A DNA stretch of 64,000 nucleotides from Bryoerythrophyllum caledonicum (lineage: Eukaryota > Streptophyta > Bryopsida > Pottiales > Pottiaceae), in assembly GCA_963971425.1 (NCBI GenBank), contig OZ020520.1:26939535-27003534 (forward strand), in the 5' to 3' direction. This document shows positions 1 to 64,000 of the stretch, one piece after another; position 1 is the stretch's first letter; the number at the start of each line of letters is the position of its first letter. Both the position numbers and the translations under genes were made by a program. Under the pieces are notes generated by a model. The model had not been told where the DNA came from. It made no database searches and worked only from the letters and a program-made list of their open reading frames with translations.

Positions 1-1208
1 GGTCGGCAATCCGCTCGCAGGCATTGACCCCCACGAAATTATTGACACGGCGCCGTTCTGCCGAGCGCTCAACGAGTACATTACCAACTCCAACAAAGGA
101 AACACGCAGATCACCAACTTGTAAGTGCTCTCTCGAAACTCTAGACGTCGCCTTTTTCCGCCGTAATCGTGAATTTTCTTGACACCTCGAAATCCACTTC
201 TGCAGGCCGCGGAAGTGGAACGTGGCCGTGATAGGGACGCATGACCTGTTCGAGCACCCGCACATCAATGACCTGGCCTACATGCCCGCGACCCGGAATG
301 GCGTGTTCGGGTTCAATATCCTGGTGGGCGGGTTCTTCAGTCCCAAGCGGTGCGCGGAGGCGATCCCCATGGACGCGTGGGTGCCGGTGGACGGCGTGGT
401 GCCGCTCTGTAAGGCGATTCTGGAGACGTACCGTGACCTAGGCACGCGCGGCAACCGCCAGAGGACGCGCATGATGTGGCTGATCGACGAGCTGGGGATC
501 GAGGAGTTCCGCGCTGAGGTGGAACGCCGCATGAGCGAGCCAATCGCGCGCGCGGGCGACGATCTTGTCGACCCGTCCTGGACGCGCCGCAGCTTCTATG
601 GCGTGAACGCGCAGAAGCAGCCGGGGCTCAACTTCGTCGGGCTGCACGTGCCCGTGGGGCGGCTGCAGGCCGCGGAGATGCTGGAGCTCGCCCGCATAGC
701 GGACGAGTACGGCAACGGCGAGCTGCGCATCACGGTGGAGCAGAACCTGATCCTTCCGAACGTGCCTACGGAGAAAGTGGAGCGCTTGCTGCAGGAACCG
801 TTGCTGCAGAGATTCTCGCCCAATCCCACCCCGCTGCTGGCGGGCCTGGTGGCGTGCACGGGGAGCCAGTTCTGCGGGCAGGCCATTGCCGAGACGAAGG
901 CGCGCTCGCTGGAGCTCACGGAGCAGCTGGACGCGACGATGAACACGCCGCGCCCCATTCGTCTGCACTTCACCGGATGCCCCAACACGTGCGCGCAGGT
1001 CCAGGTCGCGGACATCGGATTCATGGGCACCATGGCGCGCGACGAGAACCGCAAGCCCGTGGAGGGCTTCGCCATCTACCTCGGCGGCCGGATCGGGTCG
1101 GACTCACATCTGGGTGAGCTCGTGCACCCGGGCGTGCCGGCCACGCAGCTGCTGCCCGTCGTGCAGGAGCTCATGATCGAGCACTTTGGCGCCACCAGGA
1201 AACAATAA
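1..1208 (+). CDS. NiR: Ferredoxin-nitrite reductase, 3' part (two exons, 5' end outside window)
   Basis: Reduces nitrite to ammonium with six electrons from ferredoxin; a plastid enzyme of nitrate assimilation in plants and algae. The visible exons are 1-120 (partial) and 206-1208, joined by a GT-AG intron (121-205) in consistent phase, giving the family sequence LPRKWNVAVIG across the junction. The cysteine ligands for the 4Fe-4S/siroheme centre are visible as CTGSQFC (C-x5-C, about 855-875) and GCPNTC (C-x3-C, about 978-995), at family-typical spacing. The stop is TAA at 1206-1208. GC content is much higher than in the surrounding DNA, as expected for a well-expressed conserved exon. The N-terminal half, including any transit peptide, lies outside the window. 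No frameshift or missing ligand is seen, so the part present looks functional. Confidence 0.97.
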
Positions 1209-1598
1209 CCCGACTCAGTATCCATGATCATTAAACTTGTAGTATATAAGTCCCCCCAGCTTATGATTCTTGTTATCTCATCCATTTCAGTGCGTGCACC
1301 AAGCGTGCGAATGGGCTTTGTGTGCATGCATGATGAAGGCTGTTCGATCATTGTATAGATTTTAATTTGAAAAAACCACATTATGGCGTGGTAATCTAGT
1401 CATGTACGTCGTTAGCCTAAAACTGTCATGGCTTTGTAATCGTGGGAAATTGGTACGAAATGCGATCGTAGTGGTTTTGAAATTATGTTGCCACAAGTAG
1501 AGGCACGTGGCAATCACGGACGTAATCAATGAACAGGTGCCAGCAATAACAACGTGGAAAAAGGAATGGACACCATGGATTGTCTTCAAACTACATTA
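1209..1598. other. 3' flank of nitrite reductase
   Basis: AT-rich sequence directly after the NiR stop, probably the 3' UTR and downstream spacer. No gene or repeat recognised. Confidence 0.4.
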
Positions 1599-1600
1599 TA

Positions 1601-2182
1601 AGGTAGAGGCACCCAATTCCGATCACTTTAGCCAGATGGGGTGTCAAATGACATTGTATGTCAAAAACAGTTATGTAGAAAGATGCGGAATTAGGAATGT
1701 AACTCAACAAACATTTTTTCAAATTTAATCACAAAGATTTGAAATTGATATATAATTTAGAAGCCCAAAAACCATCAAAGCTGATAATCAAATTCTAGAG
1801 TAGGTGAGATTTGGTGCCCTCCTTCACCCAATGCTAATAAGTGAGTAATAGAGAGAAGACATGCCATGGTTAACCAACTTATGGAAGGTACCCAATAACT
1901 GATCGGCCTTGTCGAACTTTCGAGGCAATGCCACCAATGAGAGCTCAATTGAGGTGAAGCAACCCAAAATTGCACACATCATGACCCAATGCCGATTACG
2001 AGTGGTGTTATCAGAGTTTGAGTCATCGGTTTCAGGTCACGAGATGCACCATTTCAAGCATTTGCCATTTTCATGCACCATGCCATGCACCATTTCAAGC
2101 ATTTGCCATTTTCATGCACCATGCCATTCACACTCTACTGATCGGAATTGGGTGGCCGATCAGAATAGGGTGCCCTCTACCT
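1601..2182. mobile_element. MITE-like element with TA-flanked inverted ends
   Basis: The left end reads AGGTAGAGGCACCCAATTCC and the right end is its imperfect reverse complement (a C/G indel and substitutions near GATC). A TA dinucleotide flanks each side (1599-1600 and 2183-2184), suggesting a Tc1/mariner-Stowaway-like non-autonomous element of about 580 bp. It contains a short direct repeat of about 41 bp (2044-2130; core CATTTCAAGCATTTGCC). No coding capacity. Class assignment is inference from ends and target site only. Confidence 0.5.
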
Positions 2183-2290
2183 TAGTTTTCATCGCAACAA
2201 CAAACATATTACCAGACTATTGGCTTGACTATCATGAGGCCAACTAATCCTTGAGCATCATATTGACTTGACATGTTACCATGTACAATA

Positions 2291-3262
2291 CAGTGGGGTA
2301 TAAAAATAATTCGAATTTTTTGCTTATGTACGTTTCCACACTACACTATTGCCAACTTTGGCGCCCTCCTGAGGGCTGAAAAATTGTCAATTTACCATGA
2401 AATTTTTGAAACAAGATAATTTCTATGTTAAAAAAATGTGTGCCAAATTTCAAGTCTAGATGATGAATACAAAAAAAGATATTAAAAATCTACCAAGATG
2501 TGTAGTTGTGAGCCATTCACAGCTGCCAACTTTGACATCCTCCCTAGGGTTGATTATTTTTTAATTTACCTTGAAATTTTTGGCACAAGATCATCTCTAT
2601 GTTTATAATAAGTGTGCCAAACTCCAAGGCCACATGAAGAATACAAAAAAAGAATATTCAAAATTGTTTCTCATAACTACATATTTTGGTAGATTTTGAA
2701 GATGGTTTTTTGTATTCATCTTGTGGCCTTGAATTTTTGCACACATGTCATCAACATGGAGATGATCTTGTGCCAATAGTTTCATGGTCAATTAACAAAT
2801 TCTCCGACCTAAGGAGGGCGCCAAAGTTGGCAATAGTGAAATGGTTTCCCTAATTGTTTCTCACAACTACACATGTTGGTAGATTTAGATTTGTTTCTTT
2901 TCTTTTGTGGATCTTTTGGACTTGAAATTAAACACACATATAACCAACATAGAGATGGTCTTATGTCCAAAATATCATGGGAAAAAATAAAAAATTGAAC
3001 CCTTGGGAGGGTGTCAAAGTTGGGAGCTGTGAAACTTTTCTTACAACTATCCCATGTTGGTAAATCTTGGATATCTTTTTTTGTATAAATCTCTTGGCCT
3101 TGAAATTTGGCGCACATGTTTTCAACATAGAATTGATCTTGTGCCAAAAATTTCATGGTAAATTGACAATTTTTCAGCCCTCAGGAGGGCGCCAAAGTTG
3201 GCAGTAGTGTAGTATGGAACGGTACATAAGCAAAAAATTCGAATTATTTTTATACCCCACTG
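2291..3262. mobile_element. Foldback transposon with TA-CAGTGGGG ends and modular arms
   Basis: Ends are long near-perfect inverted repeats starting CAGTGGGGTATAAAAATAAT, flanked by TA on both sides (2289-2290, 3263-3264). A TA target site and a CAGTG start are typical of Tc1/mariner elements. Inverted homology runs through nearly the whole 972 bp. Each arm is built from tandem units of about 170 bp beginning GCCAACTTTGGCGCCCTCC and ending near CTACCAACATGTGTAGTTGT: plus-oriented units to about 2690, then minus-oriented units. It is non-coding; a transcript would fold into a long hairpin. Related arrays lie at 13566-14694 and a single unit at about 58350-58500. Confidence 0.75.
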
Positions 3263-3264
3263 TA

Positions 3265-3944
3265 CAAGCACAAACCTGAAGTACACTTATGGAAATCGTG
3301 ATAATGAAGTCTTATTCATCAAGGACACTGACCCGAGAGTAGCCGTCCAATTGTGCAAAAGCAATCGCTTCGCAAAAATGAATGCTCTACATAATCAAGA
3401 ATATCGTATCCTACAGGGAAGTTCATGTATGAAACAAATGAATCTGTACAGTGGCACAATTGCCATGCTCCTTTCACTGACATTGTGAAACTCCCTTGCA
3501 GGAGGTTGAGCAACTATACAAGGACTACGCCTGGACCTTGCAAGGGCCTAGCACCTTTGCATGTTCCATAGAGTCTAAATCTTCACATGTAGCAACTCCT
3601 CGAGATCGGTCCCAAATCCGAAGCTCCAAATCACCACCAGACAAAGGTGACTGTCGTAAACATCTTCAATCCTGCTAAAAATACTGTTGAGAACTCAGAG
3701 TCACTTCCAAGAACTCTGAACCAACCGCAAAAACCACTTAACTGTGTGCCCACCATACAGATGGAGTGGCAACAGATACGACCATACTTACATGGAGTCG
3801 GTGCATGGTACGCAAAATCCACAATCTTACGAGTTGCCGAAAGCTAATCGCCCGCGTACCCAGCCTTCACAACCAGAAGCTCCGTTGCAATGGCAGTCAA
3901 CACAAACGAGGTAAAAACATCAATGACGTGCATAATTGTCTCGG
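3265..3944. other. Downstream region of the coiled-coil protein gene
   Basis: No convincing coding region. It lies immediately 3' of the minus-strand gene ending at 3945, so it may hold its 3' UTR. ORFs here are short, overlap on both strands and show no recognisable domain. Confidence 0.3.
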
Positions 3945-4784
3945 TCAATCTGAACTGCCATAGTCAGAACAAGCATCGTCATGCTCATCAACGACACTGA
4001 TACAAGAACCACCTCTCCGCAACCTCTGCCTCAGTTCATTTGCTTCCTGCTGCGCCAAAAAGAGCCGCTCCTTCAATGTCAGGTTCTCGTCTTCCAGGTA
4101 GGCTATGTGGCTTTCCTGCTCTGCAAGACGGACTTCCATAAGCTGTGTCCTATGGCTAAGACCGTTCCCCGAAGGCAAAGTCATTTCAAAGCGGCTGACA
4201 TCATGATCTAGCTGCTGCTCTACCTGCTGCACAGACTGAGAACCACCCTGGACATGAGTACTGGCATGCGAGGGTTCATTGCCACACGACTTGAGGTGAA
4301 TAAGACCTTCCATAGACCCATAGCCATAATCCTTGACATCTCCTTCCGGACCATCCCTAGACAGCGGTGCAGGAGACGCAAAAACAGGAGTAGAAACAAA
4401 ACTGGGAGTGGCGGGAGTAGCAGGAGAGGCTGAGGAAGCCAAGCCCCCGGACTGGCGAACTCTCATCAGATACGAGCTATCGTTGAAAGGCGCCCGGGGC
4501 GGCACACGCGGAGTGGCGCTTTTCCTACGCTTCGGAAAGTGCCTGCGCGTCCTGATACGGTTCTGGCGCTGCAACTCCATCAACCTCGGCGGATCGTACA
4601 TGCCCGCACCACCAATCGCCGCCACTCCACTTCCAAACGCCGCCGCCGACGACGACGACGGCTTGTTCCTCTTCCGAGGCCGCACGTTGTTCTGCCCGCC
4701 GTTGCTCCTCCACTGCCGCTTCTGGAAACCTCTGGAAACCCCATAACTGGCCTGCTGACCAGCAAAGAACATCCCAGAGTCCAT
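3945..4784 (-). CDS. Conserved plant-type protein with C-terminal coiled coil, unknown function
   Basis: A single-exon ORF of about 279 residues if translation starts at the ATG at 4784 (MDSGMFFAG); an in-frame ATG 12 codons upstream is possible but its leader looks less natural. The N-terminal third is rich in Arg/Lys and Asn (RPRKRNKPSSSS, then RNRIRTRRHFPKRRK), suggesting a nuclear or nucleic-acid-contacting protein. Middle motifs NDSSYLMRVRQSGG and DYGYGSMEGLIHL, and the later LDHDVSRFEM, match my recollection of an uncharacterised conserved land-plant family. The last 80 residues form a leucine-heptad coiled coil (HIAYLEDENLTLKERLF and QQEANELRQRLRR) followed by an acidic tail. No enzymatic motif is visible. 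It is intact, and GC-rich compared with its flanks. Confidence 0.75.
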   Translation of the reverse strand: MDSGMFFAGQQASYGVSRGFQKRQWRSNGGQNNVRPRKRNKPSSSSAAAFGSGVAAIGGAGMYDPPRLMELQRQNRIRTRRHFPKRRKSATPRVPPRAPFNDSSYLMRVRQSGGLASSASPATPATPSFVSTPVFASPAPLSRDGPEGDVKDYGYGSMEGLIHLKSCGNEPSHASTHVQGGSQSVQQVEQQLDHDVSRFEMTLPSGNGLSHRTQLMEVRLAEQESHIAYLEDENLTLKERLFLAQQEANELRQRLRRGGSCISVVDEHDDACSDYGSSD

Positions 4785-5560
4785 TCTTAACAACAAAACA
4801 CTTAGACTACAAGGAAGCACACTAAATCAAACCAACAGGTCGAACCACAAACGCCTCCTGCACGGCCGAGTGCTTCCACACCGTCCTCCTCCCACAGAAA
4901 AGGGCAAAGTCCGAGCGGATCTGTTCGCCTCTGCCAAACAAAACAGTCCCCCAGTAAACCCGAGCAAAGAGAAACTTCCACGCACGGAAAAGCTTCAACA
5001 GAGCCAAAGCGCCAAACAAGCAAGGGTTTCAAGGGCTCCTCTATCGACACAAAAGGGCCACTGGTCGCGTCTTCGAGCGAATTAAAACAGGTCCCAAGGC
5101 AAATCAAAATTCCAAACCGCCGGGCCGAAACTCGCACACTTCACTCTCTCTCCGACCTCACGAAACACGAGCTTGATACGATGAAACCCTCAACGAGCGC
5201 TCCCATGAAAGCTTGAAAGAAAGCGAGACGACAGGCGAAGATGAGGCGGGGAGGCCTATGACCACGGAAAGGCAGTCTACGACCGCGGAGATGAGGCCTA
5301 CGACCACGGCCGGGATATATTCGCCCGTGATGATTTCCTTACACTTTGGTAGATATGGCGCCAGTGATCACGCGATTGAGATCTGTAACGAGGGGATGAT
5401 TATCTACTGATTTGGTAGATGTGGGTCTGTTGGAGGGCCCATGTTTCTGACACGACGACGGAGGATGTAACGATAACCGATGGCTGCCACGTGGATGTCT
5501 CCTTTTTTCATCCACCATCTGCTTCTCTGTTCGTTAGTTCATCCTCCATCGAAGGGAATT
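4785..5560. promoter_or_regulatory. Upstream region of the coiled-coil protein gene
   Basis: A GC-richer region directly upstream of the minus-strand gene, likely its 5' UTR and promoter. It includes short repeats around 5240-5320 based on ATGAGGC...GACCACGG. No specific promoter element can be assigned. Confidence 0.3.
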
Positions 5561-5689
5561 ATGGATGGATGAAGTAGGCCTATGGATGTCGGTTGACAAA
5601 TTTAAAAATGGACTTTACTGTAGAAATGGTGGAATTCATTTTGATTTTTTGAATGATTGTGATGTATACCTTCTTTATGGATTTGTGTT

Positions 5690-6140
5690 GATGTTATATT
5701 TTTACCCTCGAGGGACCAAGTGTTCGGAAATGGCAATTTGAAGGTTCGGCTTGGTTCCTATGACGTCAATTTCTAACGTTCCCCTTTGAATTTTTTTAGT
5801 GTAGAAGGGCATTACAAAAACCTTAGTGGGAGAACACTTTTTTTTTTTTGAATCCAACATTTCATGAAAAAGTTATAGGGTTTTCAATTTCAAACGGGGA
5901 GAGCGGGCACGTCGGGCACCTCCAAAAACTTTGGGTAGGACATTATTGAATGTGAGATTTTCAATACTGGCAAGTAATATAATTTCCTTTCATATTGTCA
6001 AAAAGAAGTTCTTGTCTTTAGTGAAAATAGAATACCGATCTAAGTCAAACATTTTCACACATTATCGGGCAAGGGAAAAAAAATTCTTGCACTTCTAACG
6101 CTATAATTTTCAAATCCGTGCAATTGATTGCAATGGAAAA
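5690..6140. repeat. Dispersed repeat, copy 1 (second copy at 42.47-42.9 kb)
   Basis: Shares long blocks with 42470-42890, including TAGAAGGGCATTAC, TTTCAAACGGGGAGAGC and TGTGAGATTTTCAATACT. The two copies are collinear in the same orientation with many substitutions and small indels. It is non-coding, and no ends could be defined, so the element class is unknown. Confidence 0.65.
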
Positions 6141-6359
6141 ACAATGGTATGTTTATATAGAAGTCTATTTTGAGGTCTTATGGCTAAAAATGCAAAATTT
6201 TACTCAAAAATGTGATTTTCATGCCTCTTTATGGTAGTGGCAGTTTTGGACTCGTTTTTCCCTCTTAAATGCCTTGGTCTTTAGGGGTTCAAGAGATTAT
6301 CCAAAATATATTTTTTAAACATGTATAATTTTCTTCGAGGTGTATACATGTATAGGATT

Positions 6360-7610
6360 CTAATAGAACACGCCTCCAAACCACACAAACAAGCCCATCC
6401 CACCCCCTATGACTATCAAGAAGACCAATGGCCCAACATGGAAGATACACCCACTGACAAAGGCCCCATACAATTCTTAGACAAGCACTTATAACAACAT
6501 GATAGAATAAATAAATTAGTCATTGCTATGCATTTATCATCACTGACAACCGAACAACTCGCTTCATCAAACTTTGAACCGGACAATACATGGGCAACGC
6601 CTATAAACAGCTATACTTTGGACATATAAAAGATTTTCCAACATAACATGCCCAATATGCAACGCTACACATGGCTTCACCTATTGTTAAAATGCCAACA
6701 ACTCCAGATATATGCATTAATTGCTAAACGACACAACAAAGATGTAGAGGAACTCAGGGAAATGCTAATCTCCTTTAATAATCCAGATGGTACATCCTCA
6801 TAAATTCTGGAATACTCAACAACCGCCCACCAGAAAACATAGTCCTAAATTGGCTTTTACACTGCACATGCAACCTCCAACAATACCAATGAAACACTAG
6901 ATTTAAGTAAGTTGTATTATTTGTTTGAGACTCTGTCTTAATGCCAACCCTCCAAACAAAATTGATCCAAACATAACCATTCAATTTATTGAATTCGCAT
7001 ACTGCAATGACAAATTCTTGGCTCAATCGATAACAAACAAAACAAACAAATATTAGCCAGTCATAGATAGCATCACAAACCATGGTTGGAAAGTTGACCC
7101 TATCATCATTATGATTGATGGTGCCAAGGCTACAACACACATACCACCAATAACAAAGCTTGCTGATAGATTTAGAAATATCAACACCATCATTTACACC
7201 AGGTTATATCCATATATACTACTATACAAAAGATGCCTAGAAAATACAACCACTACCAACAACAAAGGACCCACCATAGCTAAATACATATAGTGACTAC
7301 GCCAATACAATAACAATATTAATAAAAAATAATTAAGTATTGAGAATACCTCCTTCACAATACCTTTAACACTCTAGAACATAACAAAATCATCATTAAT
7401 ACCAAGATGTAGAGGGTGACACTTCTCCGTCTTTACTAGTCACTAGCTACTGGTTACTTGTTCCACAGTGTCTAGCCACGCAAGAGGGCAATACAATTCT
7501 CTTCCACTTATCCTTGTCATGTGGACATTGAGATAGTGACGGGAACAATAGACAGTTTATTCACGTTGCCCTCTTCCAGAGTTCTTACTACTATTATTAC
7601 TACTATATAG
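6360..7610 (+). pseudogene. Decayed LINE 3' fragment (RNase H tail, zinc-knuckle-like and endonuclease-like regions)
   Basis: A degenerate copy of the LINE at 9745-12064. Recognisable remnants in order are: a block matching KEDTPDKGP (about 6440-6470); remnants of the CPIC...WLHVLLKCQ region (about 6650-6710); EFAYCNDKF-like endonuclease remnants (about 6990-7020); and a DGAKATTHIPP segment matching AGARATTFIPS (about 7115-7150). It ends in the same 3' tail (TTTATTCACGTTGCCCTC, then a TTC/TAC-rich tract to about 7610). Many stops and frameshifts make it non-functional. Confidence 0.75.
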
Positions 7611-9744
7611 AGTTCTTGGTATAGCATATAATATCAATAATAAAATATTTTTCCTTTTGTAATTAATAATGTTAGATCTAAAGGATCTCAAAGTTATCAA
7701 TTTTCAATGGTAACACATTCTTTTCACAACATGATTGTAAAGAAAATTGAGATTCATAGAATTCATGTATATGATGCAACCTTCAAGATCATTTTTGAAA
7801 TTTGATTTATACAAAAATATCCACATTTGATAACATTTAAACTATTCAGTTTTAAATTTTCTTAAGTTATTTAGTATTATTTGGATTATCACTAACCATC
7901 ATAGAAAATAATACTTATAATTAAATAATAACCAATATAAAGGAATGTTAAATATTGATTCAACAATTTTTTATAACAATTTTAGTTTAGATGTAAAAAA
8001 TGTGATCAATATTTTAAATGTTGTGACGTTTCTACAACATAATAATAATATATCCTAAAGATTGATGAGATTTTACTATAATTTCATTTTGAATGATTTA
8101 TAAAAAAAATCATGTATATAAAATTTAAATCATGCATATGTTGCAACCTTCAAGATAGTTCAAAAATGAGCGTGGAGTGATCCAAGTCACTCACAAATAT
8201 CAAATAGTGGACCTATGCATCCTCAAATTCAAAACAATGTCAATAAGTTAATATTGAAAGGACTTCCTTCTTACATCATCAATGAAATTCCATCCTTTTG
8301 CCTTCAATAAAAAAACAAATTCACAACTACATCTATTGAATCAAATTGTCAAGGTAATACAAGCTAAAATTGAACAATATAGCATGTACAAAGCTTTACT
8401 AATGTGAATAATTACATGCATAAACCTTAGATCTTTCACAAGATGTTCATCACTAGATTACAAAAAAAAATCACAACAAATTGATGAATAATGGCATATA
8501 TTGCCAAATCAAAGGTTGAGTCGCATAACAATCATGTAAATCAATATTTAAAAATTGATGACACCAATGTTTAAATATAACTTACATGCCATCAAGTCAT
8601 CTTTAAATAATTTTGTCACCTAAATACATGAAAGAAGAAAAACTCAATTTTAATTGAAATATTTTGAAACTCGATTTTGATAGAAATTATATTGACTCTA
8701 AGAAATTATTTTGAAAATAATTTGTAAAAAATTAAGAGCACAAATAAAATGTCACGTATCAAAGATTGATTAGATGATTAGTATACTAATGAATATTTGT
8801 ATTTTATTATAGTATGTAATATTTATATAATTATAATAAATTATTTGAAAAATGATACAAGGAAAAGCAAAATGTTTGATTTGAGTTAAAAACAAGATTT
8901 AATTTAATAACAAGTTTTTCAAGTAATCTAAATTATGTTATTGTTTATTTTAGATAATCCAAGAAAATATCGTTATTTATGTTTAAAGTTTCCCACAATT
9001 GTGTTTATTGCATTTAGAATATCCTTACTTTATTTTAAAGGCCCAATGTGAAAAAGAACTATATTGCCACGAGCTAGTGCAATACCATATCTTCATGGAC
9101 TAGAAAAACTGAGATTGTTGAAACTTGCTTGGAAGAAAAAGTGACCCTTAAGGGCAAATGGTCCTTTAAGAACTAAAATGCTATTAGTTGAATACAATAT
9201 CTCTATTGCATAAATTTTACTTAGATACATATTGATAGAACAATAGGTAGCAAAAATCAACCATGGGTTGAACAACAAAGTAGACCCTGCCAACAAACAA
9301 AAATTTCCAAACCTAAGAGTTTTATTGAAAGTGTACAAGGCAGTGATTCCAAATGCAACCATGTACCCTAGAAATGAGTAGTTGAACTGAAAGTCAGATA
9401 CAAAAATTGAAGGAAGAAAAAGACAAGGCAACATTAACATGTCAATCTAGATTTAGGAGGTGGAGGAAATTTGGGCTTTGCCATGGATGTAAAATCAAGC
9501 CTATGTGGATGACCATTCAATATTTTTGATGACGTGGTAAGACAATCAATTATTTGACCAAATGAATTACATGGAATTCGTAGAGACCAACCAATTGTAG
9601 ATGGGGTGCGATGTATATAGTGATGGAGTTGGTGGGGTGCAAATCAGTTGAAGAAGAGTCATTCCATGTACTGAAAGAGGTAACCAAGGGATGGTGGAAT
9701 TGATGAAGGAAAGGAAGATGGAGTGATAGGTGGGTTGATTGTGG
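7611..9744. other. AT-rich intergenic stretch
   Basis: Very AT-rich sequence with poly-A and poly-T runs. I see no supported gene, and the ORFs here look random. The duplicated phrase ATGCAACCTTCAAGAT (near 7776 and 8137) hints at old repeats. Confidence 0.4.
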
Positions 9745-10320
9745 ATTCTCCCCATTTGAAAGGGATAAAATATTCGGCTCTCTAAGTAAATCCTTTGACC
9801 ACAAATGGATCGGTAATGGTATAGCACACCTCCACAACAAAGAAGAAACACAACAAACACTACAGTGGGCACGCCTTGCAGCCAAAAATGATCCAAACCA
9901 CACATCTACACTCATCATCACCCCAGACAAAAATTGGTACCAAAACTTTAAACAACAATTAAGTCCATTCCCAGACTCCCATATCATTGCCATATTTGAA
10001 GCAGATTCAATACCATACGAAGAACCCACTATCCCCCCTGAACTAAAAAAACTTCGGATAGAACCATCCACACTACAAATAATATGTGTCCACCACCACA
10101 ATCAAACTCTTGGCACCCAAGCACAAATGGTAGAACTTACCTCCATTGCCAAAACTCTAAACATACATCGGCTATACACAAAGATAGCCCCACCAATACC
10201 AATACAAACACCCGTCAACAAAAACAAAAAATGGTCAAAACTAAAATATAGCAATAATACACTCGACTACCGCTGAAAATCCCCACCCCTACCGGACTAC
10301 CAAACCACCACCTCACCAAA
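9745..10320 (+). pseudogene. LINE-encoded conserved segment upstream of RNase H, function unknown
   Basis: The reading starts around DKIFGSLSKSFDHKW and continues through GNGIAH, EETQQTLQWARLAAK, LIITPDKNWYQN and FEADSIPYEEPT. The same sequence recurs in the minus-strand LINE halves at about 56.5-56.7 kb and about 32.55-32.74 kb, so it belongs to the element. I do not recognise the domain with confidence. The pattern of hydrophobic strands followed by P-x2-W is weakly reminiscent of phage-type adenine methyltransferases, but no definite catalytic motif is visible. A TGA at about 10274 interrupts the frame before the RNase H. Confidence 0.5.
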
Positions 10321-11239
10321 ATTTGACCCCGCACATAGCTACTACACCGATGGCTCCTTCAAACCACCATAACAAATTAGTCCAGGTAACTAGGGCAGAG
10401 AAAAAGCCGGTTAAGGAATCCATAACCCTACAAAAGAAATCCAATTAGCCAAAAGGCTACACGGACTACAAAATATCCTTAGAGCTGAACTCATGGCCAT
10501 CCACAAAACACTCAAAATTGTCACAAAAAAATACAATAATGAACCAGTACACATTTTCACAGACTGCATTAACACACTATATCTATTAAATACCCAAATA
10601 ACACATCCTACCCTTCACAATAGCCAACCCAACCAAATCATACTAAAATCAATGGTCCAATTGATATTAAAACGAAGACAAACCAGAACACTCCATAAAG
10701 TTCGAGCCCATGCCAATATTGCCGGTAATGAACAAGCGGACAAACTTGCAAAAGAGGGACGTGAAAAATCACACAAAATTGCCAAAGATCCACACAAACA
10801 CGCCCACGCCACTCCATACTACTTCCAAAAAGAAGACTGGCCCTCCAAAGAAGACACGCCCGATAAAGGACCGGTTAGATTCCTGAACAAGTATCTCAAA
10901 AAACAAGACCTATATAACAACCTTGACATAATCTCAGAAAACTTCCCTAACATAGAAAAGTCGACTAGTAACAACAACATAGACAATGAACTATCAACAA
11001 ACTTTTGGAAAAATCTCATCATCACCGACTCGCAAATTACATACCTTATCAAATTCCGTACCGGACAATACATGGGAAACGCCCAAAAACAACTCTTCTT
11101 TGGTATTGAAAGATTTCCATCCATTACATGCCCAATATGTACCTCCACGGATCCCGACACATGGCTGCATGTTCTCCTTAAATGTCAAAACCACCACTTA
11201 CACTCCCTAATTGTCAAAAGACATAACAAAGCCATATGA
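10321..11239 (+). pseudogene. LINE RNase H domain plus cysteine/histidine-rich tail
   Basis: RNase HI catalytic residues can be placed in order: Asp in YTDGSF (about 10345), Glu in RAELMAIHKTL (about 10485), Asp in FTDCIN (about 10558), and the C-terminal signature HKVRAHANIAGNEQADKLA (about 10694-10750) with its conserved His and Asp. Stops between the first Asp and the Glu (near 10370-10420) break the domain; from 10493 the frame is open for 248 codons. The C-terminal part has CPIC...TWLHVLLKCQNHH, a putative zinc-binding module typical of LINE C-termini. The role would be removing the RNA strand during target-primed reverse transcription. Confidence 0.8.
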
Positions 11240-11290
11240 GAAATCCGTAAACTAATCACCTCCTATAACAAAACAAGATGTTTCATCCTC

Positions 11291-11803
11291 ATGAATGCCA
11301 ACACCTTCAATAACAACCCACAAGAAAATACGGTCCCACAATGGCTACTCCCATGCACATGTATAACTCAACGGTGCTACTGCAACGCTCGATTCAAACC
11401 GGACATACTCTGCGTTAGAGGCCTACCATACAATGACCCCCCACCCGACCACATAAATCAAGATTACACCATACAATTCATCGAATTTACATATTGTAAT
11501 GATAGATTCTCCCCAGAAACAATCGAAAACAAAATCAATAAATACCAACCACTTATTGACGACATCACTGCCCTCGGATGGAAAGTGGACTCCCTCATTG
11601 TAATCATAGCCGGCGCTCGCGCCACCACCTTTATCCCATCTATGAAAACACTAGAAGATACCTTCAAAATTCCTATTGACACAATTACAAACACTTTCAA
11701 AAATATCAACATCATTGCCATGCAACATGCTATGTCCATCCTCATACATAAACTGAAAATTGAAAACAACCAAGCCCTTTCCGTTCCACAAGACCCCCCT
11801 TAA
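11291..11803 (+). pseudogene. LINE C-terminal restriction-like endonuclease-type domain
   Basis: An open frame of 170 codons. The pattern RFKPDILCVRGLP, then FIEFTYCNDRF, then ENKINKYQPLI matches the PD...(D/E)...K-x2-KY layout of the restriction-like endonuclease at the C-terminus of R2-type LINEs, which nicks target DNA. The following AGARATTFIPS is shared by every copy in the window. It lies directly after the RNase H and cysteine-rich region, separated by stops near 11239. An RNase H combined with this nuclease type is unusual; from memory, green-algal Dualen/RandI LINEs carry both. Assignment rests on motif pattern only. Confidence 0.6.
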
Positions 11804-12089
11804 ATACTCCCCCCCCTCTCTCGACTTATTCTAATTGGTTGATTTGCGGTTTTGGCTACTTGTTTGGTTGAGTGGTTGTTTGCTTGGTTGATTGTTTGCT
11901 TAGTTGGTTTCTAGCTATCTGTTACATAGTGTCTATCCTTGAAAGGGGAAGTAGTTCCAGCTCACTTTTTCCCTGCCCGATGGGCATGGTCTTAGTCGTG
12001 GAACGAATGGACACTTTATTCATGCCGGCCTCCTCCGGAGACCGATGTTCTTCTTCTTCTTCTTCTGGATTGATTGTGGGATAAGTGGA

Positions 12090-12265
12090 GGTGATTAAGT
12101 GATGCTAAAGGAGTCAATTAGATGTTGGGAGGTTGTTTGGATGCTAGGGGAGTTAATGAGGTGCTTGGAGGAATTAATTGGACTTGGGGAGTTGATGAGG
12201 TGCTTGGAGGAGTTAATTGGATGTTTGGGGACTTAATTGGATGTTGAAGGAGTTGAATGGGTGCT
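12090..12265. repeat. Degenerate short tandem repeat
   Basis: Repeated variants of GGAGTTAATTGGATGTTTGG and GAGGTGCTTGGAGGA, about 25-35 bp apart, just downstream of the LINE tail. No coding role. Confidence 0.5.
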
Positions 12266-13560
12266 CTCTTTTTTGTGCCCTTAGAAATAACCATGGTCAA
12301 ATTTTTCACCTTGCAAAAATTTCCATTTCTAAATCTCATACTACCTTGTTGTTTAGAAAAAGGAGTTTTCAAAAAAATCCTATATTCTAAAAGGTGGTTG
12401 GCATGTGTTAGTAAAAAACAACATGTGCAACATCCCTTCATGACCATGTGTTTTTTTTAAACAAAAGTGGTGTAAGATTTAAAAACAAAAATGTTTGCAA
12501 GGTGAAAATTTTGACCCTCCTTACATCCAAGGCCACAAGGAATAGTTTATCCAATTAACTCCCCAACACTCAATTAACCCTTTAACGTCAAAGAGGCCCG
12601 AAATAGGCCTTTGCAACATAACTCCAAGAATACCACAGTGTTAAAGGGTTAATTTTCCAAATACTCAATTAACCCCCTACCATCAATTGTATAATGATAA
12701 CTCCACATCTATGATAATTTGATAAAGTCTATGATCATAATTGCTTGGATCTCGATGGAATCACAAAATAAGAGCTAGGGATATATATAGTGTTTTTTTT
12801 TAATTTACAAGGTATTTGGAAATACAAATGGCCTTGGCACATAGCGCTGAAAGCCTGAAATTTTGCAAATCTATCATTTTTTTATTTGGATATTTCTAGA
12901 CAACATAAAATAGGTAGTTTTGAAACTTAGATAATTGAACATATATGAAGACATCTCAATGTAACTAAGATTTGTCTAAATTTAAACCCTAAAAAAACAT
13001 TTTGCTTTTAAAGGGGCTCTTGTAGTTATGAATGGATTCTTATGATGTCCAATGTCCATTGTGATCACAAGTTTTTGATTTTTTTGATAAAGATGTGGTA
13101 AGATTATAGTAGCTTTTTGGAATATTTTTCCGCATTGGGCCTCTAGATTAAAGATTATGCTACTGTAAGTGCAATCTATTGAAATCTAGGGAGCTTTTAA
13201 AATTTTGTTAAGTTCTTCTAAAAAAATTTAGATTTTTGGTCAAAAAAATTGATTTTATTTTAGGTTGTAAAAGGTATAACTTTCATAGTATGAAATTCAC
13301 ACTTGTTAAAGCAAGTCAAAGGTTCTTACACCTTATTGGGCTGATACAAAAAATTACTTATGTTTTTCTATATAAAACTCACATAATTTTCTTCTTAATT
13401 CTTAAAAGCATAAATATTTATTATGATTGTTTGGGTTTTGGATTCTATAAGAAGTTGCCTCTGAAAAATAAAATAAGATGTAAATATAGAAATTCTTTGT
13501 CTTCTCTTCCTTGCACAATTGTTTAATAAATGCGTTACTACAATTTTACTTTTAATAGAG
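12266..13560. other. AT-rich intergenic stretch
   Basis: No gene supported. A short inverted motif (AACCCTTTAACG near 12577 and TTAAAGGGTTAA near 12640) with CAATTAACCC repeats suggests an old small element, but its ends cannot be fixed. Confidence 0.35.
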
Positions 13561-13565
13561 GTCTA

Positions 13566-14694
13566 CATTGACTGACGCTCAAAATGGCATTTTTGCATTC
13601 CTAGAAAAATGAATTTCACTACTGCCAACTTTGACACCCTCTTGAGGACTAGGAAATTGTTACTTCACCATGAAATGTTTTGCACAAGAATATCTTTTAT
13701 GTTGACATCATGTGTACCAAATTTCAAGGCCAAAAGATGAATCCAAGAAAAGATGTTAAAAATCTACCAACATGTGTTCCTTTGAGCCAACTTTGACACC
13801 CTTGCAAGGATTGAAATTTGTTTTTTTCCATGAAATTTTTGACATGAGACCACCCTTGTGTTGATTACACCTGTGCCAAATTTGAAGGCCAAAATATCTA
13901 CATTACAAAAGATTCTTGAAATCTACCAACATGTGTAGTTGTAAGAAACATTTCAGTGCTGTCAACTTTGATACCCTTCTAAGGATTGAATCTTTTATTT
14001 TTGCCCATGAAATTTTTGAAATGAGACCACCTCTATGTTGATTACATGTGTGCATAATTTCAAGTCTAAAAGATGTAAAAACGAAAAAAAAAACAAATCA
14101 AAATCTACCAACATGTGTAGTTGTGAGAAACAACGGGGAAACCATTTTACTATTGCCAATTTTGGCACCCTCCCTAGGGCTGAATTTCTTTAGTTGAACA
14201 TGAAATTTTTGGCACAAGACCATCTTTATGTTCATAACATGTGTGCCAAATTTCAAGGCCAGAGGATGAATACAAAAAAAGATATACATAATCTACCCAC
14301 ATGTGTAATTATGAGAAACAATTTTGAATATCTTTTTTTGTATTCATCTTCTCGCCTTCAAATTTGGCACACATGTTATGAACATAAAGATGATATTGTG
14401 CCAACAATTTCCCAGTAACTTTAAAAAATATCAGTCCTAGGGAGGGTGTCAAAGTTGGCAGTAGTGAATGGCTCACAACTACACACATGAAGTTGGTAGA
14501 TTTCAAACATCTTTTTAAAGTAGTTTTAAATAGTTTCCTTGACATATGGCATACATGTTATCAACATAGAAGTGATATTGTGCCAAAAATTTCATGGTAG
14601 GATAACAAATCTTCAACCATATGGAGGGTGTCAAAGTTTGCAGAGAAGTGATACTCCAGAATGCAAAAACGCCATTTTGAACGTCACTCCACTA
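13566..14694. mobile_element. Second modular foldback element (TA-flanked)
   Basis: Terminal inverted repeats share GACG(C/T)TCAAAATGGC(A/G)TTTTTGCATTC, and TA flanks lie at 13564-13565 and 14695-14696. The interior consists of about four plus-oriented and two minus-oriented copies of the same roughly 170-bp unit as in 2291-3262 (GCCAACTTTGACACCCTC ... CTACCAACATGTGTAGTTGT). Outer ends differ from those of the first element while the internal unit is shared. Non-coding. Confidence 0.7.
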
Positions 14695-14696
14695 TA

Positions 14697-15281
14697 CAAG
14701 GAAATGACATCATGGCATTTGGTGTTCAGTAATGGCATAAATTTGGACCTTATATATCACAGAAATTTTACACCAAGTAAATTGAAAGCGTGACGATCCT
14801 TTTTGCAAAAGAATGAAGAAAGTCCTATTTCTTTTCTTCAAACACAATAAGTTTTCAATATGTAATATTATGTACATTTAATGTACTGTTTGTAGAATTT
14901 TTATACCATTCTTTTAATTAGTCTAGATCAAAAAATTAATGAATTGATTTTTTTCCTCGTTTCCATTCCATGCATTAAAATGGGCAATTTTTAGGTGTCT
15001 TTTGTGAAAAAAATCCTAGAACTATGGAGATAAATCATAGCATTATAGAAACAACAAATCTCCCCCAAGAATTCCCCATGGTTTAAAGAGGTTGGCAATG
15101 CTCAACTAAGATTATGTCTAGCAACTCAAAGAAACTCAAGATTTTGAAATAATATCTTCTTTCTGTTGAAACAAATTAAATTGGCATTTGATTGTGGGGG
15201 AGAGAACCGGGAAAACAAAGGAGAAAAAAGCACGCTACCACCAAGCACGGAACGGACCAAACAACCAACTACAAATATATA
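14697..15281. other. Intergenic stretch with dispersed-repeat traces
   Basis: The segment 14700-14830 resembles repeat material at 24.44-24.8 kb and 43.0-43.2 kb (for example TTTGGACCTTATATA and ACACCAAGTAAATTGAAAG). No gene supported. Confidence 0.35.
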
Positions 15282-15293
15282 TACACTAGTCCA

Positions 15294-15473
15294 TCGGTTG
15301 TCTCTAAGGCAATTCATGTAGGGAAGCACTTAGTGTAGAAAAGTGTTTACCCTCAAGAGGGGAAAAAAGTTCTATTACACTAGCCTATGTCCCGTGGCCA
15401 TATGCTTAGTAAAGAGAATGAACAAACAATATTCACGTCGGTCTCCTTCGGAGACCGAAGTTTCTTCTTCTTC
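15294..15473 (+). mobile_element. 5'-truncated SINE with 12-bp target duplication
   Basis: Flanked by perfect direct repeats TACACTAGTCCA (15282-15293 and 15474-15485). The body matches the SINE copies at 36814-37082, 38823-39091 and 60077-60360, including TGTAGGGAAGCACTTAGTGT and GTGGCCATATGCTTAGT. It ends with the hairpin GGTCTCCTTCGGAGACC plus a (TTC)n tail, the same 3' end as the LINE at 9745-12064. The tRNA-like head is missing. Confidence 0.85.
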
Positions 15474-15485
15474 TACACTAGTCCA

Positions 15486-16335
15486 AGTCACATGGTCACC
15501 CCATCCACTACACATCGCCTACACGTTGAAACGGGTGGAGGCTTCAATCCTGCTATGATCAGACTCATCAGAGTTGGAAGAGCATCACATGCCAATCCCT
15601 CTTACATTAATATTGCCATGATTAGGTCCTTACATGCAATTATATCCTATGCTTTTGATATATGTAATTCAGAATCCTAATGTATTCACTTCCTTGGCAT
15701 TAGTCTTGTCTGCTTTAGAATGACTTGGTCAATAATGTATGCTCGTTCGAAGAGAAAAGGAGAGTGAAAGAAGGTACATATTTGGCAGTTTTCATATTAC
15801 CAGTTATACAAACGCAGAGTGGTATGTCTAACAAGTCCTATTGCATCTACACAATGATATTAACAGCGCATGTTTAGCTATCAGGATACCAAAAAATTAT
15901 CAACAAACATGAAATGTTTGAAGTGCACTAATCAGACTGTAACCTGTTTGACTGTTTGTAGATGAAACGGCCAATGCGGCACCGAATTCATGTTGCAGCT
16001 GATGAAGCGAGGTGCAGACGATCGATGAGATGACGAAGTGTCGTGATGGTGCATGGAGCAAGCCAAGGGTGGAGCTGCGTCGGTTGAATGCTTGGGATCT
16101 CGCACCTTGGCATCACAAGGGGCGAGGATCGTGGAGCAGCATGCAGCAGGCGACGAGCTGCTGGTCCAGCATGTCCCTCCTCTGAAGCGGTCGACCACAT
16201 TGCGTGCGTGCAGGGCGAGTCGCTTCATCTCTCACTAGCACTTACGTCGCGATTGCGTGCAGGTTCACTTGAAGGAAGGAGATCAACGTAAACCAGGAGG
16301 TGGAGCTGCCAGGGTGTCAACGTCGACGACGCGAG
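15486..16335. promoter_or_regulatory. Upstream region of the importin-like gene
   Basis: Between the SINE and the first importin exon. GC content rises sharply from about 15960, suggesting the 5' UTR and proximal promoter of the gene starting at 16336. ORFs on both strands in the GC-rich part look like chance reading of this region. Confidence 0.4.
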
Positions 16336-19300
16336 ATGGAGGCCATGGTGGAGTTGCCGTCTGTGGCGCAGGACCAGATTGCGCACTGGCTGAGCGAGAC
16401 GGCGGGCACGCAGGAGGCCGCCGTGCGCAACGCCACTTCGCACCTGGAGGCGGCCCAGAATGTGCCCAAGTTCGCCCACTGCTTGCTCATGCTGGCTGCC
16501 GGTACGTATCTTGAATGCATGCATGCTGCTGCACGTACTAGACTTTCTGGGTGCCGCTACTTCGAACTCCCTGACCAGCACTGAGCTAAGGTCTGATTAG
16601 TACCGGTACTTGGAGGATGGTCAGGCCGGTGGAACAGTGGCCAGTCGGTACACGAGACTGCATGCCGCACGTGTTCTACATACATGATTGATTTGTGGAT
16701 TCAACTGAGCTGAGTGAGGACTAGTGAGAGGATGGTCAGGCAGGATGTAGAATTTTAGCCTGTGTATTAGGTGGTGGCCGCTACGCATGTCTGGAAACCT
16801 GTTATGAGCTCTTTGCACGGCCAGGGGGACCTGAGAAAGGGCAGCGAGTTGCGGCAGCCACTTACCTGAAGAATTTTCTGAGATCGCACTGGCATGACGA
16901 GAAGGCCATGTCGGTGGAGGAGAGGCTGGAGTTTCGGAACCAGCTCATGGAAGTTCTGTTGCGTGTGGATGTCCAAGTGATCAAGCTCCTCGCAGAAGCG
17001 GTAATTAACTTATCCACCGTTCTGAATGTCTGGCTAATTATTACTGAACCTGCAGCGAATAGACTAGGGTTAAGGTACAAGTCGAGTCAGTGGCTTTGAG
17101 AGTGGAATCACCCACTGTTTTCGACACTTTTACACTATGAACAATTTTCGACACTTTTATTCAACGTTTTTTTTTCACACTACACCAAAACAGCCCCATT
17201 TTGCATGACTAGTGATCCAACTTTGTTGCTTGGTTGCAGTTCCGATTGGTGGCAGTGCATGACTTTGCGAAGAACATGACGTGGCCAGAGTTGGTTCCTG
17301 CTTTCAAAGCGGCAATCCACAACAGCAATCTGGTGAACACGGCAGGAAACTCTGATCTAAGAACTCTCAATGTGCTCATTGGAGTTCAAACCATCACCAA
17401 ACCTTTCCAGGTTGATACTATCAATGTCAACTCAGGTGGAATTTATGCACATTGGCTGCTAGCTCAGTGTGCAGAAACTGAGTTGGATCGGTTGCTACTT
17501 GTGCAGTACTTCCTGAACCCCACCGTGGCGCGTGAGCCTGTCCCGGAGCAACTGGAGATTGTATCAAAAGAGCTCCTTGCTCCTCTGCACGGGATATTTC
17601 ACCATCTTGTTCAAGAGGTAATAATAATAATCTCAGCTGAATCTAATTACCCTAACTTCACTACAAAAAAGACTAGTTTAGAGGTGAACCCCTCGACGTA
17701 TCTGCGATTTTTTCAGGTTGGTGCGTCCAAAGAGAAGGGCTGGGCGCAGCACGACAACATTCTGCACGTCCTGTGTAAAGCCATGCATCTTGCTGTAAGC
17801 TTCTCCCATCATCACGAGGCTCTCATGCTTTATACCACCTTTGTAATTCCTCTGTTGTCAGTCATTTGTAAACTCACCCATAGTTTGAATAGGATACTCT
17901 TCTATTCTCGAATGACTGTTAATAATTTTATCTGATCAAAGGCGATTGATGTTCGTGGTATTTTATGCAAATCCTCATCTTAGATGGCGAAAACAATCCT
18001 GACTTGAGTTGAAAAGACCACGGTCAAATCTTCCACACATAGTCAAAAGATCACCTAAATGATAACTTGATGTGTGAACAAGCAATAATTTGAGAAACAC
18101 GAAAGGGCACGCATCATCTCTTTAATCCCTTAAGGTCCATGAGCTATGAGCTCAAGAATCTATGAGACCATGCAAACCCAAGGACCCCAAAATGGACATT
18201 GTACCTTATTTGGTTAAACCTCAGAGTAAATATAGAACTCCATCGTCCTTTCCCAAGACAGGTCATAATTCACTACTAGAATTGAGGGGTCTGAGCAATG
18301 TCATAATAAACAGACCCCCTGGTATTGCTGAAGTTGCTTTTATCAAAAAAGTTACATTTAGCAACACGAGGGGACTGCTTATGACGTTGCTTAGACCCCT
18401 CAATTCTAGTAGTGATCTTGTTCGACTAGTGAACTTATCATACACTTGGACTTGGATTTTGACTTTGACTTTGACTTTGGCAGCTGAAATCGCACATGCC
18501 ATCAGTGTTGATCACAACCCTAGGACAATGGTTCAGTGATTTTGTGGTGCTTCTGGACATGGTGGTGCTTGAGAAGAAGATGGACTTGCCTGAGCAACTC
18601 CCAAGGCTCAAGACATGGAAGCGTGTTCTTCAAATCTGCTGCAACCTCATCTCCCGCCATAGAACGCACGTGGACAAGTAATTGCCTCAATTATAAATTT
18701 TTCAATCATCTGTCCTAGCCTACAATTTCCCACACAACTTTTACAGTCAAATTGAATTTTTATTGTTCCTTGAAAAGATACTTGGTCCTTTAGGGGATAA
18801 CAAGTTGTAATATTAGACCAAAGAGCTGATGCAGCATGAATTTTGTAGGTTCCTACCTTCATTGTCCAATGCAGCACTGAAGATTGTTGGACAAAGTGCA
18901 AGTGCAAAGGTCTGTTGGGAACAAACCTTCAAACCTTGCATCTGTAAAAAAAAAAAACAATTGTACTGTTCTTGTAACATGTGCACTTGGAAATTGATGG
19001 ATCTCCCTATTTACCCTATTCGAGTGTTGCCAAGCCTCAGCCGTGGATGGGTTTATTTTCAGCCTTGGGTGGGTTTTTTTTTGCCTTGGGTGGGTCAATT
19101 TTTCTGGCCTTTTAACTTTCGGGGCTCTAGAGGCTTTTTTAAAAAAAAAATTGGCCAAATTTGGAGCTTGTGGCTAGAAGTTATCATTGGCCCCCCTCCT
19201 CTAATCAAGTAGGGCCCCCTCCACCCTAAAAATAGGGGCCGGTTTTGTCCCTACCCTCCCCTAGCCTCCCAAGCCTGAGGCTTGGTGCAACGCTCGACTG

Positions 19301-22300
19301 GGATATTTAGACAAATACAAATTAATTGCCATCATATGACGTGGGTAAATTTTTTTCATGACATTTGCAATTGCAGAATTAAATTGAAATTAAGAAAGGG
19401 AAAAAAAACAACAACAAATAAAGGCTGATTATTGTATGGCAGGTCCTCCATCCAATGCAACAACTTCTTGTTTCCTTAGCATTTGACCTGGTGTCCAACA
19501 TTCTTGAGACTGGTCCTGTAAGTTAGCTTCATCCTAAATTTAATAACCTGAATATTTATTTATGCTTTAAAGACATGTGATTATCTTAACCCCTAAGGAC
19601 CAAGGCATTATAGAAGAATCTCTACTCCATAGATTAAAAATTGTCAAGATGGACTTTTTTAGAATGTAATGGTAGGATCTTCTTCTAAGCTTATATGAGA
19701 TGATGTGATGAATTTTTTGTGAATTTTGACTGCACGGATTGAAAGATAATTGCAGATAAATTGCATTATAAATTGAATTTTTTTTGACCTCCTCTGAAAG
19801 ACTTGGTCTTATACCATATGAAGTATGGTTTGGGGATCTAGTGTTAAGCTATTCCAAGTGGTGAACATCATGTAGTGAAATTATGAAAATATTCTATAAA
19901 ACCTGTTCCCTAAACCTAAACATCAAACCAAATACCTTAACCCTAAACCCAGGATTCCCTAAGACTCAGTGACTTTGCAGGGTTGGAGGATAATGGCCCC
20001 GCACTTTTCAAACTTGTTGGAAACTGCCATATTCCCAGAGCTTATCATGAAAGATAAGGTGATACATACATTGCCTTGTTTCTTAGTATGTACAAAGGGT
20101 TGTAGCACGCTACGGTTTATACGCTTTGGGCACAAACGGGGAATTCAAAAAACAATTTGAAAATAAGTTTTTTAACACTTTGGTTTGTTGGTGGAGGAAG
20201 CTGACAAGATTCTACGAGTGGGCCTAAATTTTTATCATTTAATTCCTTTTATAAGGAATTTTTAGGAACACTAAACTTGGGAGAGGGTACAATGTAGCTT
20301 TTTTGGTGTAAACCTAAGTTTAGAACTATTCCAAAGACAAATTAAATAATGAAAAAATTAGCCTATAGAATCTTGTTTGCTTCCTTCACCAACTAGCCAA
20401 AGTGTTAAAAAATTTATTTTCAAATTTTTATTGAATTCCCTATTTTTAATGAATTTTAGTGAATAAAACTAAATATTTATTAGAAAAGACAAGTTGCTAT
20501 TGGACCGTAGGATACATTAGTAATGTCAATCATTACACCAAATTTATGCATGTAATTCTCTTCATTAATGTACACTTAAAATAAATTAGTTCTTGAAGTG
20601 TGACACTATGACATTAAAGTGGTAGACTGTAGTTTGCTTGCTTTCACCCCAAAGCCCAATATGTTTATTGGAAGTATATTCAAGAGAACACGTATTGGCT
20701 GCTTGAATTATCCATCCACACAATGTGGATGGCAAAACCTTGAAGAGTACTATGTAAGATCTACATTGAGAATTTGAGGTTTTTCAGGACTTGATTGAGT
20801 GGGGGGAAGACGAAGATGAGTACTTGAGGAAAAACCTCCCTTCGGACATGGTAAATATTTCATCATGTATTCTTTGGAAACAACACCACTATGCTAAAAT
20901 GATAGTACCGTAGAACACGTCTCAAAACACAAGATTTTGCTATTCATTTACACTAGTGACACACTTCATGTATTTTTCAAGAATTACTTCGTTGTATCAA
21001 TAAATACAATTTTAAAATTGAGTAAGTATTTGTGAGAACGTCACATTTGCAAATGTGACATGTTCACAAATATGGAACTAATATTTAAGCCTTATCCATG
21101 CACATTCAACCCAAGTTGGTAATGCGATAGTTTTCCTATGAATAGTACTGGGAACTCCCACTTTGGTCACCATTACATACAGTGGTTCAACGGTTGCGGT
21201 TTTGTGATTGACATTATAATCATCACTAAAAGCATCAAGATTTATGACATTTGCATACACCATGTAACGTGTTCAGGAATATTGTGTTACTTGTGGCACT
21301 AAATATCATTTTGAACATTCACTTTGATGAACCAAACCACACTTTTATGAATTCCATAACAAGTGACCTTTTCACGAATTTTGTTGATGATCATCATCTT
21401 GCTGAATTTGCACAAAGAAAGTCATATCTTGATGAACTTTTGTTCAGGATGAAGTTAGTGGGTGGAAAGAAGACATGCTGACACCACGACAAAGTGCTTT
21501 GAATCTGCTCAGCCTCATTGCCACTGCTAAAGTAAAATTTCATTATTTTTTAAATTGAAAAAAAAACTTCATTATGCTTTACATGATGTCAATCCACAAA
21601 GGATTATCTTTATAGGCCTCTTTTCTTCAATATTTGAGCAATGCTATTCATTTGAACTTCCAAGACTACTTTTCATTTGCCTGTATACCTCAAAAAATAA
21701 TTGGAAAAATTCCATCCAGTTCTTGTTCTATCCAATGGTTGGATTTGATTGGTTGGTACAAATACACTGTTCGCAAAAATTAGAACACTAAAACACATAA
21801 GACAATCAACTTCCTTTATAACGACCATGTTTGTTAGAACAATACTTGTTAGAATAGCCCTGTTGTAGAGGGAGCTCATTGATTTGTAGAGGGAGCTCAT
21901 TGATTTGTAGAGGGAGTTCGTTGTTTTAGGGGCGGTTTACACTACGGATCAAGAACTCGTCCCATGACCCTCTAAAATATGTGATTGGCTCCATCAACTC
22001 GTCCCAGGATGACTTGGGTTTACACTACGAGGAAAAAAGAAAAGTGACCAAAGGAGTTGAGGTCCTCTAAAGGCCTAGAAATAGGCCTAATGGATAATGT
22101 TGGAGGGTCCCCGGATTTTGCGGTGAGAGAGGCTAAAAGGGTTCTCTCATTGCTGAAACAAGGAGACCCTGGGCCTGAAATGTTGTTTTACTATTTTTAA
22201 ATTGATTTTGATTTTGATTTTTTTTTGGTTGGGAGGGGGCCCAACGTTACTGTAGATACAATGGCGGCCACCCTTTTTGTCTTTTTGGCTTGTTTTATTT

Positions 22301-25300
22301 TCTTTGTTATTTTAGGCAATACTACCCTTTTTAGGCATTCATTAAAAAAATCAGCACGCCCACTTTTTAGTACATGGTCATTCCTCCCGGTCCAAATTCG
22401 GTTTACACTTAGTGAGAGGCCCAAGGGCTTCAAAAATGACATTTTTATGAAGTGTGACCATGAAGTGTGACCATGGAATTAATCCATTTTCCTTGGTCAC
22501 AGCTCTTGGTCTATAGTGTAAACCGCCCCTTAATATATGCTCTTGTAAAAGGAGTTGACTCTAGACTTATGGAATCTATGATCATCAGGGACCTCCAATT
22601 GCGGGCGGTGAAAAGAAAGCTGGACTCATGAAGCGGAAAAAAGGAGGCAAACGCAAAGGCAAGGATGGCTCGGGCACTGCGGGCGAGATCTTGGTCATGC
22701 CATTTCTATCTCAGTTCCCTCTTCCCGCCGACGGTAGTGATCCATGCTCCAAGGACGCCATCAAGTACATACTTGCTTTTTTTCCCTTGCTTGAAAGATG
22801 TCTGTAATCCCCATGTCTCTTTTCGAACCTGACTAGCCATACTTTTCTTCTTGAACTCCACTATTTTCCCTTGAATAACAAAGTTGGGGGTGATATCCAA
22901 CTTGAAGTTGAAGGATGCTATTTCAGTGTGGAACTTATAAGGTAGGACAACCCAAAACCAACCAATGACCAGGTACTACTCCTATTTGTACCCTTCCTAG
23001 ATTCCATGGTCGAAATGTAGACTGTCTTTACATGACTTATGCATTGACCAATGAATTTATAAGTATTGTGATGACTGGCTACATTTTTTGCCTGAAATCT
23101 AGGAAGGGTGTAGAAAGGAGCAATATTGGGTTGCTAGTCAATTTTGGGTTGTACTATACTTACAATTCTAGGAGTCTACGAGGATTCACCTCTATATCTC
23201 ATAAAATTAAAAATATGATAATTCAAAAATACAAACCTAATTATATTGCCTTTCGTTAGTCCTAATTTCTAGACCCCTTGATTTTTCCTTTCCAAATCTC
23301 AATCCTTTGAAAATAACCCAAGGAAACTATGTTGAATTGTTGTGTGCAGTTATTATGGTGTCTTGATGGCATATGGTGGTCTTCAACAGGTAAATCTTGG
23401 AATTTACACTAATGTAGCACAATAGTGATTCAGTACACTTTTATTCTACTTCATGTGCGTGTAGCAATCTACAATCATTGTTAAAATCCCTAGTATTACT
23501 GCAAATCGGTTCAAAAGCAAAATGGGATACAATTGCCCACACTATTTGAAAGTAAAGTTAGAAAATATCATTGTTTGTTATGATGAAATTAGAACTCACA
23601 TTATTTCTAGTACATTTAATGTGGCCTCTTCAGACTAAGCAGTACATTTTTTGATAAAACCATAATTAATAGGACTAAATATGTTAATATTCACACAAAA
23701 ACTAGAGTTTTCCTTGAAAGCCCTTCTTGATGAGGAAAGAATAGAGAATGGTAGGGTGATTTACATACCGGAAGATAGAGAGCATGAGGAATTTCATGCT
23801 CCCTTTTCATGAACCAATGGAATGTTTGACTATCAATGCTCTTGGGCCCTATCCTGTGCAAGCTAAAGCTCCCCATAGTACCTTGAGTTCTTAAAGAGTT
23901 AAACAGTAGTCCCCCACACCTTTCCTAAGCAAAGTCATCGTGTCCACGTGGTCCTAGTTACTAACATAAGACCATAAAGTAGGGGTTGACATACCGGGTG
24001 ACCCCATTCACTTTTGAGCAAAACTCTGTGGTAGAATTGATTTTTCTTGTTCCACTTGTGATGATTTCTCTTAGCAAGATAAATCCTTGATTTATGTAGA
24101 TATGGAAAATTAATTAGCAATTTGATTTCACTCAATATTCGTCCAAGTTCACAGCTACGAAAATTGCTGAATTTTCATTATCATATTTTCTTTTTTTTTT
24201 ACACAAACAACCTATAAACCATTGCAAGATCACTATGGGATTTTTTTTGCAGTATTTGAAGACACAATCAGGGGAGAAAGTGACTTCATTGCTACAAACA
24301 CGAGTTTTTCCATTGTATGGGATGGTGGCGCCTACACCATACGTGCTAGCCAATGCCAATTGGTTGCTTGGAGAATTGGCCACTTGCTTACCTGAGGTAA
24401 TGACATATCCTTCACCATAGTGTAAAACGTTCACTCCAAGACAATAAAAAAAAATTCACCATCATTGGGCAAGGTGCAAAAACCAACTGTCAATTTCTCA
24501 TAAAATAGGAAATCTTAATGTTTTTTTAATCATTTGTTTGTTTTGCTTCAAGAAGAAGCGTGAACCTTTGTTTGATTGTTTGGATGTTCATTTTACACAA
24601 GAATAAATCAACTAGAAATTAAAATATGTTTTGCTGGTTTCATTGCTTCAGCTTTTTTTCTTAAATGCTTTTTTTCTACAATACCTCTAAAAATTAATGT
24701 AAAAAGAGCAGACATCACACAAATCATAGTGGTATAGAATTTAGAATTTTTGTAGTGCAAAAAACCAACACCAAGTGAAGTTAAAGTCATCATTGAAACG
24801 TAGAGGAGATTCAGAGAACCTACTTCTTTAAATCAACACCCTAATCTTTCAATCTGTGCAATCAAAGGTTATGAAAATTTGTGAGCTTGTGGACTTACAA
24901 GTATAGATTAAAATCATACAATTGGAGATGGATATAATGACTATTCTTCTTTTCAGGAGCTGTGTGAAGAGATATATAATGCCCTGCTAAAGGCCTTAAT
25001 AGCGACCAATGTTGGCCAAGTGTCTTGGAGGCCTGTGCGAGCTTCTGCTGCTGGAGCCCTTTCGTCACTACTTCAGGTTCATTTCCCAAAACATCAAAAA
25101 CTTGGGATGCCCTTTTTATGTGCTAGGCCTACTAGCATATGATCGTATGAATATTGACAATCAATCAAAACAATAAACCATTAACATTCTCATTATGTGT
25201 GGAGTAATCGCATGATCTTGTGCAGCATGGTACTCTCTCCAATATGATGATTTTACATGTGAGAATGGTCATAACCTCTTTCATGTGACTTTCTACAACA

Positions 25301-28300
25301 TCACAAAGTCTAGATCCAAAACATGTCCTTAAAATTATGATATTAAGAAGAGTGACAAGCAGTAGTTTAAAATTAGATTTTTAAAATAATAATATCTTCA
25401 CAGTGAAGATGTGTGATAGTGGAGTCTTAGGGTGCCAAGCTCGTGATAATATAGAGAAATGAAGTTGGCTCGGACATCATTATCCTTGATGTGACATGTA
25501 GGATGGCTATAAACCCTCGCAATGGCTACCTCTTCTCCAAGCAACGGTTGCAGGAGTACACATGCCGGAGGAAAAAGAGGCAACTATCTCATTGCAACTC
25601 TTAGCAACGGTTGCAGAGGCGGGAGAAGATTTTGTCGCCCCCCATGTTCCCGCTATTACTGCTGCAGTTCAAGGAGAGATATCTAAGCACATCCCCCCTC
25701 ATCCTGAGCCTTGGCCTCAAGTAAGCAAGCAAGCACAAAGTTCCTCAATTTTATTTCATGTCCTAGTTATTTGTATAGCTCTCTACCCTATTTCCTTCTC
25801 CTGAAATTGTTAGATGGTGCAGTTGGTTTGCTCTTGGTGTGGATGAGCACAAACTTAAGCCTTCAACGTTGACGTGGCTATGAATGATGGTCAAATCTAC
25901 GAGCAAACAAACAATGTAGAATATCATCTATTATACTCGTAAATTCTAGATTAGCCCATAGACAACTTTGTGTTACAGGGTTAAACAAGAGCTTTGGTCA
26001 AGTGAGGACCAAAATAAAATACACATTTAGATTGATATCACTCAACATGTTACATTAAAAAAATATGATTGCCATAGAGAAGGTAGGATTGACCACTACT
26101 ACTCATGCACACATAAATGTGGTTACCACCACAAGTTCAAGTTCAAGAATGCATAACATGAGAAAAACTCACGAATAGGGATTCAAGACTAGCCGTGGCA
26201 GAGCATAGCACTATCACAAGATTAGTCCTTTAAAACCTAACGAGTTTATGAGGCCTACAAGCATAATAGATTATGCAAAACATCATCTACAAAGAGGATA
26301 CATTTCATTGTGACCCCACTTCACGGAAATATCAGTAACAAGCTTAAAACCTCAAAAATCAAACTGGTTGCGTATTTCGATCCTCTCTTTCCTCATGATC
26401 CAGAAGAACTTCATAGATGACTGAATCAGTTCCTTAGCAAGAGCTGTGGTGCACTGAATATTCTTGTGCAGATGGTTGAGCTTGGATTCACGGCAGTGGC
26501 TTCGCTAGCTCAGACGTGGGACAGCGCCGAGCCTGAGGAGGATGAGGACGGAGGGAAAGCGCTTGCGACCTGGAAGATGGGATGCGCAGCGGTGGCCGGC
26601 ACACTTGCTGAGCTTCTGCAGCGAGCGTGGTTGCCACCCATGCAGGTCATGACTACTCACTTCACTTCTTGCTGTTTCCAAACACGTTGTGTTGAACTAG
26701 ACTCTCACACGCTTCAGGTACAGGATGGGTGCTCTCAACCAGTTACTCCCCCGCCATCTTGCCTGTGTGATGCTTCTGTGCTTTTGGCGACAATTTTGCG
26801 ATACACTCAAGACTCCACTGCGGCGGCTAGCATGAAAACAGAGGCGCTACTGCAAGTCTGGGCAAACTTGGTCGTTGACTGGAATGCATGGGAAGACGAG
26901 GAGGATGAGCCTGTTTTTGATTCTATTGAAGAAGCGGTGGCTTTGCAGGTCTGTTCCAACTCATGTGCTTCACTTTCTTCGTGGCATGGTTCATGCACAT
27001 GAAGCAGTCATTTTTTAGACATTTGGTCACATGGTAAGAATTGAATCCCATCCTGTCTTATTTCAGTCGAACAAGTCTTCTTGGTTACTACTGATTCTAT
27101 TGCGTGTGGTGTCCAGGGAAGGTGCCCAATGCTGCACTTCGGCATGGCTGCGGTTTTGCCGGTGGCGGCACCGCAAGTACCGAGTCGGCGGTCCATTTTG
27201 GAGTGTTTGGTGACGTTCATCACATCTGCAATCGAGTCCGCGTACCCGGCGGCCTGCTGGCGAGCGTGCCGTTGCGCGCACGCTCTCTTGCACGCCACGC
27301 AGCTCTCGTTTGAGGGGGAGGCCATTTCAAACCTCCTCATCCCTCGATTCTGCGAGGTGGCTGCACGACGCCTCCAGCAGCTCACAAGTGTGACCGTGCC
27401 TCTTGCAAAGCCCCTCATTCTCGTCATCACCATGTGCTTCATCGTTTCTCAAGATCAAGTGGAGAAAACGCTGTCCTCCGAAGACAATGCCAGCCTTGAC
27501 ATCAGTGAGGACGGCGCCTGTCAAGGGCTACTTATGTATGCCGAGGCACTGGCAGGTCTCGCAGAAAGCGAAGCTGATCCTGGCCTTTGCCTAGAATCCG
27601 AGATGAAATTGGCCGGTGAGCCATTGATTTTCTACGTAAAGCATGTTATTTTCCATGCACATGTGACAATGTGATATGTTATTTGCTTTCTCGGCAGATA
27701 TGAGGTCTCCATGATCACTATTAGTAGCTTTGAGTTGCATTTATACGGGCTCGTCCTAGCACCCTCCATCACGAAATTAATGTGGTGTTCTTCCTAAGTA
27801 CAAGACAAACTGTGAAAACTTTTGGTTGTGGAATTGGGCGCGATGTAGTGATTGGATTGCAGAGGGTCTTGGTGCTCATCATCACCAAGGAGCTTCTGAA
27901 AAATGCAAAGGGGCTCAAGGCTGCAAATCACTGCTTGCGTTCTTTGCTGGAGTCTATGGTGGACCTCAAGGAGCTCATAGAATCCTCGGACACCAGTGAA
28001 AGTGATTCATCATCTGCCTCGAGGAGCGAGTCTGGTTCTCAAGGCGAGGACGATGAAAACTCTGACAGTGATGATGTAAGAAATACTTCATCAAAGAGCT
28101 TCAATCTGTAGAACTGAAGCAGTGGTTTGCTGTGGTGCTATGGAATGTCATCATGTATGAACAAAGCTGCATTTTGTAGTAGACTTGTAATGCATGGTTG
28201 TTGTGGTAAATTTGTGCAGGAGTCAAGCTCCGATGTGTCTGACAAGCACGAAAATACAGAAGATGAGTTTCTGGAGCAGTATGCACAGACCGCGCGTGAA

Positions 28301-29332
28301 CTGCAGGAAGAAGCCAATGAGGAAGCTGAAAATGGTCAAGATGAGGATGGCCATGAAATTGAGCTTGGTATGTAACTCCTCAACTCAACCACAAATTTTT
28401 TAGTATTTTCTCTCTTCTTTTATCCCTTTTTTCTACCTCAGATAATTTTTATGTTCACCATTTGGATTAAGATTTTATATTATACCAAAATCACCAAAAA
28501 ATATATATAAAATATATTCTATTTGAATTTGGACCCCTTCTTGTTGCACAATTATTCTGGATATGTTGAACACCTTTAGATACCAATTTTTTTATGAACA
28601 AGCACCTTACATAATATAGTTTGTGATGGTAAAGAGTGGCATCATGGCATAGTTTTAAATTTTCATTTTATAAATTAAAAAAACTTAGAGTGTTGATTCT
28701 ATTAACTCAAGGTGCGAATAGACCATTGAACCTGGTTTAAATGTTGTAATCCTCCAATTTGTGCCATCAAAAGTTATGTAATACATATCGTATGTCTCTT
28801 AGTAGACTTACGTAACAAGATCCTATGGTTAAAAGTGTGATGAGATTATTATTTGTGAATGTGTTGTATTGGCAATATTAACGGTATTATTGAAGTTCAT
28901 TTTCCATAATTGTGGTTCTTTAGGGATTAAAGAAGGTTTCTTTCATTTTTCAGTAAGACATGCCTATATCAATATCATTATAAACCATGTGTTGTAGAAG
29001 ATATATGCATCTTTGAGTCCATTGCAAGGTTTTAATTTAAGTATACATAGTATAGAGTTCTTCCAAGTTTTTTATTTTGCAAAGTCTTTTTGTCAAAACC
29101 ATGGTTGTGGCTAGAACATAGGATTCATTGTGTTCTAATTGTCGGACTTTTGCTAATTATTAGAGTGTTTTCTTTTTGGATGATAGGTGTCTTGGCCTTG
29201 GTGGACTTTGAGAAAGAGGTTCTGGCATCACTCAAACAACATGGCAAGAAACTAGTGAGCACTCAACCCATGCCCAAAGAGCTTCTAACAAGATTTAGAG
29301 AAAAATATCCGGAGGCAAGGGCTTATTTATAG
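16336..29332 (+). CDS. Importin-beta-like ARM/HEAT-repeat nuclear transport receptor (21 exons)
   Basis: Exons: 16336-16501, 16771-17000, 17240-17617, 17717-17794, 18484-18677, 18849-18909, 19443-19517, 19981-20058, 20788-20850, 21448-21531, 22589-22764, 23350-23389, 24253-24396, 24957-25076, 25502-25720, 26472-26645, 26718-26948, 27117-27615, 27849-28075, 28220-28367, 29187-29332. All junctions are GT-AG and phase-consistent, giving about 1,176 residues. The importin-beta N-terminal pattern is AAATYLKNFLRSHW (exon 2), followed by MTWPELVPAFKAAI, then IEWGEDEDEYLRKNLPSDM (exon 9), PYVLANANWLLGELATCLPE (exon 13) and PPHPEPWPQ. A Lys-rich loop lies at about residues 470-496, and an acidic Ser/Glu/Asp stretch at about 1040-1130 precedes the conserved C-terminus YPEARAYL. 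It resembles, from memory, the plant importin/ARM family of Arabidopsis At3g17340. No in-frame stops, so likely functional. Several introns hold MITEs. The exon 17 start could be 6 bases further downstream. Confidence 0.9.
18271..18414. mobile_element. Short MITE with CACTA-like ends in importin intron 4
   Basis: Inverted repeats of about 35 bp start CACTACTAGAATTGAGGGGT and end in the reverse complement ...CTAGTAGTG. CACTAC ends are typical of CACTA (En/Spm) elements. Flanking trinucleotides are ATT and ATC, so the 3-bp duplication is imperfect. Total 144 bp, hairpin-forming, non-coding. Confidence 0.65.
20139..20440. mobile_element. MITE of about 300 bp with 80-bp inverted ends in importin intron 8
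   Basis: The left end GGGAATTCAAAAAACAATTT and the right end AAATTTTTATTGAATTCCC are inverted copies. Homology continues through TTAACACTTTGG and GGAAGC...CAAGATTCTA for about 80 bp. The target duplication could not be defined. Non-coding. Confidence 0.65.
21929..22529. mobile_element. PIF/Harbinger-like MITE in importin intron 10
   Basis: Ends are inverted GGGGCGGTTTACACTA, flanked by TTA on both sides (21926-21928 and 22530-22532). A TTA target site with a G-rich terminus is typical of PIF/Harbinger (Tourist-like) elements. The motif GGTTTACACTACGAGG repeats internally near 22015. Length is 601 bp with no transposase. Splicing of the host intron appears unaffected because both neighbouring exons keep their phase. 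Confidence 0.8.
24440..24850. repeat. Dispersed repeat segment in importin intron 13
   Basis: Contains pieces recurring at 42.8-43.2 kb, 44.6-45.0 kb and 59.8-60.0 kb: ATTGGGCAAGG, TACCTCTAAAAATT, TAGAATTTAGAA, GTGCAAAAA...CACCAAGTGAAGT. Ends undefined; non-coding. Confidence 0.5.
28376..28960. repeat. Probable insertion within importin intron 20
   Basis: The paralogous copy at 61.1-61.9 kb (-) has both sides of this intron but lacks about 590 bp in the middle. The extra sequence carries traces of the same dispersed repeat as intron 13. Either an insertion here after duplication or a deletion in the copy would explain this. Confidence 0.5.
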
Positions 29333-30599
29333 TCGTCTCCGTGGATAGACCCGCATGATTGTAGTGTTTGCTCTGAATTCTTAGAATATTTGTTAAATGT
29401 GATGATAATCCAAATGAAGCTATGCTCTTGGACTAATAATAATTTCTTAAAAAAACATCATGTTAATGTGTAGAGATGTTGAATAAGCATGTTGAAAGTA
29501 GAGATGTCCTTAGAGATTAGGAGTACACGACGAGAACAAGAAGTTTAAGTGTGGTTTTCATATACAAGGCAATATTTATTAGTCTAAGGACAATCAAAGC
29601 TACTATGGTTGTGGACAATGCCCATATCAATGTGTAATCCTACCATGTAGAACCATTAAACACCATTGTTGCCTAATAAACTCATTGCCATTTAACAAAT
29701 ATTTCTAGTGAACTTGCTTAATCTGCTCTCAAGATTTTTCTTTGAACAATGGCATGACAAGTTGACATATAATCATTTTTTATATATTTAGCTTTAATAG
29801 GGTCCTACATTTATCAATATTCTAATAGTACCGGTGTTAAACATAATAATAAAATTCATTTTGATTCCTAAAAACCCTTTAGTATTTCTCATCAAAAGAA
29901 CGTCAAAATAGTTCATTCTAATGCAAAGCATCAAAAACTATTTATTTTCATCACCAATTGAAAGATCTTACTATACATAATTAAAAACACATGCTCAAAG
30001 ATTTTAATAAACTCTAATTGCATGGATTTGATGATTATAGTATTTGAAATAATGAATTTTTGATTTTAATTTTAATTTTCAAAATTTTAAAGATCAAGTT
30101 ACAGACTTTGACTTCACTTGGGTTAGATTTTACAACACAAAAGTTCTATAGTTTACACCATCATGATGTGCGCGAGGATAGTTCCTTGCACACTTCACTT
30201 GGGTTAGAATTTTGAAAATAATCAAGTAATGAAAAGAGGTATAAAAATTGCCTTTCAAATTTATGATGAATTCATTCCCTTATAAATAAAAATTAAAACA
30301 ATCGAAACAAAGGTCCATCCTTCTTGAATTCAAAAATTCAATTGAGAAGAAAAAGAAGATTTTCTATGTTTAAAAGAAAGTGAAATTGTTTTCTTAACAA
30401 GTTGCTTAAAAAGGATGAGAAAATTTGTCTTATTTTATACAATGAAATAATATTTCTTTGAAAATATCTAATAAAATAATATTACTTACATGTATTAGGA
30501 ATCTCGCATTTGATAAAAGGTTGCATCAAAAGTTTTTGGAGCTCCTAGCATGTCCGCTCTTTACTAAAATCACTTGAGATGGCATAACTTTCTTCCTAC
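29333..30599. other. AT-rich region downstream of the importin gene
   Basis: 3' flank of the importin gene followed by AT-rich sequence without supported genes. A weak direct repeat, CACTTCACTTGGGTTAGA, occurs near 30180 with a shorter form near 30113. Confidence 0.4.
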
Positions 30600-32739
30600 A
30601 TGTGTGATGAGCAAAATCATCATCAAAAGAAGAACTCCGGTTTCCAAAGGGGACAGAAGTGAATAAAGTGTATGTTTGTTCCACCACTAAATCCATGTCC
30701 ACCAGACATAGGTTTAGTAGTATGGAACTACTCCTCCCTCTGAGGGGTAGACAGTATGTAGCCAAAAATCAGTAACCAAGAACCAAGGACCAACCAGAGT
30801 TACAAGGCTTAGTTCCAAGAGATGATATGTAAAGATTAATTATGTGTTTTTAAAAGGTTTTAAAGGGTATCATACAATTTTGAGATAGGTTGGTTATTTT
30901 TGAGTTATTGTTTGTGTAGAACTATGGACATTGCATGTTGGATAGCAATGGTGTTGATTTTTGTGAATGTCTTTTAAATTGGAATAATTAATAATGGGGA
31001 TATTGGATGTATTTTTGAGACTTTTCATAGAGGGGGTAAAGGTAGTAGCTCTAGCTCCAGCAGCAATGACAAGAAGGGGGTCAACTTTCCATCCAAGAGC
31101 TACAATGTCATTAATAAGTTGTTGGTATTTATTAATTTTGTTTTCAATTGCTTCTGGGGAAAATCTGTAGTACTTGAATTCAATAGATTTGATAGTAAGG
31201 TTTGTATTTATGTGGTCTGGTGGAGCGTCTTTATATGGTAGTCCTTTGACGCATAGTATGTTTGGTTTGAATTTGGCATTACAGTGACATCTTAGGTTCC
31301 ACATGTGCATAAAAGTAGCTAAGGAGGGACCGTGTTTTCTTGTAATTTGTTGTTGAAGGTTCCGGCCTTCATTAGTATATAACATTATGATTTATTTGAG
31401 GATATTATTAGTTTTCGGATCTCCCATACCACTTTTTGTGCCTTTTGACGATTGGGGAGTAGATGTGATGGTTTTGACATTTAAGGAGTATGTGTAGCCA
31501 TGTATTTAGGTCCGTGGAGGTGCATATTGGGCATGTTATGGATGGAAATCGTTCCATTTCCGACATATTGTCCACTACATAATTTGATAAGGCATGTTTT
31601 TTGTAAATCTATAATTGTGGGATTTTCCCAAAAGTTTGTAGTGTGTTCATTATCAATGTTGTTATTACCGGTTCATTTGTCTATGTTAGGAATGTTTAAG
31701 AGATTAATTCCAAGTTGATAATTAGAATTTCTTATTCGAAATATTTATCTAAAAATCTTATGGGGCCTTTGTCCCGGGTGTCTTCCATAGAAGACCAATT
31801 TTCTCTTTGGAAGTAGTATGAAGTAGTGTGGGCGTGTTCATGCCAGTGTTTGGCATTTCTATGGGATTTACCTAGTCCTTCTTTAACTAGTTTATCCGCT
31901 TGTTCGTTTCCTTACATGCGCTTTAACTTTACGAAGGGTTGTAACTGGTGTGCGATTTTGTAGCATTTGAACCATAGATGCTAGTATGGCTTGGTCGGGG
32001 TGGCTATTGTGGAGGGTAGGGTATGTTATTTTCTTGTTTAATAGATATAATACGTTTATATAATCTGTAAAGATGTGCGCGGGTTCATTAGTGTAGTGTG
32101 TAGTGATAATTTGGAGGATTTTATGGAGGGCCACCATTTCTGCTCTGAGGATATTTTGAAGTCCATGTAATCTTTTGGATGTTTTTTTTTTTGTGAAATT
32201 GTAAATGTCATATCTTGTTTTTTCTCTATGCCAATGTCTGAGGCTTGCTTCTGTTGGTTCTTTGAAAGAACCATATGTGCAGTAACAATATGCGGGTTTG
32301 AATTTGAAATGGATATATTCACCATATGTGGAGAGGGGGGGAGTGGTGTAGTGAGGCGGGTTTGTATTATGTTTTGCATATTTAAGTTGAGATCATTTTT
32401 GTTGCAATTCACCCGGGTTTGGAAGGGTGTAGGTGGGGCTATTTTTGTGTATAATTGGCATATGTTGAGGTTATTTGTTATGGAGGTATGTGTGGTAAGT
32501 TGTTCCATGGTACCAATGTTGGTGGTGTATGCATAGTATTTGTATGGTGGATGACTTGAGCCTAACTTTTGTTTTAATATTCGGATGGAATAGTGGGTTC
32601 TTCATATGATACTGAGTCTGCCTCAAATAACGCAATGATGTGAGAATCTGAAATGGGCCTGAGTATAGATTGAAGTTTTAGTACCAGTTATCATCTGGTG
32701 TGATAATAAGTGTGAAGGTGAATTTTCGGTCATTTTGGC
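30600..32739 (-). mobile_element. 3' half of a minus-strand LINE copy, split by the giant element
   Basis: The same LINE family as 9745-12064, read on the minus strand. The 3' tail with a (TTC)-like end is at about 30605-30680. The endonuclease-like frame is at 30894-31385 (KFKPNILCVKGLP, IENKINKYQQLI, AGARATTFTPS). RNase H remnants lie at 31892-32137 (HIFTDYIN, RKVKAHV). The upstream segment ends at 32739 within a GCCAAAATGACC stretch. Its missing 5' neighbour sequence resumes at 56540-57775, so the two halves were once contiguous. Frameshifts and stops make it non-functional. Confidence 0.85.
32732..32739. repeat. Left target-site duplication of the giant element (ATTTTGGC)
   Basis: Eight bases of LINE sequence directly before the element's left end. 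Differs at one position from ATTTTGAC at 56540-56547. Confidence 0.75.
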
Positions 32740-33184
32740 CGTAGCGACGCTATCTTGTAAGCGGTGAGCACCCAGTGGCAAGCGGGGAGCAGCCAGTGGC
32801 AAGCGGTGAGCATAAAAAATCCTAAAATCTTGAATTTTTTTGTCATTTTTTTAAGAAAAAACTGAAATTCGAGGTTTTTTCAGCAGATCATCAAATTTTG
32901 GTGACATATTTTTCAAAAACTTCTAATTTTAGAAAATACCCTATAGCCGTGGTATACTGTGAAATTGCGTGTTTTTCCTGTATTTTGGTCTTTTAGAGTT
33001 CCCTGTTTTAGTTTAAAGGTGTGTCACAATTTTTTTTCTGGAGGTCCTACATTTGTAAATTGCCATATTAGAATACAAAGCACATATTTAGTTAGGTTTA
33101 GGATTTAGGCGTTGTGGTAGACTAGTATACAAAGCGGACAATTTTGGACAGTACTTGCTAATTTATGATAATATTGATCTTTTG

Positions 33185-33265
33185 ATACAACGGGTATCAC
33201 CTAGGTATTAAGTGGATATTTCACTAGTATTAAATCGGTACCACATTCGATTTACATGGGTATTA
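33185..33265. repeat. Subterminal GGTAT(T/C) repeats, left side of the giant element
   Basis: ACAACGGGTATCACC, CCTAGGTATTAAG and GGGTATTATC occur within 80 bp. A matching cluster is at 56097-56205, so both lie roughly 350-450 bp inside the ends, in the same orientation. They could be transposase-binding sites, which is inference. Confidence 0.5.
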
Positions 33266-33403
33266 TCTTTTAACTAAGAATTGCACAAAAATCACCTTCG
33301 CATTCCATTAAATCAATGACGGACTTAGCATGTATAGAAGATGCTTCACTTGAGCAGCCAAGAAACATTAATATTTCTGATATAGACGACTTGAACGCCT
33401 TCC

Positions 33404-35783
33404 TCACGCTCGTTTGGTGATGTTGGCAAGCTCGAGAATGCGTATAACTTCGTTAAAGCTATAGCTTGGAGCATGCATGAATAGGTCCTCTTTGTAGTCC
33501 ATCTTACATAGGTAAGGTAAGATGTAATACACATGCTTGTAATACTTCCATTGCCCCTTCTTTCCCAACGCTTCGGATTGCATCTTCAAAAAATCAGGGC
33601 ATGAATATCCTGGGAGGTCCGTAAACGTGACACAATAGGACTTGTTATTCCCCGTGTCAAGAATGATAACGCATCCCCATCTCGGATACGGTATGGCAAA
33701 CAGATTCGAGACGTAGCAGTTGCCAGTTATTCATAAGAGCTGCACTTGACCACTTGTTGCATTGGTCAATTGTGGGAGCATCTGTTGTTCTACGAATCGC
33801 GTACCCATTCCGAAAGTTGTGGTGAGAATTGGGATTTGCTGGAATGGGGAAGTGAGAACGCGGAAGAAGCATGTCCATAGACACTTGGAATTGTCTTCGT
33901 GGTGAAAGAGCTCCACGCTGTTGCAATTGAAAACCTGCTTCCTCCAATGCTAAAACCTCCTGCACAGTTAAATTTGTGCCAAGTTTCACAGGTCACGATA
34001 TTGGAACTGCTGGCCAATTCATCACGAACACTTTCTTCGACCCCTTCATATAGCGGCCTACATCGTCTGGACAAAACCAGAACTTCGCAGTAACAGTGCG
34101 TGGCGACCTATAATCCTTCTTTATACCCGAATAGGTAGGGGCGGGAGTTCCATGACTTCCACGTGCAACTTTGGTGTTGCAAGGCTCACCAGTGTCAGCC
34201 TGCAATGCTTGGCATTTTTTAGCTGATTTTTTGGGGAGCCGAGCAATGTGCCACTTAGACGGATCACAGTCCGATTTGAGAACGGATGTTGTATGTAGGA
34301 CACCAGAGTCGTATCCGCCAAGGGCCTCCTCGATGCGAGCCCGAGTCACCCTTTTACCATCACGGGGAATTGAATAGTTCACCGTATCGGACCGGTGGGA
34401 ATCGTGGCACGACCTGGGTGGCATGTCAAGCTTGCGCTTCGTGGATCCAAAAATCTCCGCACCTTCTAAGCTGCATGTCCTGGTTAGTAAATCCTCAGCT
34501 CCAGGGAAGTTCCTAACAGCATCAGCTATGAGTTTAGGATCACCCAGACGTTGTGCGGATCGCAACCAAAGCGTACCTTTGTCTGGACCTTTTCCCGACG
34601 CGCCGCCCTTCAACCATGCTCGATAGGAAGTAATCTGCATGAAAGCACAACGAGGTCGTCTACGGTTGCTGCATATAGACACGTCATTGTGTTTCCAGAT
34701 TGTTGCAGCCAATAGTTGTAGACTGTTTCGGCAAGCTTGCAGGAAGGCATGTCAGCCCTCTCGTCAAGCGTGAGATCATGAGGAAACGCAACAACCGTCA
34801 TTAAATATGGACTGATTATTCTTGAAGGATCTAATGGCATGTAAACTAAATAGAGCATGAAGACGACTTACAAGCTGCATTGCGCCGCCCCATTGTCGAT
34901 AACGGAAGTGCCAGAATGCCATCCAGTCCTCGAGAGCACGACGTCCGATTTTGGTGGTGGCACCGGAGGACACCCACCACGCTCGAATGACATTGTACTG
35001 AGCTTCGGCCTCGTCATAGGTCTTCATATTTTTCCAGATCTTGTAGAGGGCAATATATTGCTCTTAGAAGCCAGGAAGAATGCTTCTGGAGGTCGCACGC
35101 TGGAGACACTTTGTCCAATGAAATAAGCATGTTCGTTCTCTGTTATCCATGGGCTTGTCCTTGTCGCCGCTGCTATAAACTCGGCGAACGGCGTGCCAAT
35201 TTGCACCAGCACTGTCAGCCATGAAGCCTTTGAAGTTCACGTCTTCTAGGCCATGTTGTTTCATAGTATCATTTAGATTCTCCCAGAACAACTACTGCGC
35301 CTGAGCATCCTTGGATTGCATGTTGCACATGGCAATTGTCATGACCTTACGGTACTTGTTGTCGTACACATGACATGCCATGGTAGTCCAATCTTTAACT
35401 CGTTTGACATGATCAAACATCAACCAACAATCTTTAAGGTCATTCCCGGGTTGCATATGCCTAACAAAGTCTACACCATTTCCACATCGGTCGACAGACA
35501 TTTTTAAAAGGAATACTTTACCTTGCGACTGGCCTGGAAACTTGTTTTCGTGGATGAAGACGAATTTGGACGACTCCTTCAGCTCCATGATGTTGTCCAT
35601 TATACCCTTCCCTCCACTGTAGAACTTCTTGTACGTGGACACTAGATTCTTTATATTCGGAGACGAAAGAGTCTCGAATTGATCAAGGACAACATCCAAA
35701 GATACTTCTTCAAGGTTGGGCAACTTAGAGTGTGGACGGATCAGGTAGTCGGAAAGGAAATTCTTGCTCGCAGCCATGACAAT
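33404..35783 (-). pseudogene. MULE-like/SWIM transposase pseudogene, 3' segment
   Basis: The catalytic and C-terminal part of a Mutator-like transposase. In order on the minus strand: a KNFLSDYLIRP region (35783 downwards); LMFDHVKRV with a candidate first catalytic Asp; DNKYRKVMTIAMCNMQSKD; GFMADSAGANWHAVR with a candidate second Asp; ERTCLFHWTKCL; FWHFRYRQWGG; KWHIARLPKKSAKKCQ; a KFWFCPDDVGR region; and a SWIM-type zinc finger near 33500-33610. The SWIM finger is damaged: C-x-C reads Y-x-C (GYSCPDF) and C-x-H reads Y-x-H (YKHVYYI). In-frame TAG (35292) and TAA (about 35064) and frame changes show decay. The gene's 5' parts lie beyond the two nested elements, at 39858-40218 and 48133-48985. 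Confidence 0.8.
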
Positions 35784-36229
35784 CAAGGTTGTCATAACGG
35801 ACGGATTGAGGTGATCGGACGGGACAACCGGACGGGCGGTCCGGACGGCACAGACGGACGGTTCGGACGGATTGCCCGAAGTGCGCCCACTATTTTTTTG
35901 CAAGTAAGAAATTTTTATTGTGATCGCCACGTCACAAACGGACGTGTCACGCCACCGTGGCACTGGGGCGGGGACGTCTCCGCCCCTAAATGATAGGGGC
36001 GGAGACGTCACCGTCCCTCCCCGCCCAATTTTGGAATCAGGATCTTTAAACGGCCATATATCACTCAAAAATAGTTCAAATGAAGCGTGTGATGTGTTTT
36101 TTGGCATCTAAGGAAAATTTAAATGCCAAATCACACCTCAAATGCTTGATTTGGGCTATTTTTGAGTGAGTTATGCCCATTCAAACATTTTGACTCCAAA
36201 TTTAGGCGGGGAAGGGGCGGGGACGTTAG

Positions 36230-36350
36230 GGGCGGGGACGTCTCCGCCCCAAAATGGTAGGGGCGGAGATGTCCCCGCCCCTAAATGGCAGGGGCGGAGA
36301 CGTCCCCGCCCCTAAATGGCAGGGGCGGAGACGTCACCGCCCCTCCCCGC
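36230..36350. repeat. GC-rich tandem repeat GGGGCGGAGACGTCCCCGCCCCTAAATGGCA-type
   Basis: Three to four units of about 32-33 bp built around the palindromic core GGGGCGGAGACGTC / GACGTC.CCGCCCC, in the subterminal region of foldback A. Related shorter copies occur at 35970-36020 and 39555-39640. Confidence 0.7.
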
Positions 36351-36813
36351 CCAATTTTGGAATCAGGATCTTTGAGAGGCCATATCTCACTCAAAAATAG
36401 TCCAAATTAAGCGTATGAGATGTTTTTTAGCATCTACGAAAAATTTAGATGCCAAATCACACCTCAAATGCTTAATTTGGGCTGTTTTTGAGTGAGTTAT
36501 GCCCATTCAAACATTCTAACTCCAAATTTAGGCGGGGAAGGGGCAGGGACGTTAGGGGCGGGGACGTGAGGGCGAGGACTCAACCCTTTGAAGGTTGTAG
36601 AGGAACAAAGTTGGGCAAACTCCATTCTCGCCTTGGCAAAGGCCTTCCTCCTTCCCATGCGTTAGAGAAACGATATTTTTAATGTAAATTTAGTTTTCCT
36701 TCCAACTTCTAGGGAATGACATGATTGGCGTGATGATTAGGGAATGCAAAGATCTTGTCGGATCCAAATATAGCGACTTTTTGTTATAAATGATTCTATT
36801 GGACTTGAATTAG

Positions 36814-37082
36814 GAGAAGAAGAAGAACTACGGTCTTCCAATGGGACCGGCGTGAATGTAGTGTTTGTTCATTCTCTTCACTAAGCATATGGCCACGGGA
36901 CATAGGCTAGTGTATAAAGAACTACTTTCCCCTCTCGAGGGTCAACACTTTTCCACACTAAGTGCTTCCCTACACTAATTGCATTAAAGATAACCAACAT
37001 GTCATCTCCCCCAAGGACTTTGTGGGTTCCCATACAACGAGGCTGTGGGATCTCCCACCATAATTGGGTGGACTATGGTGGT
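36814..37082 (-). mobile_element. SINE copy in left arm of foldback A
   Basis: Minus-oriented mirror of 38823-39091, with the direct repeat ACTTGAATTAG at 36803-36813 and 37083-37093. The tRNA-like head is missing; the 3' hairpin and (TTC)n tail (as GAAGAAGAAGAAC) are present. Confidence 0.85.
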
Positions 37083-38822
37083 ACTTGAATTAGAATGTTG
37101 TATTACGTTACAAACAACAAATTCTTTTTGACATTTTCAAAGAAGATAATATTCTTTGTACAAGTGAAACCTCCTTTATTATCGACGGACAAATACCATT
37201 GAGCAATGTGGTTTTAATATAAAGATGTGTTCTTTAATGACTCATCTTGAGGTCATATTCAAATTTATGAAACATGATGTCGAATCATCCAATGTGTAAC
37301 AACCCATTTGGAACAATCCACGAATTACTCTTCATAACCGTAGAGTCGATGAAATATCTATCTTTAAATTGTTGAGGTTATGATTATTTTTCGCTTTATT
37401 CAATCATAAAGAAAGATGATGCAAATAAAAGCATTCTCGAAAGGCCAGAATGTTCCAAAGTTGAAGTGGTTCTCTCACAACACTTCTTACCAAATGGTGT
37501 CAATTTAACTTTAAATTGATTAAACCTTGCAAAGGTTAGATGAAACTCCAAAAGGCTTTGCAACTAAGGGTGACACCTTCAAAAGGTCACATTAAACATG
37601 TCTATTGTAAAAGCTATGGATGTAGGGGAGAGATTCACGACCAAATGTTTTTTAGTATACATATAGATGTACAAAAAATATAAATGTCAATAGAAGCTCT
37701 AGTAAAATTTCTAGCAATATAGGACATAACTATTAACTTCTTTCTTGAACTCATGTCTATATACAATAATGATAGAACTTTGTATGGTTTGTATGAAATT
37801 CTTTTCCTAAATAAATATAATTTTGACGTTGTGATGTACTATACATATGCCGTATTTATAAATTGGGAATGTCAATTTCTTTATGTTCAAATAGAACCTA
37901 TTACATTTCCTCTAACACGTGCAAACTATTTATATGTTCCTTAACTTTTTTGTTTATCTTTCCATGCCCCTTCTTAACATTGGATTCAATTGTAGAATAC
38001 TTATATATAAACCGTATTACCTTCTTCTAAGATTCCAAAAACATAGTATTTTCTTTGTTGTTAAAATACATTTTAATCCAAGTAGAGCACGTTTACACTT
38101 TTTGGGGAAGTTGGGAAAAAAAGTAATCTCGAAGGGGCCACTCGCATAAATTGTAGAAACGACGTACGATAAATAAATAGGGGCAAAAATATTCACTTAG
38201 GATAAATTTTATAAAGAAAGTACATGAAACAAACATTGCTTTAAAAGTGTGAAATATGGTTACAAGTAATATATAAATAGATATAATGTCAAAGAACTAT
38301 GTAATTGATACATACAAAATATCATGGAAAAAATAGGTACAAAATTTGAATGGTAGATTATACTGATTTAGGTTCTCACTATTTCTTAATGGATGAAAAG
38401 GGGGTATTTATCGTGGGGCACTCATGCAACATTTTATTGTTAGGTAACTTGTACATTTCCTCCGTGGTTAGAAGTTTACACAAGCCCTTATGTTTGGGGA
38501 TATATATATTTCTCTCTCATTGCATGTTAAAATAATTCGATTCTAAAGTTAAGTTGCGTAATTCCTTTGTAAAATAAAGTTTAAGGGTTGTTACAAAAGA
38601 GATATATGGACATTGAAGGTTGCAACATTATGCTTCATAAATTTGAATATGACCTTAAGATGAGTCATTAAAGAACACATCTTTACATTAAAACCACATT
38701 GCTCAATGGTATTTGTCCATCGATAATAAAGGAGGTTTCACTTGTGCAATGAATATTATCTTCTTTGAAAATGTCAAAAAGAATTTGTTGTTTATAACGT
38801 AATACAACATTCTAATTCAAGT

Positions 38823-39091
38823 ACCACCGTAGTCCACCCAATTATGGTGGGAGATCCCACACCTCCGTTGTATGGGAACCCACAAAGTCCTTGGGGGAGA
38901 TGACATGTTGGTTATCTTTAATGCAATTAGTGTAGGGAAGCACTTAGTGTGGAAAAGTGTTGACCCTCGAGAGGGGAAAGTAGTTCTTTATACACTAGCC
39001 TATGTCCCGTGGCCATATGCTTAGTGAAGAGAATGAACAAACACTACATTCACGCCGGTCCCATTGGAAGACCGTAGTTCTTCTTCTTCTC
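38823..39091 (+). mobile_element. SINE copy in right arm of foldback A, 11-bp TSD
   Basis: Direct repeats CTAATTCAAGT at 38812-38822 and 39092-39102. The body runs from ACCACCGTAGTCCACCC to the 3' hairpin-like GGTCCCATTGGAAGACC and a (TTC)n tail. It is 5' truncated, without the tRNA-like head. Confidence 0.88.
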
Positions 39092-39857
39092 CTAATTCAA
39101 GTCCAATAGAATCATTTATAACAAAAAGTCGCTATATTTGGATCCGACAAGATCTTTGCATTCCCTAATCATCACGCCAATCATGTCATTCCCTAGAAGT
39201 TGGAAGGAAAACTAAATTTACATTAAAAATATCGTTTCTCTAACGCATGGGAAGGAGGAAGGCCTTTGCCAAGGCGAGAATGGAGTTTGCCCAACTTTGT
39301 TCCTCTACAACCTTCAAAGGGTTGAGTCCTCGCCCTCACGTCCCCGCCCTTAACGTCCCTGCCCCTTCCCCGCCTAAATTTGGAGTTAGAATGTTTGAAT
39401 GGGCATAACTCACTCAAAAACAGCCCAAATTAAGCATTTGAGGTGTGATTTGGCATCTAAATTTTTTGTAGATGCTAAAAAACATCTCATACGCTTAATT
39501 TGGACTATTTTTGAGTGAGATATGGCCTCTCAAAGATCCTGATTCCAAAATTGGGCGGGGAGGGGCGGTGACATCTCCGCCCCTGCCATTTAGGGGTGGT
39601 GACGTCCCCGCCTCTACTATTTAGGGGCGGACACGTCCTTGCGGCCAATATATTATTTATTGTAGTCAAGTATTCATTTTTATAGTTTAAATCCTGCGTG
39701 GCATCACTTTAGTTCATACGTGGCTGCCACGTCGCCTGTTTTTTACCTTGCAGGTAAGTCAACTCTATGTTGACTCTATCGGATGGGCGAGAGCTCTATC
39801 GGATGGGCAAATCGGACAGACGGACGAACTGGACGTCCGTCCAGTATGACAACCCTG

Positions 39858-40218
39858 ATGACAATTGCCGAATTAGTAGCCTTGGGCGTACGTTGGACTT
39901 ATTTTGCTATGCAATCGTGCATGACGTCCATGGCATCTTGATCTACGCCTTTCGAGATAGGATGAAGATGATGCCCCAAATGAATTGCAGCGCGTGTTCG
40001 ATCGCGATCGATAGATGTCACATAGTATATACGTGCATCACAAAGAGCAAGACAAATTGTAGGGCTTTGGCAGACCTTACATGAGAGCGTAGATTTCTCG
40101 GATGGTGCTCCATTCATTGAAAATGGAGTGAACGCAAACCCGCTCCACTCGGTCTCATTCGAGCGGCCATCGTTTCGTGACTGATAATCACAAGTGATGT
40201 TGAGGTACTCTAGATGCC
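39858..40218 (-). pseudogene. MULE-like/SWIM transposase pseudogene, middle segment
   Basis: About 120 codons of the same transposase, lying between foldbacks A and B. Minus-strand motifs include EYLNITCDYQSRNDG, NETEWSGFAFTPF, SCKVCQSPTICLALCDARIYYV (a cysteine-rich region) and TRAAIHLGHHLHPI. A TAA at 39899-39901 sits in IAK-stop-VQRTPKATNS. It joins in frame to the segment ending at 35783 once foldback A and one TSD are removed, and to the 48133-48229 segment once foldback B is removed. Confidence 0.82.
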
Positions 40219-40499
40219 CAGGGTTGTCTAATGTGTCGTGACGGACAATTTCTGTCACAATGTCACGATGTCACGACACAATGACGGCATGACATTGTGA
40301 CGGATCGTGACTTTACTGTGACGGGATGATTTTGACGTCAGAAAATACAATATTTACATTTACCGAGAGAGAGACACGTTGAATATAGAAAAGAATCTGT
40401 ATGCCACATGTGCAAACATGTCATCAACTACGGTAAATTCATGTCCCAGTAATTTTTAGCACGGGTTAAAGGAGTGTCCGCACCAATCCGAGCCTCATT

Positions 40500-40690
40500 C
40501 TGTTTTCAAAGGTTGTCCGCGGCTTGCCCGCGCCATGTTCGTGGCCATTCCGCAACCATTCCGCGGGGAGTTCCAGAACAAGTCGGCGGCCATTCCGCGG
40601 TCAGTCCGCAGCCATTCCACGTTCCGTCCGTGGCCATTCCGCGGGCAGTCCGCGTGTTGTCCACAGCCATTCCGCGTACCCCCTCACCTT
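40500..40690. repeat. Short GC-rich minisatellite (CCATTCCGCGG-type) near left end of foldback B
   Basis: Many variants of GGCCATTCCGCGG and CAGTCCGCGG, about 15-17 bp apart. The mirrored form, GGAATGGCCGCGGACT, lies at 47640-47850 near the other end. Confidence 0.75.
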
Positions 40691-41235
40691 TGAGCGGACA
40701 TAGCGCACGGAGTTCTTGCTCTAATCTTATGTTTGAGGACATTGTAGACATCTACATTTCACAAGAATGTAGAAAATATCCTCACAATTGAAATTTAAGC
40801 AAGTAATCAAGCTGCTATGGCCTCTTGTCCGCAGCCAGTCCCCGGGCTGTCCGTGGCCATTCTGCGTACCCCCTCACCTTTGAGCGGACATAGCGTACAA
40901 AGTTCTTGCTCAAATCTTACGTTTGAGGACATTTTTGACATCTACATTTAACAAGGATGTTGAAAATGTCCTCACAATTGACATTTAAGCAAGTAATCAA
41001 GCTGCTATGGCCTCTTGTCCGCGGGCAATCCACGGGCTGTCGCAGCCATTCCGCGTACCCCCTCACCTGTGAGCGGACATAGCGCACGGAGTTCTTGCTC
41101 AAATCTTTCATTTGAGGACATTGTGAACATCTACATTTCACAAGGATGTCAAAATTGTCCTTGAAAGTGTAGTTTGATTTGAGTATCAGGGTTGTAATAG
41201 CTAGACTCGTTGTCCACAACTCTATCGGATCCCAT
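40670..41235. repeat. 190-bp tandem repeat in left arm of foldback B
   Basis: CCCCTCACCTTTGAGCGGAC recurs at about 40680, 40870 and 41060 (spacing about 190 bp), followed each time by GAGGACATT...CATCTACATTT and GCTGCTATGGCCTCTTGTCC. The right arm has two mirrored units (47385-47640). Confidence 0.7.
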
Positions 41236-42469
41236 CCAACTCCTTCTATTTTGGAGGTTGTGGCGGAATAATTATTCCTTCATTGTTTCTTGTGAAGACA
41301 CTTTTGGCATCAACATTTAATAGGGATGTTAAGAACGTCTTTCTTTATATGGTTTGAATAAAATGTGAGGTTGCTAGAGCCTCCTAAATGTGGCCATATT
41401 CTCCCACCCTACTTCCACTATCTATCCAACTTTGAGACCTTCTCCCTCTTCCTCATTCCTCCCTCTTATTCCCTTTCACTCCCACTTCCTCTCTTGCCCT
41501 CTCCTTCCCTCCTACTCCGTCTCCCTCTCCTTCCCCCCCCTCCTTCCACTCCCTTTCCCTCCTTGTTTGTTCTCCGTCTTCCTACCCCTCTCTCTTTTGT
41601 TATTTCTTTCTCAATATCTTTCTTTACTTGTTTTTTTCTTAAATTCATTTCTTTGTGGATATGAATATTTTCAACTTAGACTTCATGATTTTGTTTTTCG
41701 AATAAACAAGTATCTCTTTTCTAAATTTCATCCTTATTGAAATCCTTCTTGCTCTATTCTTTTCATGTGTTTTTATTCTTAGTTAATAGTTTGGTGTTTT
41801 ATTTTTTTGTATAAAATGGTTAAATGCTCAATCATTGACTCTAGTGTTTCACGGTAGGCTTCTTCTATGAAGTATGTACTTTAAAATATCCATATGGCAT
41901 TCAAATTTAGTTCTACCAACCAATTAGTTTGAAGCAACTTTATGGTTGGTACAACCTTCCAAAGATAATTTGTGAAATCCTTGCAATCATTAGTCTTTAT
42001 GAAGCTCCCTTTTTACCCATATGAATCATGTAAGATCCATCTTTGGCATTAATAGTTTGTATGGATATCCAATTTGTCTTTTCATGTAGCATTTGGTTCC
42101 ATATGGAAGCTCTTTGGAGTCCCAATGCATCAATCCTTCTTCCTCCACCACCTTAATTCTCTTCACGGTTTGTAGGTGAAAAAGTCTATGAAGAACGTAA
42201 TATTTCACCAAGCGTTTGGTTCAAATTCAAGGAATTAAAGAAATTGATTTACATACGAATAAGTTATTAAAAAAAATTCCGTTTGATTGAAATATATTAT
42301 ATACATTGCATATTATTAAAAAAACATGACAATGTTTGTGGATAGGGAAATATTTTTATATTTTGTGGCAATTCAACTTTAAATTTTTGCGTTTAAAATC
42401 CATGTTTTATCAACAAATCAATGATTATATCTTTTTGAGCTTTTCATACTTTTGTGTTTTTAAACCCCT

Positions 42470-43250
42470 AAAAGCCCAAGTGTCATGAAATGGCAATTTG
42501 AAAATTTGGTTGGTTCCAATGGTGTCAATTTCTAATATTCTTCTTCAAAAAATTTATCGTAGAAGGGCATTACCAAAAACTATGTGGGAAAATGTTTTTT
42601 TTCTAAATCCGATATCATATAAAAAAGTTATAGCAATTTGAATTTCAAACGGGGAGAGCAGGCACATCGGGCACCTCCAAAACCTTTTGTTAGTATAGTC
42701 TATTGAATGTGAGATTTTCAATACTAGCAAATAATATTATTTCCTTTCATATTTTCAAAAAAAAAATCTTGTCTTGAGAGGAAAATAGCGCATGAACCCA
42801 AGTCAAAGATTTCCACATATTGCCTCACATTGTCGGGCAAGGTACCCAAAAAAAAACTTCTTTCCACATAAAACTTAGAGATTTTAATTTTTTCCACTTT
42901 TGAATTTTTCCACAACAATATGTGGTGTAGACCTTCATATAGACGGTTTGGATCATTAATCTAAAACATGTAAAGTTTCTAAAAAACTAAAACGTGAATT
43001 GACAGTTTTTGAACCTCCACTACTAGCACAATTGACTTGAATAAGCTACACCCTTGTTCTACCTCTAAAAATTTGTGTGTAAGGAACTAACATCATCCTA
43101 AATACAATAGTAATGGATTTAGACCTTACGTAGTGCAAAAATTTGATACCAAGTGAAGTCAAAGTCTGCTGATCCACCAAACGCAGGGAAGAAAATGAAC
43201 CATTTGCTTTACTTCAAACACTATAATCTTTCAATCCGTGCGGTTAAAGT
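42470..43250. repeat. Dispersed repeat, copy 2, in the loop of foldback B
   Basis: Collinear with 5690-6140 over the first 400 bp. Its later part (TACCTCTAAAAATTTGTGTG, ACCAAGTGAAGTCAAAGTC) matches repeat traces at 24.7, 44.8 and 59.8 kb. Non-coding. Confidence 0.6.
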
Positions 43251-46200
43251 TTATGAAATTATTTGGGGACATCAATAAGGAAGTCATTATTGAGATCCTA
43301 TGGTTGGATGTAGAAATAAAAAGTTTTTGTCTCCCTTCTTAGGCATTATACTAGAACCGAGCAATTTTGAAGTGTTTTTGGTGCAAAAATGCCTTGGGCC
43401 TTTAGGGATTAATCTAAAGTATGTTGATTTGATTTTGTATGCAAGGCCCTTAGACCAAAATAATTCCTTTGAATTGCTTGCATATGTATGGTTGTTCAAA
43501 GTTTTAGAGCTTAACGGTGTTGGTTGCTTGTTTTAATTTTGTTCCAAATGGAAACAAAGAAATCATTTCAATTGCTATGGTGTCGAGATTGGCGCACAGA
43601 AGAGTTTGCAAAGGTGGTTTAAGTGTTAGAAACCACCTAATACAGTAATATGTTCTTTTGTTGTGGCAGGCATTAAAATTAACTATAATTATATATTAGG
43701 GTTAGTTTTAGTGCCAAGTGGCTTTAGGTTAATGATGGTGTCTTTTGGACACCTCATTTGGGACTTGGATCTCAAATGACCTTTGTAGATGTTGTTGGGA
43801 GACTTATCTTTCACAAATTGAGTCTCCCACATAACGAAGTGAGGGTGTGTGTGCACTCACCACTAGCTCCATTATTATCATGCAATCATTCATTAAGAAT
43901 GGCATGGACTTGACTATGTTGTAATGTATAAGTGTTTTCTACTTATTTATTAGTAAAGACGTCCGTGGACCGCTTACTACATGAAAGTATTGGTGATTAT
44001 GGACTCTGAATTTCTTTTCCCGAGTCTTACTTGTTGATAGTGTTTGCTTTATAGTTGTCAACCTATTGTTTTATTGTTCGTGGCGACAGGGGTGTTAGTT
44101 TTGGACAGTGTTGGTCCCGGGTTTTGTCCAGGGGTGTGCGACTGCTCATGTGACATGATGTTATCTGCACAAGATGTGGTGGTGCATGACAATGGTTTAA
44201 AATAAGATTATGAATTTTGATATACTGCAAATTCTATTGAAACTCTAAATGTATTTGTTCTCAAATCTCCAATTAGAATTTGGCTGATTTAATTGAAGAG
44301 GTAGGTAAATTTTTTATACTTTCTAGATAGAAGTTTTGATTTTTCTTTGCTTATAAATCATTTAAGATTTGTAATGCCTTGTATTCTTTGAAGGTTATTG
44401 GTGGAATTTTATGAGAGAATTTAAAATCAAAAGTGGACTTAGTATTACATAAGTATTGAACCATTATTATAAAGTTGGAGAAGGAACACTAGGTAGTAGA
44501 GGGTATCCTAGAAAAATTTCATTTTTATTTAATTTTTAGTTAAAATCAAATGTGCAAAAGGGAAACCGAAATTTTAAACTACGTGTCCTATGCTATGTAG
44601 GATGGATGTGCATTTCTTTCATAGTTTCACATGATTGGGCAAGCTACCAAAAACATTTATTCTTTTCCACATAAACTTATAAATATTCTTATTTCTTACA
44701 TTCTATTTTTCAACTAGAAGATGTGGTGTAACCTTCTTATTGACTATTTAGATTCTTTTCCTAGAAGATAATAGTTCAAAAAACATTATAAAGTGGCTTG
44801 GCAATTTTTGAACCTCCACTCCTTGCATAATTGTTTTGGATATGCTTCACTCCATTTCTACCTCTCAAATTTGGATTATGAGTAACTAATATCATGCTAG
44901 ATATGATGGTATTGAACTTAGACCTTTGTGTGCAAAGATTTGACACTATGTGGCATTAAGGTCTTGCTAATCTACTCAATTTAGGGAAGAAAATGAATTG
45001 TTTTCTCTATTCCAAGCACCATAATCTTTCAACATCTGCTGCCAATGAGTATGAAATATTTTGAGTATGTTACTTAATAAGTTTTAATTGAGGTTAATTA
45101 AGATTCTACGGTTAGAATTATAAATAAGAGGTTATCTTTTCTTCCTTACTCATTGCACTAGATCGAGTAGTTCTGAAGTGTTTTTGGTATAAACGAACCT
45201 TGGAAATTTAAGGGCTATGGAGAGGGGGAAGAGATGAAAGAGAGTGGTTGAGAGACAGTTTGAATTAAAGTAGGGAAGAGAGTGGGTGAGGAATAATCTC
45301 AATTACAAAAGATAGTTTGAGAGAAGAGAGGAATAATCTAAATTAGAATTTTAAAACATAATAGAAGGGGGAGGGAGGAAGGAAAGAATCACAAAAGTAA
45401 GGAGGAAATCCTATAAGGAATTCAAAGAAAATAATTTTCTTAATAGTGTATAATTAATTAAATAAGGGGCAACAAAGACTTTAAAATTAAAATAAAACAA
45501 GACAAAGAGAGGAATACGGAAGGAGATATGGAATTCCTTTCTCAAAAACAAAAATTAGAGAATTAATGGAGAGAGGTTCAGAGGGGGACAATGACTTAAA
45601 GGAGGAATAGAGAGCCCCAATGACATGGCGATTCAAATTCATTGAGCTTAACAATAATGCATATAAGAGAGGGGAAAAACTTTATAAGGAGGAACAAATA
45701 TTTTTAAAAGAGAGACAAATTATAAATCCTTAATGATAATGTGGCGCTGCAAACTAGTTGGACTTAGAAATAATGCATTAATTACCAAACCTCATCATCA
45801 ATCTCCCCATTAATAATGATGTTATTTAGTTTGATCAATTGAGCTCCAAGGGCACTCTCAATGGCGTGTTCTAAAACATAAAAAATACTTACTAAGAATA
45901 GGACCACTTGAAAGACCAAAACTAAAAAATAAATAGAAATAGTGAGGAAGAAGGAGGGAGGAAGTAGGACAACTTTTCAAAGAAAATAAGTTATTCATTG
46001 AGGGGCAATAGGAAAGAAAAATATGTATAAACATCAAATTAAAAAACAAACAAATTTTTTATGAACGAAATTTGAAATCCTACGTGGGATCTAAGAAAAA
46101 GATTAAATATTTTCTGAATCGAGTGGTAGAATTATTATTAAAATATGAGAAAATCCAAAAATGATGTCAAATCTATAATAAAAGATAGGTAAAGAGAATA

Positions 46201-46334
46201 ATAGAAGAGAAGGACAACTTTACAAAAATAAAAAAATTATAGAAGAAAGGAGAGAGACAATGGAGAATGAAAGGAAAAAAGAGGGACAAGAAAAGGAAAG
46301 ACGACGCAGGAAGGAATGATCCCACTCCAAAAAT
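43251..46334. other. Loop of foldback B without supported genes
   Basis: AT-rich sequence. Another divergent copy of the dispersed repeat lies at about 44600-45200, followed by a purine-rich stretch (GAGAGAGG-type, 45200-45620). No coding region recognised. Confidence 0.4.
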
Positions 46335-47620
46335 TGCCATTAAAAGAATTAGGGAGGTGGAGGAAGAAGGATTGATGCATTGGGACTCCAAAGAGCTTCC
46401 ATATGGAACCAATTGCTACATGAAAAGACAAATTGGATATCCATACAAACTATTAATGCCAAAGATGGATCTTACATGATTCATATGGGTAAAAAGGGAG
46501 CTTCATAAAGACTAATGATTGCAAGGATTTCACAAATTATCTTTGGAAGGTTGTACCAACCATAAAGTTGCTTCAAACTAATTGGTTGGTAGAACTAAAT
46601 TTGAATGCCATATGGATATTTTAAAGTACGTACTTCATAGAAGAAGCCTACCGTGAAACACTAGAGTCAATGATTGAGCATTTAACCATTTTATACAAAA
46701 AAATAAAACACCAAACTATTAACTAAGAATAAAAACACATGAAAAGAATAGAGCAAGAAGGATTTCAATAAGGATGAAATTTAGAAAAGAGATACTTGTT
46801 TATTCGAAAAACAAAATCATGAAGTCTAAGTTGAAAATATTCATATCCACAAAGAAATGAATTTAAGAAAAAAACAAGTAAAGAAAGATATTGAGAAAGA
46901 AATAACAAAAGAGAGAGGGGTAGGAAGACGGAGAACAAACAAGGAGGGAAAGGGAGTGGAAGGAGGGGGGGGGAAGGAGAGGGAGACGGAGTAGGAGGGA
47001 AGGAGAGGGCAAGAGAGGAAGTGGGAGTGAAAGGGAATAAGAGGGAGGAATGAGGAAGAGGGAGAAGGTCTCAAAGTTGGATAGATAGTGGAAGTAGGGT
47101 GGGAGAATATGGCCACATTTAGGAGGCTCTAGCAACCTCACATTTTATTCAAACCATATAAAGAAAGACGTTCTTAACATCCCTATTAAATGTTGATGCC
47201 AAAAGTGTCTTCACAAGAAACAATGAAGGAATAATTATTCCGCCACAACCTCCAAAATAGAAGGAGTTGGATGGGATCCGATAGAGTTGTGGACAACGAG
47301 TCTAGCTATTACAACCCTGATACTCAAATCAAACTACACTTTCAAGGACAATTTTGACATCCTTGTGAAATGTAGATGTTCACAATGTCCTCAAATGAAA
47401 GATTTGAGCAAGAACTCCGTGCGCTATGTCCGCTCACAAGTGAGGGGGTACGCGGAATGGCTGCGACAGCCCGTGGATTGCCCGCGGACAAGAGGCCATA
47501 GCAGCTTGATTACTTGCTTAAATGTCAATTGTGAGGACATTTTCAACATCCTTGTTAAATGTAGATGTCAAAAATGTCCTCAAACATAAGATTTGAGCAA
47601 GAACTTTGTACGCTATGTCC
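46335..47620. repeat. Right inverted arm of foldback B
   Basis: Near-identical reverse complement of about 40860-42165; short ORFs on one arm reappear mirrored on the other. It includes a pyrimidine/purine-rich block (41450-41560 versus 46930-47050). Confidence 0.88.
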
Positions 47621-48132
47621 GCTCAAAGGTGAGGGGGTATGCAGAATGGCCACGGACAGCCCGCGGAATGGCCGCGGACTGAACGTGGAATGGCCGCGGA
47701 TTGACTGCGGAATGGCTGCGGAATGGCCGCGGACATGGCGCAGACAAGCCGCTAAATGGCCGCGGACTCGTTCTGGACTGCCCGCAGACTGACCGCGGAC
47801 TGGCCGCGGACTTATTCTAGACTGCCCGCGGACTGACCACGGACTGCCCTCCAATTGGAGTTGAGGGGACTTTAGAGTTAACTCAGTAAGGTAAAATGAT
47901 GGTATACACATAGGATATCACTCCCATCTAGGATAGCCACATTGGATTTCATTGCCACATAGGACGGCCACGTTGACGCCGAGGTAACTAATGTACCATA
48001 CATAGGGGCAAAGTTCATCTTTGAGTCTTTGACCCTAGGTTGACTCTATTGTGTCGTGACGAGAAGGTCCGTCACGACATGTTTGCGTCATGACGGCACG
48101 TCACTGTCACAATGTCACGATAGACAACCCTG

Positions 48133-48985
48133 TAGATGCCCCGTACATACAGATTTCCGGTACGTAAGACCAAAATCATTCTTGATATTTGTTGTCATTG
48201 TCTTGCACCACGTGTGACCATCATACTGTTTACTCATCCCATCTAGGCCTCCCCCCAAACTGTGGGGGAATACCCTCCAGGAGTGGAGGAAGTTCAAATA
48301 TCATGTCCCCATCATACTTTGGAGGCAAATACTTAACATGTTTCAAATCAAAACTATCAATATCAAATCGGGACAACTCAGACCTGGACCCTTTCCTATT
48401 ACAGGTATGCCGGACATGAATAAGTATGCTTCTGGCGTTTCTCGAGCTAGGATAAACTGGAGGCTTCCCTGAGGAATAAGACCGAGAAGCTTCAGCATAT
48501 GATGGAATTGGGGTAGAAATAGTACGAGTAGCTAACTGATGAGACGAGGACCAGGGGGATCTTTGACTCACCAAGGTTCACATTAGGTAGATCATCTTCC
48601 TCTGTATCGCTAAGAATATGGACGCTTGGAATTGACCTAGTGCCTAAACCGAACACGAGTTTGGTTTCACCAAAATCGACCGCAGGACTCATCACGGCTA
48701 CGGACGCATGAGCGGCCATTTGAACATCTGTAAGACCAAAAACTTTGAATGAACCAGGACACAAGTTCCAGAAAATCCTACTGCGTCACTATCTTTCACT
48801 TGATAAATGGACTGCTCGTGAATATCAACGCTATCATAGACCTCTTGTTCAATGTGGACAATACCAGCCCGATAACCAAAACGAACACATAGCAATGACT
48901 CGGAGATACAAACTATGCCACTGTCGCCAATGGGAACAATTAGTGGAGCACCGCCTTGGTGAGAAGTAAAAGACGCCATGTACAT
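48133..48985 (-). pseudogene. MULE-like/SWIM transposase pseudogene, 5' segment
   Basis: The N-terminal part of the transposase. The likely start is MYMASFTSHQGGAPL at 48985 (or MASF at 48979). It runs through DSGIVCISESLLCVRFGYRAG, then after a frameshift (about 48700-48760) VFGLGTRSIPSVHIL, then after more frame changes SFDLKHVKYLPPKYDGDMIF and DGHTWCKTMTTN, ending in TYRKSVCTGHL where foldback B inserted. Several frameshifts and the two insertions make it non-functional. The start faces the plus-strand ParB/methyltransferase-like gene, so the two genes are divergent. Confidence 0.65.
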
Positions 48986-50650
48986 TGACTACAGGTAAAG
49001 GTGTGAGGTTCTGTAATGTGCAATGACAACGGAATTGGGAAGGAGAGATAGATCTAGCTTCCCTCCCTCGTTCAAATATTGTACTGGAAAACAATTGATT
49101 GTGGCGGAAATATATAAATTTATAAGGGGTAAGATTACGGCGGAAATCTAAAATTTACGAAAGATTGAGATTACGGCGGAAATATTCAAATAAAAAATTA
49201 GAGTTATTCCTTTCCAGCATGTTGGCGGCTTGAGTGTACAATGCCACGGATTAAAATACATGAATAATTTGGAATAGAAAAGTTGTAAGCTAGAACACCG
49301 ATTAACAATATTGCGAGTTGTCTCGTTGCAACGCCTCATGAATTAAAATTTAGGAGTTCATGCCGTCATTATTCAAATTTCTAGGGGCTTAACTTAAATA
49401 GTGCCGTGTAATTGACGGCGCCCAACAGAAGATTAAATGGGACGGCTATTGAAAGACTACGCGACAGCTGATCAATTACAAGATCTGAGAAGAGGATAAA
49501 ATAAATAGTGGGTTTCTGGTGTAAACGGAAGCAAGACCGAGTATAACAAGGGCTCTAATACCGCAACGAAGGAGTATTGCACTAAGTTGTTTGGGTTTAT
49601 AGGGAGCTTCTGATGTTGAAAGAGAGTGTCGAGGAGGGGTGTGGCTATCGTGTAGATGATGACAAAGATAGGTGGGCGGAAGAAGCAAAGTATCAATTTC
49701 TCTAATCCGAATTAGACGCGGGCTCGAAAGGATCGGCGACTATAACAGTCATTGTTGGCTGCTCAGAACAAGGAAGTAGAGATATCGAAATCGGGCGAAT
49801 GATTTAGGAATTTGTCAAGTATCATTTGGGACCGCTTCCCGTCTAATCAATAGGGGAGGTATGCTATATTTTTTATTTTATTTATATCTAAGAGATTAGC
49901 TGAATTGACGAATGTCAATAGGTCCCTCTGATTCGTGACTCTCGGTTTGTTATTCAAGAGTGTAGCATCTTTGTTAGAATTCATGAGCATCTTGAAGAGG
50001 ATTACTTTGATAGAAGATAACTCCATGAAAATGTATCAAAGATCCAGTACCGCAGAGACCTCTTTGCAAGTAGGTAAGGGATCTGTAGGCAGTGAAGGCC
50101 AATCAGACAGCCAAAATAGTGACTCAAGTGAGGAGTATGGGAGCTGAGGAAATCCATCACGATCCACAATGGTCGAAGACGGTTCTTCATCAAAAGCACC
50201 CGCAATTGGAGCAACGGCTCAACGGGGTCGCAGAGAGGACCTGGCTGTAAGATTACGGGAATCAGAGAGGGATCCACTAAATCAGGTATCTCACAACGCA
50301 ATTGTTATATGAGATATTTGATTGCTCATTACTGTGTACTTGTTCGAAGATATTATTTTATACGTCTCGTCGTGCTACCCATTGGTCATGGAGCTCCCTA
50401 ACAGTCATAGTGCACCTTTGAGTTAGGGTTTGCGATCTGAAAGGCACTTCCCGGAATGAGCTCTCAGGTTCTACTTCTCCGAATGAGCTCCCTATTGCTC
50501 CGTACATTTTGCACTATGGCTTACCCGCGTTGGTCAGTGGGGGAGAGTTTGTCAATGTGACGTGCATAATTGGAGTTCGTGTTCAGGGAATTGCGCGCGT
50601 TTTGTTTCGTTTCATGAGTCGCCTGATTTCGTAAAACCCTAACTCGTCAC
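48986..50650. promoter_or_regulatory. Intergenic region between the two divergent genes of the giant element
   Basis: Separates the start of the minus-strand transposase (48985) from the first plausible exon of the plus-strand gene (about 50.7 kb), so it probably held a bidirectional promoter. No recognisable coding region; the GGCGGAAAT motif repeats near 49102, 49139 and 49174. Confidence 0.4.
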
Positions 50651-50676
50651 TTTGATTGTGTCCAATTCATCTTCTC

Positions 50677-50853
50677 GGTAGGCTTTCTGAGTTTTTTGAG
50701 TCATTGCAGGTTTTAAGCGTTGGAAAGGAGCGAGGTAGTTCGCGGGAAGGCAACCCGATTTTGCAGAAAACTTTCGATGAACTCCAGATACGACATCTTT
50801 TGCATTCTACGAATCTTGTCATGTTGGGTGAGGGAGGACGGGGTTTGCGTTAG
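50677..50853 (+). CDS. Possible 5' exon of the ParB/methyltransferase-like gene
   Basis: A short open frame with LSEFFESLQVLSVGKERGSS and ILQKTFDELQIRHLL. The spacing of hydrophobic residues and the KERGSSR motif could be the start of a ParB-type region, but the exon boundaries are not clear. Low-confidence assignment based on position and orientation. Confidence 0.3.
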   Translation, partial: GRLSEFFESLQVLSVGKERGSSREGNPILQKTFDELQIRHLLHSTNLVMLGEGGRGLR

Positions 50854-50959
50854 GGTGAGGTATGATGGGGTCGGTTTTTAGTTCGTCAAAGTTTGGTTTT
50901 AAAGCATGTGGGAGGTTATCGATCTTGATCTTGTTCATGTTGGTGGGGGTGAGGTCGAG

Positions 50960-51590
50960 TGGTGTCGGTCGGGAGGAGGTTTGTGGACGTTATGACGGAG
51001 ACTGTAGTGACAGTGCTCGTTTATGCTGAGGGTAGAGTCTAGAGTTTGCTAGGTTGGGAGAGGGTGGTGAGGGAGAGGTAGGTTTGATGTAGGCTGGGAG
51101 AGGATGGGGTGATATCTTCATGCATAATACGCATGCTGAGGGAAGGTGAATGCATCCAACACAAAGTGTGTGAATGTGCGAGACGAAGTCCTCTCCAGCA
51201 GGGAGGGGATTTTGGAATTTTTACCAAATTCAGTGATCCCTGAATTTGACTTTCGGATCCAAAAGCCGGTTTCAGGGATCACGGTTTATTGTAAAAACTC
51301 TGAAATCCCCTCCCAGCTGGAGAGGATTTCCTCACGAGCCTTCTAGTATTTCTGCTCATGTTAGATATGCATGCACATGCACGTCCATGCTTAGGCTCGT
51401 TGTTTCAATGGGAGGGAGGTCTAGGTAGGTAGGACTGAGGTCGGTAGATCAAGGGAAGAGGGGGGCGTGTGCTCGGGTGGTGTCGGGAGGGAGGAGGTTT
51501 GTGCACGTTATGAGGGAGACTGTAGTGAGACTGCTCGTGTATGCTGAGGGTAGAGTGTAGAGTTTGCTAGGCTGGAAGAGGGTGGGGTCA
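50960..51590. repeat. Direct duplication of about 105 bp
   Basis: 50964-51066 and 51477-51588 share GGAGGAGGTTTGTG, GGAGACTGTAGTGA and TATGCTGAGGGTAGAGT in the same orientation, about 510 bp apart. Confidence 0.7.
51190..51325. mobile_element. Small MITE/inverted repeat (136 bp)
   Basis: The ends CCTCTCCAGCAGGGAGGGGA and its near-perfect reverse complement (TCCCCTCCCAGCTGGAGAGG) form a hairpin, with a second inner inverted pair around CAGTGATCCCTG / CAGGGATCAC. The target duplication is unclear. It lies in a putative intron of the ParB/methyltransferase-like gene. Confidence 0.6.
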
Positions 51591-51820
51591 TGTTATGTTG
51601 TATTTGTTTATCGTGATGAGGGATGGTAAGCTAAGTGAATGGTGAGAGAGGAGGTGGTGCGATCAACGTGGGGAGAGGGAGGAGTGATGTTCTGATGTAT
51701 GTGTCTCATGCTGAGGCTCCGCTTCCGTGTTGAGCACGAAATGAGAGATGTGTATGTTGTAGTTTATTGTTCTTATGTGTTCAGAAAATGGCTTCGATTT
51801 CTAATGAGTTCCTATTGCAG

Positions 51821-54800
51821 GTTGATTCTATGGAACCTTCAGGTACTTCATCGCGCAAAGTCCTCAAGATTGTGGAGGACGAGGCAACCATCCCTGAACT
51901 TGTCGATGAGCTTGGGCTAGCTTCAACACTACAGTCTTTGCGGAGGTCCATCCGTAGGACCTGATACGACATCCTACAGAGAAGCATCTGCTCCATTGCT
52001 GGTGATCTCGCCATTTTCCTTTGCCGTATGGTGCCCATGACTGAGGTTAGATTACCTCTTCGGAGCGATGTCGAGAAACTGAAGGGGGAGTTTGTGAAGG
52101 GGTATCGGCTTGGTTCCGCATGTTTTTATGTGTCGCTGAAGAGTTTCTCCCTTGCGGAGAAGCGGGTGCTTCCAGCAGACCGGTCAACGTGGTCCGAGCT
52201 ATGGCTAGAAGAGGACAGGAAGTTCGAGGAGTTGTTGAAGACTCGTCCGGAGTACTTGGCGTTCTCAGAGAAGTTTTTTTTTGTGTGGGATGGCAATCAT
52301 CGCCATATGGCTTGGATAGAGGCCATTTCCCAGCTACACTCCTCCGATGTCACCTTCCACGTGCCCGTTAGAGCGGTGGTTATCGAGCCCACTATCGAGA
52401 ACCGACACATCTTGCTCAACCTGATGACCGACTTGAATAGGTAAGCAGGATCAGTATTACTCCAAATTTTGTTTCTTTAAGTTGCTACAACTATTGTACT
52501 TCGTTTAATCTGTATGAAATTTTCTTTTGTCGCAGGCAAAAAGAATCTGATCACGTTGTGCAACACCTCACATACGACATAAAGCGTGTTTAGCATTTTG
52601 GCCTCTTAGAGTTTGAGCAGTTGAAGGGGCTCATCAGCAATGAAGATTACGAAGTCAATGTCTTTGAGTGGGCAAAGAAGGGACAACGAAAGTGGTATCA
52701 TATGACTCTCGAAGCATTCGTAAAGCTCATGTATGAGGTACGTGGTGATCTAGAAAAACCAGGTAGCACTTGCCATTCAGCTCCTTTTTATATTCGAGTT
52801 TGAAGTTTTAAAAATATTCACGACCTCATGTTGTCCACAACGGGACCTGATTGTTGTTCAAGAGGAGCAGATCCAGAAGTTCAAGGATCACTTGATCACG
52901 GGTGTTAGTGAAGATCGGCGTGGAAGTGCGGCAGATTTGGTGAGTCGCTGCACTGAAGCTGTGCAAAAGAAGAAGACAACTTGCCAGACCATGCTCACTC
53001 GAATGTTGGTAATTGCCAACCCAGCAAACGGGGAGGATTTCTTCAAAGAGGTAGGGTAAATGTTATTCATTTTATCATTTTTCATAATGATTTCCTAACT
53101 TATGGCCTTCTAAACTCTACTATAATGGTTGATATTGTGATATAGGTGAATCGTCACTTTGATGTTTACCAGGTGCGGCCCGAGATGACTCTCAAGAAAC
53201 TCCAGCTCATCGCCACGGCTAGGGTAGCTGCGAAGTTCAAGTCGCGTTGGTGCAGGTGGTGGAACATGAGCAAGGGCAACATGATGGAGTATAACTTCCC
53301 CGCTTCACCAACATCGGATAAGGTACTTCGTGGCTGGATTGACAAGGCAGCGTTTTGGGCTGGGGTAAGATCCAATCTTTCTTGACATTCACATTTTTTT
53401 TGTATGATTGTTCTATGATAAATTCCTAACTATGTGGATTTCGTGATACAGCTAGAAGAAGAGTCTGAGAAGCTCTACGCAGTGATTCTCATTGAGGACA
53501 ACATTGTCCTTAAGACTGAAGGGCTTCCAAATCCCGTCCCCTCCATTGAAAAATGGATTGAGGCAAAGAGCATGACGTTGTGGACTAAGGTGTTCTCTAC
53601 TCACATCGGGAAGAGGGGCTCCTACACGAAGAACGAGGAGTTTATGGTACATGACGATTGCGAAAAGGTTATGAAGCGAGCAGTGATGCAATATTTTTGG
53701 AGAGTGCTCGTGGCCCATGGAGCATTGTTAGCCGGAGATCTACCCATTTGTTTCACAAAGTGGATAGATACTTCTGCTCCCGAGTGTATCTTCACAGATA
53801 CTCAGAGGCGTCGATTTTCTGTGCACCACCTCCTCCAATGCCCGTGGTACTTGGAGATGCGGGAGATGGTTCCCACCCCTGGAGTCGAGGTTCAACTACA
53901 AGTGGCCTGCAAATCCATTGCGGTTCCTCCTGCTTCCAGCAACGCACTTTCCTTGTTGGCGGCTCTGTTGGCAGCGTTTGAGGAGCAATCCGAGAAGGCC
54001 AAAGCCAAGGCTGCTGAGAAAGTGGCTAAGGCAGTAATTAAGGGACATGAGAGGGAGGTTGCTAGGCTGGAGAAGGAGAGTTCAAAGAAGGATAAGAAAG
54101 AGACGAAGGAGAGGTACAAGAAGTTTGCGGCGTTGGTGGCAAAGGAGGGGCCTCAAAAGTTGTTTACTCCACTAGGGGGATTTGGAGGATTTGCAGTCCT
54201 TCTAGCGGTGACACTGACCATGGGCGTTTCACCCTTAGCTAGCAGCTGACCTTCTACCTTTGATGTGAAGCCCTCTCAGACGGTGTACTCGATTCCAATA
54301 TTCGATCGTCCTCAGTCTTCTGGTGCTCTGAAGGTGATGTGTGAGAGTGCCCTCTCCATTATGTCTCTATTTGATTGTGTCGTTGTCGAAGATAACAAAT
54401 CGGCAGCTTGGAAGGAGTTTCGCCTGTTTTTTTAAGGAGCAGTCAGGCTCATGGCATCGGCGACATGGGGCATTGGATTGCACTCTAGGTTTGGCGGATA
54501 TGGTACTGTTCGACGTTTCGGATGATTTACCAGTCCCCAACATTGATGGCTGCATCAACGTACTGAATTGGAACAAGCTTCCAACCCGGTTATCAGACGG
54601 AGGGAAAAAAAAATCCCATTGGATTTAATGGACCTTTGAGATGGTTGGGGCGTTGCTTCGTGACGGGGCACTGCTTATCGTGTTCTACCCGGATTCGAAG
54701 TTCATCTCCAATGAACTTATAGCCTGGGCCGATTGAACGGGATTTGTCGAGGTGACAAAGTGGTTTGCCATCAACGGGCTGCCACTTTTCCGCGATGGCC

Positions 54801-55380
54801 ACCCTGGGCGCACTCATAAGTGCTCCTTGTGAAGTGCTTCGTGAGAAAACTAGATCCCCCGGTTCCATTCTCTTTCTTTGATAGGATGGAGCTACAAAGA
54901 GATGGGATTTACTTGTCTTCACATGGTCACATGACCAATCTCATTACTCAGGAGACGCTGACCATGAGGGCAGATAGCGATGTACCTTGGCATGGTGCGC
55001 GAGAGAAGTCTACAAACCTCATGGAGGCTCTGATTGATCTTTGCACTCAGGAGGAGAACATTGTCCTGGATCTCACAGCGTCTACTAGTTAGTTCATTCC
55101 ATTACAAAATTCTTCTGTTTTACTCTCGCTTTCTAATGCTAACATCGTATGAATTGTTTTTTTTCATGAAAGGGCGTCTAGTAATGCCTGCAAGGCTCTT
55201 AAGCGGCACATTTTGGCACTGGAGGAGGACCGAGAGTTGGTGGAAGAAGTCCTTCTTCCTTTGATCCCTGACACTATTGAGGTCGAGTCAGCACCGCCAC
55301 AAGTGGTGGCGGGAGGCTCTTGCAAGCGCCCCTTAGATGTTGATAACGACAAGCCAGAGGTGAAGACCGTCCCAAAGTGA
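51821..55380 (+). pseudogene. ParB-like plus DNA-methyltransferase-like gene (multi-exon, decayed)
   Basis: Exons with consistent phase and GT-AG junctions: 51821-52440, 52536-52737, 52781-53050, 53146-53364, 53452 onwards. Exon 1 holds a ParB/sulfiredoxin-like pattern: a VRLPLRSDVEKLKGEFVKGY helix, then VWDGNHRHMAWIEAI (about 52284-52325) and HVPVRAVVI. A Lys/Glu-rich coiled segment follows (about 53980-54120). The 3' part resembles a permuted N4/N6 DNA methyltransferase: GALLRDGALLIVFYPDSKF (about 54640-54700), then LIDLCTQEENIVLDLTAST (55034-55088) with the SAM-binding DLTAS motif, then RHILALEEDRELVEEVLLPL (about 55206-55265). Breaks: TGA at 51961, TAG near 52591, TGA at 54247, a frameshift near 54428 and further stops. 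The domain calls are motif-based inference. Confidence 0.6.
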
Positions 55381-55497
55381 CATTGTGAGTAAGTCCTACC
55401 CTTTTTTGGTTCCAGTTTTGGAATGCGGTTTACAGTTGTAGCTTGACACAGGCTTAAATTCTTAATAAGACTTTATTTTGTACAATCGGCCTTCGTC

Positions 55498-55777
55498 GTT
55501 GATGGCATCATTGTCAAGGACTCATGTTGGAGGGCTTTCTCCCTTGTTGTTGGAGGTGAAGAGCCCCACGCGACGATTCACGTTGAATCCCTGGGATGCC
55601 GCTGTTGCAGACGCCATGGCAGCACAACATTCCCCTCCACGTCTTCAAACAGTAGTCCCATGTAGGTTTACTACATGTCCGTTCATAGATGGAGAGGCTT
55701 GCGTTAGTGGCTCGGAGAGTAGTGATAGTTTTTTGTATGATAGTGATTCCAATGACCTTTTCGCGGAGGGATCTTGA
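55498..55777 (+). CDS. ORF downstream of the methyltransferase-like gene, unknown
   Basis: An open frame of about 93 residues from ATG 55498 (MASLSRTHVGG), ending in an acidic serine-rich tail (SGSESSDSFLYDSDSND). It may be the last exon of the preceding gene, because an intron could link it across 55380-55490, or an independent remnant. No domain recognised. Confidence 0.35.
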
Positions 55778-56096
55778 TTCTTCTGCTTTGGTTTGTTGTT
55801 TTGTTTACCATCACACTACCAGTTGTTTGTCTTCATCATTGTCCCATCGTGAGTCATCTTCATTCACGTCAAAATCCCATTTTTTTCACGTATGTCTATC
55901 GAAAAACATCGTATGTCATGCATGGTGATGAGAAGATTTCGTTCTATCTACAATTCAATATATGATTTAAAATAAATATCCTTTGTAACCAAGCCGCATG
56001 TCCTCTGAGTTTACATGCTTTGTACCTTAGGCTTTGCTCTTTTTTAAACAACAGTTGTCGAAGAATTGGAATGTTTGAATTTAAAGTGGTTCGGAC

Positions 56097-56205
56097 ACAA
56101 CGGGTATCTCCATGGTATGACATTTTTATCACCTAGGTATTACATGGATATCACCAAGGTATTATAAGGGTATGAACTAGGTATCACATGGATACTGCCT
56201 GCCAC
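56097..56205. repeat. Subterminal GGTATT/GGTATC repeats, right side of the giant element
   Basis: Five to six variants, including ACAACGGGTATCTCC, CCTAGGTATTACATGG, CCAAGGTATTATAAGG and CTAGGTATCACATGG. Matches the cluster at 33185-33265. Confidence 0.6.
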
Positions 56206-56479
56206 CCTAAACCATATAATTTTGGTTTTTTCCATTGTATTTCATAGTCTATTGACTTGTCGCAATACCCTGAACTCTAAATCCTCACCCATAAGCGTCT
56301 CTTCCAATTTCAATTGAATTGTTGAAATCAATTCTAAACTATTGATACTTCCATATGTCCAAGTACATTGTCGTCGTAAATTTCTGTTTATTTTTCATAT
56401 GTCAACACAGTTTAAATAGAAGCCACAGCCATAGGCGACCCTTTCCAAATTCATCAAAAAACACTACCAAAAAAAGATC

Positions 56480-56539
56480 AAAAATTGAGTGCTCAAGTCT
56501 CGCCGCTCGCCGCTCGCCGCTCACAAGATAGCAATCCTG
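56480..56539. repeat. Right terminal GCGGCGAGC-type repeats of the giant element
   Basis: CGCCGCTCGCCGCTCGCCGCTC next to the terminus. The left end has GCGGTGAGC, GCGGGGAGC and GCGGTGAGC (32761-32811) in inverted orientation. Confidence 0.75.
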
Positions 56540-57775
56540 ATTTTGACCACAAGTCTTGCCCAATGTATTGTTTATTGTGTTTCTTCTACATTGTGGGGGT
56601 GTGCAATACCATTTCCAATCCATTTGTGGTCAAAGGTGTTTCCTAGTGAGCCAAAGATTTTGTCTCTTTCAAAGGAAGATGGGAATTTAGTGAGTTGGAT
56701 GGGGCATGTGACGAGGGATGAGAAGTATGAGTGTTGGATGTTGAAGGATGAGATTAGTGAGTCTAGAATGGCCGTGAAAAATGTGTATTGTGCAAGTTTA
56801 AGGGGGTTATTTATTGAGATGCGGTATTTATATCTTTGGTATAGCCAAACTATTTCAGTTTTGAATGCTTGGGTTGTTGGTTCTATGTTTGTGGGAGTTT
56901 GTGATTTGTTATGGTATTGGTTCCATAGCCATTGGAGTCTAGTGACGGAATTAGTGATTAGACGCCTTCCCTTGACTTTGTATATATGTGGGTGATCTTT
57001 ATTTATTTTAATTGTATTGCTTGATGTGAGAATGTCTTTTTCAAAGTTGCATTCAGTTGTGTGTATATTGAGGAGGGGAATGATTATGGATGGGGTCATG
57101 GATCTTGAGTCACAAGTTTGCTCTTGAAGGTGGTGTGCTTGAGTGATTTCTAAGTAGAATTTGTTTTGGGTGTTTTGATAATATTGTGTTAATTGTGTGG
57201 AGTTATTAGTGGAGGTGTTTTGGCCATGCAATGGAAAGAAGTTCCGTTGGGATAACCATTTGTTGTAGGTATTGTTACCGTGTTGCCACTGGCATAAATT
57301 TTGGTATCTTGTTTTATGATTTTGTTTGAGTCAATATGTTTTCAATGTTTATGGTCAGTAATGAGATTTATGGGATGTGTGGATGGATTTTTGAGGATGT
57401 GTATTGAGGGGAAGGAAGGAGTGGATGCGGTGAATTGGAGGGTGAATTGACGGGGGGTTGTTTCACGGTTGGATGTTGTTGTTGGTGGTGATATATGAGT
57501 CTCTGAGTGTGTAGGGTTTTGGATGTGTAGGACATGGTGAAGTGTATGTATTATGGCATGGGGGGTAGCAAAATAATTGTTGAGCAATATTAAGAGCGCT
57601 TTTTGCTAATTTTGATGGTGTAGCATGAAGTGTTTTGAAGTCATTGTGGTTCATCATATGTGTTCCATTTGGTAGTATGAAGTAATTCAAGTCAAAAATA
57701 TTTACTGGAAAAACTTTTTGTAAAAGTTTTTGGAAGAGGTGTTGCTTAATTCTTGTGTCATTTTGGGTTTCTTAT
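56540..57775 (-). mobile_element. 5' half of the split minus-strand LINE copy
   Basis: Continues the LINE at 30600-32739 in the 5' direction. The minus-strand frames 56572-57231 and 57342-57690 contain FERDKIFGSLGNTFDHKWIG, shared with the LINE at 9745. Further upstream lies element sequence not present in the other copies (for example NYFILPNGTHMMNHNDFKTL). Its 3' edge at 56540 carries the ATTTTGAC duplication. No reverse transcriptase motif is visible in the retained portion. Confidence 0.8.
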
Positions 57776-58234
57776 AGCCACATTTGTTCCAAAGGTGAGG
57801 GCTCAAAAAGAAAAATCATCACATTTCTACATAGCCTTATCTTCTTCCATCTTTTTACAAGTTCTTAAGAATTGCAAATGAAGATTGCAATCATGAGAAT
57901 GTGCTCAAGATTTACAAAAGCCCACCTTGAGACTACTCATCTTTTGTGGTTAATAGCCACATGGTTATTGCCCATTGTGCAAAAGATATAGAATATTGAG
58001 GAATTGTCTTTTGCTAACAAGTTAAACTAAAAAAGGTGTATGCATTGCAATTTGTTTACTATTCCTTAACCCCTAAAGGACGGTGACTATGTTTCACCAG
58101 ACCCATTCCAAAAATGCCACATCAAGATGAGATATTACAAGACTAATTTAAACAATCTTTTCCTATATTCAATCGTAGGAACTTGAAATTTACTACTGCA
58201 AGAAGATACTAAATTTTTTCGTAAACTTTGACCA
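57776..58234. other. Intergenic stretch
   Basis: No supported gene or defined repeat. Confidence 0.4.
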
Positions 58235-58343
58235 TTTAAAGTGTAAGATACATGCATTTGTAGAGATACATGCATTTAAAGTGTAAGATACATGCATTTA
58301 AAGTGTAAGATACATGCATTTAAAGTGTAAGATACATGCATTA
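58235..58343. repeat. 22-bp tandem repeat (about five units)
   Basis: Unit TTTAAAGTGTAAGATACATGCA repeated; one unit is variant (GTAGAGATACATGCA). Confidence 0.85.
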
Positions 58344-58344
58344 A

Positions 58345-58500
58345 AAGCTTACCACTACTACCAACTTCAACACCCTTCCTAGGATTGAGTTTTTGTTGAT
58401 ACATAATGAAATTTTGGCCACAAGATCATCTCTTTGTTGGTAACATGTGAGATAGATTTCAAATCCAAAAGATGTATGTACCAAAAAATAAAACTATATT
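58345..58500 (+). repeat. Solitary unit of the 170-bp foldback module
   Basis: CTACTACCAACTTCAACACCC, then CACAAGATCATCTCT and AAAAGATGTATGTACCAAAAAA, matches one internal unit of the elements at 2291-3262 and 13566-14694. Confidence 0.65.
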
Positions 58501-58824
58501 GAAGGCGCATATTGAGAATGTCGAAATATCTTCGACATTGATTTTATTCATGTGACTAAGCAACAAAACATAAATGCTTCTTGAACAAATCAATAAAATC
58601 TACATGTAGTAGTGAAGAGGTGTTTCATGCAAAAGAATCCACTTGGTCATAAGGTCTGCATTATGTACGTATGATGAGTTTTCTCCTCCAAATATCCATT
58701 GAGCACTATCTAAAGGGAATGTTGTGTGTGTTTTGTCATGTGATTTGTGATAGATTGAATGTTGAGTTGATATTAAGAGCAAAGAATGTCATATTGTGAT
58801 GCATGAGTGTTAATTTAGAGGTAG

Positions 58825-59165
58825 AGCATATGGGTTGAGTGGACATATTACACATGGGCTGAGTGTTGCTGGTTGATTGAGTGGACATATCACATATGGG
58901 CTATTTCATTGAGTGGACATATCATTTTTCTGGTTGAGTGTTGCTCATTGGTTTGCTAAGTGTGGACAAATCACATGTGGCATGAGTATGTCCAAGAGTA
59001 TTTTCTCGTTCACTCAATTGATGCACATGCCATGGTGATCACCTAATGCACATGCCAGTGTGAGTATTATGTTGTTGACTGATTCACTTAGTGCACATGC
59101 CATGAGCTCAGTCCTTTGTGTTCACTGATCCATATAATCCAAATGCCATAGGTTGAGTGTTATAT
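58825..59165. repeat. Degenerate tandem repeats (TTGAGTGGACATATCAC / ATGCACATGCCAT types)
   Basis: GAGTGGACATATCA(C/T) occurs three times at 58836-58930. It is followed by repeated CACATGCCA(T/G) motifs to about 59150. This lies directly upstream of the Tc1-like transposase fossil. Confidence 0.6.
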
Positions 59166-59214
59166 TGACTACTTGTTGATGAGCATTTAGTATCGTATCA
59201 ACATAAAAAAAACG

Positions 59215-59760
59215 TTGAAAATGGCAATTTCAGATGAAATTTGTGCTTGCATTATAAGTTTGAGTGAGGAAGGAAATACAAGAGTTCAAATTGCAGCCAC
59301 TACCGGAGTTTCTGTTAAAACAATTCATAAGTTAGTAAGAACATTTAAAGAAGATGGAACTTACAAGGGCAAACCTTGCGGTGGAAGTCACGCTAAAAAC
59401 TTAGTGAGAGAGATGTGCATAGTATTATGCGTTAAGCAAAAACTCATTGTCGCTCCTCGGTCTCAGATATTACTAGTATATGTCGTACTCAAGTGTGTAG
59501 ATGTACTATTGAAAGGGTATTACTTAATAGTGGTATTTTTAGTCAAATAGCAGTCAAGAAACCTTTTTTGACACCCAGTCACATGTCTCAGGGGATAGCT
59601 TTTGCTCAAAAGTATTGTGGACGGAGTCCAAAAGAGTGGGAGCATATTGTTTGAACATATGAATCTACTTTTGAGATTACAAAAAATTCTCAGCAAATTA
59701 ATGTTTGAAAAAGTGCATATGAGCGCTATTCATCAAGTTGTATAGTTCCTACTTTTAAAA
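59215..59760 (+). pseudogene. Tc1/mariner-like transposase fossil (N-terminal half)
   Basis: The frame from 59215 encodes the HTH DNA-binding region SDEICACIISLSEEGNTRVQ, then VKTIHKLVRTFKEDGTYKGK, typical of Tc1-like transposases. After a frameshift near 59400 the second HTH and linker continue as SDITSICRTQVCRCTIERVL, and KKPFLTPSHMSQGIAFAQKY (about 59550-59620). The catalytic segment reads W-E-H-I-V-stop-T-Y-E-S-T-F (about 59640-59680): a TGA replaces Trp and Tyr replaces the first catalytic Asp. The C-terminal catalytic half is absent. Not functional. Confidence 0.85.
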
Positions 59761-59779
59761 GTGGATGGACATCTTTGAA

Positions 59780-60060
59780 GATTTGGGCAATATTTGAACC
59801 TTTCTTCATTACTCAATTCATTTGAAAATGCTTCAGTTCACTTCTACCTCTAAAAATTCGTGTACAATTAGCTAATTTCACGCACATTATAACAATGTAG
59901 AATTTAGAACATTAGTAATGCAAAGATTTATAATGTCACAGCTGGAAATTAAAAAATGATATCTTTCTTATTGACCCTTTGCACTAGAATGAACACTTTT
60001 GAAGTGTCTCTTCAGGAATAGTGAAGGATGTTTAGAGGTTAAAAAGAAGGTTATAGTTAT
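59780..60060. repeat. Dispersed repeat segment after the transposase fossil
   Basis: CTTCTACCTCTAAAAATTCG and TAGAATTTAGAACATTAG...GTGCAAAG-like stretches match the repeat family seen at 24.7, 43.0 and 44.8 kb. Adjacency suggests that the family could be derived from Tc1-like elements (inference). Confidence 0.45.
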
Positions 60061-60076
60061 ATTTATCATCCCCCTA

Positions 60077-60360
60077 GGCACCATGGCCTTGGTGTAGTGG
60101 TATGGGCCATGGCACACTAGTGAGGTGGTTGTGAGTTCACGCACGCTTGGTGCCTACCACCATAGTCCACCCAACTATGGTGGGGGGTCTTAAGACCTCG
60201 TTGTATAGGTACCAAAAAGCCCTTGGGGGATGGCATGTTGATTGTCTCTAATATACTCAATGTAGGGCAACATTTAGTGTTGAAAAATGTTTACCCTCAA
60301 AATGAGGATGTAGTTTCACTGGAACTTCCATTACACTATCTATGACCAAAGTTCTTCTAA
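60077..60360 (+). mobile_element. SINE with intact tRNA-like head
   Basis: The head 60077-60154 is 78 nt with a perfect 7-bp acceptor-like stem (GGCACCA / TGGTGCC). It has an A-box TGGTGTAGTGG (60089-60099) and a degenerate B-box (GGTTGTGAGTTC, 60127-60138) for RNA polymerase III. The body (CACCATAGTCCACCCAACTA, CTTGGGGGATGGCATGTTG, TGTAGGGCAACATTTAGTGT) matches the truncated copies elsewhere. The 3' part is internally deleted but keeps ACCAAAGTTCTTCT. Confidence 0.8.
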
Positions 60361-60787
60361 CATCCCTACTCTTGTAGAACCCTATCTAAACATTAAACAA
60401 GTTCACTAGTGATAGATTAAACAAGTTCAGTAGTGATATTTGTTAAGTGGCTTTGAGTTTGATTAGGTAGTATTGTTCCATTACACTACCCTATGACCAA
60501 AGTTCTTCTAATATCCCTACTATTGTAGAACCCTATCTAAGCCCATTGTTTAAAGAGAAATCTTATGAGTAGATCAAACAAGTTCAGTAGTGATATTTGT
60601 TAAGTGGCTTTGAGTTTGATTAGGTAGTATTGTTCCATTACACTACCCTATGACTAAAGTTCTTCTAATATCCCTACTATTGTAGAACCCTATCTAAGCC
60701 CATTGTTTAAAGAGAAATCTTATGAGTAGATCAAACAAGTTCAGTAGTGATATTTGTTAAGTGGCTTTGAGTTTGATTAGGTAGTAA
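60330..60787. repeat. 157-bp tandem repeat, three units
   Basis: Unit boundaries at GTTCCATTACACTA (60475 and 60632) give a 157-bp period. Units 2 and 3 are almost identical; unit 1 (60330-60474) has a deletion. Each unit starts with sequence from the SINE 3' end (TATGAC(C/T)AAAGTTCTTCTAA), so the array apparently grew from the SINE tail plus flank. Confidence 0.88.
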
Positions 60788-61134
60788 TGGCAGTAATGGT
60801 TTCCACATGGAATGATGGTCCATGAGTAATAAGTATTGCCTTGTATATAAAATCACATCCAAACTCTAAATTCTTGTTGTGTAACTCCCAACCTCTGAGG
60901 ATATCTTTATTTTCTCACCTACACAACATGGCGATTTTGTCAAGAAATCACTATTATATTCACAGTCCAAGAGTAAAGCTTCATTTTGTATTATATTCAC
61001 ACTCAATAAATTTTTGAAAATTCAAAACTACATTTCTATCAATCTACACATGGAGGAAACCAAAACTTTTATCTAATCTACTATTCATTTGTATTTGCAA
61101 CTTATTAGATCTAATCTTTTACCACCCAAAAAAA
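60788..61134. other. Intergenic stretch
   Basis: No supported gene; AT-rich. Confidence 0.4.
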
Positions 61135-61885
61135 CACTCTGTTAATTAGCAAACACAATGAATATTAGATTATGGCCGCAACATGGATTTGACCAAAAGA
61201 CTTTGCAAAATAAATAAACTTGGAAGTACTCCCTTCTAAGTATACTTGAATTCATATATTGCAATGGATTCAAGGTACATACATCTTCTACAACATTTGG
61301 TTCACAATGACTATGATATGGGCACATCTTAGCAGATTAGATACCAAGCTTAGTTTCATAGACATCCTCATCTTGACCATCTTCAACCGCCTCGTTAGCT
61401 TCTTCTGCCAGTTCATGAGTAGTCTGGGCATACTGTTCTAGAAACTTCTCTTCCGTTCCTTCATGCTTGTGTAGAAACTCTTGCACAATACCGCAACTAT
61501 CATGCATTATCCTGCTACAAATGCTTTGTTCATACATGTCCCCAAGTACCATAGCAGGTTTCTCCAAAAATTATTCTATTAGAGTAACAATTTTTTTGAA
61601 ACTATACGAGACAAAAAATAAAAAAAATAATGATTCTTTTAGGTATCAACTTGCCAATTCAAAGATCTTTTATAGTATTTTTCTTGGAACAAAAAAAATG
61701 AATAAGTAAAAGCTCAAATTTTGAAGGACAAACCATTTTCTAAGAAAATATATTATTATATGGGTGGAAACACTGCATCAGTACTATGGATTGAACTATG
61801 AAGTATTTCTTACATCATTGCTATTGTCATTTTTATCATCCTCATCCCATGAATCTTCATCCCATGAACCAAACTCACCGCCAGC
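61135..61885 (-). pseudogene. Partial genomic duplicate of importin exons 19-20 with introns
   Basis: The minus strand matches the importin gene. DEDDKNDNSNDV plus the splice donor GTAAGAAATACTTCAT corresponds to the exon 19 end (61796-61850). Intron sequence GGACATGTATGAACAAAGC corresponds to intron 19. EEKFLEQYAQTTHELAEEAN and EDGQDEDVYETKLG correspond to exon 20 (about 61340-61490). The 3' part of intron 20 follows (TTGTAGAAGATGTATG to TTTGCTAATTA, 61145-61300). Retention of introns means DNA duplication, not retrocopying. Exon 21 and exons 1-18 are absent. An extra segment of about 190 bp (61560-61750) interrupts intron 19. Confidence 0.85.
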
Positions 61886-61974
61886 ACCAGCATTCAGAGG
61901 AGGACTACCGTTGATGAGCAGGTAGAGAGGAAGGAGTATCAGACGACGTTTGGAATGTAGCGAGGAGCCGGAGA

Positions 61975-62337
61975 TGGAGGGTAGCAAGGAATCGTGACGT
62001 GACCCGCATGCACGGTTGCGCTTCATTCTGCAGCACCAACAGTTTGACAGTTTGTATCTTCTCAACTCTGCCATTGCTGCCCTGTTCTCCACCACTGTGA
62101 AGGAGCTACAGGGAAGGCTTGCGGAGCTGCAGAGGGCCAAGCCTGGAGTGAAGGTTTCGAAGAAGGTGTGAGCGACGTGCTTGGCTCTGGAGCTGATGCG
62201 GAAGCAGCTCTCGGAGTTGCAGGATGAGTAAGAGCTTGTTGTGGAGGAGGCGGAGAAACGAGTGGCGGCGCTCGTGAAAAGCGCTGAGGATCTGGCTGCC
62301 ACTGACATGATGCACGTCACCTTTAGCGCAAATTAAA
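61975..62337 (+). pseudogene. Decayed coiled-coil protein fragment, unknown
   Basis: A plus-strand frame interrupted by stops (TGA near 62004, TGA near 62168, TAA near 62230). Coherent protein-like blocks include RLRFILQHQQFDSLYLL, TVKELQGRLAELQRAKPGV, ELMRKQLSELQDE and VEEAEKRVAALVKSAEDLAA, with a coiled-coil heptad pattern. GC-rich compared with its surroundings. I do not recognise the family. Confidence 0.45.
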
Positions 62338-62595
62338 TTCCAATTTTTGTGGGAGACCATGTTTTCTCCAAATGATGTGTCTGTTAGGAGTCAGTATGGT
62401 TTAGATTTGAAAGTTGTAAGAAAATCCAAAGCTACGCGGTGATCATTTCTAATTAGTGTATTGTCTTTGTCTATTGAGGGGTAACGATCATAATCTCTTT
62501 GATATGAGCTACACGCCAACTTGCCCAACCTTTATACAGGAGCTATACGCCAACTTGCCCCACCTTCGTCGTCGTCGCTTGCCAGTATATATTAG

Positions 62596-63756
62596 TCAGT
62601 TGCTAGGGTGTTCTACAGTCTCCGTATCGACCTTCAATCCTGAGTTTGTTGCCCAACTTTCAAGCAATAACTCCGAGTCTGTTGGCCCCGCCTTCAATAG
62701 CGGTTTAACATCACTCTTATTCAGATCGATTGATGCTACTCCAAGAGAAATTGTTGAAGTTGTGGGCACACCATTGTCAGCTCCAGCATCACCAACATCC
62801 ATGAGAGAAGCAAGACTAACACTCACAGGAGAATAACCGACTCCTCCAACACTTTGAGCAGCATGCAACTTGGTAACTCCACGAGCTGCAGAAGAATCTT
62901 CTGAAATGTCTTTGGTAGCCAACTGACTCTCTGCTCCACTTTCCAAAGAACTTGTTGGTGCCTGAGCCTCATTTACTACACCCCCCAAGCTTTCAACTCT
63001 ATTCTTGCTTTCATTGGCATTCTTGCTTGCACTTTCATCCGCATTCTTGCTTGCACCTTCATCGGCATTCTTGGTTGCACTTTCATTGGCATTCTTGCTT
63101 GCAGGTACCAGCAAGACATATTGAGATGCTTCCTCTTTTCCAGGTTCCACTGCGATTACTGCAACAGGAGTTGGATGATGAGGTGGAACAAAAGGTGGAA
63201 GTAGCCAGGTGGCCCAGTCATGATGTTTGCGCAACTTGTCACCCTGCACTTCAACCGAACTAGAATCCTGAAGTGCATCCAAGATGAGGGCGTCGTCTTA
63301 TGTTAGGTGACGCACCCTATTAAAATCGGCAATAACGCTGACATGTACTAAACCATTACTGTCCATCTTTGAACGCAAAAAAATGTCTTTGCAAAGATTG
63401 TCCTAGCTGAAGTAGTATTCGATTTGCTTAAAAAGCATGGTTCGCAAAGGTGGTGGGGCTGGACTTGGATCCATGCCTCTAGGTGCTCCAACCAGGAAAC
63501 ACAATAACGCTGGCACATAGTATATATATGTTGTGGCATTTCCAACCTCCGCCATATTATTGGTGTTGATAAACATGTTTGTGTTGGCATAATCCCTGTC
63601 GTAACTAGTTCGTAGACCCACAACATGACCATTGTCCATCCAAATCCCCCGACGGTTGTTCCATCCCTGGTTGCTCGACCAAACCTGGTCCCTCTCATCT
63701 AGAGATCCAAAACCAATGTTGCCTTGGCCACTCCAAGAAGAATCACTCCCAGTCAT
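62596..63756 (-). pseudogene. LARP1-like La-domain protein pseudogene
   Basis: LARP1-type proteins bind mRNA through a La motif. From ATG 63756 (MTGSDSSWSGQGN) the frame runs through IYYVPALLCF and PPPLRTMLFKQIEYYFS. An in-frame TAG follows at 63403-63405, then DNLCKDIFLRSKMDSNG and HVSVIADFNRVRHLT, then a TAA at 63298-63300, then LQDSSSVEVQGDKLRK and HDWATWLLPP. The La motif is therefore complete except for two stops, and no intron interrupts it. The downstream part has 8-residue repeats of ASKNADES type (63003-63108) and low-complexity Ser/Ala sequence ending at 62596; the DM15 region of LARP1 is absent. Probably a truncated (possibly retro-) copy. Confidence 0.8.
63003..63108. repeat. 24-bp coding tandem repeat within the LARP1-like pseudogene
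   Basis: GGCATTCTTGCTTGCACTTTCATC-type unit, four to five copies, encoding ASKNA(D/N)ES on the minus strand. Confidence 0.8.
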
Positions 63757-64000
63757 TGAAGTCTGAAACTAGAAAGGTTCAAGAGGAAAACCCACAAGAA
63801 CTTGGATTAACAAGACCAATAGATGAACGTCACCAAGAGATGTGAGTTAGAGCTCGAAGATATTCAAGATTTCTTCAGCCTCAACATCTATTCATATATA
63901 TACCATAGTCTAAAGTAAAAGAAAAGTAAAAGAAACTATAAAGTTAAAGATAGTATAATCTAAAGTAAAAGTAAATTAAAAGTAAAGCAAAAGAAGATAT
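63757..64000. other. Upstream flank of the LARP1-like pseudogene, low complexity at window end
   Basis: AAAGTAAAAG-type purine-rich repeats from about 63910 to the end. No gene seen. Confidence 0.5.

What the first reader, a model, noticed from the sequence alone, without database searches (positions are those of the whole stretch)
32732..56547. Giant 23.8-kb transposon carrying a SWIM transposase gene and a ParB/DNA-methyltransferase-like gene
A LINE copy is split into two halves 23.8 kb apart. The break points carry an 8-bp near-perfect duplication (ATTTTGGC/ATTTTGAC), and the intervening DNA has imperfect inverted ends (core GCTATCTTGT(A/G)AGCGG) with inverted GCGG(T/C)GAGC repeats. Inside are two divergent genes: a MULE-like transposase with a SWIM finger, and a multi-exon gene with ParB-like and methyltransferase-like domains. 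Pairing a cut-and-paste transposase with a DNA-modifying enzyme suggests an element that marks its own or host DNA. Known precedents link other eukaryotic transposons with DNA-modification enzymes, but I do not know this combination.
Basis: partly seen in the sequence, partly recalled or inferred. Interest (0 to 1): 0.93.

Follow-up and report, generated by a model that had tools for sequence, protein, structure and literature searches.

The report
Jumping gene with DNA-methylase-like partner
This stretch is a decayed copy of a large jumping gene, with nearly identical younger copies elsewhere in the same genome, that carries its own cutting enzyme plus a second gene resembling bacterial DNA-binding and DNA-methylating proteins, which offers a test of whether jumping genes mark their own DNA.

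Summary
The insertion is real: an unbroken copy of the split repeat in the window aligns across the break. The target duplication is 10 bp (8/10 here), so the element is 32742-56539. It is not intrinsically 23.8 kb: two later inserts (35784-39857, 40219-48132, each with an identical 8-bp duplication) cut its transposase gene; without them it is 11,794 bp. The unnamed 437-Mb source genome has 844 exact copies of the terminal core. Of 17 long elements fetched, 16 match both genes, 15 of them simply divergent. Two copies are 99.65% identical over 14.9 kb at different sites, so the family moved recently. One has an intact 8-exon, 1,246-aa second gene. That gene is under purifying selection (dN/dS 0.07-0.21), like the transposase. 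Its methyltransferase end is supported near the Pfam cut-off, with D[VI]PE instead of DPPY in all 14 relatives aligned. Its 'ParB' end rests on a DGNHR motif and failed profile tests. MULE membership is plausible (SWIM, 10-bp duplication), unproven. The kind is in print: a ParB-like plus methyltransferase gene opposite a Sola1 transposase in Ectocarpus. New here: another transposase class, whole-element proof, selection and motif data. Self-marking is untested.

The parts
32732..32741 (.). Left target-site duplication, ATTTTGGCCG
   Evidence: 10-bp frame set by the family copies
56540..56549 (.). Right target-site duplication, ATTTTGACCA (8/10 identical to left)
   Evidence: break point agrees with the unbroken in-window repeat
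32742..56539 (.). The transposon, 23,798 bp including two nested inserts (11,794 bp without them and their duplications)
32742..32769 (+). Left (transposase-side) terminal inverted repeat, TAGCGAC + core
56512..56539 (-). Right (second-gene side) terminal inverted repeat, CAGGATT + core, followed inward by GAGCGG-type short repeats
48106..48988 (-). Transposase gene, 5' part (residues about 1-293 of the E14 ORF), decayed
   Evidence: tblastn with P0008/P0009 and E14 ORFs
39866..40218 (-). Transposase gene, middle piece between the two nested inserts (Cys/His-rich region)
34845..35783 (-). Transposase gene, piece with the D..D..CxxH pattern, ends at the intron donor
33407..34819 (-). Transposase gene, second exon with C-terminal SWIM-type CxC..CxH (partly lost in this copy)
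40219..48132 (.). Nested insert 1, 7,914 bp, ends CAGGGTTGTC, 8-bp duplication TAGATGCC (40211-40218/48133-48140), hAT-like
35784..39857 (.). Nested insert 2, 4,074 bp, ends CA(A/G)GGTTGTCATA, 8-bp duplication ATGACAAT (35776-35783/39858-39865), hAT-like
50010..50288 (+). Second gene, exon A (N-terminal, low complexity); in-frame stop in this copy
   Evidence: match to E14 residues 31-123
51821..52440 (+). Second gene, exon B with ParB-like FVWDGNHRHMAW motif; one in-frame stop in this copy
52536..52737 (+). Second gene, exon C; TAG where 14 of 16 copies have glutamine
52841..53050 (+). Second gene, exon D; its acceptor AG is AA in this copy
53146..53364 (+). Second gene, exon F
53452..55086 (+). 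Second gene, long exon G: middle region, motif IV (DVSD here, DVPE in other copies) to motif I; frame breaks in this copy
55171..55389 (+). Second gene, exon H (end of methyltransferase-like domain)
55484..55753 (+). Second gene, last exon
30890..32739 (-).
56540..57330 (-). 5' part of the split repeat, PCIF1_WW-like ORF

Best explanation
This is a decayed copy of an autonomous two-gene cut-and-paste DNA transposon family. SHOWN: 10-bp target duplications; terminal repeats that begin CAGGA(T/A)T or CAGCGA(C/T), with single-base variants, followed by GCTATCTTGTGAGCGG and short GAGCGG-type repeats; a transposase gene and a second gene, divergently transcribed in 15 of the 16 two-gene elements fetched; two nearly identical 15-kb copies at different sites. 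INFERRED: the DDE-type transposase with zinc-finger and SWIM parts cuts and pastes the element in the usual way. The second protein (ParB-like end, long linker, amino-methyltransferase-like end) is a selected accessory factor of the element. It most likely binds the element's own DNA and acts on it, by base modification or by occupancy, to keep the element expressible or recognisable to its transposase. The existence and nature of the element is near certain (about 0.97); the self-acting role of the second protein is about 0.5; actual base methylation about 0.35.
For: Empty-site proof from the in-window repeat. Terminal core: 844 exact genome matches, reversed control 0. 10-bp duplications in 18 of 24 elements, two more (E13, E15) shifted by 1 nt; mismatched pairings at most 7/10. 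16 of 17 long elements match both genes at E<=1e-4. From the gene side, 26 of 42 listed second-gene hits have an exact transposase match within 35 kb, all 26 divergent, 1.4 expected. E10 and E14 are 99.65% identical over 14,949 bp with different duplications. E14 has an open 8-exon, 1,246-aa second gene with GT-AG introns and open transposase exons. dN/dS 0.09-0.21 (ParB-like), 0.07-0.21 (methyltransferase-like) and 0.08-0.19 (transposase). Methyltransferase: PF01555 E=1.7e-5, 25.3 bits against a cut-off of 26.7, in 7 of 14 relatives, hhalign to four phage methylases probability 91, E=1e-6 over 60 columns. Precedent for an accessory protein acting on its own element: VANC of VANDAL MULEs (passage).
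Against: No expression, binding or modification data. Motif IV is D[VI]PE, not DPPY/SPPY, in all 14 relatives aligned, so amino-methylation is doubtful. ParB_N (PF02195) gives no hit in this genome at E<=10 although 11 of 14 control genomes ring, and hhalign to four SopB-type ParB proteins is not significant. Young copies E10/E14 carry mostly C>T changes (39 of 50 polarised), densest at CG and CHG, as if cytosine-methylated, so the second gene does not fully prevent host marking. E22 is a 6.8-kb element with only the transposase, so the second gene may not be required in cis. 16 of 42 second-gene hits show no exact transposase match nearby. [quoted passage not shown] only a transposase remnant is divergent to it.
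Confidence: 0.6

Rival explanations
1. The second protein is a catalytically dead methyltransferase relative that works only as a DNA-binding transposition or anti-silencing cofactor (MudrB- or VANC-like role), using the fold to read DNA.
For: Non-canonical D[VI]PE in place of DPPY in 14 of 14 relatives aligned and in 10 of the 12 element copies whose match covers the site; the two others are the decayed window copy (DVSD) and E19 (DVP then a stop). Purifying selection.
Against: Motif I-like DLTA(S/G)TG and the motif-X region are also strongly conserved, as expected if S-adenosylmethionine is still bound.
Confidence: 0.3
2. The second gene is a passenger, a captured host gene carried along without a role (Pack-MULE-like).
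For: Some elements lack or truncate it (E22, E01, E18, E06).
Against: Held next to the transposase in copies with high or saturated synonymous change at dN/dS about 0.1; the DNA pattern of the gene has 163 hits with up to 3 mismatches, which is not a single host gene.
Confidence: 0.05
3. The transposase is not a MULE but belongs to another or an undescribed superfamily that also has SWIM and 10-bp duplications.
For: PF10551 MULE model: none of the 150 places listed lies in the 17 long elements or the window; PF00872 only E=0.023-0.18, in 2 of 25 relatives; hhalign to three MULE-model hits of this genome probability 0.2.
Against: SWIM model hits 7 of 15 relatives at E<=10, best 0.0078; TSD 10 bp lies in the 8-11 bp range given for MULEs (passage of PMC6446971); D..D..CxxH pattern conserved.
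Confidence: 0.4
4. The two repeat halves are independent truncated copies and there is no insertion.
For: None found.
Against: Unbroken alignment of the joined flanks, TIRs, duplication and 23 other copies with the same kind of ends.
Confidence: 0.01

Closest known systems
Sola1-1_Ec32 of Ectocarpus (PMC12477816; passages read)
   Same: Large DNA transposon; accessory gene on the strand opposite to the transposase, encoding a ParB-like domain plus a DNA methyltransferase domain (1104 aa there, 1246 aa here).
   Different: Transposase there is Sola1. Here it has a SWIM-type finger and leaves a 10-bp duplication (Sola elements leave 4 bp, recalled). I had no sequence of the Ectocarpus protein to compare.
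Green and red algal transposons with such proteins (Iyer 2011, Petroll 2025; cited in PMC12477816, neither paper seen)
   Same: Said there to be similar proteins in algal transposons, possibly binding and modifying their own element.
   Different: Details not seen; the same paper mentions giant EnSpm elements with multiple accessory genes in red algae.
VANDAL / VANC MULEs of Arabidopsis (PMC6446971, passages)
   Same: Element group with SWIM fingers and an accessory protein that acts on the silencing of its own element.
   Different: VANC is an anti-silencing factor with no methyltransferase-like domain (recalled).
TET/JBP-carrying fungal DNA transposons, KDZ and others (PMC12730594, passages)
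   Same: DNA transposon paired with a DNA-modification-type enzyme.
   Different: Enzyme is a dioxygenase; Zisupton duplication is 8 bp.
Phage and bacterial N6/N4 amino-methyltransferases (PF01555)
   Same: Motif X to motif I region aligns.
   Different: DPPY replaced by D[VI]PE; fused behind a ParB-like domain in a spliced eukaryotic gene.

Membership tests
Cut-and-paste TIR DNA transposon | Terminal inverted repeats flanked by fixed-length target duplication | tested here: met
   10 bp; 18 of 24 elements at 8/10 or better, control max 7/10 in 552
Cut-and-paste TIR DNA transposon | Insertion into a reconstructable empty site | tested here: met
   (window copy only)
MULE (Mutator-like) superfamily | TSD of 8-11 bp | tested here: met
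   10 bp; range from PMC6446971
MULE (Mutator-like) superfamily | MULE / Transposase_mut profile match | tested here: inconclusive
   PF00872 E=0.023-0.18 below cut-off; PF10551 no listed hit in elements; hhalign 0.2%
MULE (Mutator-like) superfamily | SWIM zinc finger (frequent, not universal) | tested here: met
   Motif: C380, C382, C402 invariant, H404 at least 90% in 15 sequences. Profile PF04434 in 7 of 15 at E<=10, best 0.0078, cut-off not shown
KDZ / Zisupton | 8-bp TSD | tested here: not met
   10 bp here; 8 bp for Zisupton
Sola1 | Sola1 transposase | not tested
   No Sola1 sequence was held; TSD of 4 bp is recalled, here 10 bp
N6/N4 amino-methyltransferase (PF01555) | Profile match over the family cut-off | tested here: inconclusive
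   25.3 bits against 26.7, E=1.7e-5; 7 of 14 relatives at E<=1, best 1.6e-4; hhalign 91%
N6/N4 amino-methyltransferase (PF01555) | Catalytic motif IV (D/N/S)PP(Y/F/W) | tested here: not met
   D[VI]PE in 14 of 14 relatives; DVSD in the decayed window copy. Motif rule recalled
ParB N-terminal domain (PF02195) | Profile match | tested here: not met
   No hit at E<=10 in own genome, 11 of 14 control genomes ring; none in the 22 members of A4; hhalign to SopB-type not significant; PHROG 1033 ParB-like E=0.16-0.26
ParB N-terminal domain (PF02195) | (D)G(N/E/H)HR motif | tested here: met
   WDGNHR invariant in 20 aligned sequences; that this motif marks the ParB/Srx fold is recalled
hAT (the two nested inserts) | 8-bp TSD and CAGGG-type ends | tested here: met
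   TSDs ATGACAAT and TAGATGCC, ends CA(A/G)GGTTGTC; that these mark hAT is recalled; no hAT transposase looked for

The most novel reading that the evidence does not exclude
The second protein is a self-recognition and self-marking enzyme with a new active site: a ParB-like domain loads on repeats of its own element, and a methyltransferase relative with D[VI]PE in place of DPPY puts an unusual mark (or transfers methyl to an unusual atom) there. It would be a selfish, element-encoded epigenetic label used by several unrelated transposon superfamilies.
Probability: 0.2. Interest if true: 0.85.

Novelty: new variant of a known kind. Interest (0 to 1): 0.55.

Why it matters
Transposons that encode enzymes for DNA modification are known, but whether they mark their own DNA is open. 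Here is a family that moved recently, with an intact second gene in at least one copy, copies that lack it, short non-autonomous copies as built-in controls, and evidence by selection that the gene matters to the element. If the same gene pairing occurs with a Sola1 transposase in brown algae and a SWIM transposase here, the ParB-methyltransferase module may be shared among unrelated transposons, which would argue for a general selfish function. The conserved D[VI]PE is a sharp, testable prediction about its chemistry.

Tried and rejected
Rejected: independent truncated repeats; giant size as intrinsic; 8-bp duplication; alternative genetic code for the in-frame TAG of exon C (14 of the 16 copies whose match covers it have glutamine; E10 and the window have TAG); passenger gene. 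KDZ, Lanisha and EnSpm-like placement were considered and not followed because the duplications given for them are 8 or 2-5 bp.

Led nowhere: first search with the whole second-gene model (no hit at E<=0.001; probably the low-complexity linker); viral contig scans for either gene or the TIR (none); PDB sequence searches (nothing meaningful); NCBIfam and PHROGs (weak only); phage tblastn for the ParB-like part (one hit at E=6). Host name not determined: RuBisCO large-subunit frames exist on three small contigs, but their letters could not be fetched, and contamination is not excluded.
Full report
WHAT WAS CLAIMED. A repeat split by 23.8 kb, a duplication at the break, inverted ends, and two divergent genes, a SWIM transposase and a ParB/methyltransferase-like gene.

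THE INSERTION. The window holds a second copy of the split repeat, on the + strand at 9755-11773, unbroken. Its 9755-9887 matches 56673-56541(-) and its 9885-11773 matches 32736-30890(-). Flanks joined in a script, one duplication removed, align to it without interruption. The inverted core is found only at the two ends (2 hits with up to 3 mismatches allowed, 0 in 100 shuffles). The repeat was called a LINE; I could not confirm this: the ORF 56575-57330(-) matches PCIF1_WW (E=1e-7, 32.2 bits, cut-off 31.1), the ORF 31895-32392(-) matches RNase H only at E=0.077, and a third ORF gives only a weak unrelated hit (E=0.061). Its nature does not affect the break-point argument.

THE FAMILY. The window lies in an unnamed 437-Mb assembly of 894 contigs (C8:26939535-27003534). 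The core GCTATCTTGTNAGCGG has 407+437 exact matches there and 0 for the reversed control. Only the first 100 places were listed (C1 and C2 to 23 Mb). I fetched all 23 adjacent +/- pairs up to 26 kb among them: 17 long (6.7-25.6 kb) and 6 short ones of 204-238 bp that look like MITEs. The elements begin 7 nt outside the core, as a rule CAGGA(T/A)T at the second-gene end and CAGCGA(C/T) at the transposase end, with single-base variants in several; both ends of E20 are of the transposase type, and MITEs begin mostly with GAG or AAG. They are flanked by 10-bp duplications: 18 of 24 (23 plus the window) have 8 or more of 10 identical; E13 and E15 have a duplication shifted by one; E20, M03, M08, M21 have none recognisable. 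Mismatched pairings reach at most 7 of 10 (552 pairings). Identity per column is 17-21 of 24 inside the ten columns and 5-12 of 24 in the four columns looked at outside.

GENE CONTENT. tblastn of transposase relatives and the second-gene model at E<=1e-4: 16 of 17 long elements match both genes. E22 (6.8 kb) has only the transposase. E01, E18 and E06 keep only remnants of the transposase and part of the second gene; E20, E13 and E07 lack matches to an internal part of the second gene. In 15 of the 16 the two genes are simply divergent; in E20 the full transposase has the same orientation as the second gene and only a transposase remnant is divergent to it, so E20 may be a composite. From the gene side, without use of TIRs: a DNA pattern for the WDGNHRHMAW region has 163 hits with up to 3 mismatches, control 0, a pattern in the transposase 411 hits with up to 2, control 0; each listing is capped at 100. 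In the territory where the exact transposase list is complete (C1-C6 and the first 7.87 Mb of C7), 42 second-gene hits are listed (0, 1 and some with 2 mismatches); 26 have a transposase hit within 35 kb, all 26 in divergent orientation, against 1.4 expected at random (the C3 length in that control is approximate). The other 16 were not examined; an exact transposase pattern misses diverged copies. Conversely 29 of 100 listed transposase hits have a listed second-gene hit within 35 kb; the second-gene pattern covers one subfamily only. On C1, 7 of 12 second-gene hits have an exact TIR core within 6 kb downstream.

RECENT MOVEMENT. E10 (C1:19179001-19193963) and E14 (C1:59684733-59699695) are 99.65% identical over 14,949 bp between cores with different perfect duplications (TGACTCCAAC and GATTAATTCC). 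E14 has an open second gene: 8 exons, all introns GT-AG, 1,246 aa, and open transposase exons of 713 and 476 codons between stops. The start codon and first exon are a guess; there is no RNA evidence. E10 carries a TAG in exon C where 14 of 16 copies have glutamine. Of 50 changes between E10 and E14 polarised with E05, 39 are C>T: CG 15 of 1340 sites, CHG 9 of 1127, CHH 15 of 4616. This looks like deamination of methylated cytosines, so the host probably marks these elements; inference only. The old window copy shows no such excess: 534 of 1,740 differences from the state shared by E14 and E05 are C>T.

THE WINDOW COPY. Two nested inserts cut the transposase gene: 40219-48132 (7,914 bp, duplication TAGATGCC) and 35784-39857 (4,074 bp, duplication ATGACAAT), both with CA(G/A)GGTTGTC ends, hAT-like by ends and 8-bp duplication (that rule is recalled). 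Without them the element is 11,794 bp and 82% identical to E14 over 11,708 aligned columns. It is dead: 12 stops in the aligned second-gene pieces (3 of them in a piece that spans an intron), 10 in the transposase pieces, and the exon D acceptor AG is AA.

THE TRANSPOSASE. 109 relatives were found, mostly as separate exons: an N-terminal piece with Cys/His columns and a D..D..CxxH pattern (25 of the relatives aligned in A1: D537, D586, C615, H618 invariant, D520 at least 90%) and a C-terminal piece with CxC..CxH (15 aligned in A2). SWIM model: 7 of 15 at E<=10, best 0.0078. Transposase_mut: E=0.023 for the window model, 0.034 and 0.18 for 2 of 25 relatives, all below the cut-off. PF10551 MULE: 150 places in this genome, none of those listed within the 17 elements or the window. 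hhalign to three of those MULE-model hits: probability 0.2. So MULE-like by SWIM and duplication length (8-11 bp in MULEs, PMC6446971, passages), not proven by profile.

THE SECOND PROTEIN. 56 relatives, again as exons. Methyltransferase end: PF01555 E=1.7e-5, 25.3 bits, cut-off 26.7 for E14; 7 of 14 relatives, best 1.6e-4; tblastn against phages gives 50 records at E<=10, the 15 listed all at E of 1 or more, 10 of these annotated as DNA methylases or methyltransferases and 5 without annotation there; hhalign to four of these methylases 91%, E=1e-6, over 60 columns from motif X to I. Motif IV reads D[VI]PE in all 14 aligned relatives, down to 33% identity. In the 12 element copies whose match covers it, it is DVPE in 10, DVSD in the window and DVP-stop in E19. 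ParB-like end: WDGNHR invariant in 20 aligned sequences; PHROG 1033 'ParB-like' E=0.16-0.26 in the 2 tested; PF02195 finds nothing in the genome at E<=10 nor in 22 relatives; no match to SopB-type ParB by hhalign. 'ParB-like' is therefore a motif-level label. dN/dS between copies is 0.09-0.21 for the ParB-like segment (6 of 10 pairs; in 4 the synonymous distance could not be computed) and 0.07-0.21 for the methyltransferase-like segment (8 of 10 pairs), with synonymous distances often above 1.5, and 0.08-0.19 for the transposase C-terminal exon (21 pairs of 7 copies). Five copies without frame breaks in those segments were used for the second gene. In the protein searches, contig lengths 312,168 and 104,370 occur in both lists of relatives, a hint of linkage in other genomes, not proof.

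MECHANISM. Cut-and-paste by the transposase is inferred from ends, duplications and moved copies. For the second protein I favour action on the element's own DNA, either marking it or countering silencing, because it is selected as part of the element and joins a DNA-binding-like end to a methyltransferase-like end. Catalysis is uncertain because of D[VI]PE; a dead-enzyme cofactor is the main rival.

COMPARISON. [quoted passage not shown] I saw neither, the second is not held). The idea and the gene kind are therefore in print. The SWIM-transposase, 10-bp-duplication version did not turn up in the listings of ten full-text searches of an open-licence library, which miss most subscription journals. 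Verdict: new variant of a known kind.

Noticed in passing
56575-57330 (-) and in-window copy around 9755: The repeat that the element split encodes a PCIF1_WW-like ORF (E=1e-7) next to a weak RNase H-like ORF; a repeat carrying a PCIF1-like domain is unexpected, and its class is unsettled.
   Followed up: partly
40219-48132 and 35784-39857: Two large elements with closely related CA(G/A)GGTTGTC ends inserted into the same transposase gene, holding long internal inverted repeats that are 99% and 97% identical.
   Followed up: partly
L013-L014 (E14), about 6.5-9.8 kb into the element: A long intron of the second gene holds a tandem array with a unit of about 520 bp; seven units match one stretch of the window copy, 51195-51320. 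A possible binding-site array.
   Followed up: no
E10 (L011-L012) versus E14 (L013-L014): Fresh changes are 39 of 50 C>T with CG and CHG excess per site, which suggests plant-like cytosine methylation of young copies.
   Followed up: partly
L019-L020 (E20): A composite-looking element: one full transposase gene, one transposase remnant in the other orientation, an internally deleted second gene, transposase-type ends on both sides and no duplication.
   Followed up: no
59191-59550 (+): Short ORF with a Tc1/mariner-like helix-turn-helix look (by eye, recalled).
   Followed up: no
2289-3264 and 13570-14689: Complex direct and inverted repeat clusters with many partial matches to each other.
   Followed up: no
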